A stretch of DNA of 64,000 bases from Earliella scabrosa. Lineage: Eukaryota; Basidiomycota; Agaricomycetes; Polyporales; Polyporaceae. A model generated the notes under the pieces. That model was not told the DNA's origin. It worked only from the letters and a program-made list of their open reading frames with translations, and made no database searches. Position numbers and translations under genes: made by a program. The stretch spans positions 372,001 through 436,000 of the forward strand of contig JABYQQ010000028.1 of assembly GCA_022605405.1 (NCBI GenBank). Direction: 5' to 3'. Positions 1 to 64,000 of this stretch are shown one piece after another (position 1 is the first letter of the stretch; the number at the start of each line of letters is the position of its first letter).

Positions 1-1198
1 GCGGGTGATCGTCTGGGCTTTCGCCCTCTTCCACCGGCCTATCCGCGAAGTCCGGTTTGCGAAGGGCTTGTCGGAAGGCATTGGCCATGATTGCAGCGTC
101 TGCGCCCGAGAACGGACCGGCATCACTGGTTCGAGATGTCATTGATGCGCCGTCGTGTCCCTCACCGGCGGAGGATGGCCGATGCCCGTACGCCCCAGCG
201 CCGTAACCTGCCGCCGCGCCCGCACCCGCCGCCAGTACGGAGGATCCGATAACGGGGGATGTGGGACCGCCGCCACGGTCGGCGTTAGCCATCATCGGGG
301 TTGAGGATCCCATCGAGTTTCGGTGCGAGAGCATGCCATCTCGCCGCCGGCGGAAACGGCGCATCATGTAGAACGCCAGGATGCCCGTCGCCACAAGCGC
401 GAGGAAGCCGAGGACGACGATGACCGCGATGGCCCACTTCGGAAAAGAGGAGTTGCCACCGTCTTGTTGCAGTCCGGTCTCAGCAGGATCAGGAGGACCA
501 GTTTCAGTGGCCGTAGGGGCCCCTCCCGTCACCGCGACTGGTGTTGACGTTAGCGACGCAGATGCGGCGGACGCGGACGCTGCCGATCTTGAGGACTCAA
601 CCGAGGCTGAAGACATGGAAGCAATGATTGAATCTGCGAATGTAGTTTCTGCCAAACGTCCACATCAGTCAAGCGTCGAACGGGAGTTTATCACAACAGG
701 CACAGGCCAAGATTGGCATGGAAGAAGTATCACTCGGAAACCATCATCTCCATACACCTTCAACAGGGAGATGATGGTGTCTCGAGTGATCCTACCCAAT
801 CCTACGGCCTAGGCCCATGCCTGTCGTGCGTAAGGCTGTCACTCACGGACGGCGGTGAAAGTCGCTTGCGGTCTATCCGTATTCGTGATGTCACGATCGT
901 TGCGGGTGATGAGCCAGTAGAATGGAAATGAGACGTTCTGCCCGTTCCAGTTTTCGCCTCTCGAGCCCCACCAGCGGTCGTCGATCTGAACATGGTACTG
1001 ACCCGCACGGTTTGCAGGGTTGCTGACATTCGTGACGTTCAACACCTGGTCTCCCGAGTCGGCTTGAAAGAGATAGAGGTTGACGAGGTTTGTCTGCGCC
1101 CACTGGGGAAGTCTCGAGTTCCCTGCATGCGCGAAAACTTGTCGGTAGGAGAACGCTGGGAAGACAACGAGTGTGACGTACAAACAAAAGTTGCCCAT
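1..1198 (-). CDS. Single-pass membrane protein with secreted ectodomain (3' end outside window)
   Basis: Exons 1198-847 and 648-1 (continuing off the left edge); the junction GTC C|AA keeps frame. The chosen start gives MGNFCLYVTLVVFPAFSYRQ, a signal peptide. A folded ectodomain with several N-x-S/T sites follows, including DDRWWGSRGENWNGQN, then a Ser/Ala/Thr-rich stalk, one transmembrane helix (WAIAVIVVLGFLALVATGIL) and a basic stop-transfer run (MMRRFRRRRD). The cytoplasmic tail is Gly/Ala/Ser-rich and still open at base 1. This signal-ectodomain-stalk-TM layout is common among basidiomycete surface or sensor-like proteins. I cannot assign a ligand or pathway. An upstream in-frame hydrophobic stretch at about 1340-1280 could be an alternative signal peptide. 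Gene reality is well supported by splice phase; function is unknown. Confidence 0.8.
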
Positions 1199-3912
1199 TC
1201 GTGTTGCGCGACGGTGGTCGACCTGTTGGGATAGCAGGAGATGACATCGTTGGGGGAGTCGAAACAGCGGTCTAGGGCAGCGTCTGTTGGGCAAGGCGCG
1301 ATGCGTCATCGACACGCACACGAACGCGGTCGGCCATGCGAGCAGACACGACACGAGCAGACATGCGGAAAGAACGGTGAAGGGGGCGTTGAGATGGCGA
1401 TGGGTCTGGGGATGGGAAGAAGCACGCACCTATGGCATCCTGATCAACGATGCCCGTATCCCTCACCTGGCGGAGGTCGCGGACCCGCCTGCGCTTCAGA
1501 GAGTGCTGGACGGGGGCGGGCGGGGCCGTCTGGAGAGGGAGGGGCGGGGCATTGCGGCTGGAGGACGCGAACATAGGCCGGGAGCTCGTTCGGAGGGGGC
1601 GGGGAGGGTGTGTCGTGAGAAGGCTGGTGGAGTCGAAAGCTGGCTAGGGCCTGTGTATGAGCAAAAGGGCATTATCCAGAAGGTCGAGGGCGGGAGAGAG
1701 CTCGGCCCTCTGGGGGAGGAAGGCGTCGGGGGCGGGACGACGGAGGGGGCGGGCAGAGAGAAGAAGGAGAGGACGAGGGTCGCAAGAGCTCACGCTCCCG
1801 GTCGAGAGACGGCGACATCAGCAGAGTTGCCCAGCCTGGGAGTTTTCATCATGCCCAAACACACCAAACACACACATCAGCCGCCGTCCCGCCCTCGATC
1901 CCTCCTCTCCTCCTGACCCAGACTTTTTTCGCCCTGCGCTCCTGTCTCCTCGCGCCCCCCGGTGTCGCGCACGATGCGCTGCGCGACTGTCGCGCCGCGG
2001 TCGCCCAATTTCTGTGCAAAACCTTGCCAGCAAACGCCCGCTGGCGGCCCGGACATCGCTCTCAGAAGCTCGCGATATGCGCACCCGTCGACTCCGTCCG
2101 TATCGACCCCATTCGCTCGTCTTCTGGGCCGAGCGTGAGCACCCCCGCCCTCGACGCTGCACACGGCGGCCAGGGCTCACAACACATCGTCTAGCGGACG
2201 GCCGAGCGGTCCAGACCGGAGCGCTCTCGGCGCCCCAGCCGAGGCACAGGAACTCTGGCCCGCTCCACCTCCGTCCTCATCATCGACGTCAGTTCCGTCC
2301 TGCCCGCTACGAAACACCTCGAATTTCGAAACACCTTCGCAGACCTTCGCTGCGAAATGAATCATTCTCCTGCGATTCACCTTGGTCCAAGCCCAGTTTC
2401 CACACACCGCCGTCGTCTCAGCCCGACCAGCGGCTCGTGATCACATCCATCTTCCGGATTTGATCTTGAGCTGACGGACATTCAACGCCGGTCTGCTGTG
2501 TCCGCAGGGTGCTCAGGAACCGGTGCGTCGCGCTCACCTCAATACAGGCATCGTGCTTCTCAGCTCAGTTACGACACTCAACATCGAGCGGGCTCGCAGC
2601 ATGAAGTACGGCGCAGCTCACGTCAATTACTGGCCTCTATTCCTGGCTTCGTTGAGAGGGACTGGCACGCCGCAAATCCCGGATCCCTTTTTACCGCATC
2701 CTTACTCAACCAGCACCCTCTTTCTGTCGACGCTGGGAACTCGATGAGTTCTCCATCCGCACGGAGTCACGGACCATTCCAGACATCTGCTTCCGCCGCG
2801 CGCCTCTCTCCGGCCTGCGTTCCTGACCTCGCTGACCTGGTAATGCAGCACTCGTGGATGTCCAGACTCCGGAGAAATACCAATGTTGTCGAACAGTCTA
2901 TGTCGCACCTCCCTCGCGGAGATCAGGTCTGAGACTGAAGACCATCCACTACCCCCACGCCCGACCCTGGCGTTTTCCAGCAGGCACTACGAACATGGCT
3001 TTGTCACCGGTCGCCGAACGACATGCCGCAATCGTCGTCCCCAGCACGCTCGGCCGGCTTGCGTCCCTCCGCTCGGTGGCACGCCACGTCTGCTTCTAGT
3101 CGTCTCAGCGGCAGCCTTCTAGACATCGCCCATGTCGAACGGCAACGCGGGCTACGAACGGGCAACGAAGGTCTCACGCTGATCATAGTCCCGGAATACC
3201 AGAACATCTGGTACGCTCTTACGCCCGCAGGCCTCCGAGCGAAGTTTCTCCCATTCATTTTAGCAACGGCACGCGCGCGGCCGTTCGATCTGCGACCATC
3301 TTATCGCCTGCCAGCGCGTCGCGCCCTTCACTCTGACCTTGGCAGGCTGAGAGCCGTTTCAAATGGGCCTTCCGATGGTGGCTTTGGACGTTGGGGCTTT
3401 TCGGCGCGGATGAACGCCGGAGGGGCGTGTGCGTATATTGACGTGGGCGGCTTCGGGCAGCCATATGGCGCGTGTTCTGATAGAGACCACTCGCGACGCA
3501 ATGGATGTGCGTTGGAGAGACGTCAGTCTACGTCAGCGCTTTGTCGACCTTGCGTCGGTGGCATGTTGCATAGGTGGTGTACGTGGAGTACGGAAATGTT
3601 AGTTAGAATTTAGACTTCTGGTGTGCCTGTTGGTGGAGAATCGAGATTCGGTCGACATAATTGACCAGCGGTGCTGGACTCCGAGTCTCCAATACGCGTG
3701 GCTATAGAAGCGAGCGCGCTAGCGGAGAGTGATAAGTACACGCAAGGTGATCATGACTCGGCATAAGCGGATGAGAAGAACGAGACTTGGGAATTTGGGA
3801 AGACACGCTTGCTGAAACGCACAAAACATCATCGGAGCATCAAGCAGGTGCTCCGAGTCTCTTGCTACGAAAAGACAGAGACCTCTGACCACTCACCTTT
3901 CGATTGGTCCCT
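1199..3912. other. Gene-poor 2.7 kb stretch
   Basis: Open frames here are Arg/Pro/Ser-rich and do not join through splice sites into a recognisable protein. I see no signal peptide, domain motif, tRNA-like fold or transposon ends. It probably holds the divergent regulatory DNA of the first gene plus decayed sequence. Confidence 0.4.
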
Positions 3913-4329
3913 TCATTCATCGACCAGCCATCCCTCCTCCTTCAATCCAACGAACGCATCCTCCCATGTCTGCCCCTCGCCCCTCTTCACCGCTCTCTCA
4001 CCGACGACATTCTCTCTGCCCAAATCGATCCATTCGCCCTCCTTCGGCGCATACAGATGCGGGCATCCAGGCAGGTCCTCGACCCACTTGTACACCCCGC
4101 CTTGCGCGAGCGTCTTGCGGGTGTCAAGCTTCAGCAGCCACAACGCCGTCGCGGAGGTGAAGTAGAGCGAGGCGGTGATGGGGATCTGACTTGCGGTGGA
4201 CAGGTGGATGAACCCGTCTTTGCGGTCGAGGTCGCTCAGTGGAAGGACGTCCGGTATGGGAGACGGCGGCGGCGCGGGAAGGATCTTGTAGACGAAGGGT
4301 GGAAGGTGGTAAGTGGTCGTTGTAGACAT
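3913..4329 (-). CDS. DUF952 family protein
   Basis: A single-exon, 138-residue protein starting MSTTTTYHLPPFVYKILPAP. It matches the DUF952 pattern by eye: an N-terminal YKI strand, then DRKDGFIHLSTASQI, a helix with LYF...LWLLKLD, and near the end WVEDLPGCPHLYAP. The GFIHLST segment is the signature of the family. Known members are small single-domain proteins of bacteria and fungi with no settled biochemical role, and the length here is typical. An in-frame ATG nine codons upstream (4356) is possible, but it lies in a less family-like extension, so I prefer 4329. A cytoplasmic location is inferred from the absence of a signal peptide. Confidence 0.85.
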   Translation of the reverse strand: MSTTTTYHLPPFVYKILPAPPPSPIPDVLPLSDLDRKDGFIHLSTASQIPITASLYFTSATALWLLKLDTRKTLAQGGVYKWVEDLPGCPHLYAPKEGEWIDLGRENVVGERAVKRGEGQTWEDAFVGLKEEGWLVDE

Positions 4330-5202
4330 GATTGGAATTATGAAGATCTGGAGCACTCGAGTACTTGGTGTAGGCTGTCGAGGTTAATGTCAACGTGAGT
4401 CTCGCGTGCGTTCTGTTGTGTCGATCGATCACTTCAAGTTCAACGGCGCTAATGCGCCCGTATGTTTTCCTGTACCACCACCAAAGTCACTCTCATGCGC
4501 GCACCTCCTACACTGCACCTACTTGACTGCAATGTCACGTCAACAGCCATACGCCCTCCGAGCCTCTGAGTCCTGCCCCCTTATCGCGCCAAGCCTCAGC
4601 GGAGACTCGTCCCGTCCTGTTGCAATGATACAATCCAGCCATCACGGCTGATTCTACATGCTGTTCGTTCTACGAGGCGCGTCACCGCGACGCAGAACTG
4701 ATTGGCAGTGTCCATCGAAATACACAACACCGAGCGCGGTGACCGTTACGGTCCTTGGCCGCGCCATCTCCCGCCGCTCACTTATCTCGACCTCTCTCCG
4801 TCGCGACTCGCGCGTCCGACCGCACGCACGTACGTCCGTTCGCCCCTTGCAAGTGATGGGCCCTGGGCTGAGCAGCAAATGGGGCTGCACGGAGCAGTTG
4901 AGACATCCCTGACGTTGACGCGTTGACGGCGCGTGCGAATACCCGACAGGACGAGGGCCCGCCCATGTGCACTCGTGTGCTACGGAAGCCATGCCGGGGG
5001 CTATCGCACGTTCCTCGAGGCTCGATATCACTGCAGATTCAATGTCATCAATCCCGCTCGTCCGACGCACATAAATGCCCCGAGGGCGATGTGCAGATCC
5101 CTCAGAGTCCTCGTCAAGGCACTCCTCGCCCCCTTGACTCCCTGAAGCCTCCTCCGCGCTCCCCGTACTCGCCGTACCGGACAATCACGCGCGTCGAGCA
5201 CC
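4330..5202. other. Intergenic region
   Basis: It separates two divergently transcribed genes and is presumed to hold both promoters. Short open frames on both strands lack domain content. I see no element ends or RNA gene. Confidence 0.5.
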
Positions 5203-7901
5203 ATGGTCTACCAGGTTTTGTTCAAGGGAGCTGTCCTCGCGGCGCTGCAGCAGCTTGCATGCGCCGTGAGCATCACCGATATTCAGGGCGCTTCATTCCT
5301 TTCGCCCCTTCTAGGTCAGAAGGTTCACAACCTCACCGGTATCGTTACGGCCAAGGTGCGTTTCCGGCTCTCAGCCAGTCCTTCACGCGTGTCACTGACC
5401 ACACACGCGCATGTGCGCACTGTTTTTGTAGTCCACGGACTCCGGATTCTGGATCCAAGGCACTCCCTCGAAGGACGCCCGCGTCTCTCACGGGCTCCAG
5501 ATCTACACGACCTCCACAACGCTCCTCGCGCAAGTGAGCGTAGGAGATGAAATCTCGCTCTCGGGCACCGTCGCCGAGTTCCGCTCGTCCGGCTCCCCAA
5601 ACAACCTGTTCATCACCGAGATCGGCTCCCCCGCGAACATCACCGTCCTCTCCTCGAACCACACCGTCGCGCCGCTCGTCCTCGGCAAGGGCGGCAAGCG
5701 CAGCCCTCCCACGCAGCGCATGTCCGCGCTCGACACCGGCCGCGACGGGTGGCTCGGCGTGCCGAACAACAAGAGTCTGGTCGAGGTCACCAACGCGACG
5801 CTGCGCCCGGACCAGTTCGGTCTGGACTTCTGGGCCAGCTTGGAGGGCCAGCTCGTCACGATCAAGAAGCCAGTCTCGCTCGACTTTGAGAACTCGTTTG
5901 GTGAATTCTGGATTCATGGGGACTGGAAGGTCACTGGCAAGAACGGCAGGGGTGGCTTGACGATCACTTCCGGTGAGTGTCTGGCATTCTGGTCCTCACG
6001 CGCCGCCAACGATGGTCTGGGAGCATGCAGGAAACGACTGACGTGTTGTCACGCAGGTCTCGACGGCGTTCCGGATGCTAACCCGGAGGTCATCATGGTC
6101 GGCAAGCCTCTGGACGGTACGAAAAACCCCAAGGTTTCGCTTGGGAGGCAATTCGCGGACATTACGGGCATCATTCAGTACCAGTAAGCATTCAAGAATA
6201 CGATCCCCGCTGCCTAACCATCGTCTAACTGTGCTTCGTTAGGTTTGGGTTCTTCTACGTCCGCCCTCTCACCGCGCCTGTGATCGTCTCGACGCCTAGC
6301 TCCGTTATCCCCGCCGCGAAGATCAAGCCCAACAGCAAGAGCGAATGTGTGATCACCGTCGGCGACTACAACGTATGCCTTCCTTCATCTCCATCAACTA
6401 TATGCATTTCGTGGAGGTTTACTGACGAGTGTGCGATGTAGGTCGAGAACATGACCCCGTCGTCCTCGCACATCCCCACCATCGGCAACCACATCGCGAA
6501 CTTCCTCAACATGCCCGACTTCATGTTCATCCAGGAGATCCAAGACAACTCGGGCTCGTCGGACAACGGCGTCGTCATCGCGAACCAGACGCTCACGAAC
6601 CTCGCCGCGGCCATCGCCAAGGCAGGCAACTCGACCGAGACGTACGCTTTCCTCGAGATCGCGCCCGAGAACGACAAGGACGGAGGCCAGCCCGGCGGCA
6701 ACATCCGCACTGCGTACTTGTGAGTGTGGTCTCCCAGGCCTCGACGGTGGATGTCGATGAGAGGTGGAGGTGGAGGTGGCGAACGACACTGACTGGACGA
6801 TGACTTCATAGGTACAACAGCACGAAGTTCAGCCTCGTTCCTGGCTCCCCCGCTGGCGGCGCACTCGACGCCACCAAGCCTACGGTTGGTGCTGACGGCA
6901 AGCTCACCCTCACGTACGTCCCCTCCTCCACCCCCTCCTCATGTAACCCATCGTAACATTCCGTGCACGACACTGACCGCTCTGGACGTCTTGTGCAGGT
7001 TCAACCCCGGCCGGATCGAACCGACGGACGCGGCCTGGGACGCGAGCCGGAAGCCCCTCGTCGCGGCATGGCAGACGCCCTCCGGAAAGCGCTTTTTCAC
7101 GATCAACCTCCACCTTGCCTCCAAGGGCGGAAGCTCGTCGACCCAGGGCGATGCGCGCCCGCCGATCAACGGTGGCGTCGATCAGCGCATTAGCCAGGTC
7201 CAACTCGTCGCGGTGAGTGGCGTGCTCTCAATTTATTGTTTTGCTCCATTCGCCTCCACTCGTGGTCGTGCAGTTGTGGAGCTAGGCCGTCGAATTTGAA
7301 GCCGGGTGTGCGCGGGGCTTGTCGACGGGTGGGGTGTGGTTATTGCGCACCAGCCCTACCCGTCAATCAGGCGCCCCTCATTTGCTCTCTATGGAGCAAC
7401 GCCGCCGCCGCAGCGGGGATCCTTGCAATTGCGATGATCTCCATAATCACGTCGCTTGACATAGCTTGACATATGTGATTGCAATAAAGCGAACCACCCG
7501 CACCGTCAACCTAACCATCTGATTCCGACACCAAATACTGACCCTATCCGCGCCTCCCCTCACAGGACTTCGTCAAGAGCCTGCTCAAGCGCGACCCGCT
7601 CGCGAACATCATCGTCGCGGGGGACTACAACGAGTTCAGCCAGACGCGCGCCGTCTTCGGCGCGCTCGACGGCCTCCTGGTCGAGGCCGACGTCGTCGCG
7701 GGCGTGCCCCCCGTCGAGCGCTACACGTACCTCTTCGACCAGAACTCGCAGCAGCTCGACCACATCTTCGTCTCCCCCGCGCTCGCCCTCCGCGGCGTCA
7801 AGATCGAGCATGTGCACATCAACAACTGGGCCGAGGCGCGCTCCGCGCGCGCGAGCGACCACGACCCGAGCGTCGCCCAGCTCCGGCTCTGCTTGTTCTG
7901 A
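5203..7901 (+). CDS. Secreted endonuclease/exonuclease/phosphatase (EEP) family nuclease
   Basis: Eight exons join in frame: 5203-5355, 5432-5972, 6057-6183, 6243-6372, 6442-6719, 6812-6913, 6999-7212, 7566-7901, giving 626 residues. The protein opens with a signal peptide (LFKGAVLAALQQLACAV). An OB-like N-terminal region of about 300 residues follows, with motifs such as VSVGDEISLSGTVAEF. The C-terminal EEP catalytic domain carries GDYNVENMTP, FIQEIQD (Mg-binding Glu), INLHLASKG, VAGDYNEF, LDHIFVSP and the terminal ASDHDP. This is the layout of extracellular ExeM-like DNases, so secreted nucleic-acid scavenging is the inferred role. The last intron (353 nt) is much longer than the others. 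It converges on CDC123 with about 180 bp between stop codons. Family assignment is strong; the exact substrate is inferred. Confidence 0.9.
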
Positions 7902-8081
7902 CCTGGCCCTCGGTCTGTCTGCTCGAGAGGGGAGACCCTGCGTCTGTGTACTATAGTGTTGTAATCGATACAAAAAGGGGGTTCGTACGATACATTCATT
8001 TTCGTTGTCCTTTCGACTTCCGACGATCCGAGTGACCGTCCGTGCAGGGCACACTAGCGACCCTAACGTGCGCGTGAGGCC

Positions 8082-9719
8082 TCAGCGACTCACATCCGCA
8101 TCATCATCCTCTTCGGCCATGCTCTTCCGGATCTCGTCCTGCCACGCGTCCGCAAACTCGGCGATATCGCGCCCGCTGCTCATCGCGAGCGCCTCGATGG
8201 GGACCATGTTGTGCTGGTGCGCGGGCGCGTTGCGCGTCGCGGCCGGGTGGCCGGGCGAGTCGACGACGCGGAGCTCCGGGCGCGCGGGGCGCGCGAGGAG
8301 GAGCGCGTGCAGCTCGTCGTACGTGAAGAGCAGCGGGTCCGTGCGCGGGTGGTAGGGGTTGAAGTCGACGACGTGCCCGCGCGTGAGGTCGCGTGTGAGC
8401 AGGAAGTCGAAGACGTCTGCGTGCCGGGCACGGGGTACGGGGCACCGGGCACCGGGCACCGGGGGGAGGCGAGGACACAGGGGAGCGAGGGAATGGGGTG
8501 GACGAAGGGCACGGGGGCAGGGATGGGGTGCGGTGCGGAGTCAGTACGCGGACTGGGTTGTGGGAGGGTCGGACGCACAGTTGCCTTGGGTCTGCTCCCA
8601 CTGGCCTTTGATCTTGGACTCCCAGAAGGAGGTGACGGCCGCGAGGACCTTCTGCTGTGTCTCCTGCTCGTTCCAGAAGTCGTAGTAGTTGGGATCTCGC
8701 TGGGAGATGCCTGCACAGGCGTGTCAGGCGTCGGTGCTCTGGCCAATGAAGAACTGCTGAGGGCACCTATGAGAACCTCTTGGCGGACGAAGCAGCGGAG
8801 TTCGCGGGCGCGGTCGACTGGATACCACTTGCGCAGGACGAGTTCTAGTTCGTACGGCGGGGAAGCGCTGTCGGGACTGTACGCGGGGTCGCAGCCGTCG
8901 AAGACGAGCGCGGGGTCGAGGTCGTGTTGCACAAAGTCGGACGACTTGAGTAGGAGATAGACGTCCGCAGGCGACATGCATTTGAGAGGCGACGAGGCGG
9001 GTAGTATCCACGCTGCATCCTGAAGATGTCAGTGAGCGATGGTTCTAATCCTCCGCCGTTCCAGCGGATGTTCCCCGTATGATGTCATTGATATACCGGA
9101 CACGGCACTCGGACGGCAACGCGACTGTGTAGCGCGACGTTGTACGAGTGCGATCCCCGTATCGTCCATATCGTCCACATCTTCCAACTCCAGCCTCACA
9201 ATATTGCACGCCTGAGGGGACTGTGTACGAACAAACGATCCACGCTCACAACTTCCCGCAGAAGTAAGGACGTACAGAATAGAGGACCCAATACGTACCC
9301 TTGGGGACGAGAAGTTGAGCTTTGGGAACACCGCACCATACTCCACAACGGCTGCTCTGATTTGAGCATCTAGCTCCGGGAACGCAAACCGGGTGCGCTC
9401 GTCCTGCTCCTCTTCAGGTTCCGAATCTTCATCATCAGACAAGGAGCTCTCTGCCGGGCTGTGAGCCGTACGGAAGTCGCATGAGAGGAAGCGGGGTGTA
9501 TTCGCGTGCGTGAACGACTGACAGGTCTTCAGCACCGTCTGGGACAAACACGCCGTCCGAGTCGAGATAATCGCGGAAAGCGGAAGACAGCGGACGGACG
9601 ACTGTAGACTTGATGGTGTGTGTGGCAAAGCGGGGGTACCAAGAGGAAAACTGGAAGGCACGGATTGCGTCTGGGCCGTAGAGGGGGAGGACGGGCGGTA
9701 TGGCGACAGGTGCAGGCAT
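8082..9719 (-). CDS. CDC123: CDC123 (D123 family), eIF2 assembly factor
   Basis: Exons 9719-9523, 9458-9299, 9019-8767, 8710-8579 and 8416-8082 join in frame to 358 residues. Family landmarks are visible in order: FSSWYPRF and HTIKSTVVRPL near residues 25-45, an acidic linker (DDEDSEPEEEQDE), FPELDAQI, FPKLNFSSP, the DAAWILPASSPLKC strand, SPADVYLLLKSSDFVQHDL, LVLRKWYPVDRARELRCFVR, and YVFDFLLTRDLTRGHVVDFN followed by PYHPRTDPL. In yeast and animals this cytosolic ATP-grasp-like protein promotes assembly of the eIF2 trimer and is needed for translation initiation and cell-cycle entry. The highly acidic C-terminal tail (MAEEDDDADVSR) is family-typical. It is a conserved single-copy housekeeping gene and a useful anchor for synteny. 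Confidence 0.93.
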
Positions 9720-10063
9720 GGGCAGTGGCTGGACGAGGGTGCGCTTGAGAGATATAATTGCGATGATTGAGGACGAGGTCGGGCGAGGACTGGACGCGAG
9801 TGCCTGATCGGGAGGCGTTAATTGCGCTGGGGGACACCTTCCTTATTGGGCGATATTTGGTGGCCGGCATTAAGGTTGGGAGGACGCGGATCCCGCCCAA
9901 AGCAAGGGCTCCCGCCAGGGGCTCGTCGTCGGGCGAGGTATTAGTATCCCGCGCTCGCTCTCCCGCCCGCACCCTCCTCTGTGTCTCCGCCCAGGCCACG
10001 GAGCGTCACCTTCCACCCGTGTCTCGATAGCCCCGCCCCGCACGCTCGCCAGCTATCCTCACC
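9720..10063. promoter_or_regulatory. Divergent promoter region
   Basis: This 344-bp gap lies between the starts of CDC123 (minus) and the DUF6534 gene (plus), so it should contain both promoters. No sharp TATA box is evident, and exact sites are not assigned. Confidence 0.45.
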
Positions 10064-12006
10064 ATGTCCGACACCGGCCCCATCCCAGTCCTCGTCTCGT
10101 CCGTCGAGCTCACTCGGACGTTCGGTGTCCTCCTCATCGGGTTCATCTTCTCCGTGGTCCTTTACGGACTCACCTTCTTTCGTGCGTGCTCCATCGACTC
10201 GCCTCGCGCCCTCGCGTCTCACCCAGCTCCAGAAACATACATCTACTTCACCCGTTTCCCTTCAGACCATTTCGCGACGAAGGCGGTGGTAAGTGGCTTT
10301 CCATCTCGCGTCCAGGATTCTCGCCCTCATCCGTATCTTCACAGGTTGGTATCGTATGGTACGGGTCTATCTTGGGTCTGTTAGCGCGGCAGTCTTGACG
10401 GGTCTGTTGAATCAGGGCGGGGGATACAGCTGCGACAACACTGAGTGAGTAAACATCGCATATATTCACTTCATCCGCTCACAGTCCTCCCCCTTAGTAT
10501 CCCATACGTGAGTGATACTACGGCTCGTTCGCATCAAGTCTCTTACGTCCTTGTAGCATCTACCGGTATCTCATCACCAGCTTCATGCTGACTTTCGAGC
10601 AGCTTGAGACCACCAAGTAAGTATCCTCATCCATTCACGCCTGCGTGACGCTTACAAGTATCGGCAGGACGTTCATCGTAAGTTTCTCGTCGTCGTCTGT
10701 GTACCGCCGTGGCTCACTTGCGCGGATCAGGCTGAAGAGGGAATTGGGGTGAGTCGTCATCGGTTTGCTTTTACAATAACTTGCTCACCGTCTGTCAGGC
10801 GTTTGTGATGTTTGTCGTGCAAGTGTGAGCACAAGAATTGGCGATTGGCGATTCGGCTGTGGTTGCTCACGTTCTCTCAGGTACTATGTCCACCGTGTTT
10901 GGTCAGTAAGCGACCGGCAAATCGCTGCGCCCGTGGTCATCGTATGTCGTTCTCACCTCCTCATACGTGCATCGAGCTCACATTTTTCCAGTTGCTCCTG
11001 GCCATTGCGGCATGCGGTAAGTATATTGTTTACAACACCGGTAGTGTCGCATGGTTGACCGTTCCCCAGCCCTCAACCTCGCAGGAGTCGCGCAAATGTA
11101 CGTATCATCCCGCCACGAGTGGTCGACGAATACACTGACGGTGCATCGCCAGCGGGAAGCAGGACCTTTTCGTCGACATGATCAGCAACCAGGTCAAGCT
11201 CTTCCGGGGTGTTGCTAGTGCCCTGTCTGCTGCTACCAACGCTGCCATTATGGGTGCCATGCTTTACTACTTGCAGCCTCAGCGCAATCCCGGCATGGCG
11301 CGCCCCGAGGATATGTACGAGAAGCTCGTCATCTACGCCTTCAACCGCGGCTCGGTCTTCACGTAAGTCCTCACACGGGTTACCAGTCACGCATGTAAGG
11401 GCTCACAATCATTTTGTGGCAGTTTCATCCAGTTCCTCTGCATGATCTTGTTCCTCGCCCTTCCGAAGGAGCAGGGGTGGATCTTGCTCAACTGGGTCGC
11501 TACAAAGGTCTACGCGAACAGCTTGCTGGCCATGTGCGTCTCCGCCCATCCTTCCAACTGCACGAGCATTCTTTGCTGATGTTTGCTATAGGTTGAACTT
11601 CCGCAACAGCCATCGCGGCCGTGGCGTCAACGAGGAGGACAGTCTGAACCAGCATGCAAGCAACCGTTCAGGCTCGCTGAGCGCACCCACTGCGCCGCGC
11701 GAGACCGCTCGCAGCGTGCAGTTCAGCGTGAACCCCGATGCCAAGGTGCGTTCCCATTGTTGATATCTGCTCCTCGCGCTGACGAAGTCTTTGTCCAGTC
11801 GGGCGACCCGATGAACATCATCGAGCTGGACATGGTTCCGTCGCGCATGGAGTACGACGACGACGTGAGTAGTCAGTGGCACGACCCCCCTCTCACACGA
11901 ACGTTTCTGACCGTCTCTCTCACAGAGCGGTAAGAACGGCACGACCTCGGTCGACTCCTCCGGGGGACCCAGCAAGCGGCGCGAGTTTGACGACGAGTCG
12001 CGGTAG
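10064..12006 (+). CDS. DUF6534-type multi-pass membrane protein
   Basis: A gene of at least 13 exons. Clear ones are 10064-10181, 10233-10288, 10485-10507, 10557-10616, 10668-10677, 10731-10748, 10799-10824, 10881-10941, 10992-11016, 11070-11097, 11153-11362, 11423-11533, 11592-11745, 11799-11864 and 11926-12006. Hydrophobic segments run through it: TFGVLLIGFIFSVVLYGLTF, the FQTYIYFTRFP loop, SHTIYRYLITSFMLTFEQL, VQVYYVHRVWSVSDRQ, VVILLLAIAACALNLAG and IQFLCMILFLAL. The landmarks YVHRVW, FNRGSVFT and TKVYANSLLAMLNFRNSHR are those of the mushroom-expanded DUF6534 family, which is predicted to be seven-TM and has no assigned ligand. The tail is Ser/Asp-rich. The exon near 10345-10440 is not resolved: the obvious frame stops at 10393, so one splice choice is uncertain or the gene is slightly damaged. 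Confidence 0.8.
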
Positions 12007-12907
12007 GTGGCCGTCGTCCGCGTCATATGTAGAGGCGTGTGTGTACCACACCCACCGTCGCGCCATTGTAGCTCTGCTTGTCTCTGTCTGTGTTCTGTCC
12101 TGCCTCTGTGAAAGTACTGTATCGTCGCCGTCAGGGCTTTGTGTATCCATCCATTCATCATCACCCCCACCCCCGCATCATCCTCTCACCCTCCCCTCCC
12201 CATCGCCGTCATCGTCGCCATCATCGTCTCCCACATTCACATCTTATACCGCTGCCGCACTCGCGCCGCCTCAATGCCCATACGGTACATCTCCCTATTT
12301 CGCGGCGCCGTGCTGGGCGCTGCTGTAACATAGTCGAAGCGTCAGCGGTACTTGGTACACTTGCATACTTGGGTTTACTTTGTTCCGTCGTCGTCCATTG
12401 GGTCTGCGTTGCTTCATCTCTTTTTGCAGGCTGCGTGTGTAGATCCATACGTACGTATACGTACGTATACGTATACGCTGCTTGTACATGTGCAATGATA
12501 GAACTGCCTTCGAGATGTATGCGGGGCCGGTCGAAACCCTGCTTCCTGTACGTGCTACCCAAGGTACTTAATAGGCCCCAGGACTTGGCGCCGTGTGTGC
12601 ATGATCAGTCGTTTTAGGACGCGTCGACCTTCCGGTGAGGCGTACAGTAGTTTCGCTCGGACTAGGCACCACAGACCTGTGACTACTGACGGGCTTTTCT
12701 CTAGACGGAGAGCACGCGGCTCATGCTTCGCAGCGCACGTTGGCAGGGGACTTGAATTCGAAGGTTCCCTCCGGGAATGCGAGTGTCGCTTGATCCGAGC
12801 TCTGCTAGTTACGTATGGCAACAGGTACCCAATGTGACCTCGTCTACTTACCTGGTACTTATACGCACTGAGCACCAGGCTCACTGTAGTCCTCGACCCG
12901 CGTCAAC
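12007..12907. other. Intergenic region with a short palindromic microsatellite
   Basis: Non-coding between two plus-strand genes. Positions about 12449-12478 hold alternating CGTATA/ACGTAT units that are self-complementary. The upstream part should include the terminator of the DUF6534 gene. No protein-like frame is supported. Confidence 0.5.
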
Positions 12908-14305
12908 ATGACCCTCTCGCGACGCCTCGCATTACTGGCCTCGGCGGTGCCCGCCGCCCTCGCAGCCACGAGCGGCACCTTCACCGCGCTCTCGTTCAAT
13001 GTCGCCGGCCTGCCCGCGATCCTGCAGGACAACAGCGTGCCGGGAGACAAGACGGAAAACACGGCCTCGATCGGGACCAAGTTCGCGCAGGGCGGGTACG
13101 ACATCATCCACGTCCAGGAGGACTTCAACTACCACGCGACGCTGTACGCGCACGACACCCACCCGTTCCGGACGCCGACGAGCGGGGGCGTGCCGTTCGG
13201 ATCGGGCTTGAACACGCTGTCGAACTTTGAGTGGGTGGACTTTGCGAGGGTGCGGTGGGCGAGGTGCTCCAATGCGTCCGGCGCAGACTGCTTGACCCCG
13301 AAGGGCTTCACGTTCATGCGCGTGAAGGTCGACGAGGGCGTCTGGATCGACTGCTACAATCTGCACACTGATGCTGGGTACGTGCGAAGCCCCCCTCTGT
13401 CTTAACATCTACGTTGGAAACAGCGGACGTTGATGATTGCTCTCAGGACCGAGACCGACGACCAGACGGCCCGCAGGTCGAACATCCAGCAGGTCGCCGA
13501 CTACATCGACACCTGGTCCGTCGGCAACCCCGTCCTCGTCTTCGGCGACACCAACAGCCGCTACACCCGCGCGCTCGACAACATCGCCACCTTCACCACC
13601 CAAAACGCGCTCACCGACGCCTGGGTAGAGCTCGTGCACGGCGGCACCCCACCCGCCGTCGAGTCCGTCTGCGCGAACCCGTCCACGACGCCCTCGTGCG
13701 AGACCGTCGACAAGCTCTTCTACCGCGGCAGCCCGCTCCTCAACCTCACCGCGACCTCGTTTGCGTACGCCTCCACCGACTTCCTCCAGCCCAACGGCGC
13801 GATCCTCTCCGACCACAACCCGATCCGCGTCGCCTTCGCCTGGGCGCGCGCCCCCGCGCTCCGCGCCTCCGACTTCTTCGGCGGGCCGCACGGGACGTGG
13901 TTCTCGGACGTGCCCGCGCTCCCCGCCGCGCCCTCGCCGTTCGGTGCGACGCTCACCCTGCGCGGCGGCGCGCGCGTCGACGGGCTCGGCATCGTGCTCG
14001 CGAGTTCCTCGTCTCCTGCGTCGCAGCACGGCGGTACGGGCGGCACCGCGTCGACGCTCGCGCTCGCGGCGGACGAGGTGGTAGACAGCGTGAGGCTGTG
14101 CCAGGGCAAGCACAACGACAAGACGCGCATCTTCTTCTTTGAGGCGACGACCAGCAAGGGACGCACCGCGAGCACGGGGAAGGCGACGGAGGACTGCGTC
14201 ACGTTTGCCGCACCGGAGGCGGGTGGCTGGGGCCTTGTGGGCTTCATGGGCCAGGATGGGGACGAGATTGACCAGCTGGCGCTGCTGTGGGCGCCGACGG
14301 TGTAG
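12908..14305 (+). CDS. Secreted EEP phosphatase-like enzyme with C-terminal jacalin-like domain
   Basis: Two exons, 12908-13377 and 13447-14305, encode 442 residues. A signal peptide (RRLALLASAVPAALA) leads into an EEP domain with FTALSFNVAGLP, HVQEDFNYH (metal-binding Glu), DCYNLHTDAG, NPVLVFGDTNSRYT and LSDHNPIRVAF. These fit the EEP fold shared by sphingomyelinases, DNase I and inositol phosphatases. After about residue 310 the sequence changes to a Gly-rich beta pattern (GGARVDGLGIVL, GGTGGTASTLALAADE, VGFMGQDGDEIDQLALLW) that resembles a jacalin-like prism domain. Next to a free-standing jacalin lectin gene, this suggests an extracellular enzyme targeted by a lectin module. Exon 2 has a decayed copy at 54.0-54.8 kb. 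Family is well supported; the substrate (phospholipid, nucleic acid or inositol phosphate) is open. Confidence 0.87.
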
Positions 14306-14511
14306 AAGGACGAAGTCGGGAATGTGCTGACATTAGGTCGTCTTGTCATTGACCTCATGCGTCGTAGTCGGTGATGCATCGATGACACTCTGCCCTTTCG
14401 CGTTCATTGATACATCGCATACAAATTGCCAGGAAACGACGACGACTTTACATGATGCAGAACCGATCCTTGCCAAGCTTCCGATAACCACCACCTCGTA
14501 CGAACTTCGAT

Positions 14512-15183
14512 GCAAAATGGTCACATGTCCCACGACTTCGCATTTCTGTCCCTGTGGATTGGACATTTGCCCGCCCTACCTAGGGTTCCCTCTCCGTCGC
14601 ACCGATCTTCCCCAGATTTTGTATCATGATATGGACAGGCCTTCTCTTCCTTGGAAAATTATTTTCTGGCTCTCAACTTGCGTCGTTCTCTCGGTATCGT
14701 TGCAAAAATCCAGCGTGGTCCAGGAGCGCTTCAGCCCCTCCTACCGAATTTAGTGTTGCCTGAACTTGCCGAGCGATGGCGCTTCTCTCCTCCATCCCGA
14801 GATCTAAGCGCCTATAAACTGGTGGTACTTTGACGGGCTTGCTGCACCAACATTCCGGACTCTTTCCTTGCTATGGATATTTTTCTGTATGTCCTGAAAG
14901 CATCCGGAGCTCAAACTCTCTTTCTCGAGATGGATCCATGCAGTGGTTATAGAAACATAGGTAGGGCGGACAGAAATCTCATTTACAACGGACAGAAAAG
15001 CGCCGGGGCACGGGCGGGAATGTTGAAGTAGGCGGGCTGTATTGTGTTGATGAGCTGGCAGTTTTCTTATGATCCGAGGACATGATTCTTATTCCGCGGG
15101 GGGCAACAATCTTATCCCAAGCCAGCAGTAATCCCATCCCCGGGGACAGAATTTCGAAGTCGTGGGACAAGTGGACCCCTTGC
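14512..15183. mobile_element. Non-autonomous MULE-like DNA transposon (672 bp)
   Basis: It is flanked by perfect 9-bp direct repeats AACTTCGAT (14503-14511 and 15184-15192). Its ends are inverted: the first 51 bases match the reverse complement of the last 51 at 40 positions, with a shared core GTCCCACGACTTCG. The paralogous copy B carries a single AACTTCGAT (about 55012-55020) with no insert, so this is a true insertion with a visible empty site. A 9-bp duplication with long terminal inverted repeats fits the Mutator-like (MULE) superfamily. There is no transposase, so it depends on an enzyme encoded elsewhere. A second inverted pair (GCCCGCCCTACCTA at about 14570 and its complement at about 14960) lies inside. 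Confidence 0.85.
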
Positions 15184-15258
15184 AACTTCGATCCTCACTC
15201 CCATTCCGCCATGTTGAAGACGGAAGATCATTGTGTGCAAACGGAGCTCAGCCCCGTT

Positions 15259-16170
15259 CTAGTTCTCGCTCTTGACGAAGAACAGACCGCTAAGCCCGAC
15301 TGCACAGGGAACATGAGCCATGCAGGCCGTGTCAGGGACATGTCACATGCACTTACGGGCGGGAATGTCCCGGGCGAAGCCGCCGAACGCCATCACGTCG
15401 GAGCTGTAGAACAGGGTGCCCTCGTTGCTCTTGTTGCCGTTCCCGAATGGCTGAAAGGCATATCATGAGCGTGGAGAGCTCCGGCGCGTGCGTCTGAGAG
15501 GAAGGGGGCAGGGTGACACTCACGCCTGCGGTACGAAGGGTCCCGGTCGCCTTGTTGTAGATGGCGAAGTTGAGTTCGTTGATCAGGTCGCGCTTGTATG
15601 CCGTCTGGGGTCCGGCGCGACCGAACACCCCGACGAGGACCTCGTTAGCTGCGGCGCAATTCATGGTTATTCCCAAATGATGTTAGCAGTACATGACTCG
15701 GAGGAGCACACACGTACCGTCGAAGGTAACCGTTGAGGTGGGCTTGGGGGCCTGGGTGCCGTGCTGGATGGTCGTGGTGCCACCATTGGAAAGCTTGTAC
15801 GTGACCTGGAAGCCATCGACCTGCACAGGACAAGGCAAAGATGAGAGGAAGCAGATGTAAACTCAAGCATGGTCGCGTACCACCCAGCCATGATACAGGA
15901 TGATCTCGTTGATGGGGTGCGCGGTGTCGATTTGATTCTTGGCTGAGTAGCAATCAGCATGAATGAAGTCGTATGGGCGGGGCATTTGCACGTACCAGCG
16001 TCGCTGATGAGGAAGTTACCTGGGGGCACGACACTGTCAGCGCACCGGACAAGAGAATGTCGGCATCGGTTCAGCTTACCATCCCCCTTGAGGATGTAGA
16101 TATCGTTGAAGAGGGTGCCATCCTGGCCACCAACGAGGGCAGTGGTCTCGTATGAAGGAACAGTCGACAT
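15259..16170 (-). CDS. Jacalin-like lectin (copy A)
   Basis: Seven exons (16170-16080, 16019-15996, 15942-15881, 15820-15718, 15648-15524, 15450-15357, 15299-15259) join in frame to 179 residues with no signal peptide. The pattern is that of a single jacalin-related beta-prism domain: an initial GGQDGTLFNDI, HPINEIILYHGWVVDGFQVT, a Gly/Thr-rich strand, ANEVLVGVFGRAG, INELNFAIYNKATGTLRTAG, and the closing SSDVMAFGGFARDIPALGLS. Jacalin-type lectins bind glycans, and fungal members are often cytosolic and thought to act in defence or in binding cell-wall sugars. A TATA-like element lies about 100 bp upstream. A paralogue sits at 55086-55982. The neighbouring EEP gene carries a related C-terminal domain. 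Family confidence is good; the sugar specificity is unknown. Confidence 0.85.
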
Positions 16171-16270
16171 TGTTGTGCTGAGGAGTGGCAGTTGGAGCAA
16201 GTGGCGATTTGCACAGAGAGAGAGAGAGCTGTGGTGTATGCTGCAGCTAACTCCACTGGTTCGACGTGGG

Positions 16271-16280
16271 TTTTATATAT
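16271..16280 (-). promoter_or_regulatory. TATA-like box of lectin copy A
   Basis: Read on the minus strand this is ATATATAAAA, about 100 bp before the lectin ATG. The paralogous promoter keeps a related TATAAAG at about 56072-56078. A short GA run separates it from the start in both copies. Confidence 0.5.
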
Positions 16281-16369
16281 GGCTGACCCATTGAAAATGC
16301 GCCCAGACGGCGTGTGTGACGTTGGAATGCCTGGTGACCGTCATCCACGTCCTGGTGTAATACAGTCAC

Positions 16370-16800
16370 TTCGAGACTGCTGGAAACGCTGACTTGATGT
16401 CCAGAAACACGACACGCATCCTTCACTTCACCGCTCCTTGATGTCTTGACTACCCGGACTCGGCCCCGGCTGGATGCAGCTAGCGTTTGAAGATCTGGCC
16501 AGCTCCGAGTCTTGCATGTGCATAGACAACCTGCACATGGAAGGTGTCCCAGAGGAATTTTTTGGTTGGCTGAGAGTCAATCTCCAAGGCCGTAAGTTCC
16601 GTCATACTCCACGCGTTCCATGATTCTGCTTGACGGCGCAGACCTCCAGAACGGAGAGACAACAGCAGGCCCGATGGACGATGTAGCACCGGCAAGACTT
16701 TTCCGGAGTGCCGCAGGAAGGTTCGACAGTTCGTGGATTTGGAGCGACAAGGATGCGCATTTTCTGTACAAGTTTGGTCTTCTCAACCGCAAGTAGTGGA
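16370..16800. pseudogene. LINE reverse-transcriptase relic, rearranged
   Basis: Fragments of a non-LTR reverse transcriptase are readable. The segment DNLHMEGVPEEFFGWL lies on the plus strand at about 16527-16580. The preceding FLDIK..AFP portion lies on the minus strand (about 16375-16410), so part of the relic has been inverted. The corresponding relic in copy B is contiguous. Confidence 0.6.
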
Positions 16801-17393
16801 GCTGCTCACCTCTTCGAGTTCACTTCGCATTCCAGTTCACAAGGCAGACGGTCGACTAACCGCCGGCCTAGGTGATTCGACGTCATATGACAACACCAAT
16901 ATTCATCCGTCCCATCCCCTACCCATCATCCAACCTACGTGTACAGTATATCCTTGTGCAGCAAGATTTCCCTGCTATTATTTTGAAGTCATCTTCCAGG
17001 ATCTGAGCTCTAAGCAGGGCCAACAAGAAAGGACTCCACGACCGAGTCAGGAAAGCCACCGCCACCTTCGGCTGATGGCGGAGACCGCTCGCGTGACGTC
17101 GGAGACCGCTTGCGTGACGTCGGAGCTGTCAGAGAAGTGCGCTGGCAGGTCGCGCGTCCGGCCTCGCGCTTCTTCCGGGCGGTCTACAGTCCTTTGGACT
17201 GGGGCCACAGTTTTGTCACGCTCGTATAGGGGGGAGGAGGAGGAGGGAGCTACGGTCCCGATCGTCTCGAAAAGGAGCGTGACACCGAATTCGGAAGGGA
17301 GTGACATGACGAGCGCTCCGCCGCTCGCCCGCGCCGCGTGCACGTTGAGCGCGCGAACTCTCCAGCCGAGGACTCACTGCATGTCGGAGGTCT
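16801..17393. other. Unique flank left of the giant element
   Basis: No gene is supported. A tandem repeat of about 23 bp containing GTGACGTCGGAGACCGC occurs at about 17078-17122. The last three bases before the element are TCT, matching the three bases after its right end. Confidence 0.5.
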
Positions 17394-17879
17394 CACGACG
17401 GGCAGCGCCCCGTGTCTGGTACTTGTGATATAGGCAGGAAATCGGTGGGGGATCTATAATATCCTATTGTTGCCCGACTCTTGCCTCCCGACACGGATAT
17501 TTGAGCTGTCCAGCCTGTGACCTACCTATTTCCTGGGGTCGGGGCGGGGTGAAATGGTGCCAAAGCGGGGAAAAGGTGGGAAACAGATTGGCGAGGAAAG
17601 AGGACACGTGTTTTTGCCGATTCAGGAAATAGGAGCGCCAGTGGCGAAATTTGTTGTATACCCGTTCAATGTCCAATGTATTTCCTGTCTATCACTGCAT
17701 GCAAAGACACGTAAACTGGCTCGGCAAAGGGACACATAGGGTGGTCCCGGATGCCGATATTCCATGTGCAGTCGTCGTTTCCGAGACTAGGAAATAGGTG
17801 AGCCACATCCACAGGACATCTTTCATCGACCATTCATAGGAAAAACATAGGTTATGTAACACTGCGGCAAGCAGGAGCT

Positions 17880-18330
17880 CTCACCAGAGCTCCTGCGTAG
17901 CGCTCCCGCCAAGAGCTCAAAGCTCGCGCCAATGGGCTCTCGAGTCGCGCATCCGAGCTCTCGAGTCGCGCCAATGGGCTCTCCGGTCGCGCCCCCGAGC
18001 TCTCCGGTCGCGCCCCCGAGCTCTCCGGTCGCGCCCCCGAGCTCTCCGGTCGCGCCCCCGAGCTCTCAAGTCGCGCCCCCGAGCTCTCAAGTCGCGCCCC
18101 CGAGCTCTCAAGGTCGCGCCCCCGAGCTCCCAAGGTCGCGCTCCCGAGCTCTCAAGGTCGCGCTCCCGAGCTCTCAAGGTCGCGCTCCCGAGCTCTCAAG
18201 GTCGCGCTCCCTGTCTCCCAGATCGGGCTCCCCAAGCCTCCCAAGTCGCGCTCCTGGGCGCTCCCATCTCGCGCTCCCATCTCGCGCTCACCCAGGCTCC
18301 CATTTCGCGCTCCCGGAAGCTCCACAGCTC
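17880..18330 (+). repeat. 21-bp subterminal tandem repeats, left
   Basis: About twenty head-to-tail variants of GAGCTC followed by TCCGGTCGCGCCCCC, TCAAGTCGCGCCCCC or TCAAGGTCGCGCTCC. Each unit holds a SacI-like GAGCTC core and a GTCGCGC core. Subterminal repeats of this kind bind transposition proteins in CACTA elements, and that role is inferred here. Confidence 0.85.
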
Positions 18331-18707
18331 CGTCGCCGCTCAGCACATGGGCAATGCTCGCTATTCTCAGAGCGCATCTACATCACCGACAGCCTCCCGC
18401 TGACTCGAATACCAGCCTTCCACTCACACCGACGATCTCAGGTACCGACTCGCGACCTCCTTCCCTCCCCGACTCCGGCTACCGACCCCACCCGCGCAAT
18501 TGCGTTTCAGTCTCCACGACTCCCGACAACCTCAGCGACCGTCCCCCGCTCACTCGGAGCTCTGTCTCTCTTGTGCCGCCCTCGTGGGGCCTGCGCTGCT
18601 ATCACAGTGCGCCGGAGCTATGTCGCTCATATGCTGTCGTCATGCGCAAGCTGCTAGCTTCTCACCCTGTGTGAGCATAAAGGATGCGTGATGCTTTCGA
18701 CCTCGAC

Positions 18708-18998
18708 CGCTACCGACGACCTCGGCTACCGACCGCCAGCCGCGCAAGGTGCTTTCAACCTGAGCCTCCTCGGCTCCTGGCGACTCTCCGCTCACACGGG
18801 CACCGACTCCACCGGCACAAATGCGTTTCAACCTCCACGACTCGGACTCCCGACGACCCAGCGACAACCTCAGCGACTGTCCGCTGCCCGCTGACTCGGC
18901 TACCCACCCCCGCATACTCTCCCGCCAACGAGCTCCGTCGCTCCTGTTTGTGGCGTCGTGGGTCTGCGCTGCTCAGCGCTAGGGCGCAGTACCCCGGA
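18708..18998 (+). repeat. Internal duplication in left TIR, unit 1
   Basis: About 290 bp (ACCGACGACCTCGGCTACCG through CAGCGCTAGGGCGCAG) is repeated in direct orientation at 19340-19628 with moderate divergence. The same pair exists, mirrored, in the right TIR. Confidence 0.75.
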
Positions 18999-19339
18999 GC
19001 TCTGTCGCTCGTGTGCAGTAGCGAAGAGTGCATGCGCAGACCTCGCTCAGGCTCGCTCGCCTCCGAGGGGGCGGAGAGCGGACGCTCAGCACATGAGCGT
19101 TGAAACCTCCCGCAGCTGGACTCGACTAACGGCCTCCCACTCACACAGCTACCGACGATATCAACTATCGACGACCTCCGTCCCCTTTCGCTCACACGGC
19201 TATTCGTCAACCGCACAAGGCCATTCAACAGCCATGGCTGACGGCGCCTTTGTCTACCGACAACCTCGTTGACCGTCCGCTGCCCTCTCCGCTGACACGG
19301 CTGCCGCCTCCCGTTCACTGGGCTACCCACTGTCACCCC

Positions 19340-19628
19340 CCGTGGCTACCGACGACCTCGGCTACCGACCGCCACCCCGAAAGGTGCTTTCAACCTGTGC
19401 CGCCTCGGCTCCCGGCGACTCTCCGCTCACACGGGCACCGACTCCACCAGCACAAATATGTTTCAACCTCCACGACTCGGACTCCCGACGACCCAGCGAC
19501 AACCTCAGCGACTGTCCGCTGCCCGCTGACTCGGCTACCCACCCTCGCATACTCACTCTCCAACGAGCTCGCTCCATCGCTCCTGTGTTTGACGTCGTGG
19601 GTCTGCGCTGCTCAGCGCTAGGGCGCAG
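19340..19628 (+). repeat. Internal duplication in left TIR, unit 2
   Basis: Second copy of the unit at 18708-18998. The two units differ from each other far more than the two TIRs differ. The internal duplication is therefore older than the event that made the TIRs identical. Confidence 0.75.
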
Positions 19629-19883
19629 CTCTGTCGCTCGTGTGCAGTAGCGAAGAGTGCATGCGCTCTCCCTCCTCGAGGGCTAGCGGCTGCTTAGCAC
19701 ATTGGCGTCATTCCATCACTTCTATCATTTCCGCTAGTCGGTTTAGTTCATGTATGAGAGTCATGACTTATACATAGATGTAACGAGCTATACCGCACAT
19801 CGTATGTTACGCCGCTGTACAACGTGCTTGTCCGCCAAGCCATCCCCCCTGACACTGTATTTATCGAGTCCACCGCAACCAGC

Positions 19884-22687
19884 CTACTCCACATCCGCGT
19901 CGTCTTCCATGTCATCGTCTCCCTCTTCCTCGTCGTCCTCTAAGTCGCTCTCATGAAGGTCGTTCAAGTTCCCCGGTCTGGTGTACTTCGGCAGAGTGAA
20001 ATCATAGTCTTCGTCAATGATTTGCAGCTGTTCACGAACATGCTCCTTGAGCGACCGCAACCACCCGGGGTTGTAACAGTTCCTCCAGAGCCCGGTGGGT
20101 GCGGGCGAGTTGATGACACGAGGCTTGGCAAGCGCGATGCGGACGCGCGGCGTATTTCCACCCTGTAGCCTGTCGCCGACCTTCAGCTGCCAGTCCTCGA
20201 TGTGCCATTCGTCGAGCATGCGGACGAAGGCCTTGAACTCGTCGCTCTGCCACGCCGCCTCCACGATATGGTAAGACCTAGGATGCTGCTGACGGTCATC
20301 CTCGACGCCTTTCACGACCGCTTCGTCGCCGCTCATATGACGTCCGGCCAGCATGTCGAAGAGAATCTTGTGCCGAGCTAGTTCGTGCATATCAATAACC
20401 TTTTTGCGGATCTTGTAGGTCTGTAGGCCGGTGAGGATCGTCTTGGCTATATTGTGATATCGACCGGCTTACCGTGTTTCGCCGCGCACTAAACCGCTTA
20501 CGCAGGCGCACCTCCTTCTCGCGTTGCGCAGTCGCTTCCGTGTCAGGCTGACTGTGCCGTTTGTACTCGCTGCGCAGGTAGTCGATGTGGCTCTTCAACA
20601 CGCGGGCTAGCACCGTTCTCGTCAGAAGACGCGGAGGCACGGGAGGGTCGTTGTAGTCGCCACCACGGTGCAAGTCGATGAACCTATCAAGGATGAACGT
20701 CTCGGCCTCGCGATTGTAGGAGCAGGTTTTCCAGCCCCTTGTGAAGTCGATGGAGAAGTTCTCCAAGGTGAAGTAAGGACCATGATGACTCTCGTACGCC
20801 GCGAGCTGTGCGGCGGTGAGCGCGGGATGTTTGGCTGGCAATTGCTTCAGGTTCTTCAGCTTCAGTAGCTTGGTATCGACGAGGTCACGGAAGAAGGCCT
20901 GCAGAAGGTACGTCAGGAACTGTCTCGCGAGATTCGCTTCCAGCTGCACTCACAGCAAGAGCATTGATGTGGGGTTTATCGAGCTCCTTCTGCCGCTCGA
21001 TCTCTTCAGCAAGCCTGCGTGCGTTCTCCGCATCCTCGTCTTCTTCCGGGTCCCGTGGAGCACGCGTGGACGTGGGCTTACGAGGCTGATTACGGCTCGA
21101 GCGCTGTGGGGTTTTGCCCTTTGAACCATTGCCGGCGCGGCGGCGTCCCTCGGCCATCTCGGTTAGGAGGGTTCTATCCAGAGAGTCAGAATAACGCGGC
21201 AAGTGTATACATGCGCATAAGACGTACTCGATCCTCTCAAAGCGTTCATCCGTTCGGTGCGCAGCATCAAGTAGCATCACTCCGATGCTGTTAGGGCCCG
21301 AGGGAACGTGCTCGTGCATAGGTTGCATTGACGGGCCTTGCGTATACTTGCCTCCCTGTGAATTCAAGTGGTGAGTCCCCGTAATGAAATGATACGGAGA
21401 TGCAACATTACCTGCGACCCAGCATAGTTCGGAACTCTACTCTCCGCCGGCGGATTGTTCCTCGGAATCTGATCATCCTCCTTGAGATATCGTCAGCCAA
21501 TACAAGTACACGACGATGAAAAACAACACACCATTTCGTCGTCCGCATCTTCAACATATGGAGTGCGAGTGCGTTGTTGCCCACTTGCCGTTCCATGAGG
21601 TTGGCGCGCAGTCGTGGGAGGCGGAGCGGGCGCATGGCGCTTCGGAGGAGAGCTGGGGGAGGTAGAGGGTCTCTTGCGCGACTTCGTTGACGGCGTAGAC
21701 TGTAGGTGGTTAGACTAGGTCGAGCATGATATAACAATGAATACGTACTGCCTCGGGTTGATTAACATTCGTGCCATTGTGATCTGGAGTCTGGGAAGGG
21801 GCATAGAATCCAAGCAAACGACGTCGGTCGTCCTCAGGCAGCGCTTGCCAGACGGCCAATGCCTCAGCTTCCCCCTGCACAAGAGTCGATCAACATCCGT
21901 CATGCGCCAAAGATCGACAAGCACGCACCCCTTCGGCTTGGAAAGTAGCCACAAATGCAGCTGGGGGGAGCACTTCTGGTCGATCGGTAGCTGGCTGAGC
22001 CGACGTCGTTTGCGCGGAACGCTGAGGGTGCGAGTTCGTGGAAGAAGGTTCGTGAGGCCGTTTTGTTCGGGGCACTTGAGCATGCGTATTGTCTGCGTAT
22101 GGACGATTTTCGCCAGTATATGGGCCAGGATGCGGTCGGGCGGGCTGTGCAGGACCCTGAGTGTGTTGTGCGCCGCCTTGTGGTGTGAACGCGAACTGAC
22201 GAGGAGGAGCGGGCATAGGCACGTTGGCACCAGGTGGTGGACCGTACATCTGTGCTGGAGTGTAGGCGTATGAAGAGGGCATCCCTTGACCGTTATGACC
22301 CCGCCTCGGACTGGGAGCTCCCGGCGTAGGGAGATTCATGTAGTTCCAGTCAAATCGACCTTCCGACCTCTGACCTGGGAACGGCTCGCCTTGAGGCTGC
22401 ATCCTGCGGGGCGCGACGGAGTGCGGAGTGCGGCCGACACCTCCAGTAGGCCGTCCATATTCGAAATCGAACTGGGACTGCTGAGGGGGTAATGGGGTGG
22501 TTCGCCGAACGTACTGGGAGAAGTTTGGGTATTGTTCGTTCGCTGGTGGGGAGTAGGTGTCCTGCTGAGGGTATGTGCCATCTGACGGCATACGTGTGTC
22601 GAACTGGTAGCGTTCCGGATGATCCTGGGGAAGCATCGACGGTCCAGCCGTCGTCGGGTAGGGACCAGCAGGGTATCGCTGGTCCAT
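19884..22687 (-). CDS. Cargo protein 1: Pro-rich, unknown function
   Basis: Early exons join cleanly: 22687-21929, 21874-21749, 21699-21532, 21480-21412, 21355-21228 and 21173 to about 20960. Two further coding blocks follow at about 20943-20476 and 20430-19884. The first 250 residues are Pro/Gln/Tyr-rich and disordered. A short helical patch (EAEALAVWQALPEDDRRRLL) follows, then a basic linker (SRKRPSTSPSSPPKR) and a charged coiled-coil-like helix (ENARRLAEEIERQKELDK). The folded C-terminal half contains GPYFTLENFSIDFTRGWKTC and PPRLLTRTVLARVLKSHIDY, and the end is very acidic. I recognise no domain. The join near 20945 is unclear (only a 10-base gap fits), so a frameshift or unusual splice is possible. 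A 5'-leader intron appears to end at about 22693. Confidence 0.65.
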
Positions 22688-23076
22688 GTCGCACTCTGAA
22701 ATCGAGATCAGGATTCGCTAGGCATACTGGAGGGATCGCATAGCGACTCACGATGCCGGGTGGTCTCTCTGGATAGGGTTGCGTGCCACACGAAGATGGA
22801 GTGTTAGGATGCGGAAAGTAGAGGACGAATATCGAGGGCGGCAGGCACCACGCATGTGCCTATAACTCGCCGAGCAGATCTCCAGTGCAGTAAAGGCGCA
22901 TTTCTCGTGCTATGTGTACGCGAGATTGTAAAGACGGTTCGATTAAAAGGACCGCCACTTAGTACATAACAAAGGACATCGGGTACACATTGTAGGCGCA
23001 ATCGTAGTTCAGCCTACAACAGATGACATCAGCCCATGCACATATGCGACCGCTGGGGAACTGAATGCGCTCACAG

Positions 23077-24139
23077 TCATTCATCACCGGGACCTCTCCC
23101 GTGGATACGTACCCGATGGATACAAGTGTGCGCATCTCCCCAGTTCTGCAGGATCTCCACGACATACAAGCCGAAGACGAGCTTCGAGTCCTGTATGTGT
23201 TGATAGACGGGAAACGTTTGTACGTGCTTCGAGGCCAATTGATACTCGAAATCTGCGAGCAGTAGGAAGGTGCGTCCTTGCATCACCGGTGGGCCTGCGT
23301 GTTGCAGAAGAGCAGGAGGGAAGAAGGGTTGCACAAGTTCGTACCGCTCGGTGTTTGCCTTCCCTTCCAGCATTCCCCATAACCGCACGCTCCTTGGTGC
23401 TCGCCCTCTCCTCTCCGCCTCCCAAGGGGGAATATGGTCAAGAGTGACGCTTGTAGGGTACGTGACGTACGGTAGTGATATGCCGACTTGACCTCGAGTG
23501 GAGGCGACCAACCAACACGGCCCGCCATGAGAGTTATCGCGAAGAATGACGCGGGCAGGGTGGTATGATGGCGTGGGGGGCGGGATAGAGTTGTTCGAAG
23601 TGAGCGAGGAGACTATCCGGGTGTCCCCCTCTTCTAACGCATGATCGCGTTGACCGATCTGCGCAAGGATCCCAGCCTCGATGGCCGCATCGATGTATTC
23701 ACGAAGGTACCGCGGGACGGTTTCTGGCGCAGTTGGCTGTAAGCGTGCGGGCGAAGACAACACCGACACAAGTTGGGTAGAGAAGTTCTTGAGGGACGAG
23801 AGATGGTGCGAGGTTGACATGAGTGACAAGACAAGGATGACGGACATGCACGCGGCCATGAACCACCTGTGCCATCCGGAGTAAGGCCGGGGTTGCGCGG
23901 GCTCTTCAGAAACTGCCGCGGCTGACTTGCGAGGGGTTGAACGGGAGGGCTGTGAGCTCTTGGAGCGAGGCAAGTCTTCAAAGCGTACGCGTTGTTTACG
24001 ACGTCCTGCGCCAGTCAACGCCAGTGTCTTATTCTTGACCGAGAAGGGACCTACCGTCAGGCTCAACGCCATCATCAAGGAACGCCCTTCCGTCGAAAGG
24101 ATTGGCAGGCTTCTCGCTCGGATCGGACTTGTTCACCAT
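23077..24139 (-). CDS. Cargo protein 2: SUN-domain nuclear-envelope-type membrane protein
   Basis: Two exons, 24139-24055 and 24005-23077, encode 337 residues. A soluble N-terminus carries a basic RRKQRVRF patch. One transmembrane helix (WFMAACMSVILVLSLM) lies at about residues 75-90, followed by a short stem. The C-terminal SUN domain is recognisable by eye: HGGPCWLVASTRGQVGISLP, YPTSVTLDHIPP, APRSVRLWGML, HVQTFPVYQ, FGLYVVEILQNWGD and the closing TCIHRVRIHG. SUN proteins sit in the inner nuclear membrane with the SUN domain in the perinuclear lumen, where they bind KASH peptides and link chromatin to the cytoskeleton. The gene is intact. Its presence inside a transposon is unexpected; tethering element DNA to the nuclear envelope is one speculative use. 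Confidence 0.85.
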
Positions 24140-24309
24140 TGCAAGCAGGGCGGACGGTGGCAGGTAGAGACAGAGGTGAGTTGGTGGCGTGGCAGACGGT
24201 TTTTCTGACGACAATAACGAGGATGATAGGTACATTATCGATCGAGTAAGAATATACATAAGGGGATTAATTATTCAGATAAGAAGTATACATGCCCCAC
24301 CACCGGACG

Positions 24310-25492
24310 TCCGATCGTAAGTGGGCTTCAAACTACCAGGGGTCAATGGACGGGAGTATCTCAATAAACACACTTGACTGCTCACCTCCCTTGGCCCTTG
24401 CCTTGCCCTTCTTGGCATCCAGTCGCTCCTTGTAGCCCAACTTGCGGTACCACTGGTGGGTGACCCAGTTGGGTTTCGGCAGTCCATTGTCGTCCTGACT
24501 GATAGCGAGCTTCCGCTCGTCCGCAGGACGCGTATCGCCCTTGTAAACAGACTTCCAAAAGGGCTGTCCCCCGGTTGTGGCCTCCATCCACTCCCACATC
24601 TGGGGCTCTTGGAGATGCGATGCGCAGTGGAAAAACAAGTCCCCAAGCTTCAACTCTGGATGCTTCGCCATGGCTGGCGGTGGGGCAGAGAGCGAATAGT
24701 TGCCGCTAGAGTAAAACCACGCCGTCTCGAACCTGACGTCGAGTCGTTTCTCCTCGTCCGTCGGCGAGCAGGTCTTCCAGTCTCGCTTATACTGGCGCTT
24801 GATGTCGTCGACGTCATCTTCGTACTAAGAATGATGCGGTCAGATATTGTCATGAGAAACAGAGAGGGAGGGCTTACAACATCTTTAGCCTTGGGCTTGG
24901 ACGCCGACGAGGTAGAGAGGACTGGCTCGACACGGAAGGTCGTCCGGATGGACGAACGCTTGACGGGTCGCTTAGAGCCCGGCTTACGTGCATATGGGCC
25001 TGGCTGCTGTGAAGTGCTGGGCCCAGGGGACGAGCGCGGCGGGGTTACTGGTTGCTGGAATGGCACATGGTCATGATCATTCGGCACGACGGGCGTGCTA
25101 GACCGTGACCGTGTTATAGTTGGAGGCGGCGGGACTTCGCTCGAGGAAGAACGTCGTCCATCGGAGTGAGACGAGGTTGCGGTGGACGAAGAGGCGGGGG
25201 GGGTAGACCGGAGACGCTGTCTGATTGAGACTCGGTTGGGGCAGCGGAGTCGTCCCATCGTCTGCCATCTTGATGTCGCATGGTAACCTAACCGTCGTGA
25301 GCACTTCAGGGCACAAGGAGACAACAGGGGTGCTCACTCATCGTGGAAGCAACGCGTGATGGTCATCTCCGCAGAATCCTCAAAGTTCGGGGCTACCGCC
25401 GCAGAGTATACGAGGTCAGTGACGTGGTTACGGCGGACCAGCGCGCGAGCGCCGAAGGTATAAGGGGTGGAGTTCGACGGCCGTTGCGCCAT
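24310..25492 (-). CDS. Cargo protein 3: unknown, with a frame break at a G8 run
   Basis: The start MAQRPSNSTPYTFGARALVR lies on an exon ending at a GTGAGC donor (about 25338). The next exon gives LPCDIKMADDGTTPLPQPSL. A Ser/Pro-rich basic segment follows (SSSSEVPPPPTITRSRS, RKPGSKRPVKRSSIRTTF), and then a charged exon with VDDIKRQYKRDWKTCSPT and LGDLFFHCASHLQEPQMW. The Ser/Pro segment is one base out of frame with the preceding part. The slip coincides with a run of eight G on the plus strand (about 25196-25203), so this is either a sequencing slip, a true mutation or a hidden intron. I recognise no domain. Gene reality is likely; the model is approximate. Confidence 0.55.
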
Positions 25493-25665
25493 GTTGGACA
25501 GAGTGTGGTTGTCTCGAGCCCCATCCTACACAAGTTATATGGCCACGACGGTCATAGTCCATTGTTCGTGAACATCTCATTCTATGAGACAAGCTTTGCA
25601 GCAAGGAAGGAGAATATAATGGAAAATCGCAATAACGCCATACAAAGGACAAACAAATGATAATA

Positions 25666-28497
25666 CTACCCGCGCCGGCATTCGGCCAGCTTAGGCGTGA
25701 TAGCCTGCGACACCACTTTCACGACGTTCTCCAAGATCGCTCGGTAGGCGTCCTCGACGATGCTCGAATAGATACCACGGGATAGCCACCGATCTGGATG
25801 AAACCGCTTCTGTGCCTGAGAGACGAATCGCACGTACTCGGCGTGATCGAGACGTTTCTTCGCTTCCTCGAAGAAGTCTTCAACAGCCGCCCAATCGATG
25901 GACTCCGGCGTGAGTTGCGCGGGAGAGTCGAGGACTGGCCATGGAACGGAGAAGAAATCAAGCGGAGGCTGCCCCACGAACTTCGCAGAGTCGAACGACT
26001 CTGTAAGCTCGACGTATCGACGGAGCGCCTTCGAGTGACTCCAAAAGGAGAAGCGCCACGTCTTCCGCGTACGATCCCACCGCTGCTCACGTTCACGCCG
26101 TAGTTGGGCCTGGATAGCCTGGGCTTGAGCTGAAGCGGACGGAGAGGGCGCCCGGGGAGCAGCAGGTGTAGCCGCCTGACGTTGACTGTTCGCTGCAGCC
26201 GTCGCGCTTGCACGACGTTGCTCTTCCGCTTTCTCTTCCGCTACCCGTCGCCGAGCCTCCGCTTCCCATAGAGGACGGTCCTTCTCGAGCTCTGCCATTT
26301 TACGGCGCGATTCTTCGATTGCAGCTTGACGAGCTCGCTCTTCATCTTCAGGTGAGATCTGAGCGGAGGGTAGCGGTGGGAGGGGGCTGTTCGGCCTGCC
26401 CCTCATCACCGTTAAACGGCAAGATGTTCTCGGGGTGCGCGGGATTTTCGTCACCGTACGGCGGTTGACTCCCATCGTGCTCAGCAGTACGAGTGTGAAC
26501 GCCTTAGTGTTCAAACGCGTCAGATGTCAGTCGAAGGTCACAAGGGAATATCGAGACAGCTGACCAGGGTGTGGGTCCTCGGATAAGATGTCCTCCCACA
26601 ACTTCTCGGTGCGCTTTTGCCGCTGCTCTTCTCGGTCGTAGATCCTGCGATTGTATTGGTCCACCCGTCTCCGATAAGTACGCTCGTATGCACGCTCTTC
26701 GGCCTTTGTATACTTCGACGTTCTCCGGCGTTTCAGACTGGCTTCGGCGTCATCGGGATCCGTGTCTGCCTGGGCGTCGCCTGGCGAGGACCGAGTCTGA
26801 TCTCAGCTCAACGACATAGTAAGATGTCAAGCTTACCTCGCGACGAGGACTTCACCCCTGCACTGGCGCTCGCGTTCGGCGAAGTCGACGAACCGTCCTC
26901 ATCGTCCGTGTCCAGGATCAAGTCCATGATCTCCATCTCGCTCTCGTCATCTGGGTCTGTGATGTCGGGCATAGGGCTCTCGCAGCCCATCTCGACGTCT
27001 TCGTCACAGTCAGCACCATGAGCGTCAACAGAAGCGCCTACTTTGGCGGACTCCTGCTGATCAGGAACAGCGGGCTCCGTGAGGGGAGCCTTCAATGGGG
27101 GTTGCGCGCCAGCGGGCGTCGTCTCCGGCTTGAACCCTGCGTCGGGAGGCGCCTGCTCCTGAGAAGCAGGCATGGGGGGAGGAGCGGATGACCGAGAGTC
27201 ATGATCGGAACGCAGGGGAGGAGGCTGGAAGGCCGAATCTTCTGTGTCTGCAGCTGTTGACGAGACAGGCACGAAGTGAGACGGAGAAAGGTCAGGGGTG
27301 GTCAGATCTGAATGTTGGCTAGGGCATCCCTCTTCAGCCGCGGATGCACGGGGCACGGGTGGGTCCGGGATGGGAACTTGAGGCGAAGATTGGCGTGTAG
27401 TGGGGATCTTAGGCGATGGACCACGAGTAGTGGATTCATGAGCCGAATCGGAGGAGGAGGCCCCGGGAATCTGGTCATGGTGCCTTGGTTTATGGGCCTC
27501 GGGAGCGGTCGTGGCGGGAGCGGGCGTGGCAGGAGCGGTCGTGGCAGGAGCAGTCGTGGCAGGGGCGGTCGTAGCAGGAGCAGTCGCAGCAGGAGCGGGC
27601 TCGTGAGAGGTTGTCTTACCAGGACGGGCAGCAGGAGGTGAGTCGGTCGGGCCCATATTGCGACTAGACCATGACCCGGAGCACGCCTTCGTAGAGGATG
27701 CTTGGCTTGCGTTGGCCTTGTTACCAGGGCTGTCGCTAGCAAGACTAGCTTTCGCATCGGTTTTCATGGCTCCGTCTGCTGCATCGGTCGCCGAGCTGGG
27801 ATCTGGGCTGTTGGTGTCCATACGAGAGTGTGGGGCGGTGCGGTTGCCTGGCTCAAACCTGACTTTTTTCTTGCCACGATCGGACGGGGCGGGAGTGTGT
27901 GATGGGATCTCGGTGTGTGAATGAGGAGCGCTAGACGAACGCTCTGTGGTACTCTGGCGAGGTGCGGTGGTAGAGGAAGGTTGGCAAGTTGTAGTGGCAT
28001 GAGTGGAGGAAGGTGGGCGAGACCGATGTCCCAACTGTGGATTCCTGATTATGAAGGGGATTTCCGGTAATGCAGGTACGTAGCAGGCGTATGCCGGATC
28101 TAACTTGTAAATGTCCCACTGATCCTCGTAACATAGCACGATCTGGCTGGTCAGGGTAAGGACTCGTGCTGAACAGCGATGAGATGGCGACTCACCCGCA
28201 TAAAGACACCACTCGAGGCCAAGTACCCTCGGACGTCACTCCGGGTCCTAAATTGGCCGCAGGTACGAATCTCCATCGGTTGGGGGTAATGCGGTTAGGA
28301 ATCGTTTCAATTACTATGCGGTTGGACGGGAGTACGGAAGGCATGCGATGGGCATCGCCGTTAGAAGTCGTGTGGTCGAATGTTGCAAATTGGAGAGTCG
28401 CTAAAGGATGCGTAAGCACCCTGTCTGTCTGAGATGGGTCTAAGATTCCCGGCCGAGTGCCTCGAAGAAGAGCGAGGGATGGAGGCGAGGTAGACAT
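25666..28497 (-). CDS. Cargo protein 4: long disordered protein with C-terminal coiled coil
   Basis: Exons 28497-28196, 28146-26837 and 26780-26565 join in frame. A last block ends at the stop at 25666, with its acceptor (about 26375-26450) unresolved. The N-terminal 150 residues look folded (DQWDIYKLDPAYACYV, PEIPFIIRNPQLG). A long Pro/Ser/Thr-rich region with repeated PATTA units and a KKKVRFEP patch comes next, then an acidic stretch (DEDVEMGCESPMPDITDPDD). The C-terminus has a strong charged coiled coil (ERARQAAIEESRRKMAELEK), a conserved-looking FWSHSKALRRYVELTE segment and a QKRFHPDRW motif reminiscent of J-domain-adjacent sequences. I recall similar FHPDRW-ending hypothetical proteins as abundant in polypore genomes, which would fit a transposon-borne family; this is memory, not a search. 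Confidence 0.65.
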
Positions 28498-29045
28498 GGT
28501 ATTTCGAGTAGCTAGCCGTCATCGACTTGTACGACGAGAGTGGCGAAGACACGAGAGTAGATTCCATCGTGAGCGCACAAGGGGTCGCGTAGGCACAAAG
28601 GAGTGGGTGCAAGGAGCGAGCAACAGCGTGGTCCGCCACTCGTTCAAGTCGCGGTGCGAACCTCCGAGCGCTCCGTCGTGTGCATGCGCGCCTTCTGCCC
28701 TCCTCCCCTCCTCCCTCCCTCTCTCTTTCTCTCTCTCCCCCTCCCTCCCCCCCTCTCTCTCTCCCTCTCTCACTCACTCACTTTATCTCTCTCTTTCTCT
28801 CTCTCGCTCATCATGTATCTATCTACTAGGCAGAACTGGTTTTTGCCAGTGCTGCTGAACTTCGTTCTCCACATACGCCTCAGGCCTATCAGCCTCATTG
28901 CGACTGTTAGCTGGATTTGATAAGATCTCCACGATGCCAATGCCACACGCTACCCTTTCCTTTGTGCTCATGCAGCTTTAAGCACCAAGCTCGAACAGAC
29001 CTCCTTCAGCAAATCTTGCCTCTTCGACGGACACTCGCCCCAGCC
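28498..29045. promoter_or_regulatory. Divergent promoter with pyrimidine tract
   Basis: It lies between the starts of cargo genes 4 (minus) and 5 (plus). From about 28691 to 28805 the plus strand is almost pure C/T (CTCCCT and CTCTCT units). Such tracts are common in fungal promoters and may exclude nucleosomes. Confidence 0.55.
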
Positions 29046-29586
29046 ATGCCATCTTCCACTCGACTGATGCTCCTCTCGAGCATTCTCGTTGCTGCGACGT
29101 ACTACGTCGCGTATGTTGCCGTTCTCGCCATGTGGGATAGGTTCGAGGAACAGTTCAGCGCTGTCACGACAGTCGGGCGCGCGCACGGCGTTGCGCATGC
29201 GCAGGATGCATACGCCAACACCACTGTCTCCTTCATCAGTCTTCCCATGTCCAGCGAAGGTGAGCCTCCATACCATATGCTCCATCGTCCTTCCCCAACG
29301 TCCCTTCCTAGCCTATGTGTGCATGGCGTCCAACGTAGATGACGTCCTCTCCACGCTACTCGTCCCCGCCCCAGCGCTCGCTTTGTTCCTTGAGCTGGTG
29401 AGTTTGAACTCCACCATCTTCGCAACTCAGCATCAGACCATATGTTAGGGTGACCTCCACCTCAACATGTGCGACTTCCCAGGCACAATGGCTGTTACGT
29501 TCACCGACGGTGCTGACCTCAAGATGTTTGCCGCGTTGTTGGAGGGTGCCATGACTGTCAAGTACCAACCTCGCCGTGGGCTTTAG
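29046..29586 (+). CDS. Cargo protein 5: small membrane-anchored protein, unknown
   Basis: Exon 1 begins at 29046 with MPSSTRLMLLSSILVAATYY, a signal anchor. It continues through DRFEEQFSAVTTVGRAHG to a GTGAGC donor at about 29261. The final exon (about 29449-29586) encodes GDLHLNMCDFPGTMAVTFTD and ADLKMFAALLEGAMTVKYQP before the stop. A middle exon ending in LFLEL just before 29399 connects them, with an uncertain acceptor. The product would be about 120-140 residues with one N-terminal TM and a small lumenal or extracellular domain. No family is recognised. Confidence 0.5.
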
Positions 29587-29757
29587 TCCCGGTCAGTCTG
29601 AGTCCTTGACAAGTTGTGAACGTGTCCGATCTGGTCGTTACTTCGTGAAGAGGAGAGTGGACGTGCTGGACGTGGTGTGATGATTGTACATGTATCGAGA
29701 ATTCCGAATCTAGTGCGCGGCGCGCCTGCTTACTCCTGCCTTGGACTTGCATGACCT

Positions 29758-31300
29758 CAAGCCTCAAGATCCCGCGCGATCGCCAGCAGGTAAGCGATGG
29801 CCACAGCAGCCAGCGCGACGACCAAACGAAAGACCTGGGATATAGTCAGTCCTGAGTGCCTGAGCTTCGGTCAAAGTGTCATACCGAGAACGAGGGATGA
29901 GGCCCCGTAGGCGTCGGCGCGTCCGCTACCCGTTCCTCGTGCTCCTCCTCCATGTCCTCATCCTCATTCCGTTCGTCCTCACTCCCGGCATCCATGGTCT
30001 TCGGGTCTTTTGCTTCCCATAAAATGCATGGCGAGTCCTTGCCCTTGTTGTAAACGCCAGTGGCGAGGAAGAAGCGGTAGTCGGAAGGCGCGGCCGAGGT
30101 TCTACAATAGCCCTAGATCTCGTTGAGAAACCTTGCATGAGCTTGTACGAGCAACTTACTGCGACAGCACGCACGGGGACGTTGTCTAGTCTGGGATGGG
30201 TCTCGGAAGAGCGCGAACAAATGGAGGATGATACGCACTCGGAATTGACAATACATCGAGCCGTCGCTTGTGATAGATATCCCATATGCCTGCCTTTCCG
30301 ACGGAGCTCCCTCCGATAATCGCATGCCCGCCATGGATGAATTGCACAGGGACGTAGTCAGGTGCTGGAGCGTCGTGTTCGAAGGAGCATACCGGCACTC
30401 CATCTTCCATTCGATAGACATCGAAGCCAGTGTCCAAGTTTGAGATCGCGAGATGCGTCCCGTCCTCAGAAAGTGAGGCATGACCGCTGACGACCAGGCC
30501 CCATCAGACAAGAGAAGTCCCGATCTATCGCAAGTACTCACACTTTGCCCGGGGCTGGGATCGTCCGCACGCTATGCCAGTCACGGGCGTCGTACAAACT
30601 GTAGAACAGTGTAATGAGTATAGAGGCAAATGATAGTGAGCGAGATAAACGTACTACACGCCATGATACATGTAAGTTACCAGGAGCAGGAGTTCGTGTT
30701 GGGTTGACGATGTCCAGTGAAGGCTTGTGACGATGACCTCACGGAGTGCGTTCTGTTTAACCGTCGGTGGGCCCGGAAGTGATTCTCTCAAGATATAAAT
30801 CTTGGCTTTGTGTGTCCAGGCCGCAATGATATACATAGTCGTATGAACCTATAGAGAATGCTTACCTGCTGGATCCCATTGCCATAACTTCAGCTCCTCG
30901 AGAGCTCCCGATGCGAGCCAGGAATTTTTGATTGCCAGCTGTTCCACTGGGAATCCATGAGCCCAAAAGCCGCTCACCGACAGATCGTTCTGTACTTGTT
31001 ATTGGGGTAGACGGCCACGGCAAACAGAATGCACGAACCTGCGTAATGGTCAGCCGGACGACATGACCACGCCTTGTGCCGAACAACAGTTCGCTTTCCC
31101 CCTCTGGCAACCAGACGATAGCTGTGATCTCGTGCTCGCCTATGTGCCGATAAAGCAGACGACCTTCCTCCACATGCCAGATACATAACTTCCCGTCTAG
31201 ACTTCCTGTCGCGAGAAAATTGCCTCCGGGGCTGAAGACGACCGTAGTGACGGCATCTTCATGGCAATTCAGATGGCAGAGCTGAGTATAGCGCAGCATG
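29758..31300 (-). CDS. Cargo protein 6: tail-anchored WD40-repeat protein
   Basis: Exon 1 starts at 31300 (MLRYTQLCHLNCHEDAVTTV) and shows classic WD40 strands: VFSPGGNFLATGSLDGKLCI followed by WHVEEG, then GEHEITAIVWLPEGESELLF. Further exons give NDLSVSGFWAHGFPVEQLAI, WLASGALEELKLWQWDPA, AKIYILRESLPGPPTVKQ, HASLSEDGTHLAISNLDTGF and HAIIGGSSVGKAGIWDIYHK. The last exon encodes an acidic linker (EDERNEDEDMEEEHEE) and a C-terminal hydrophobic helix (FSVFRLVVALAAVAIAYLLA) ending RDLEA at the stop at 29758. The propeller is probably a protein-interaction platform held on a membrane by a tail anchor. WD40 identity is secure; the exact exon count and the membrane (ER or nuclear envelope) are inferred. 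Confidence 0.75.
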
Positions 31301-31824
31301 GTGGTTGCGTATCGGCGACAGAGAAACGTAAGTGGTGATCGTGCGAGTGCTAGTATGTCCTCAAGTGAGCATGAGGAGGAGCCAGAGCCTCGCAGGAGCT
31401 CGCAGGCGGTCGCGGGCGGCGGTCGCGGGCCTAGGCGTCGCACTGCCACCCGGCCCGGGCCGATACTTGGAGCTTCTGGAGCTCGGAGTCGAAGCGCAGT
31501 AACTTCAATGTATGCCTCGACGACTCGGATTTTCATCTTCATTTAGGTCACTCATACCGTGAACATGTATCATCGACCTCTTCCACGCCTGGGTTCTGAA
31601 TCTTCGTGAGGATTGCTCACCCGCAGCGGACACTGCGACGTGTAGTGAGTTGGGCCCTCCTGCCGTTGCTTTGTCTCATTTCTCACACCCTCATCGTGCA
31701 CCTAGAACCCATCCGGCTTCCTTTGTGACAGAGTAGAAAAACAGGTCGCCCCCTCGTCTTCCGCCTCAGAGTTTCCCCTCTGCCTACCTGAGTCGCTCTA
31801 AGCATTCAGTCCTCGCCGATTACC
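31301..31824. promoter_or_regulatory. Divergent promoter between cargo genes 6 and 7
   Basis: A 524-bp gap between opposite-strand start codons. An unrelated open frame overlaps its left part. No distinct elements are assigned. Confidence 0.4.
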
Positions 31825-32415
31825 ATGTCTTTACACGAGTGAGTCGTTCTTCTTCGTGCTAACAACGTTGTACTTACTTGCACTAGCAAACTCCTGATCT
31901 CGCTTGGAAATTCGAACGTTACGTGCCATGTGTACATGGTCGGGGGGGACGACAGGAAGGGAGAGGAGCGCGACGTTTTTTTCCTGTTGGCCGAGTACGG
32001 CAAAGACATCCGTAAGATGCCCCTTTACTCTACCGCTGACATGATCTGAAGCTAGTGCAGATGTTCTCTTCGTGTGCGAGCTCCTCGACGGCTCAGTCTG
32101 TGCCAAGCCTCCCGTGGTCCTCTTTCGAGTGATGATCCCCGACGATCGCGTCAAGATCGACATGAGTCATGTAAGTTATGCTCTCTTCACCGCATATCCT
32201 ATCATTCTAACACGCTGTCTAATCAGTCCCAACATGCGATGCAGTTCTCCAGCGAGATGTACCGGTTCTCCCTTCAATTCGAGGAGCCGGCCGATTTCTG
32301 GGAGGCCGCGCGTATCATCGCCGAAGCTCACGCCGCTCGCGAGTTGTTCAAGAAGCTGATTGAAGATCTTCACGCCGACGCGCTCTCGCATGTTCCAACC
32401 ATGCATGAATGGTGA
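31825..32415 (+). CDS. Cargo protein 7: small protein, possible PH-like fold
   Basis: Four exons (31825-31838, 31887-32011, 32061-32170, 32227-32415) encode 145 residues. Strand-like segments NVTCHVYMVGGDD, DVFFLLAEYG, HVLFVCELLDGSVCAKP and PPVVLFRVMIPDDRVKIDM are followed by FSSEMYRFSLQFEEPADFW and a helix (EAARIIAEAHAARELFKKL). Seven-or-so strands capped by a C-terminal helix would suit a PH/EVH1-like fold, but no signature proves it. Intron phases (2, 1, 0), the nucleotide count before intron 2 (139) and several sequence positions match cargo protein 13, so the two are probably paralogues. Function is unknown. Confidence 0.7.
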
Positions 32416-32977
32416 CCTGACGATGCTTGGGTAGGGCTAAGGAGAACGGTGAGCTAGCTCTTCATTCACCCGCGATCTAGTGTTGACGGCCGATCTGCCC
32501 TGGCCCCTCGTTATCTCGCCGTTCCCGACGTCTACGACCAAGTGCATCCTATGCAGTCATCGTGTAGCATAAATCGTCGTACCATCCAGCCATCCCGCTA
32601 CGATACGCGCGGTCATTCTGTACAGGCGTGCCGCTCCGTATGTTGAATGTGATCCCAATTGTAACCAGAAGTTCAGAATCATATTTGTGCCGCTGAGATA
32701 CGGGTGCTGATGCAGGATATCGCGTCCTACCGCCGGTGGGAGCGCTTCATCATATCGACGAAGTCCAACAGGCCGCAGTGCACGCGGCCGTCGAGCTCAC
32801 AAAGCAAGTTCGAAGACCGGCCCATAGCTCACGCAAGCGTTGTTGTGTTTCACATCGATGGGACATCGAAAGGACGGTACGAGTAGTATACTTGCATCGT
32901 TCTAGATGACATCGGATGGCAATACGGAACACAAGGGGCACCAAAACCGCATCTGGGCCCACGATCTTGACAGCCTC
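32416..32977. other. Non-coding gap
   Basis: It lies between the convergent ends of cargo genes 7 and 8. I see no supported gene or repeat. Confidence 0.4.
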
Positions 32978-33538
32978 TCAAGCGAGTTCAGGAGCGATCC
33001 CTAGAACCTGCTCGAGGCGGCATATCTGTCGGACGTAGCTCAATGACATACCGGACATGGCCCATGGATTCAACGTCGAAAACTCACCTCACGGTTGAGC
33101 ACCATGAGCTCATGCTCAACACGGACGATATCATCTTGTAGTCCCGCAAGAATAGACTAGAGCAGTGATGAGTCTCTTGACAATACTTCAGATAGTTTTC
33201 TGCCAGGCGCACCTTAGCGGTGACGTCGCGCAATCCTGAGTAGATTGCGAGCTCCTCGATCGTAACGGGAGAGCCGGCGATGTTTTGTAGGTACTGGAGC
33301 AGCGCTTCTACATAGGCCTCTATGCTGGCGACGTAGATTGCACGTCTCTCGACTGCGCTCATGTTCTCTCTGAGGATGGGTAAGCATTGCTAGACAGGAG
33401 GAGACCCCGGAAGAGGACGACTTACAATTCCATCGGGGTAAAGATGTCCTTCTCAAAAGCGTGACCCCAGACCTGACGCCGAGGACAACGATAGTCGAGG
33501 GCGTGAGTCTGAGTTGGGTCGAGAAACGCGTAAGGCAT
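32978..33538 (-). CDS. Cargo protein 8: small coiled-coil protein
   Basis: Exon 1 is 33538-33426 (MPYAFLDPTQTHALDYRCPR, then HAFEKDIFTPMEL). Exon 2 starts at 33369 and continues in frame with ENMSAVERRAIYVASIEAYV, EALLQYLQNIAGSPVTIEEL and SGLRDVTAKVRLAENYLK. Later coding pieces give GLQDDIVRVEHELMVLNRE and, after another short intron, ICRLEQVLGIAPELA to the stop at 32978. The intron after ENYLK is about 30 nt in the simplest reading, so that junction is uncertain. The C-terminal half has a heptad pattern suited to dimerisation. I believe this belongs to a family repeated in polypore genomes, but the function is unknown. Confidence 0.6.
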
Positions 33539-34273
33539 CGGAGATCCCAGAGCGGCCGTAGTGTGCACGGCTTATAGGGGATGCTCACGGATGCGAGTCC
33601 TTATGTACAGGGTGGCATGGCACAGACCTTGTAGCCCCGACCGGCAAGTCAGCAACCCCCATCGGACACGGAAGCAAGGAATGGTACCGTATACGCACTT
33701 GGGACTGTCCTAAGCTGAGCATGTTTCATATCCGCGGTGATGGTTTCCTGCTTGCGCACCCCGATATCGGTAGATGCCTCCCTTCGGTAGAGCTGTCGGC
33801 CGACTCTGCCCCTCGTTCACGACGACCGCGGCCTGCTGTAGCCCTGTATCGAGTGGATCGTCGTCTTCTGGCGCCTTCGAAGCCGGAACGCAGATTTAAT
33901 TTCCAGGCTCTAGGTGAGCCAGTGAGAACCTGGGAGATCTCGTGGATAATTGCTGCGACGTCTCCGTTTGACTGAATGACTCAAGATTCATAGGAGGAGT
34001 TGAATGACCGACCTAATGCCTCCGAGCAGCATCCCCCAGCTTGCCCAGCCTCATCTTCCCCCTCCATATGGTGTGGCTACGATTGAGGGTGGTCCCAAGA
34101 AAGCACCAGGGTAATATGATAAGAGGAAGAACGAAGCGACAAGAAGCGACGACAACGCTCTCCGTGGCACCACGCCCACGGCTGTATCATATGATCTCGC
34201 GTAACTATGAAGCTATGCAGTTGGTGGCCGGAGTGCGGCCTCGTTCCGCAGTGTCAAGAGCTAAGATCGAAGG
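33539..34273. other. Non-coding gap
   Basis: Contains the presumed promoter of cargo gene 8 and the 3' flank of cargo gene 9. Short open frames on either strand are not supported by motifs or splicing. Confidence 0.4.
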
Positions 34274-35594
34274 TCAGAAGTCGTAGTAAATTACATGAAC
34301 GACGCGAACCTTCTGCTCCGCGTCTATTTTCTCAACATTGAGGCGGCGGAGCTCCCTCTGGCGGAGCACAAGGATCGTCTGACAAAGGCACACAATTAAA
34401 CAGATCACGGACAACATCGCGGACAAGAACGCCGAGGCACGCACCCGACGAACCGAAACATTGAGCCGGGCATCTGTCGCCCTTCGCTCCATCTTGGGGG
34501 GAATGCCGCCCGCGGAGCGGATCCGCTCACAGAGCCACACCACGATCGCCTCCAGACATTCCAAGTATCGTCGCTTTTTGGCGTGATTTGTGAGTGTGTC
34601 TCTACGCGAGGAGCAGGGTTGGTAACCTTAAAAGGTGAGAAGAGGAAGAACGTACGGATCTGTTGTAGCGAAGCCTACGACCTCGGACACGAAGCGAAAG
34701 AATTGCCTACGCTGGTCCGCATGCTCGATGGACTGATTATCACCAGGGGGCCGCACACCTCGCGGGATTCCATTCCGATGAGAACCGCGAGAACTGGGAG
34801 ACTTCTTCGTAATCGCGCGCCGGGTTGGCTTCTGGAGGTGTGTGTGCACATGGCCTTGACGCAAGAGGGACGGCAAACCGCTCGGCCCTCCTTCTGGGTC
34901 ATCGAATGTCCCGGGATCTACTGCACCACACAGGCGTACGTTGCGGGAGTTTAGGGATGCGACTGCGCATGCTGCCTCGGCCTGCACATCTGAGATGTGG
35001 ATGGGGAGCAGAGTCGTGTACGTGGAGAGTGGAAGAGGAGAAGACGGAAACTGCCCATCGCCAGCGACCGATGATACGGAGTAGACGGGATCGTTGTAGC
35101 CGAAGTATAGCGTCGGGAGCTCAGAGGAACCTTGCACGCCGTTAATGCCATGCTGTTCGATCGAATGCTGAGAGCTAGTGCGGTTGCAGTCCATCTATTG
35201 GTGGTCAGCGTTGTCTTCTGCTCTATGAACGGTGACTTACTTGAGAGAGTGAGGTGAAGTTGATCACGGAAGGCATGGAGAAGGATGAGGGACCTCCCGG
35301 GGTGAGCGGGCACTGACTGGATTCCCCTGACCGGCCCGTGGAACCAGACCAGCTGGCAAGGGAAACAGTCACATGGAGCACCGGAATACTTACTAGGAGA
35401 ACCTGCCATCCGCGGCACACGCCCCTCGGGCTCTGTATGGAGACGAAGAGTCGGAGTAGCACCCGAGTCGATGTTCCTGGCGTTCGTTCTCTCCGAATTG
35501 ATTATTACTTGAAGTACCAGCATAGTAACAGCGTCAATCACTTACCAGCCGCTACGTGTCGTCCGAGTTTTGCAAGTCGGCAGGTCTTGAGCAT
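34274..35594 (-). CDS. Cargo protein 9: membrane protein with C-terminal TM, unknown
   Basis: A start at 35594 (MLKTCRLAKLGRHVAAG) and a GTAAGT donor lead to a second exon with a hydrophobic stretch (VLLVSIPVLHVTVSLASW), then a Ser/Pro-rich segment with N-glycosylation sites (INFTSL, DCNRTSS). The middle exon runs LPTLYFGYNDPVYSVSSVAG to AACAVASLNSRNVRLCGAVD and ends ATTDP. The last exon (from about 34610) gives DTLTNHAKKRRYLECLEAIV and a TM helix (FLSAMLSVICLIVCLCQTIL). A basic/acidic helix of about 25 residues follows, to the stop at 34274. Two readings of exon 2 are possible, so the N-terminal half is provisional. The TM with a flanking charged helix is clear. No family is recognised. Confidence 0.55.
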
Positions 35595-36172
35595 TGCGGT
35601 CTCGTAAACGGTTAAGGTGGAGGACTGCCTCATGGCCTCACGATCCGGCCACGGCGCTCGAAGTCGAATAAGCGCCAGATACTCCCTGGTCGCTCTCGGA
35701 CGTTCAACCGACCACGACCTTCTGGACTTGACGTCCAAACACTATCTTCGCGCCCTCCCTCCCTGTCATAGAACTATTCGTTTTGTGCACTCTTCCCAAT
35801 GCTGCAAGACGTTCACGCTTGACCGTCTTCCGCACTCCGCGCGCTACTGTGCTTACAACTGGGCATCAGGACGACATCCTTGCTTGCCACGCACCTGATT
35901 GTGCACTGCAAAGCCGATGCTGGGGGTTTGTGTCGCGCACGAGAAGGGTAAAGATGGGAGGACCGTTCTTTGAAAGGAGAGTGGCGAAAACGCTTTGTGA
36001 GTGCATGAGTGGTACGCTTTATCTGCCCGCTCTCGTCGTTAGGATGTCTCCACCCCCACGCCCCCTCCCGCTTTCCCCTGCTCACGCGTCGTCCGTTGGT
36101 GTGTATTGCTTAACTCGTAGCCGGTCATCTCATATTGACACGGTTACTTGTCAGACCATCTTGCCGTGAACA
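35595..36172. promoter_or_regulatory. Divergent promoter between cargo genes 9 and 10
   Basis: This gap sits between opposite-strand starts, with no supported gene. It marks the switch from mainly minus-strand to plus-strand genes in the element. Confidence 0.4.
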
Positions 36173-37294
36173 ATGAAGTACTTGCCCCCAAGCGTGAGCC
36201 ATCGGACTGATTCCTCGTGTGCACCTTGTTGATGATGTCACACAGCGATATGTGAGGATAGCGTCTGGTTTCGACTTAGAAGACTTCCACGAAGACGTGA
36301 ACGATGATCCTGAAGTGGCAACCTTCGCCCGAGACCTCACCATCAGGCTCCATTCCCCGTTTCCCCCCGAAGCTCTCCGATTCTGCATGCTGTCGTGCAT
36401 GAATGTCGTAGATCTTATACTCATTCTACCACGCAACGCCTTCGGAGACGTCCTCGTTGATCTCCAGTTCCATCGCCTCCAGCTATTCAAAACCAATCTG
36501 CCCCATCGTTTCCTCCCTGAATTCCTCGCATCGCATCCCACCGTCACAAACCTTTGCCTCGGCAGCTGCAACCCAGCCCCAGTCCCGGATGAACCCTGTC
36601 CCTTGCGCCTCGTTGACTTGCGCCACGTAGAAACGGTCGAGTGCGCTCTTGAATGCGCTCTTGCGACAGCCCACCCCGCCTTGCTGCGACTGACCGTGGA
36701 GCATCTTGGGGACCCATGTCCTAGGCCCCCCACGGTCCTGAGGCTGCTGCAGTCCCCCCTGGTGACGCTCTTTGCGCTCACACTCGACTTCTTCCCGGAC
36801 GACTACGAGATGCTCGATCAGATTGTGCGGGCGGCGCCAAGGGTCCAGAAGTTGAAGCTATTGGAGAAGCCGTGTACTTATGTAAGCTCCTCGTCTCTGC
36901 AGTACTTCTACGTGTGCTGACATAGGATGCACAGCGTCGGGACGGTCTCTCTCGTCCCTCCCGCCGGATGTGGAACCATGCAACGCGGTGGGCGAGATCC
37001 CTGTTCAGGCTTGAGCACCTGGAGGATCTCGCGTTACGCACCGCGTCCACCTTTGTACGGGTGCCGTCCAGCGTCGCCAATGAGAAGCGCACGGTTGTCA
37101 AGTGGACGACGAAGACTAGTAGGCCTTCACGTTCGACCGTGCGTAAAGATCCACATCCGACCCTGACCTCGGTACGCGTCTGGTATCGATGCGAGGAACC
37201 TGGCGGTGGCATCCTCACAAACTGGTCAAAGTATTCGGGCAGCTGGCGCAACATTGCGCGCATGTCTGATCCTCAACCGGACGAACTGTTCTGA
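36173..37294 (+). CDS. Cargo protein 10: LRR-like F-box-family protein lacking the F-box
   Basis: Exons 36173-36193, 36246-36881 and 36935-37294 join in frame to 338 residues. After MKYLPPS the protein enters repeated hydrophobic strand-helix units: YVRIASGFDLEDFHED, FARDLTIRLHSPFPPEAL, CMNVVDLILILPRNAFGDVL, LQFHRLQLFKTNLPHRFLPE, HPTVTNLCLGSCNPAP, LRLVDLRHVETVECAL, LVTLFALTLDFFPDDYEML and APRVQKLKLLEKP. This is the irregular LRR pattern of basidiomycete F-box/LRR proteins, but no F-box precedes it. It may act as a substrate-recognition or scaffold protein. The first exon is only 21 nt. The model is fully in frame. Confidence 0.72.
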
Positions 37295-37415
37295 GGTGAG
37301 CTACTGTACCCAGTGACGCCATCATGATGCCTAACGTCATTCCCAGACGAACTTCTTCCCTTCATTCTGGCCCTGATTTTACATCCGTAATAGATATTAT
37401 CATGTCTAGCTCCTA

Positions 37416-39390
37416 ATGAATCCCGACGTTGTTGTAATCTCCTCGTACATGAACGGACGCACATTGCCCATAGATGGTTTGCCTCGCGGCGTGTCCGTGC
37501 GTGACACAACGTGTATGCGACAGCTGTCACAGCTCGCTGCCCACCACGTTGCGTCAAGTGGCACCGCCGTAACTCATCTCTCTCCCATTGTGATGGACAT
37601 TCTTACATCTCCGTCAGTTGCATCCCCGATGTCACTCCCCGCTCTGCCCTCCCTAGAGGATTCTCCGTCACTTGGAGCGGAGGGTATGGAGCATTGCTCG
37701 GTGCAGGGTGATGACGATCTCACGTCGTCCCATGCCTGCACTCCGGAGCTGTCCCCGGCCTCGCTGCCTGCTCTCCCCTTCTTGGACGACTCGCCTTTGC
37801 TGGAATTCGCGTCCATCGATCCAAGCTCTGTGACAGTCGAGGACCAACCGATGTCGCCCACCTATGACTTTGAGCCACTCGGCGCCTCCCAGATACTCCC
37901 TCCTAAGGGGACGCTCCGTCTTGAGGACTCCGTGATAACGTCGGCATCCGTGAGCGGGTCAGAGCGTCCCCCATACTTGGGACGGCGGAAAACCAGGTTT
38001 GTCGGCTGACGCAATTGTCTCTACCTCGATTTGACGAGCTACTAATCACGGCTGGTTTGCCAGCGCTGAAATATACGACGATCTATTCACACATCTGCGA
38101 ACCTGCATACGGTCAAGCCGTACTGTGGTTGAAGCTGCAGGAGCACTGGCTAATTGTGATGTAGGTTTTGTAGTGACGATCTCCGTGCAGTACTACAGCT
38201 TGAGCGAAACTCATTCTTACTCCAGAGTGACGTACGCAACCCCGATTCGGACAACAAGCTTGCGTATCGCATGCTCGACATTGAGACGGACATGCGAGCT
38301 GCTAGGGAGATTTTGACGAAATCCAGAAGTGAGTGCACGACCGCTAATTCTTTGCCTCCGTCGAGGCTGATGGACAGCCAGGACGGACTACCTACTACCG
38401 CACCCCGCGTCCCTACGAAACTTACGGAACCTACAGACATATGCGGCGCCTCGATCATAGCGACTCCGACAGCAACGGTACGGACTCTAGCGCGGCAGTG
38501 GCTAGCGTGCCAAAGCCACACTCTCCAGGCGTCGGCGTTGGCATGGACCAAATCGCTGGGACTGTTGCGCGACCACAAACTCCTGGTTGGAATCATTCGT
38601 CGGTCACGCTGATTCCTGACGTTTCTCCTAGTGGTCCCGTTACAAGTGTACGTTTGCGAGATAGATCCTATGATTTGATCCCTCCTTCCGTGCCAATGGA
38701 CTTACCAATCTATTCCTTTAGCCCTCTCCGACTGACAACTGCCCGTTAGGAACCCCCGCCGATATCTCGCTCAACGCGTTGATGCTGGAAAGTCACTCTC
38801 CAGGTGGCGCTCTCAACGTGCGGGATGGAAATGTGAGTAGTTTCGGGAACATTTGTCTCTCCCGTGGCAATGACCTATCAACGCGCAGTCCGAGTTGGCT
38901 GAGGACAAGAAAGTGGGCGGCGAAGATCGGGCGAGTGACGAGGACCACGGAAACAGCGATGACACGGCGAGCGACGAGAGATTCGCGACCAATGCTGACA
39001 AGGCGGTCAGCGATGACGAGGCAGGAAACGGAGCGTGCTCTGGTGACAGGGCATGTAACGACGACAGTTCCCAGCCAAATCCAGTCCCAAGCCGGGCTGT
39101 GGGGGAGGACGAAGTCGGCTGTGGGGTACGTCTTGGCTCTCCTCGAGTTACCAATACTTCGCGCTAACTTTCTGTTCCCCGCAATATCGTCAATCAAGAA
39201 GGATGGTAGCCACGATGAGTACGACCCCCTATCAGACCATCCTGCACTACCCTTCACTGCGACCGATATTCTCATACTAGTCTTCGTGACGCTGGCGGCT
39301 GGTGCCATGCTCACGATTCATGAGAAGCGAGGCGGAGCGACGGATGATCCCGATTCGGATTATCCTTTCTGGGCGTCGACAAGGTTGTAA
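37416..39390 (+). CDS. Cargo protein 11: acidic, Ser-rich protein with C-terminal TM
   Basis: Exon 1 starts at 37416 (MNPDVVVISSYMNGRTLPID) and includes two copies of a short motif, SLPALPSLEDSP and SLPALPFLDDSP. Following exons give AEIYDDLFTHLRTCIRSSRT, KLAYRMLDIETDMRAAREIL, a basic Tyr-rich piece (RTTYYRTPRPYETYGTYRHM), an acidic run (DEDHGNSDDTASDERFATNA) and a final exon with one TM helix (TATDILILVFVTLAAGAML), ending ASTRL at 39390. Splice phases are consistent through seven exons. The layout is a long cytoplasmic or nucleoplasmic region, TM, then about 25 lumenal residues, as in a tail-anchored membrane protein. I do not see a diagnostic KASH ending. Function is unknown. Confidence 0.65.
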
Positions 39391-39575
39391 CAAATTAACA
39401 TGTTTTGAACAGATTGTATATATCATAACATCACTGCAGTTGATGATACTACCATCCTGGAACAACCCCGGCGATAGTTCACAGGATGTTATCTCTGTCT
39501 CTCGCACCATCTTACACTTGAGTCCTTCTACCCGCCCTTCAACTCGTCCGCCCTCACTCGCATACCCCCTAACAC

Positions 39576-42500
39576 ATGCCCATCTGTAAATGCGACTCAT
39601 GTCGCTCGTGGACGTACAAGGGTGTCGATGGTCGACGTCGTCCCGGACGCAAACTGGAAGCACCCGACGCTGCTGCCCACAAGTACGCTGCACGGATGAA
39701 ACGCAAACTTGAGCGGGCGCATACGCTGCACGACGACGGTGGGGCTGTAAGCGACCATGGCGACTACGAGGTGGATGAGGAAGTCGAAGGAAATGCTGCG
39801 GACAATACTGAAGGCGGGGTCGACCGCGACGTCAACGATGGGCATGATGACGCCAACGCCGAGGACACTGACGAAGAGGCAGACACCGAGCAGAATAGGG
39901 CACGCAGGGCAAGACAGAATGCCATCTTTCTCGCTGCATTCGGCGACGGAGCCCCGGAGAGGGAAGTACCTATGCGCAACCGCGACTTCATTGCGACTCT
40001 CCAGGAGGTGCGTATACGCAGCGTTCTGGTATAATCTTCATGGCTTAACTCTCGATGAATCAGGTCCCCAATCACGGGGCTTCTGATGACATGCCGGACA
40101 CATCCGATGGCGAGATCATTGCCGACGACGACGACGACTCCGACGACGATATTGAACCCATCTCGTTGAAGGTGTGTTCGACTCTTGTTTGGGTCCATTC
40201 ACGTTGATGACTCATCGTGTGCAGTTGGAGAGAATCATGCAGCGGAGAAGGGAGCTTGCGAGCTTGGAGTCATCGCTCACTTTGCGATCGAGGCTGGTCA
40301 GTCCTTATATCAAACTCAAATTCCAGTCTTCCCCGACGTCCCCCAACGATCGCCCATCCAAGCTTGACACCACCTCTCACAACTGCGCCGAGTTCGACTC
40401 ACACCGCATGTGGATCTCTGGGGCCCTTGAGCGACTGGAGGCTATGTCCAATGTTGGTGATGACATCGCCGATCGTCACCTCGCGGTCATGTTAAGGGAC
40501 TATCGGGGGGAGCTGAAGCGGTTGAATCGACTTGAGGAAAGAGCATGGCAGAAGGAGATCGTCGCGGCCAGGGTATCGCAGATGGACCTTCCAGGGTCGG
40601 AAATCGCCGCGGTACCGGCAGGTATGTGTCCAATATCCCGGAGTATGAGCAGCTGATGTGAACACTACTACAGCTACGGTATACAACGCAAATTCGCCCG
40701 AGGTCATCCCGTTCATCCTTGCCGCCCTTTTCTTGGTTACGATACTCCATACACTCGCAGGTGTCTCGAGACCCTACACTCGCCTCATCTTGGCCACTTT
40801 CAGAGTTGCGTTGTTCGGCGCGATGACTTGGCAGAACCCCCTCGTCCAGTCAGTGTTATCAGCATCCCAGGAGGCCCTACTCCGCCGGATACCCGTCGAT
40901 ATTCGGACAGCCCTATCCGCCCTTCATCTTGAGCCCCCGCTTACGATCTACGCGGCCTGTCCTGCGTGTTTCGCGACATATGCACCCAATCCTTCGTGCG
41001 AAGAGGACCCCTATCCCCATACATGCTCCCACATGCTGACGCGCAAACGCGTCTGCGGGAGTCCTCTCGTCTACGCGCAGAAGCGATCCCCCAAGAAGAA
41101 CACTGCCCAGCGCACGACATTTCGGCCCATCTTGCCATTTCCTTACTTTTCCATCAAATCTTACATCGCTACCCTCCTCATGCGTGTCGGTGTCGAGGAT
41201 CTCTTGGAGCCCTCTTGGGATATGCCTAACGGGGCTGATGGCACCACCTGGAAGGACATCATGCACTCGCCTGCTATCCGTGACCTCATAGGACCCGACG
41301 GGAAGACTCCTTTCTCAATCCAGGCGGATGGATCGCTACACTTGGTCTTCAGCCTCTTTGTTGACTGGTTCAATCCGCATACGAACAAGAGGGGTGGGAA
41401 GCATCATTCTGTGGGTGGTATCTACATGGTATGTCTGAACCTCCCTCCCCACCTGCGTTTCCGCCCGGAATACATGTACCTTGTTGGAGTCATCCCCGGT
41501 CCCAGGGAACCCAGTGTCACCGAGATAAACCACCTACTACGTCCTCTCGTCGATGAGCTCGTCGAGCTATGGCATCAAGGCGTTCTCGTACAGCGAACGG
41601 CAAAGCGACGATCCGGGAGGCTTGTCCGGGCAGCTGTAATCCCTCTCGTCTGCGATCTTCCCGCCCTTCGGAAGGTTGCCGGCTTTGGTTCATACAGCTC
41701 GAAGCACTTCTGTTCTTTTTGTCCGATCACGTTGGACGACATGTCCAACGCGGAGCGTTCAACCTGGCCCGCGAGGATAACCTGGGAAGAGCATCTTCGG
41801 ATTGCAAGAGCCTGGAGGGACGCCGAAACCCTGGCTGAGAAGGACAGAATCTTCAAGGCGCATGGAATACGCTGGTCGGAGCTCCTCCGGCTCGAGTATT
41901 GGGACCCCACGAAGTACGCCGTTGTTGACGCCATGCATAATCTCTTCCTTGGAGAGCTGCGTCATCACTGCATGGATGTCTGGAATCTCGCTGAGATCAA
42001 GGTACCCTCCCCTGCCGCCAAAGACGCCCTATCCCATTCCCCCGAAGAACAGAAGCAGCACCTCGAGCGCGTCCTGACGTACCTGAAGAAGGGATCGACC
42101 AAATCGCTGGAACGCGTTCGCAAGGACTACCTGATCGCGGTCGCCATGTACAACAAAGTCCCACTCCCAGACGAAGAACCTACGCGCGCGCAGGTTGCTG
42201 CTGCACTCGTTGCTTGGGTACAGCTTTGCGAATTAGACTCATTGCTTCCACGGGACTGATCGTCTTCTTAGGCTGCCCCAATGGCTGACCTCGACTCCAC
42301 CGTCCGTCTTCCGCCACCTCTTGCCGAGTCGACCAATCATTTCCACTTGGTTGTCGAGCCGTCTGGAGACACGGAGGAGGAGGACCCCACCGCAGAGTAT
42401 CGCGTCTTCACGGGCGTCGTACTCAAGCAGGTTCAGGAGGACATAGCCAACGCATTTGTCCCGACATGGGTCGAGAAGCCTCCGGCAAACTTCGGTGAGG

Positions 42501-43686
42501 CCAGTCACGGCAGTCTGAAGGCGGACCAGTGGAGAACAGTCTGCACAATCTATCTTGTGATGACCCTGGTGCGGCTCTGGGGCTCTGCAGGTGCCACAAA
42601 CGAGCAACGCGCGGCGCTCCAGAACTTTGTTCACCTCGTCATCGCCGTCGATGCCGCGACCCGCCGATCCATGAGCGAAGATAGAGCCGATCTCTATGAC
42701 CGACACATGGAGCTCTACGTGAAAGGTCTTAGGGAGCTCTACGATCACGACCTCGTACCAAACCACCACATGTCCCTGCATATGAAGATATGTCTCCTCC
42801 TGTTTGGACCGGTGCACGGATGGTGGGCGTTCCCGTTTGAGCGCTTCAACGGTCTCTTGCAACGCCTCAACACCAATCACAAGCCGCGTATGAACCCTGT
42901 CACCTTCTCTCTATCCTCGAACTGACTTGAAGTTGTGCAGATCAAATAGCCGTTACGTTCATTCGGTACTTCTACATGGGCTCTAATCTCCGATGGCTGG
43001 TCAGCTCGGTGCAGTGGCCGAACCTGCACGTGTATGATGACTGGATGCAAGCTTTCCGAAGCGCATTCAAGGACGCTACCAAAGGAACACGATACACGGA
43101 CATCCTGTCATTCCTCGCTGAGCCAACAAAATCCTTCGAGTATTCTCAGCGGCTCGAGACTGCCTTACCTCGGCCGCTCTACGACCAACTAGTCTCTCTA
43201 CTTTCCACTGGCGGGCGATGTCCGATATTCCAATCCGCCTTCACCCATACGACCCGCGGAATCCCGATTCTTCCGACGCATGCACAGTTCGTCAACAGAG
43301 TCACGCAAGGCAACGTACATTTTGCCACGTCTCGCTCCCTGCGTCGCAACTCGCACATCATCTTCAGGGACCCGGTGACCTCTGTCACGGCCGCAGGTTC
43401 CATCGACAGTATCTTCTACCATCGCCGAAAGGAAGGCGGCAAGCTGCTCCTCGAACCCTTCATCGCCGTGCGCGAGTACAAACCTCTCTCCAACGACGAT
43501 CAGTTCCACGATCCTTTCCTCGCGTTCCCGGATCTTGATGCCAGACTATACTACAACAGCTTCAAGCCGGGGTTGCGCGTTATCAGGGTTTCCGACATTG
43601 TCTCCCACTTCGCCGCCCTCATTTACACTCCAGTGGGTGTGGACACGTCGTGTATCGTTGTGAAGGGGCTCGACAGGGTGCGTTAG
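39576..43686 (+). CDS. Plavaka-type transposase (CACTA/tnp2-like)
   Basis: Six exons (39576-40007, 40064-40171, 40225-40621, 40674-42217, 42272-42887, 42941-43686) sum to 3,843 nt, giving 1,280 residues with no frameshift. The N-terminus has a Cys cluster (MPICKCDSC) and basic RRRPGRKLEAPD, then acidic and coiled-coil segments. The core holds CPACFATYAPNPSC, FPYFSIKSYIATLLM, QADGSLHLVFSLFVDWFNPH, YLVGVIPGPREPSVTEINHL, VIPLVCDLPALRKVAGF, SSKHFCSFCPITLDDM and VVDAMHNLFLGELRHHC, and later GPVHGWWAFPFERFNGLLQR. These are the conserved stretches of Plavaka/tnp2 transposases; acidic residues in QADGS, CDLPA and VVDAMHNLFLGE are candidate catalytic positions. Intactness and near-identical TIRs imply recent activity. 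The ORF is central, unlike in simple CACTA elements. Confidence 0.9.
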
Positions 43687-44227
43687 ATGTTGCGACTGCT
43701 CGAGATCACTTCGTTGACGCTTCCGTCTACAGAGTTGATCAGCCGTTATGTTACACTCGGTGTTGGTCGTGTGTGTATGAGTGCGCATCCTTGTGTGAGC
43801 AAGTTTCGTGCTGGCCTCCTTATAGTTCCTCCGAGTTGCCGTTACTGAGATCGTCGCTCAATACTACATTCATTATTCGCGCGGAGGAAGTACATGTTGC
43901 GAACTGGGACTGCCGCCGCAAAGTTGAAGGGGGCGAAGAGCTCCCTACACTCCCCGGGGATACATCAGGTACCGTTTTGCCTCAATCACACAAGCGAGTT
44001 AGCACAAAGCCAGAGGGCCTCTACGTACGGCACCCCGAGAACATACTCGAACAAGCAACGACGGACTCAGAGCGTGGCTACTCGAACTGCCCAGCTGCGT
44101 CGATGTCGGCATGAGAGGCGGATGGACACAGCAGCTTGCATTGTCTCCGAATCTCCTTTGTCCGGACCCTCGCCATATCAACAGAGCTCCATGAACCCCC
44201 TCCCTCCACCTCTGACCTGCGACAACC
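43687..44227. other. Non-coding gap after the transposase
   Basis: Holds the transposase 3' end and the presumed promoter of cargo gene 13. No gene is supported. Confidence 0.4.
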
Positions 44228-44985
44228 ATGTCTGCGACAGAAGCTCCCATTCATTCGTACGTTTGACTCTTCGCTCGCGTCCACCCGTACATTGACTCGT
44301 CGCGGAGGGTAGGTGGTCTGATATCCCAGAGGTGACGTTCAGCGCGCATGCCTCATACACCTGCGCCGTTTCCGGTTGGACCGTCGCCCACATCGCTGTC
44401 GTAGAGGTTGCGCCTGAGAAGTGTAAGCATCATAGCAGGTGTCAACGATCATATGCAAACTGACGGTATGGTCCCCACAGTTGGTCTCCTCATATGTGAC
44501 GTACTCGAGTCCGGATGTGCCCCTAGTCCAATCACGGCGCAAGTTGGCATTGTCTTGAATGAGAACGTGATCATGTATACCGCGCCAGACGCTAACATCG
44601 TCCTGTTACGCGTGAACAAGGTTAGTCATTTAATCTCAGACTGACCAGGAGTAACCGACACTCATCGACCACGCAGTCTGCTTCCCTTGTCACTCTCCTC
44701 CCTCAGAGCACGACCTCTCGATTCCTCAAGGTACGTTTCAACCAGCGTTCGGACTACCTGGGATGCGTCAAGGCTATCAACGACGCTCAAATCGCGACGG
44801 AGGATCAACACGAGGAGATGAAGGCCGCTCTTCGACGCGCTCTGGCGACGGCGGTGCCCCGCCAAGCCTCAGAGACGCAGTCGCAGGAGACGAGCCCAGG
44901 CGAGAGTGCTGCGCATGTTGCAGGTGTTGCTGTGACGACCGGCGAAGAGGAGGGCCCACAGGTCGGGTTGCCGTCGATCGAATAG
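44228..44985 (+). CDS. Cargo protein 13: small protein, probable paralogue of cargo protein 7
   Basis: Four exons (44228-44256, 44313-44422, 44481-44620, 44677-44985) encode 195 residues. Strand-like segments EVTFSAHASYTCAVSGWTVA, HIAVVEVAP, FGLLICDVLESGCAPSP, AQVGIVLNENVIMYTAP and NIVLLRVNK precede TSRFLKVRFNQRSDYLGCVK, a charged helix (ATEDQHEEMKAALRRALATA) and a disordered acidic tail. Exon organisation and intron phases (2, 1, 0) equal those of cargo protein 7, and LLICDVLESG aligns with LFVCELLDGS. An apparent GTACGT donor after FLK is probably not used because the frame stays open. It lies directly downstream of the transposase on the same strand, so a role with it is possible but unproven. 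Confidence 0.7.
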
Positions 44986-45176
44986 ACATAACGAAACTTT
45001 CTGTTGTACAAGAATGTTCCCAACTGCGTCATGACATCGTACCTATACTGCATTGATAGACGGCATACGTAGCTGGGGATGCCCTAGATATCCGGCGCCC
45101 CTCCGCGACCGTACGCCACCAACTCGCTGCACTCCCCTATACCCCTCATATGCCGCCCTTGACCTCGACGATCACA

Positions 45177-46420
<1,244 letters not shown>

Positions 46421-47431
46421 GGCACCATCCTCAGCGAGCTGAAAGCCGACGCATCCGGTGATGAGCAGGCATGTGTAAGCACCGGCAAAAAGGCTGGTGT
46501 ATATTGCTGCGAACCACTGCGGGGGGTGGAAGTTAGAGAGGGAATTATGAAGCCGAATTCAGAAGAACATACGCGCTGCATAGCTGTCATTCGCAGTCAG
46601 GACGGAGTGGAGGAGAATCGCAAGAAGCTGGATAATTGCGTAGAGCTAGAAGGATATCAGGATCTCCTTGCACCCTATAGTCGTGCAAGTATGACAAGCA
46701 TACGCGCCTGGGTTCAGCCAAGTCCAAGGCCGACATGCAAGCTACGTACCAACACCTGTGCACTTGCTTCGAATGAAAGAGCGCAATGGCGGAGATCAAT
46801 ATCGCGAGATTGCTGCAGGGCGCAATGTGCGGTGAGCGGCAGAGTTGAGTGACTAGCGAGAGGTAAGCCACGACGACGAGGTAGGAGGGCGAGGAAGAGG
46901 AAGATGTGCGAAAGAGGAGAGCAAGACGAGGAGGGGAAGGAGAGGAGGAGGGCAAGCCTTTGGAGAAATTCAAATTCCCTGACGCCCACGTGGCATGTCG
47001 ACCGAGATTCCGCACAGGGGCTGCCTTCCTACTGTGAGCAGCTGTGTATACTTCGTACGAGATCCAGACGACCCTGGAATGTGAATACGAACCCTGCTCA
47101 TGCTAATCCAGGCCATATACATAAGGCGTCGCGATTGTGTTTGATGGCTACCGGAAAGAGTTCAGCAACTTGGCTCCTCACGATCGAGAGCGTTGGCGCA
47201 CTGGCGGACTCGACTCGACCACTTCCTACCCGAGTTTCTCTCCTCCATACTCGACGGCTCGCGGCCTAACATCGCTATCTACTACACTTGACCTTTTCGG
47301 ACCGATGACGGACGTTTGAAAGGTGTGCGCCGTCGCCAAAGAGCTCTTTGTCTGGTCGACGCTCTCCCCGGCCTCATAATCCTTCTGTGTCGGTATGTTC
47401 CTCACTTCTCCTCGCAGTTTCCTCACCGACC
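46421..47431. other. Non-coding kilobase
   Basis: Between the OYE relic and cargo gene 14. Open frames on both strands show no recognisable motifs. A purine-rich stretch (GAGGAAGAGGAAG-like) runs at about 46880-46960. Confidence 0.45.
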
Positions 47432-49917
47432 ATGTCCCCGCCTAAGAAACCACGTACGCTGGAACACGTCTTCGTATGCGAGGCGCCCCGACCGAGTTTC
47501 AGATGGCGCGCTATACACGAAGACATCCAGGCTGAGGTATGCCACCCACCGCTAGCGCGCATCATTGGCGACCTCCATGCTAACATACATGATAGATATA
47601 CATCTATCTTAGTCCTAAGGATCTGTTGAATCTATCGCGCATCGACAGAGAAACGTACAACCATCTCAAGAGTCCTGACGCGAACCTCTACTGGCGTCGA
47701 GCTCGTCGAAACGTCCCCGGACTTCCTGACTGTCCTGAATGGCTCACAGAGATGGAGTTCGCCGCGTTATGCTTTGAGGAGCACTGTCAGAAGTGTCTCG
47801 TCACGGACGACACAAGCAGACAGCCAATGTGGCAATTATACGTTCGCTACTGTGCTCAGTGCGAGCTGGCCGAGTGAGTCGTTGTACTGCCTGAGGCTCG
47901 ACCGTCGTTGCTCATCATCGATGTCGCCTGTCAAGAACGACCTCGATCCACCCCTTGCATAATCTTGGCACCGGTTTGCGTAAGAGCTTGTATGCAGACT
48001 TAGTTCCTTCTGTCCGCCGAGAACGTGTTACAGGTAAGTCCCATACTTCTGATGAGATCAACATGCTGAACGTTTTTAGAAGATGGCGAGTCGACTGCTA
48101 TCAACCTCAGTCGTCTCACAGATGTCACAAATTTTCGCAACGCCCTCAGCTGCGCCTCAAAATCTGAACGCGACGCCGTCATTCAACAGTGGCGCGCCTC
48201 GACGATGCGACGATGCAATGTAGGGCTATTCGTGAAATTCGGCTATCGCGTGCTCATGCGTCTCTCCAGCATGCCGAGCAGTGTCATATGTGGAAGATGG
48301 TTGCTGACGAGGCCGAACGTGAACGCGTGGAGGAAGTCCGATTGAAGCGGTACAATGAGTGAGTACTTCCGCATCCTGATCCGGTGCCCACATCTGATCG
48401 TGATAACAGAATACATGGCCGGCTTGTTGCCCTTGGATATAGCTCAGAGTTGATTCACCTGGGTATCCGACTGCAGGGACTCTCCGCAAGCGCGTACGCA
48501 TTCTTCAGGAAAGCGCAACCTCTTGAGGACGAGGGTAAGCATGTCGCGCACATGACGGCTTTGGCACCATATGCTCATGGGCTCGACTACATAGAATGGA
48601 CGGAATATCTTCCCGATTTGAGGGATTTTCTTGACGGTCGACGAATGCTGGAGACTCGTCAATCCCGAGTCAAAGTCATGCTCTTGCGTCTCTGGATGAT
48701 CGAATCCACTCTGGAAGCTCGCCTCGCAGAACTTGGGTCAGGTGAAGATAGCCCTTTGCCATGCGCGCTTGACCTCGTTGAGCTGCCTGTCGTCGCCCAT
48801 CTGGTGCAGCTACATGAAGCGGTCATCATCCCTACCGTCGCTTACACAGCTACGATCGACTCATACATCTACGAGTGGAGGCAAGCAAGAGAAGCCTCAC
48901 TGCTCGCCCTGTTGTATAGTGGCAGAACCTCGGCTCCCGTCCGTTCCCATCCCACAGGTCTTCATGACTTGCTGGCCTCCCCTACCTCGCTTTTCTGGTG
49001 TACACAATGCGAACAGCTGGTCCGAGGCACTCAAGCCGTCACGCACAAGTGTTGCTATGGCTTCGATCAAAACTGGCGCTATATCAATCCCGACTGCTCG
49101 CCATGGATCGACGGAACCTACGCACCGCTGATTAGCGATGGCGGACCGCTCTTCGAGCGCACCTGCGTAGTGCACGCCCAGGGCGTCACACCATGGTCTC
49201 CCTCATCACTGCGTCCCTGTGCTGACTTGGTTCGCGCGGTCTGCCAAGCATTCAGTATGAATCCGACCGTCGTCGATGCTCGCGACCCTAAGCTGGAAGA
49301 TGGTCGCGTCGCATGCCGCGCATGCAGTCAGATGAATCAAGGCATGGTTGTTATGGGATGGCGACGTGCGGTAAGCCTGGATATTAGTGGAATGTGGGAC
49401 GTTCGCACTGTCTGACCGAGCATCTTCCAGGTACAGCACATGGTAGAAGCTCACAACAACGAGCACGTCGAGTGGTCGGAAGTTTGTTCTGAGGTGGCGC
49501 ACAAGGTTAAGCAAGTGGAGAACACATCGCGAGAGGCCACGGCCCATGCGACGAGGTCGTGTGCACGATGGACATGTATCCGCTGTACATGGCCACAATC
49601 TCGGGCTGCGTACACCCTCGAAGAACTTCAAGAACATTTTGTGGACAGGTATGTCGTTTTGATTCTTGTATTCCAGACCTATGTTGACTGAGCGCGCCGT
49701 TCGCAGTCACCCTTTGGTCGTGCTACACACCAAGTGGTACCGCCGCTCGGGTGACTCTCCGGAGTTCATGCATCCTCCTGTTATCATCCATGACACAGAA
49801 CTGGACGACGATGCCGTGGATGATTTTGTTGGGCTAACCTCTGTGATGGATGATGCCTTGGTGACGTCGATGCAGTTCCCCACAGACGCGTGGAGGGGGT
49901 GGTTGGGTAGGTCATGA
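47432..49917 (+). CDS. Cargo protein 14: F-box protein with C-terminal zinc-finger-like motif
   Basis: Exon 1 is 47432-47536 (MSPPKKPRTLEHVFVCEAPR). Exon 2 from 47596 holds the F-box, IYIYLSPKDLLNLSRIDRET, followed by the basidiomycete signature RRNVPGLPDCPEWLTEMEFA with ALCFEEHCQKC. Middle exons give VTNFRNALSCASKSERDAVI, IREIRLSRAHASLQHAEQCH and a long exon from about 48411 with ELIHLGIRLQGLSASAYAFF and LFWCTQCEQLVRGTQAV. Near the end WTCIRCTWPQ and LQEHFVDSHP form a C2-H2-like finger. F-box proteins recruit targets to SCF ubiquitin ligases. The joins after 47873 and near 48190 (QQ to ARLDDAT) are not resolved and could include a one-base shift. Family identity is good; whether it is fully functional is uncertain. 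Confidence 0.72.
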
Positions 49918-50258
49918 GGTTCGGATATATTGTACAATTACGTGTATGACTTGTTCTATGCACACCACGGAGGAAAGGTGTCGGTCATGCTCTAGCACAG
50001 TGTCTTGACCATATAAAGTACGAATCGTGCCACGGATCTGCCATTTGCGTTCGTCCGTTGAACAGATCCAACATAGTCAATGACTGTACACATCGTGCTG
50101 ATATTCTTTGTGCCACGAACTTCCGTATGTAGATATGGCGTCGGTGAAGACGCTGAGAGCTGCAACCCCCACCGCGTGGCTACCCCCCTCAGCTTGATGA
50201 CCTCTGTTTGAGTTAGCAGGGATGGAATGATCCAGAAAAGGGAGGGCATAGTCACTGC
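49918..50258. other. Gap between last cargo gene and right TIR
   Basis: Non-coding; nothing recognised beyond the presumed terminator of the F-box gene. Confidence 0.4.
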
Positions 50259-52563
50259 GCTAAGCAGCCGCTAGCCCTCGAGGAGGGAGAGCGCATGCAC
50301 TCTTCGCTACTGCACACGAGCGACAGAGCTGCGCCCTAGCGCTGAGCAGCGCAGACCCACGACGTCAAACACAGGAGCGATGGAGCGAGCTCGTTGGAGA
50401 GTGAGTATGCGAGGGTGGGTAGCCGAGTCAGCGGGCAGCGGACAGTCGCTGAGGTTGTCGCTGGGTCGTCGGGAGTCCGAGTCGTGGAGGTTGAAACATG
50501 TTTGTGCTGGTGGAGTCGGTGCCCGTGTGAGCGGAGAGTCGCCGGGAGCCGAGGCGGCACAGGTTGAAAGCACCTTTCGGGGTGGCGGTCGGTAGCCGAG
50601 GTCGTCGGTAGCCACGGGGGGTGACAGTGGGTAGCCCAGTGAACGGGAGGCGGCAGCCGTGTCAGCGGAGAGGGCAGCGGACGGTCAACGAGGTTGTCGG
50701 TAGACAAAGGCGCCGTCAGCCATGGCTGTTGAATGGCCTTGTGCGGTTGACGAATAGCCGTGTGAGCGAAAGGGGACGGAGGTCGTCGATAGTTGATATC
50801 GTCGGTAGCTGTGTGAGTGGGAGGCCGTTAGTCGAGTCCAGCTGCGGGAGGTTTCAACGCTCATGTGCTGAGCGTCCGCTCTCCGCCCCCTCGGAGGCGA
50901 GCGAGCCTGAGCGAGGTCTGCGCATGCACTCTTCGCTACTGCACACGAGCGACAGAGCTCCGGGGTACTGCGCCCTAGCGCTGAGCAGCGCAGACCCACG
51001 ACGCCACAAACAGGAGCGACGGAGCTCGTTGGCGGGAGAGTATGCGGGGGTGGGTAGCCGAGTCAGCGGGCAGCGGACAGTCGCTGAGGTTGTCGCTGGG
51101 TCGTCGGGAGTCCGAGTCGTGGAGGTTGAAACGCATTTGTGCCGGTGGAGTCGGTGCCCGTGTGAGCGGAGAGTCGCCAGGAGCCGAGGAGGCTCAGGTT
51201 GAAAGCACCTTGCGCGGCTGGCGGTCGGTAGCCGAGGTCGTCGGTAGCGGTCGAGGTCGAAAGCATCACGCATCCTTTATGCTCACACAGGGTGAGAAGC
51301 TAGCAGCTTGCGCATGACGACAGCATATGAGCGACATAGCTCCGGCGCACTGTGATAGCAGCGCAGGCCCCACGAGGGCGGCACAAGAGAGACAGAGCTC
51401 CGAGTGAGCGGGGGACGGTCGCTGAGGTTGTCGGGAGTCGTGGAGACTGAAACGCAATTGCGCGGGTGGGGTCGGTAGCCGGAGTCGGGGAGGGAAGGAG
51501 GTCGCGAGTCGGTACCTGAGATCGTCGGTGTGAGTGGAAGGCTGGTATTCGAGTCAGCGGGAGGCTGTCGGTGATGTAGATGCGCTCTGAGAATAGCGAG
51601 CATTGCCCATGTGCTGAGCGGCGACGGAGCTGTGGAGCTTCCGGGAGCGCGAAATGGGAGCCTGGGTGAGCGCGAGATGGGAGCGCGAGATGGGAGCGCC
51701 CAGGAGCGCGACTTGGGAGGCTTGGGGAGCCCGATCTGGGAGACAGGGAGCGCGACCTTGAGAGCTCGGGAGCGCGACCTTGAGAGCTCGGGAGCGCGAC
51801 CTTGAGAGCTCGGGAGCGCGACCTTGGGAGCTCGGGGGCGCGACCTTGAGAGCTCGGGGGCGCGACTTGAGAGCTCGGGGGCGCGACTTGAGAGCTCGGG
51901 GGCGCGACCGGAGAGCTCGGGGGCGCGACCGGAGAGCTCGGGGGCGCGACCGGAGAGCTCGGGGGCGCGACCGGAGAGCCCATTGGCGCGACTCGAGAGC
52001 TCGGATGCGCGACTCGAGAGCCCATTGGCGCGAGCTTTGAGCTCTTGGCGGGAGCGCTACGCAGGAGCTCTGGTGAGAGCTCCTGCTTGCCGCAGTGTTA
52101 CATAACCTATGTTTTTCCTATGAATGGTCGATGAAAGATGTCCTGTGGATGTGGCTCACCTATTTCCTAGTCTCGGAAACGACGACTGCACATGGAATAT
52201 CGGCATCCGGGACCACCCTATGTGTCCCTTTGCCGAGCCAGTTTACGTGTCTTTGCATGCAGTGATAGACAGGAAATACATTGGACATTGAACGGGTATA
52301 CAACAAATTTCGCCACTGGCGCTCCTATTTCCTGAATCGGCAAAAACACGTGTCCTCTTTCCTCGCCAATCTGTTTCCCACCTTTTCCCCGCTTTGGCAC
52401 CATTTCACCCCGCCCCGACCCCAGGAAATAGGTAGGTCACAGGCTGGACAGCTCAAATATCCGTGTCGGGAGGCAAGAGTCGGGCAACAATAGGATATTA
52501 TAGATCCCCCACCGATTTCCTGCCTATATCACAAGTACCAGACACGGGGCGCTGCCCGTCGTG
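50259..52563 (-). repeat. Right terminal inverted repeat (2,305 bp)
   Basis: Exact mirror of 17394-19698 with one noticed mismatch (50500). It contains the mirrored internal duplications at about 50329-50617 and 50959-51249. It ends GCCCGTCGTG, followed by TCT outside the element. Confidence 0.95.
51627..52077 (-). repeat. 21-bp subterminal tandem repeats, right
   Basis: Mirror image of the GAGCTC/GTCGCGC tandem array of the left TIR, with the same unit order. Both ends of the element therefore present identical arrays facing inwards, as expected for transposase-binding arrays. Confidence 0.85.
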
Positions 52564-53960
52564 TCTGTAGGGCGCGTAGGCCTATCGTGGGTAGTCCCAC
52601 AACGTGACTATGTCACGTAGGACCGGCAATCTTATCTGTTTCCATGTCTTCCCAGGCGCGCTCACCTGACGTAGACACAGGCCGTGTCTACGCCAAGTAG
52701 GTGCCTACCTAGCCTACCAATCTCCCAGGAGGCAGTCGTTGCGGGAGGAGCTATGTTACTCTCTTCCCTCACGTTGTTGTGGTGGTAGTTGGTCATGGAG
52801 GATAGGTAGAGCATGAGGAATATGCCTCCGCATTTTTGGATATATTCATCTCCAATTGACTCCCCCAGAGGCTCATAGCTCCTGTGCCTCTAATTGGGCA
52901 CACATTTCGAAGTCAATAAATTATTGTGGGACCCTTTTGACACTGGAGACTCATTGGGATTGCTATACGGAGTTTATGCAAAGCATCCCGAGAGCTGAAA
53001 GGTCCATGGGTGCCAGAGAACGTGCTTTCTGCATAACCTCTCCCCGGGGGGAGGGGGGCGTCTATGTCTGACCATGCCCTGTAGACGGACGTAGACACAG
53101 GCAATGTCTACGTCGCATAGATCAGATGGTCTCTTATCTCTGTCTAGCTGATTCCATTGTGCGGGGACCTCGCTACGACAACAAGCGTCTATGTGACGTG
53201 GCACGTGTGTCTACGTGTGTCTAGGGTGCGGGGAACCGGCTAGGCAAGACCGACCTACGGACCTCCGACATGCAGTGACTGTAGCTCGCGCTGGCCATCA
53301 CCGTTTCCCTCCCGATTTCGCTGGCTTCCCTGCCAGAATCGAGGGGGGTGGAAATCCCATTCCAACCGGGAGGGCTACAGTCCCAGCGCGCCAATCCACG
53401 GTCCTGCGCGCTGGGCTACAGTCCTAATGGTGACCCTCGCGCACACGACATCATGGGCGCTTACTCTCCGCCCTCCTTGAACACAGGGGCTGGTACTGGG
53501 CTCTCTGGCTCAACAAAATTGACTGAGTGTTTCTATGGATTGCAGAGTAAAAGTGCGTCTTTTTCCGCAAATTTTTGGAGCGTCTCTGGGCTCGGAAAGT
53601 GACTTGCAAGCTGCTCCTCCTTTGGCATCAAAGGTCGGTCACAGCGTGTCACGAAGCTCACAATCGTCACGATTACATCAGCTCACGCTTGGACCGTGAA
53701 CGGGGCGGGTCGAAACCGTGCGTCCTCTCGACGGTAGTACTGGCAGAGTGGAGGCTAGTGGAGGTCGCCCCTCCTTCCATTAACGCGATTTCCAAGTCGT
53801 CCCCGTACTCGAGGCCCTTCATCTTGCGGATATTCAGCAATCAGGCTTAGGCCTCAAGCCGCGTGTTGTTCACACTTCGCCCGCCCAGGCTCTAGAGCTG
53901 CCTGTCTCACATCGAACAGCGACAATCCACCTCCCACACATGTCGGCCCCCAAGCCCGTG
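52564..53960. other. Palindrome-bearing non-coding flank
   Basis: No gene supported. Two near-perfect hairpins are present: ACGTAGACACAGGCCGTGTC followed by TACG at about 52674-52697, and ACGTAGACACAGGCAATGTC followed by TACGT at about 53091-53115. A further GTGTCTACGTGTGTCTAG run lies at about 53207-53224. This may be the remains of a small hairpin-rich repeat element. Confidence 0.5.
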
Positions 53961-53974
53961 ACTAGCATTGACCT

Positions 53975-54806
53975 TGGAGACAATGGACGCTGACGAGTGC
54001 TCTCAGGACCAAGGACGACGACCAGACGGCCCGCAGGTCGCCGACTACATCGACACCTGGTCCGTTCGCAACCCCGTCCTCGTCTTCGGCGACACCAACA
54101 GCCGCTACACCCGCGCGCTCGACAACATCGCCACCTTAACGACCCAGAACGCGCTCATCGATGCCTGAGTCGAGCTTGTGCACGGCGGCACCCCACCCGC
54201 CGTCGAGTCCGTCTGCGCGAATCCGTCCACGACGCCTTCATGCGAGACTGTCGACAAGCTCTTCTACCGCGGCAGCCCTCTCCTCAACCTCTCCACGACC
54301 TCGTTCACCCGCCTCCGACACCAACTTCCTCCAGCCCGACGGCGCGATCCGACGGCGCGATCCTCTCCGACCACAACCCGATCCGCGTCGCTCTCGCCTG
54401 GGCGCGCTCCGGGCGTCCGACTTCTGCACGGGACGCGCTCCCCGTCGTACCCTCGCCGTTTGGCACGACGTTCACCCTGCGCGGCGGTGCGCGTGCTGAC
54501 GGGCTCGCTCGCGAACACCTCTCCTGTCGCAGCATGGTGGTACGGGCGGCTCGCGCTCGCGGCGGACGAGGTTGTCGACATCGTGAGGCTGTGCCAGGGC
54601 AAGCACAACGATAAGACGCGCGTCTTCTTCTCCGAGGCGACGACTAGCCGGGGGCGCACTGCGAGCACGGGCAAGGCGACGGACGACTGCGTCACGTTTG
54701 CCGCGCCGGAGGCGGGTGGCTGGGGCCTTGTGTGCTTAATGAGTCACCGGTCAGGATGGAGACGAGATTGACCAGCTGGCGCTGCTGTGGGCGCCGACGG
54801 CGTAGA
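53975..54806 (+). pseudogene. 5'-truncated EEP-jacalin pseudogene
   Basis: Corresponds to exon 2 of the 12908-14305 gene. VADYIDTWSV, NPVLVFGDTNSRYT, LYHRG-like and GKATDDCVTFAAPEAGGWG pieces are readable, but exon 1 (signal peptide and the catalytic Glu motif) is missing. A TGA follows ALIDA at about 54166-54168. Indels around 54320-54530 shift the frame repeatedly. Nonfunctional. Confidence 0.9.
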
Positions 54807-55085
54807 AGTGCAATGTTGCCGACACTAGTCGTCTTGTCATTCAGCGAGTTCTCAGAAGCGCGAACGTCCTCATGCGTCGGGGTCGGTGATGATACTCTGT
54901 CAGTTCGGGTTCATAAAACGCGACCTCGTGTATATGATTTCCACGAAACAATGATGACTTTACACGAGGCAAACCGATCCTTTCCAAGCTTCCGATAACC
55001 ACCTTGTTCGAACTTCGATCCACACTCGCATTCCGCCATGTTGAAGACAGAAGGTCATCGTGGGCGAGCGGAGCTCAGCCCCGTT

Positions 55086-55982
55086 CTAGTTCTCGCTCTT
55101 GACGAAAAACAGACCGCTAAGCCCGACTGCACAAGGAACATGAGCGATGCAGGCCGTGTCAAGGACACGTCACGAGCACTTACGGTCGGGGGTGTCCTGG
55201 GCGAAGCCGCCGAACGCCATCACGTCGGAGCTGTAGAACAGGGTTCCCTGGTTGCTGTTGTTCCCGTTCCCGAATGGCTGAAAAGCATATCGTCAGTGCG
55301 GAGCGTACGTCTGAGAGGAAGACACTCACGCCTGCGACGCGAAGGGTCCCGGTCGCCTTGTCATAGATGGCGAAATTGAGCTCGTTGATCATGTCGCGCC
55401 GGTAGTAGGTCTGGAATCCGGCACGGCCGAACACCCCGACGAGGACCTCGTTAGCTGCGGCGCAATCCATGGTCATTCCCAAAAGATGTTAGCAGCACAT
55501 GACAAGCAGACGCGTACCACCGAAGGTGACCTGGGAGGTGGTCCTGCGGGGGTCAGCACCGCTGCCGTGCTGGATGGTCGTGGTACCACCGTTGGCAAGC
55601 TGGTACGTGACCTGGAAGCCATCGATCTGCACGGGACAAGTTGGGCATGAGAGGAAGTAGATGAGGACTTAAATATGGTCACGGTGGCGTACGATCCAGC
55701 CATGATACACGATGATCTCGGTAATGGGGTGCGCGGTGTCGATTTGGTTCTTGGCTGAGTGGTGGTGATCAGCATTAAACTCGTATGAGCGGGATATTTG
55801 CACATACCGGCGTCGCTGACGAGGAAGTTGCCTGGGTGCACGACACTGTCAGCGGATCGGGCAAAAGACCCTCGGTATCGGTCCAACTTACCATCCCCCT
55901 TGAAGACGTAGATATCGTTGAAGAGGGTGCCATCCTGGCCACCCACAAGAGCGGTGGTCTCGTAAGAAGGAACAGTCGACAT
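55086..55982 (-). CDS. Jacalin-like lectin (copy B)
   Basis: The same seven-exon structure as the lectin at 15259-16170, with every splice site preserved and no frameshift. It starts at 55982 (MSTVPSYETTALVGGQDGTL). Distinguishing changes include GTLFNDIYVFKGDG, NFLVSDA, HPITEIIVYHGW, IDGFQVTYQLANGG, a longer loop (GADPRRTTSQ), FQTYYRRDMINELNF and TLRVAG, ending GLSGLFFVKSEN. Most changes are conservative or lie in loops that in jacalin-type lectins contact sugar, so retained function with altered specificity is plausible. Its neighbour, the EEP copy, is dead, so the lectin has been kept on its own. Expression may use the TATA-like site at about 56072-56078. A GA run of about 26 bases (56014-56039) sits in the leader region. 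Confidence 0.85.
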
Positions 55983-56013
55983 TATTGTGCTGAGGAGTGG
56001 TAAGTGGTGATTC

Positions 56014-56039
56014 GCAGAGAGAGAGAGAGAGAGAGAGAG
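56014..56039. repeat. GA microsatellite
   Basis: An AGAGAG run in the lectin B leader. The corresponding run in copy A (about 16213-16230) is shorter, so the tract has expanded or contracted since duplication. Confidence 0.7.
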
Positions 56040-56199
56040 CTGTGGTGTATGCTGCAGTTAGCTCCAGTTCGATGTGGGCTTTATATGTCTGAGCCATGAA
56101 AAATGCGCCCGGACGGCGTGTAAGTTCAATGCCAGAGCTGGCGAGATTCTTTCCAAACGCTAGCTCGGCACCCGGCCGCCGATCGGAGTCCTGGTAGGT

Positions 56200-56510
56200 A
56201 ACAAGGAGCGGTGAAGTGAAGGATGCACGGTGGCGATGGCAGTTGAAGGTCACTTCAATCGTGTTCCTGGACATCAAGTCAGCGTTTCCAGCAGCCTCCG
56301 ACTCACCGGAGGACAACCTGCGCACGAGAGGTGTCCCGGAAGCATACGTTGATTGGCTGCCAGTGAGGGTCAAGCTCGAAGGCCGCAAGACATATCACAA
56401 GTTTGACGATTACGTGTCAGAGCTTCTGATGATACAGAGCGGGATAGGTCCGAGTCATAGGTCCGAGTCAAGGATGCCAGCTTTCCGTCATGCTCTACGT
56501 TTTCCATAAT
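56200..56510 (+). pseudogene. LINE reverse-transcriptase relic, contiguous
   Basis: One open frame reads SIVFLDIKSAFPAASDS, DNLRTRGVPEAYVDWL and GRKTYHKFDDYVSELLMIQS, then GIGPSH. The FLDIKSAFP motif and the GVP..Y..WL segment are typical of RT palm motifs in basidiomycete non-LTR elements. The open frame is only about 97 residues and both sides are degraded. Confidence 0.75.
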
Positions 56511-56700
56511 TCGACTTGACGGCACAGAGCTCAACGGAGAAGCAGTAGTAGGTAGCACCCGCGGTGACTGGAATGGTCTTTCCAAGAGTGCCGCAAGAAG
56601 GTTTGACAGTTAATGGAGCGACCAGGGGGCGCTTTTGACTGGGCGCGCGATCACAACTGCACCTCCTCTCGGGACAATAAGTTGGCCTTCTCAACTGGGG

Positions 56701-59108
56701 GTAGTACTGCTGCTCAATTCTTCGAACAGGGCTGCTCAATTCCCGGCGGCGACTGACGGCCTACGCGCATACACCGCCATACCCTTGAGTAGGGCTGCTC
56801 AATTCCTCGAATATCTTCGAATTACTTATTTGGCCCATCGCTCCGGCTAACAGACAGTCCTCTTATTATAGCAGCAGACCACCACCGCTTTCTCAGGATA
56901 TCGGGTCCAAGCAGCATATAGCCCTTGCCAAGATCACTGAGGGCACCAAATTAGTACTGATATGCCCGGCCTCGAGCCATCAGGCTCCTTGAGCAGGGTC
57001 GGGCCCAGCTTTTAGGACGGCCTGGGGAGCCTGACAGCTCGCGCTGAGCTCGAGCAGTAACGGAGAGCCGAGCTTGTAGTTCAAGGCTCAAGCAGGCCCT
57101 AGTAGCTCCCCAAGCCGAGTCAAGCTCTGCACATCACTACCCGAGATTGGTCTCGTTTCTGCGACTCGGCAACACACTGGCAGGAAACAGTCGCACAGAG
57201 GCTCTGCCAGGCTGTAGTTGTCCCGAGCCTGCTGCCAGTATGTCGTAGACACGTTCATGGCACCAATCTAGGTTCGTAAGCTCCAGGCTGGTCCGCTCAG
57301 AGGCGGCTCGGACATGGCTTTGTGGGACACCGGGTACGTCAATTGCCTGGCGCCGGCAGGCGTTCCAGCACACTGACTGAACACGGTGGAGGTGCACGCG
57401 GACGCACTTCCCTTCCAACTCCTAGTAGACAAGCTCTCATCGAGCAGCCGTTTGCCTCGGCGGGGCGGCTTCCAAAGTCGCATCCGCTTGCCCCTCATGT
57501 GCAGCGTGCGGGTCGACGCTTTGTCAAGTCACACCGGCCGTCCCTTCAGAACTCCTTGACGCCTATCACCCCTTCCTCAATGTTCAAAACACAGAGTGCA
57601 TCACGCCCACCCGCCTGCACCCAGCCTGAATGACACGACACCGGATCCACATCATCCGGAATCGTGTCAAAGAGGCGATCACTGAGGACGAGCACCGGTC
57701 TCAGAGAGGAGGTAGTATACGGCGGAGTTGGAGCGGCGGAAGTTCTTCATGCTCCAGGACGACGGCATCCACGGATCCTCTTCAATGGCCCACACGATCT
57801 GCCAGGCCGAGATCATTGCCACAATTCTCGGCGAGGAGCTGGTGCGCACAGAGACTCGGGCAGCCCATATGACGCGCCTCAATCGTGCTCGACAACACTG
57901 CAACCATCCACTGGCAGACCTCGACGCTACGCGGCCCTTGTGTGGCGCCTGGGCGCTATCTAACGGACATCCTCAAGTAGGCGCATTCGGCTGTGCACCT
58001 GACGCTCCGCTGTATCTCCGGACACGAGAATGTGGAAGGCAATGTCACGTAAGGAGGACACACCTGTTGCCTTGGGCCGTCGACTTGTTCGTAATCCAGC
58101 ATGGGATTCATGTACCCGGCTACCCCTTGCTATGGCATGCAGACGTAAAGAAGGTCCAGTCTGCTGCCTCGAGTTCCGGCCCGCTTCAAATTGTTTGTAT
58201 CCACAGGTAAGACCATCTGAGGCCAGATCTGTGGATGCCGCGGCTGTGTGTGTTGTGACTACCACTTCATGTTCGGCTCGAGAACGCGTGCCAGCGCCTC
58301 CGGGTTAAGACCTAACAAACACCCCGTGGTTAGCGTACATTCTGCAAGTAGCAGCGTGACCGTGACCTCTCAGCCATCAGCCACGCATGGCAGACGACTG
58401 TGGTAACCTGCCAGTCACCCGGAGCGAACGGCGATGGACTCGAGGCTTAGACGAGCCTCTTCCGGAAATGCCCGTACCGCGATGAATCACGACGGGCCCC
58501 TTGTTCAACCGTGTCGTCGCTCTCGTCCTCGATTGGTTGCGGCATAGCATTGCTAGTCGTGGGGACGGTCCACGTTGTTCCTGTTGAAATCATGATGAGC
58601 TTCCGACTACTTCATTACCTCGTTCGCTGTGTTCAAGGTCCAATCATCATCGTGAACACTGATACAGTGGTAGTCTGCCGATAACCTTCCAAGTTCGTTT
58701 GGAGCCTAGTCACCGTGTGAACTTCTCGATTACGAGACTAAGCAGACGCGCTTCGGCGCCTATGAGCCGGGAGGTGCCGCGTAGACGAACTTTTGCAAAG
58801 TTTGCACTTTCACAGCCTCACGGGTCTGCGACGGCCACAATGTGCGATGTCTACATGAATCTCTATTGCATGTAGTATGGCTGTGCAAAATGCTACGCGA
58901 TGAGACGAGGGTCTATATACTACACTAAAAGTACAAGTGCATTCAAGTGCTTGTCATACGTAGACAGAGAAGTGATTAGGCGGAAGATGTTGGAAGAGGG
59001 AAAAAGCAGCGCATGCGAGATGGCCGAGCAATCAGCAGTCACAAGAACGATCATCGCGGTCGTATGTAGAACTCGAGTCCAAAGCTCCGAGACAACGCTC
59101 ACGCCCGC
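56701..59108. other. Degraded region without a supported gene
   Basis: Contains three scattered copies of GGGCTGCTCAATTC-like sequence (about 56692-56802). A protein-like fragment at about 57719-57905 on the plus strand reads ELERRKFFMLQDDGI and AEIIATILGEELV with TRAAHMTRLNRA. I cannot name the fragment; it has no start or flanking exons that fit. Confidence 0.45.
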
Positions 59109-60295
59109 TCAGCAGTGCGCGTGCGCCGCGACAGGGGCAGGCAAGATCTCGAACTTGAGGCGGTCGCCGTCGGGCACGACACGCACCTGCTCCATCGTGT
59201 CCACGATAAAGTGCGCGCCGCAGTTCTCGATCTTCGAACGCTCGTGGCTCGTGCACACGGCGATGACGGTCGCGCCCGACGCCACGCCCGCGCGGATGCC
59301 CGAGGGCGAGTCCTCGAAGACGACACAGCGCTTCGCGTCGAACCCGAGCTCGGACGCGGCGAGCAGGAACGGGTCGGGCGCGGGCTTGCCCGCCTTGAGA
59401 CGCTTGTCGTCGGCGGTGATGGTGACCGGGGGAGGGGTGATGCCGACGCGGGTCATGCAGCCGTACGCTGGGGCAGAAGATAGTGAGCGATCTCGCATGG
59501 GGTACAAGTGGAGGATGAATGCATACCATATGTCTTAGCGCCAGACGTCGCGACAGCGTAGCGGCCCTTGGGGATCGAGTCCATGACCCTCTTGACGCCA
59601 GGGAGGATGCGTACCGAACGGTCGACGGCAGCGGCCTCAATCTGCCACGCCTGAAGCTGGTGTTGCTTCTCGAGGTTCGTCCTCCACTCGCTGGTGAGGT
59701 CCTGGTGGACTTCCTCCATGATTGGGTCCTCAAACGTCGCGCTCTCGGACTCGGGGATGGCAGGCTGCATCGCGAGGAGACTCGAGACGCGGTGGAGGAA
59801 CGATGGGCGGCGGAACGAGGGCGCGAGCTGGGTGATGCTGCCGACGAAGGACGATGTACGGGAAGATGCGCGAGAGTTCGGCATCGAGTTGGAGGGGGTG
59901 AGGGCCGGGGTCGCTGCGCCAGACGAGATGGGCGAGTTGGTAAGGGAGCCGGGGCCGTGTCTCGAGTACGCGTCGGCGAAGAAGAGGATGGACTCCTCGA
60001 ATGCCTGCACCTCGGCGTCCATCTCGTGGGCCTTGATGTGCGGCTTGAACTGGGCGAGGTTGTCGACGGCGCGCTTTCCGTGGGTGGCCGCGATCACGTA
60101 TGCGGGATCCTGCCCGATGTCCTGGGCGACCTTCCCCCATGCGGCCTCGACGGCGGCAATGGAGTCGGTGAGCGTGCCGTCCTGTCAACACACTCCCTTG
60201 GTTAGTATGGGTCTGCGAAGGTATTACTTGGATGTACACACCATGTCAAAGAGGACGGCGTCGGCGTAGAAGGAGGTTGGTGCGGTGCTCGACAT
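59109..60295 (-). CDS. HAD-superfamily phosphatase, glycerol-3-phosphatase (GPP)-like
   Basis: Exons 60295-60242, 60181-59527 and 59467-59109 join in frame to 355 residues. HAD motif I (LFDMDGTLTDS) is split by intron 1 between DM and DG. A helical cap region follows (AAWGKVAQDIGQ, THGKRAVDNLAQFKPHI), then a Ser/Pro-rich insert of about 70 residues (TPALTPSNSMPNSRASSRTS). After that come RILPGVKRVMDSIP, motif II (ATSGAK), motif III (KAGKPAPDPFLLAA) and motif IV (CVVFEDSPSG), with ERSKIENCGAHFIVDTMEQV near the end. Yeast GPP1/2 (about 250 residues) dephosphorylate glycerol-3-phosphate for glycerol synthesis and osmoadaptation. The extra length here is the disordered insert, which could be a phosphoregulation site. 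HAD family is certain; glycerol-phosphate specificity is probable. Confidence 0.88.
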
Positions 60296-63200
60296 GATGG
60301 TGGATGAACTGAGTGGTATCGGAGGAAGGGGGTATGCGTGCAGAGAAGAGACTCTGGAGTTCAATGTTCAGCAACTGTGAAGCTGCGAAGTGAGGAAAGC
60401 CCGAGCAGCTCGTCGGCCTTATATATGTTGTTCATGGCGGGCGTCTGTGACGTCAAACGTGCCCCGACAGTTGGAGGGCGAAACAATTTTCGCTGCAGAT
60501 AGAGGACGGAGGATGGGTGACGGTGGAGCGGTCGCCACCGTGCGCGGACGAGGCGAGCGCCGGTCGCCACCCGGCAGAAACGGCGTTGGCGAGCGAGTCC
60601 CATCTCCGTCCTTCGCGAAGACAAACAAGCGCGCCTGCCTATTTGGGCGTGCCCAGCGAGAAAGTGCGATATCGATGGGCGTTGAGTCCGCATTTGGCAA
60701 CCCCGTCTGCGCCCGATCGGATCGTCGCGCGTCGTCCTTCGCGCCCTGTTTCCCGATGCGGGTGTGGCTAACCGGGGGTGTGGCAGATCGCTCGGCATGC
60801 CGACGCCCATTCACATGCATGGCTGATTCGGGGTGCCCTTTGGAGCGCGGCTCACGTACGTTTATCGGCCGTGCGCGTTCCCTGCTCTTCGCGAAGGCCC
60901 ACCTAGCGCCTCGCACACGCACAGGGACAATGCAAGGCGATACCCCAAAACACGCCGAGAGATAGCTCGCGTCGGTGGCAGACGATGACCTCAGGGGGAA
61001 TGAAAACCGTCGGCACACCCGATTCCTGCGCCGCCGATCAACTGTCTCGGAGCGCCGGAAAACCTTCTTCCACGCCATATGCCTTCCTCTTTTGGCCTCC
61101 CGCCACCGCCTGCGCTGCGCTCGACGCCCAGCGCTGTACTCACCGACGCCAATGTCATCCTCTGGTCTCGCCTCAAACATAACTGCTATCTCACACTTGG
61201 CACGTTTGCTTATGTGGCGGCTTGTGGCCGCCTGCGAGCACTCCTTCCCTCTTCCGAATCTCAATTTCACCTGTCGAAGCGTGGAGCATTGATGAACGTT
61301 CGACTCAGAGCCTCCCGGCAACACAGCCGGTCACACCACCGTCGGAATACTTATGGTGTGCTCGCTCCACGTCACTGCTTCTCAGCCGTGTGTTGACTTT
61401 CCTTTTGTGACGACAGAGCTTGTTTTGTTCCACGACGTTCAGGAACAACTGGACGAGTCAACACCCGGATTTCGAACATGGGTGTTACGCCGTCGTCGCC
61501 GAAGAACACGAAGCACACTAGTCTCAATTGCCATACGCCACGCAGAACTCAAGTAGAGCAGATACCGATACTGAATGTCTCGGGACAAGGAAGATTGGCG
61601 ACCCTTTGCAGGGCATTTCGAATTCGATACAGGATCGCAGACTACACTTCCATCGCTCGTTCTCTAAAAGAAGAAGGTCATTATGTCAGTACCTGGCAGT
61701 ACACAGCACCCCCTTGATTCCAATCCTTCGATAAACGAGAACGACGGCCGACCACCCTTCTTTTACGCGTCCGAACATACCACCCATTCGGGACCGATAC
61801 TGCCTCTAACAGCCTGCCGGAGCTGGCATGACGCACCATCCAGGAACCGTTCTCGCGCGTTCGTGCGGTCTTACGTCCGGCAGCGCGCGTCGCACATCGG
61901 CAACGCCGTCCGTCGCGAGTTGGACCAACATGTCAAGGCGCGAGCTGTGGACAAGGTTGGCTTCGACGCTGGTCCGGTCTTCGCGTAGGTGCGCCCATCC
62001 CGCGTCGCCGTCCGGCACGCCCTGCTATCGATGTCGTCCTTCGAGGATGTTTCCATGTATGTGGCTGCCGCCCTTGTTTGAGGCTCACAGTACCTCCGCC
62101 CGAGCGGAGGCCGACAATGCCCAGCAGCATGCACCCCCATTCCTTGTTTGCCCCAATGCCGTACCGTTGCGCTCCTCCCGCGCCCTTCGACGCTGCTTCC
62201 TCCGCCACTCCGCCAGGTCACTGTGAGAATCGCGAGGGAAAAGTGTCGGAGTTCGTTCCGACACCGACTGGAAGAGCCATCCTCGGGTTCTAAACACGTA
62301 ACCGCCTTTCTTTAGCCCATTCATCGTCGCGAACGCAGCCCATCCCGAGTCTGATTACGTCTCCGACCGTGCATACCATGGACGTCCCAGGTCCCGAGCT
62401 CAGGACTCACCTACCGACCGCGCATCCGAGACGAGATGGAAGAGTTCTAAACCAACCTAGGCACGACCGACGTGCCCCCGCTGCATGACCGAGTCGGTTC
62501 GCACTACGTACAAACCGTTCCTCAGCATCAGTGCGACTCCTTTTTGCCTCAGGCTCAGCCCCCGTTCGGACGTCGACGCGCTGCGCGCGCACATCCGCGC
62601 AGATCCCGGTGCACCCCACGCCGCGCGCACTGTGGCGCATTAGTAGCACGTCGTACGTACTACGGAGCGTGGAGCTGGAAAGTGCGCGCACCCGTGTTCT
62701 GAGAAACCCAGCACCGAGCACCGAGCAGCGCGAGCCCAAGAAGGAGGTCCTTTGTGCTCCTCTAGCTCTCCACCGCGCGTCTGATAAACCATCTTCGCGG
62801 GCGCGCCGACGGAGTCCTTCCGCCCCTTCTCCAAACGTGCTCGAGCACGGCCCTGGCATCCGAGCTTCTCTCGGCGGGAGGACAAAGAGGCGATGGGAAG
62901 AACTCGGGGCCATGTCTGCAATAGAAGGGTGACGTCTTTTTAGCTTCTCCGTGCACGGCCCAGTGCCACACCAGCATGGAGATATCTGGATGTGCACGTA
63001 TACTGGTGGACAAGCATCAGCCGGGGTCTACGTCGGGGGCACTTCTCGCTCAGCTCTCTTTCCCCGCGTGCGTGCACGTCAGGCTACACAGATGACACGG
63101 CCGTCAACGTTTGTCGCGCCCCAATATTATGTACACCGTCGCGATAGAGCGTGATAGCCTCGAGTCACGTACGTCCCAATCCGTCTCTGCAGGCATCCAG

Positions 63201-64000
63201 AAGAAGGGCAAGCGTCTCGAGACACATGTGCCGAGGTGTGATGCCCCCTCAACGGAGGGAGCGTTTTACGTCCGTTCGCACTCGGATAGCCGACCGATGA
63301 CGCAGTGGGTGCAGCACAATCCCCGCTCAGCATGCGCATATCAGGGCGTCCCTTCCTCACGAGCTTCTTGCGAATCGAGGGCGAGCATTTGTCAAGAGAT
63401 GCTCCACCCGGCGGCACCAATCCTGACAAGGCCGAAGGGGAGGAACCCATGGAACCCAACACTCGACGTGAACGTTTGAACGTTCAACGTTTCAACGGGC
63501 TCGATGGCCAACGCTGGCATACAATTCTCTGCGTATTCTGGGAGGAGGACGTCCACACGTAACAAGCAAGAGTGCCACCGCGACCGAGCGAGCACTGGCA
63601 GGTCATGCGACACGCGGTCATCTCCGAACATCCAGCGGGCGAGATCCGCGGCGGTCGAGACCAGCGGATCTGTCGTCCTCGAGGACACTTGTGGACTCTT
63701 ATGGGTCCGGACTCCGCGAGCTCGAACGGGGAGCAGGCGAGTCGCGATGGCCCAGACTCGTGCTGCCATGCGACGTGCGCAGATCCAGCGCGCAGGCAGC
63801 ATCGAAGGCAAGACAGCGAGCTGTGCAGCGCGTACGACACAGAACGCGGGTACTGGTATACGCGACGGTCGACCGGGCCATGGCCCGGACGGCGAACAGC
63901 GAACGATGCTCAAGCCATCGGCGGCAGCGTTGGCATACTGCCAGCGATTCGCTCCAGGATCATGCGGATCCATGTGGTGGAAATATCGGTGACTTGTATG
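60296..64000. other. Right end: promoter of the HAD gene and 3.7 kb without a supported gene
   Basis: Long open frames (for example 60419-61324 minus and 63392-63973 minus) are Arg/Pro/Ser-rich and lack initiation context, domain motifs or credible splice partners. A gene whose body lies beyond base 64000 could have an end here. I saw no tRNA, transposon ends or repeat array. Confidence 0.4.

Follow-up and report, generated by a model that had tools for sequence, protein, structure and literature searches.

We analysed a window of 64,000 nt from Earliella scabrosa (C28:372001-436000, where C28 denotes contig 28), and the genome that was searched is the assembly from which the window comes (51.7 Mb, 48 contigs). 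The window encloses a 35-kb block, here called E28, which spans 17394-52563 with coordinates exact to the base. The gene models listed below are homology-guided predictions trained on the elements themselves, made without RNA evidence, and E1, E6 and E33 in the list are related elements of the same genome whose positions are given further below.

17391..17393, no strand: left copy of the TCT target duplication, present as one copy at the empty site C2:1837470-1837494
17394..19704, plus: left inverted arm of 2311 bp, starting CACGACGGGCA, from arm alignment
17913..18251, plus: subterminal tandem array with a 21/42-bp unit
19884..22687, minus: g1, no Pfam match; two models in E28, one gene of ~850 aa in E6 and E33
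23077..24204, minus: SUN-domain protein (PF07738, 6.9e-19), one hydrophobic segment and then a C-terminal SUN domain
24374..25492, minus: g3, conserved, no Pfam match
25666..28497, minus: g4, long disordered protein, no Pfam match; two models in E28
28684..29586, plus: g5, encoding a small protein that has a hydrophobic segment; dN/dS up to 0.45
29757..31542, minus: WD40 protein; two models in E28, a single gene in E1 and E6
31825..32415, plus: g7, about 146 aa, no Pfam match
33084..33729, minus: g8, about 154 aa, no Pfam match
34213..35276, minus: g9, with a C-terminal hydrophobic segment solely in the E28 model
36173..37294, plus: g10, about 338 aa, no Pfam match
37416..39390, plus: g11, tail-anchored; its short C-terminal tail is conserved (YPxWxxTR[L/V]); found at six loci
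39576..43686, plus: tnp2-type transposase of 1280 aa, its frame free of internal stops over six exons (PF02992, 1.2e-17)
44191..44985, plus: g13, about 196 aa, no Pfam match
45184..46409, minus: flavin oxidoreductase fragment (PF00724), a low-scoring model, in E28 alone among the compared elements
47432..49917, plus: F-box-like protein with a Cys/His-rich C-terminal part; two models in E28 and E6, one 696-aa gene in E1
50253..52563, minus: right inverted arm of 2311 bp, from arm alignment
51706..52044, minus: right-arm counterpart of the subterminal array, in mirror image
52564..52566, no strand: right copy of the TCT target duplication

The two arms are reverse complements of each other over 2311 nt with only 3 mismatches, the block opens with CACGACGGGCA at the left and closes with TGCCCGTCGTG at the right, and TCT abuts both ends. 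The 21/42-bp arrays face inward in both arms. Long inverted ends beginning with CAC, a possible TCT duplication and inward-facing subterminal repeats had all been proposed in the initial annotation of this DNA, and all three are borne out by the exact limits and alignments given here. Two paralogous stretches lie on either side of E28.

The transposase of E28 matches PF02992 (Transposase_21) with 64.3 bits against a cut-off of 28.6, and conserved D and CxxC residues are visible in its alignment. Its length of 1280 aa depends on the splicing of a 54-nt intron at 42218-42271, which has its counterpart at the corresponding position of E1 and E6; what looked like a stop at 42257-42259 was dismissed as it sits within this shared intron, and the frame is thus intact over all six exons, as initially proposed. 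The AlphaFold model of a transposase exon was unusable (pLDDT 33.5). The match to tnp2, a transposase of the DDE superfamily, agrees with the earlier expectation of a DDE-type enzyme rather than a tyrosine recombinase. The same annotation had called the enzyme a Plavaka transposase, and this label had to be abandoned: the match is to PF02992, the ends read CACGACG, none of the 126 PF18759 (Plavaka) matches listed for the genome falls in the window, and PF18759 was not found among the matches of the E28 transposase exon at E up to 1. Because Plavaka and EnSpm are related (PMC12730594), the change from Plavaka to CACTA/EnSpm is a correction within the clade. Judged from sequence features, E28 is CACTA/EnSpm-like, as it combines the tnp2 transposase with CAC...GTG termini (5 of 5 giant elements), 3-bp duplications and subterminal repeats.

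Among the other genes, the previously suggested SUN and WD40 proteins are both backed by Pfam matches. The F-box suggestion holds in so far as an F-box-like match exists, but it is weak (E 0.0018, below the curated cut-off), and the LRR-like character ascribed to g10 found no Pfam support. The remaining companions of the transposase gave no convincing Pfam match, and searches of NCBIfam with four window frames and of Rfam with the window led nowhere. The AlphaFold model of g1 was likewise unusable (pLDDT 39.8). Where two models were predicted for g4 in E28, a single gene of 890-965 aa with a stop is present in E1 and E6; the true start of g5 is probably near 29043. A C-terminal hydrophobic segment is seen in the WD40 protein of E28 and E1 and is not reached in E6. 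The PF00724 fragment is probably a degraded captured gene.

Relatives of E28 were sought with its first 207 bases as a DNA query and with a pattern search for the terminus, which gave 25 matches compared with 7 for a reversed control. Four further pairs of termini in inverted orientation were found, each with CACGACGGGCA ends and a 3-bp duplication:

E1, C1:126782-164688, 37.9 kb
E6, C6:1794224-1843754, 49.5 kb
E33, C33:152035-236291, 84.3 kb
E3, C3:2559175-2640313, 81.1 kb

In 5 of 5 giants the 11-bp terminus is thus bordered by a matching 3-bp duplication (TCT for E28; CGC, TTG, ATA and AGA for the others). The arms of E1 are identical over about 1.6 kb, those of E6 over 244 bp followed by a stretch at 97% that is displaced on one side, and those of E3 and E33 differ by 8 mismatches in about 1 kb and 22 mismatches in 665 bp, respectively. 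A genome search for blocks with the same terminal repeats had been suggested as a check, and all five giants, the four new ones included, proved to contain the transposase. E33 also holds a Dus fragment, a second, diverged SUN frame and one decayed PF18759 copy; E6 holds a 671-aa frame with no Pfam match, so far seen in E6 only; E1 holds a DIRS-like insertion, and its neighbourhood consists of tandem paralogues. The exact 11-mer occurs 144 times in the genome compared with 51 times for a control, and the first 100 of these places listed include C11:95283 (plus) and C11:149561-149571 (minus), termini in both orientations between which lie matches to g1, SUN, the transposase, g3 and WD40 (54.3 kb). 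From these positions we infer that C11:95283-149571 is a putative sixth giant element.

All 8 giant arms examined carry the spaced motif GGAAAT 5-9 times within their first 520 bp, compared with a background of 0.15 per 520 bp in the interior of E28. A miniature relative of ~546 bp (552 in one copy) with the same terminus carries two GGAAAT motifs and is present in seven copies, which are about 96-100% alike and have perfect 3-bp duplications in every case. The earlier concern, that other copies of the terminal repeat might enclose unrelated DNA without the transposase, applies to these miniatures only and does not extend to the five giants. Miniature derivatives that lack the transposase are usual for CACTA elements.

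We joined 300 + 300 bp of the flanks of each giant with one copy of the target and searched its own genome for the uninterrupted site. For E28, C2:1837466-1837784 matched at 98% over 319 bp, with just 19 bp to the left of the junction, and a 25-mer across the junction is matched exactly at C2:1837470 with a single TCT copy; past those 19 bp, the left flank of E28 is repetitive. The predicted empty site was therefore recovered, at a paralogous place in the same genome. For E1, C1:175188-175783 matched at 95% (about 600 bp) and C1:71401-72000 at 77%, and related empty sites were found for E3 at 84% and for E6 at 70%, whereas the joined flanks of E33 (300 + 300 bp) gave none in the genome. Hence related empty sites exist for 4 of 5 giants, and these sites are paralogous, not allelic. 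Because four other elements share CACGACGGGCA with matching 3-bp duplications, and because an empty target exists, chance is excluded for E28. Taken together, the arms, the TCT copies, the enclosed transposase and the empty site uphold the earlier view of a single CACTA-type mobile unit of 35 kb, and the mobility of E28 is well supported by these sequence comparisons.

The transposase and 13 companions are common to E28 and to E1 and E6, two strongly diverged elements. Gene order in E1 is collinear with that in E28, in reverse, and in E6 the block from g1 to g9 is inverted; in E33, of which 60 of 84 kb were read, the left block is shared, and the transposase and g11 were placed by search. Identities range from about 38 to 81% by gene. 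In 32 of 41 comparisons dN/dS was 0.045-0.449, values that are rough because dS is saturated (all above 1.1), and in the remaining nine dS was infinite. The companions are under constraint and are therefore probably useful to the element.

Protein searches of the same genome, with neighbouring rows merged by eye or script, gave 36 loci for the transposase, 25 for SUN, 26 for g1, 20 for g3 and 39 for WD40. A related transposase is located no more than 100 kb from 24 of 25 SUN, 25 of 26 g1 and 20 of 20 g3 loci, while at most 0.14 of the genome is that close to a transposase locus. For WD40 the count is just 26 of 39, because host WD40 genes also match. All five tested genes occur together in 13 of 50 clusters (45-kb links), some of which are not independent because near-identical copies exist (C1:1.42M and C22:88-107k; C39 and C43; C2:1.50M and C11:1.64M); such pairs may be recent transpositions or duplicate assembly haplotypes. 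Conversely, both SUN and g1 are missing from the 100-kb surroundings of 8 of the 36 transposase loci, and the locus at C28:493676 has SUN in range solely through E28, 98 kb away. The five genes tested genome-wide thus recur together in distant relatives too.

These counts bear on the possibility that E28 is a composite block, in which ordinary CACTA ends by chance came to surround host genes that ride as passive cargo. Passenger-like pieces do occur, namely the flavin oxidoreductase fragment of E28, the Dus fragment of E33 and the 671-aa frame of E6, but the same set of 13 companions is present in both E1 and E6, and SUN, g1 and g3 are found almost solely near related transposases. We therefore rejected a pure cargo reading and regard a composite origin as quite improbable. 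The roughly 13 genes earlier annotated as cargo do not fit the Starship notion of cargo, since E1 and E6 have the same set. By this comparison of sequences, the genes enclosed in E28 are mostly not cargo, and recognisable host-derived pieces are few.

An immobile host gene cluster, or a segmental duplication with a palindromic border, might be suggested by the position of E1 among tandem paralogues, by the two paralogous stretches that flank E28 and by the comparison of a single genome; however, it is at odds with the 3-bp duplications at 5 of 5 giants and 7 of 7 miniatures and with the exact empty-site junction, and we give it very little probability. An endogenous virus or Maverick-like element is equally improbable: such an element would also be large and mobile, with multiple genes and long inverted repeats, but no polymerase (PolB), capsid, ATPase or integrase match was found by Pfam among the E28 proteins scanned, on which ground Maverick/Polinton was rejected, and no relative of g1 was found in the IMG/VR collection. 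Starships are giant multi-gene mobile units of fungi too, with a tyrosine-recombinase captain and variable cargo. A Starship-like element moved by such a recombinase, a reading in line with the size and gene number of E28, with Starships reported in a basidiomycete in part of PMC13066641 and with a tyrosine-recombinase-like frame in E1 (PF00589, 0.0013, below cut-off), was rejected as having next to no likelihood, as the frame, with RNase-H-like sequence beside it, is interpreted as a nested DIRS-like element, Pfam found no recombinase (captain) domain among the E28 proteins scanned, and E28, from a family with a conserved core, combines a tnp2 transposase with long inverted arms.

We thus consider it highly probable that E28 belongs to a family of giant, autonomous cut-and-paste CACTA/EnSpm (CMC) transposons with an inherited multi-gene core, and slightly greater confidence still is due to the part of this explanation that makes it a transposon with an inherited core. 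For such an element, the transposase would bind the 11-bp CACGACGGGCA ends together with the spaced GGAAAT subterminal motifs, excise the whole block of 35-84 kb and re-insert it elsewhere, likely by cut-and-paste, and the same tnp2 enzyme would mobilise the miniature elements. The 13 companions would have been kept for aiding the persistence of the element, probably acting at the nuclear envelope through SUN, the tail-anchored g11 and the WD40 protein, and the F-box-like protein would probably act on protein turnover.

The SUN copy of E1 matches PDB chains of SUN1/SUN2 at about 1e-10, and the SUN protein of E28 resembles those of SUN/KASH (LINC) complexes in having its SUN domain at the C terminus and a hydrophobic segment before it. 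A C-terminal hydrophobic segment was detected in g11 of E28, E1 and E6 by a hydropathy scan that is not specific, because it also flags the transposase and g10. Among five other loci, the g11 tail aligns through its final residue in four and stops one residue short in the fifth, making g11 a candidate tail-anchored partner. Animal KASH proteins end in a PPPX motif; g11 lacks this animal-type ending, and the LINC-like system of E28 differs from known ones in being transposon-encoded and without a recognised KASH ending. These features suggest, as a hypothesis, that SUN and g11 form a LINC-like pair. A nuclear-envelope role of the companion genes is a tentative proposal that we rate as rather unlikely. 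More doubtful again is a wider proposal, that giant CACTA elements form a superfamily carrying its own LINC-like kit, in which SUN has a KASH-like tail-anchored partner and F-box and WD40 proteins act as helpers. This kit would predate the divergence of the present members of the superfamily, and it would serve to position nuclei or to tether the element, thereby biasing the element's own transmission, for instance where a fungal cell contains two kinds of nuclei.

E28 shares with CACTA/EnSpm elements (CMC/CMCT) the tnp2 transposase (PF02992), CAC...GTG ends, 3-bp duplications, subterminal repeats and miniature derivatives. It differs in scale: the giants described here measure 35-84 kb with about 14 genes, and the largest CACTA families named in part of PMC6431247 are those of Chondrus, at 16-20 kb and with 4-5 ORFs. 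Plavaka elements, a CMCT clade of Agaricomycotina, have 2-3-bp duplications and a transposase of a related clade, and end in TGT..ACA or CATCA..TGATG, as given in a portion of PMC12730594, unlike E28 with its CACGACG ends and a window free of the 126 listed PF18759 matches. The 'Plavaka giant repeats' of Amoebidium, described in sections of PMC11244446, are likewise large gene blocks tied to a CMC-clade transposase (up to 50 kb), and they form tandem clusters of intron-poor genes with many tyrosine recombinases, whereas the set in E28 is intron-bearing and includes SUN, WD40 and F-box-like genes. In the open PMC literature, with subscription journals and most preprints outside the scope, we found no description of this element.

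A CACTA-type enzyme of the DDE superfamily can therefore accompany units of 35-84 kb with an inherited gene set, and such size and complexity in fungi are usually associated with Starships. Transposons would exploit the nuclear-positioning machinery of the cell if the companion genes do act at the nuclear envelope. Moreover, where such genomes contain clusters of 'hypothetical protein' genes with SUN or WD40, these may belong to transposons.

E28, the 35-kb giant CACTA/EnSpm-type element with its tnp2 transposase and 13 companion genes, is flanked on both sides by paralogous stretches (window 13403-16315 and 53963-56121) that lie in direct orientation and are 77-83% alike, the left one encoding a Jacalin and Exo_endo_phos2 protein. 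In E6, a further giant element of this genome, the block of companion genes from g1 to g9 is reversed relative to E28 and to another such element, E1, at element coordinates of ∼11.6-26.4 kb. The interior of a third, E33, holds a diverged second SUN gene (C33:179829-180500 and adjoining frames) together with a frame like companion gene g3, and these are apparently remnants of a nested relative. At C14:706599-768374 a single transposase is accompanied by SUN, g3 and WD40 loci, each present twice, which points to a pair of nested or adjacent elements.

Searches of the own genome with the transposase, SUN and g1 gave three pairs of element clusters with equal scores and near-equal spacing:
C1:1419374-1438217 and C22:88514-107357
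C39:119442-138177 and C43:12127-30864
C2:1501884-1506782 and C11:1642537-1647434
These are either recent copies or duplicate haplotypes of the assembly. The sole SUN locus of the genome that is distant from any related transposase, C12:1197994-1198515 in a 614-aa frame, is probably the host's own SUN gene.

Among the matches listed for the 11-bp terminus common to the giant and miniature elements, inverted pairs span 185 bp (C1:992001-992185, C1:1078125-1078309, C13:670113-670297 and C14:606684-606868) or 292 bp (C7:2364170-2364461 and C11:1031520-1031811). Judged from these positions only, such pairs are additional miniature families, probably mobilised by an E28-type transposase.
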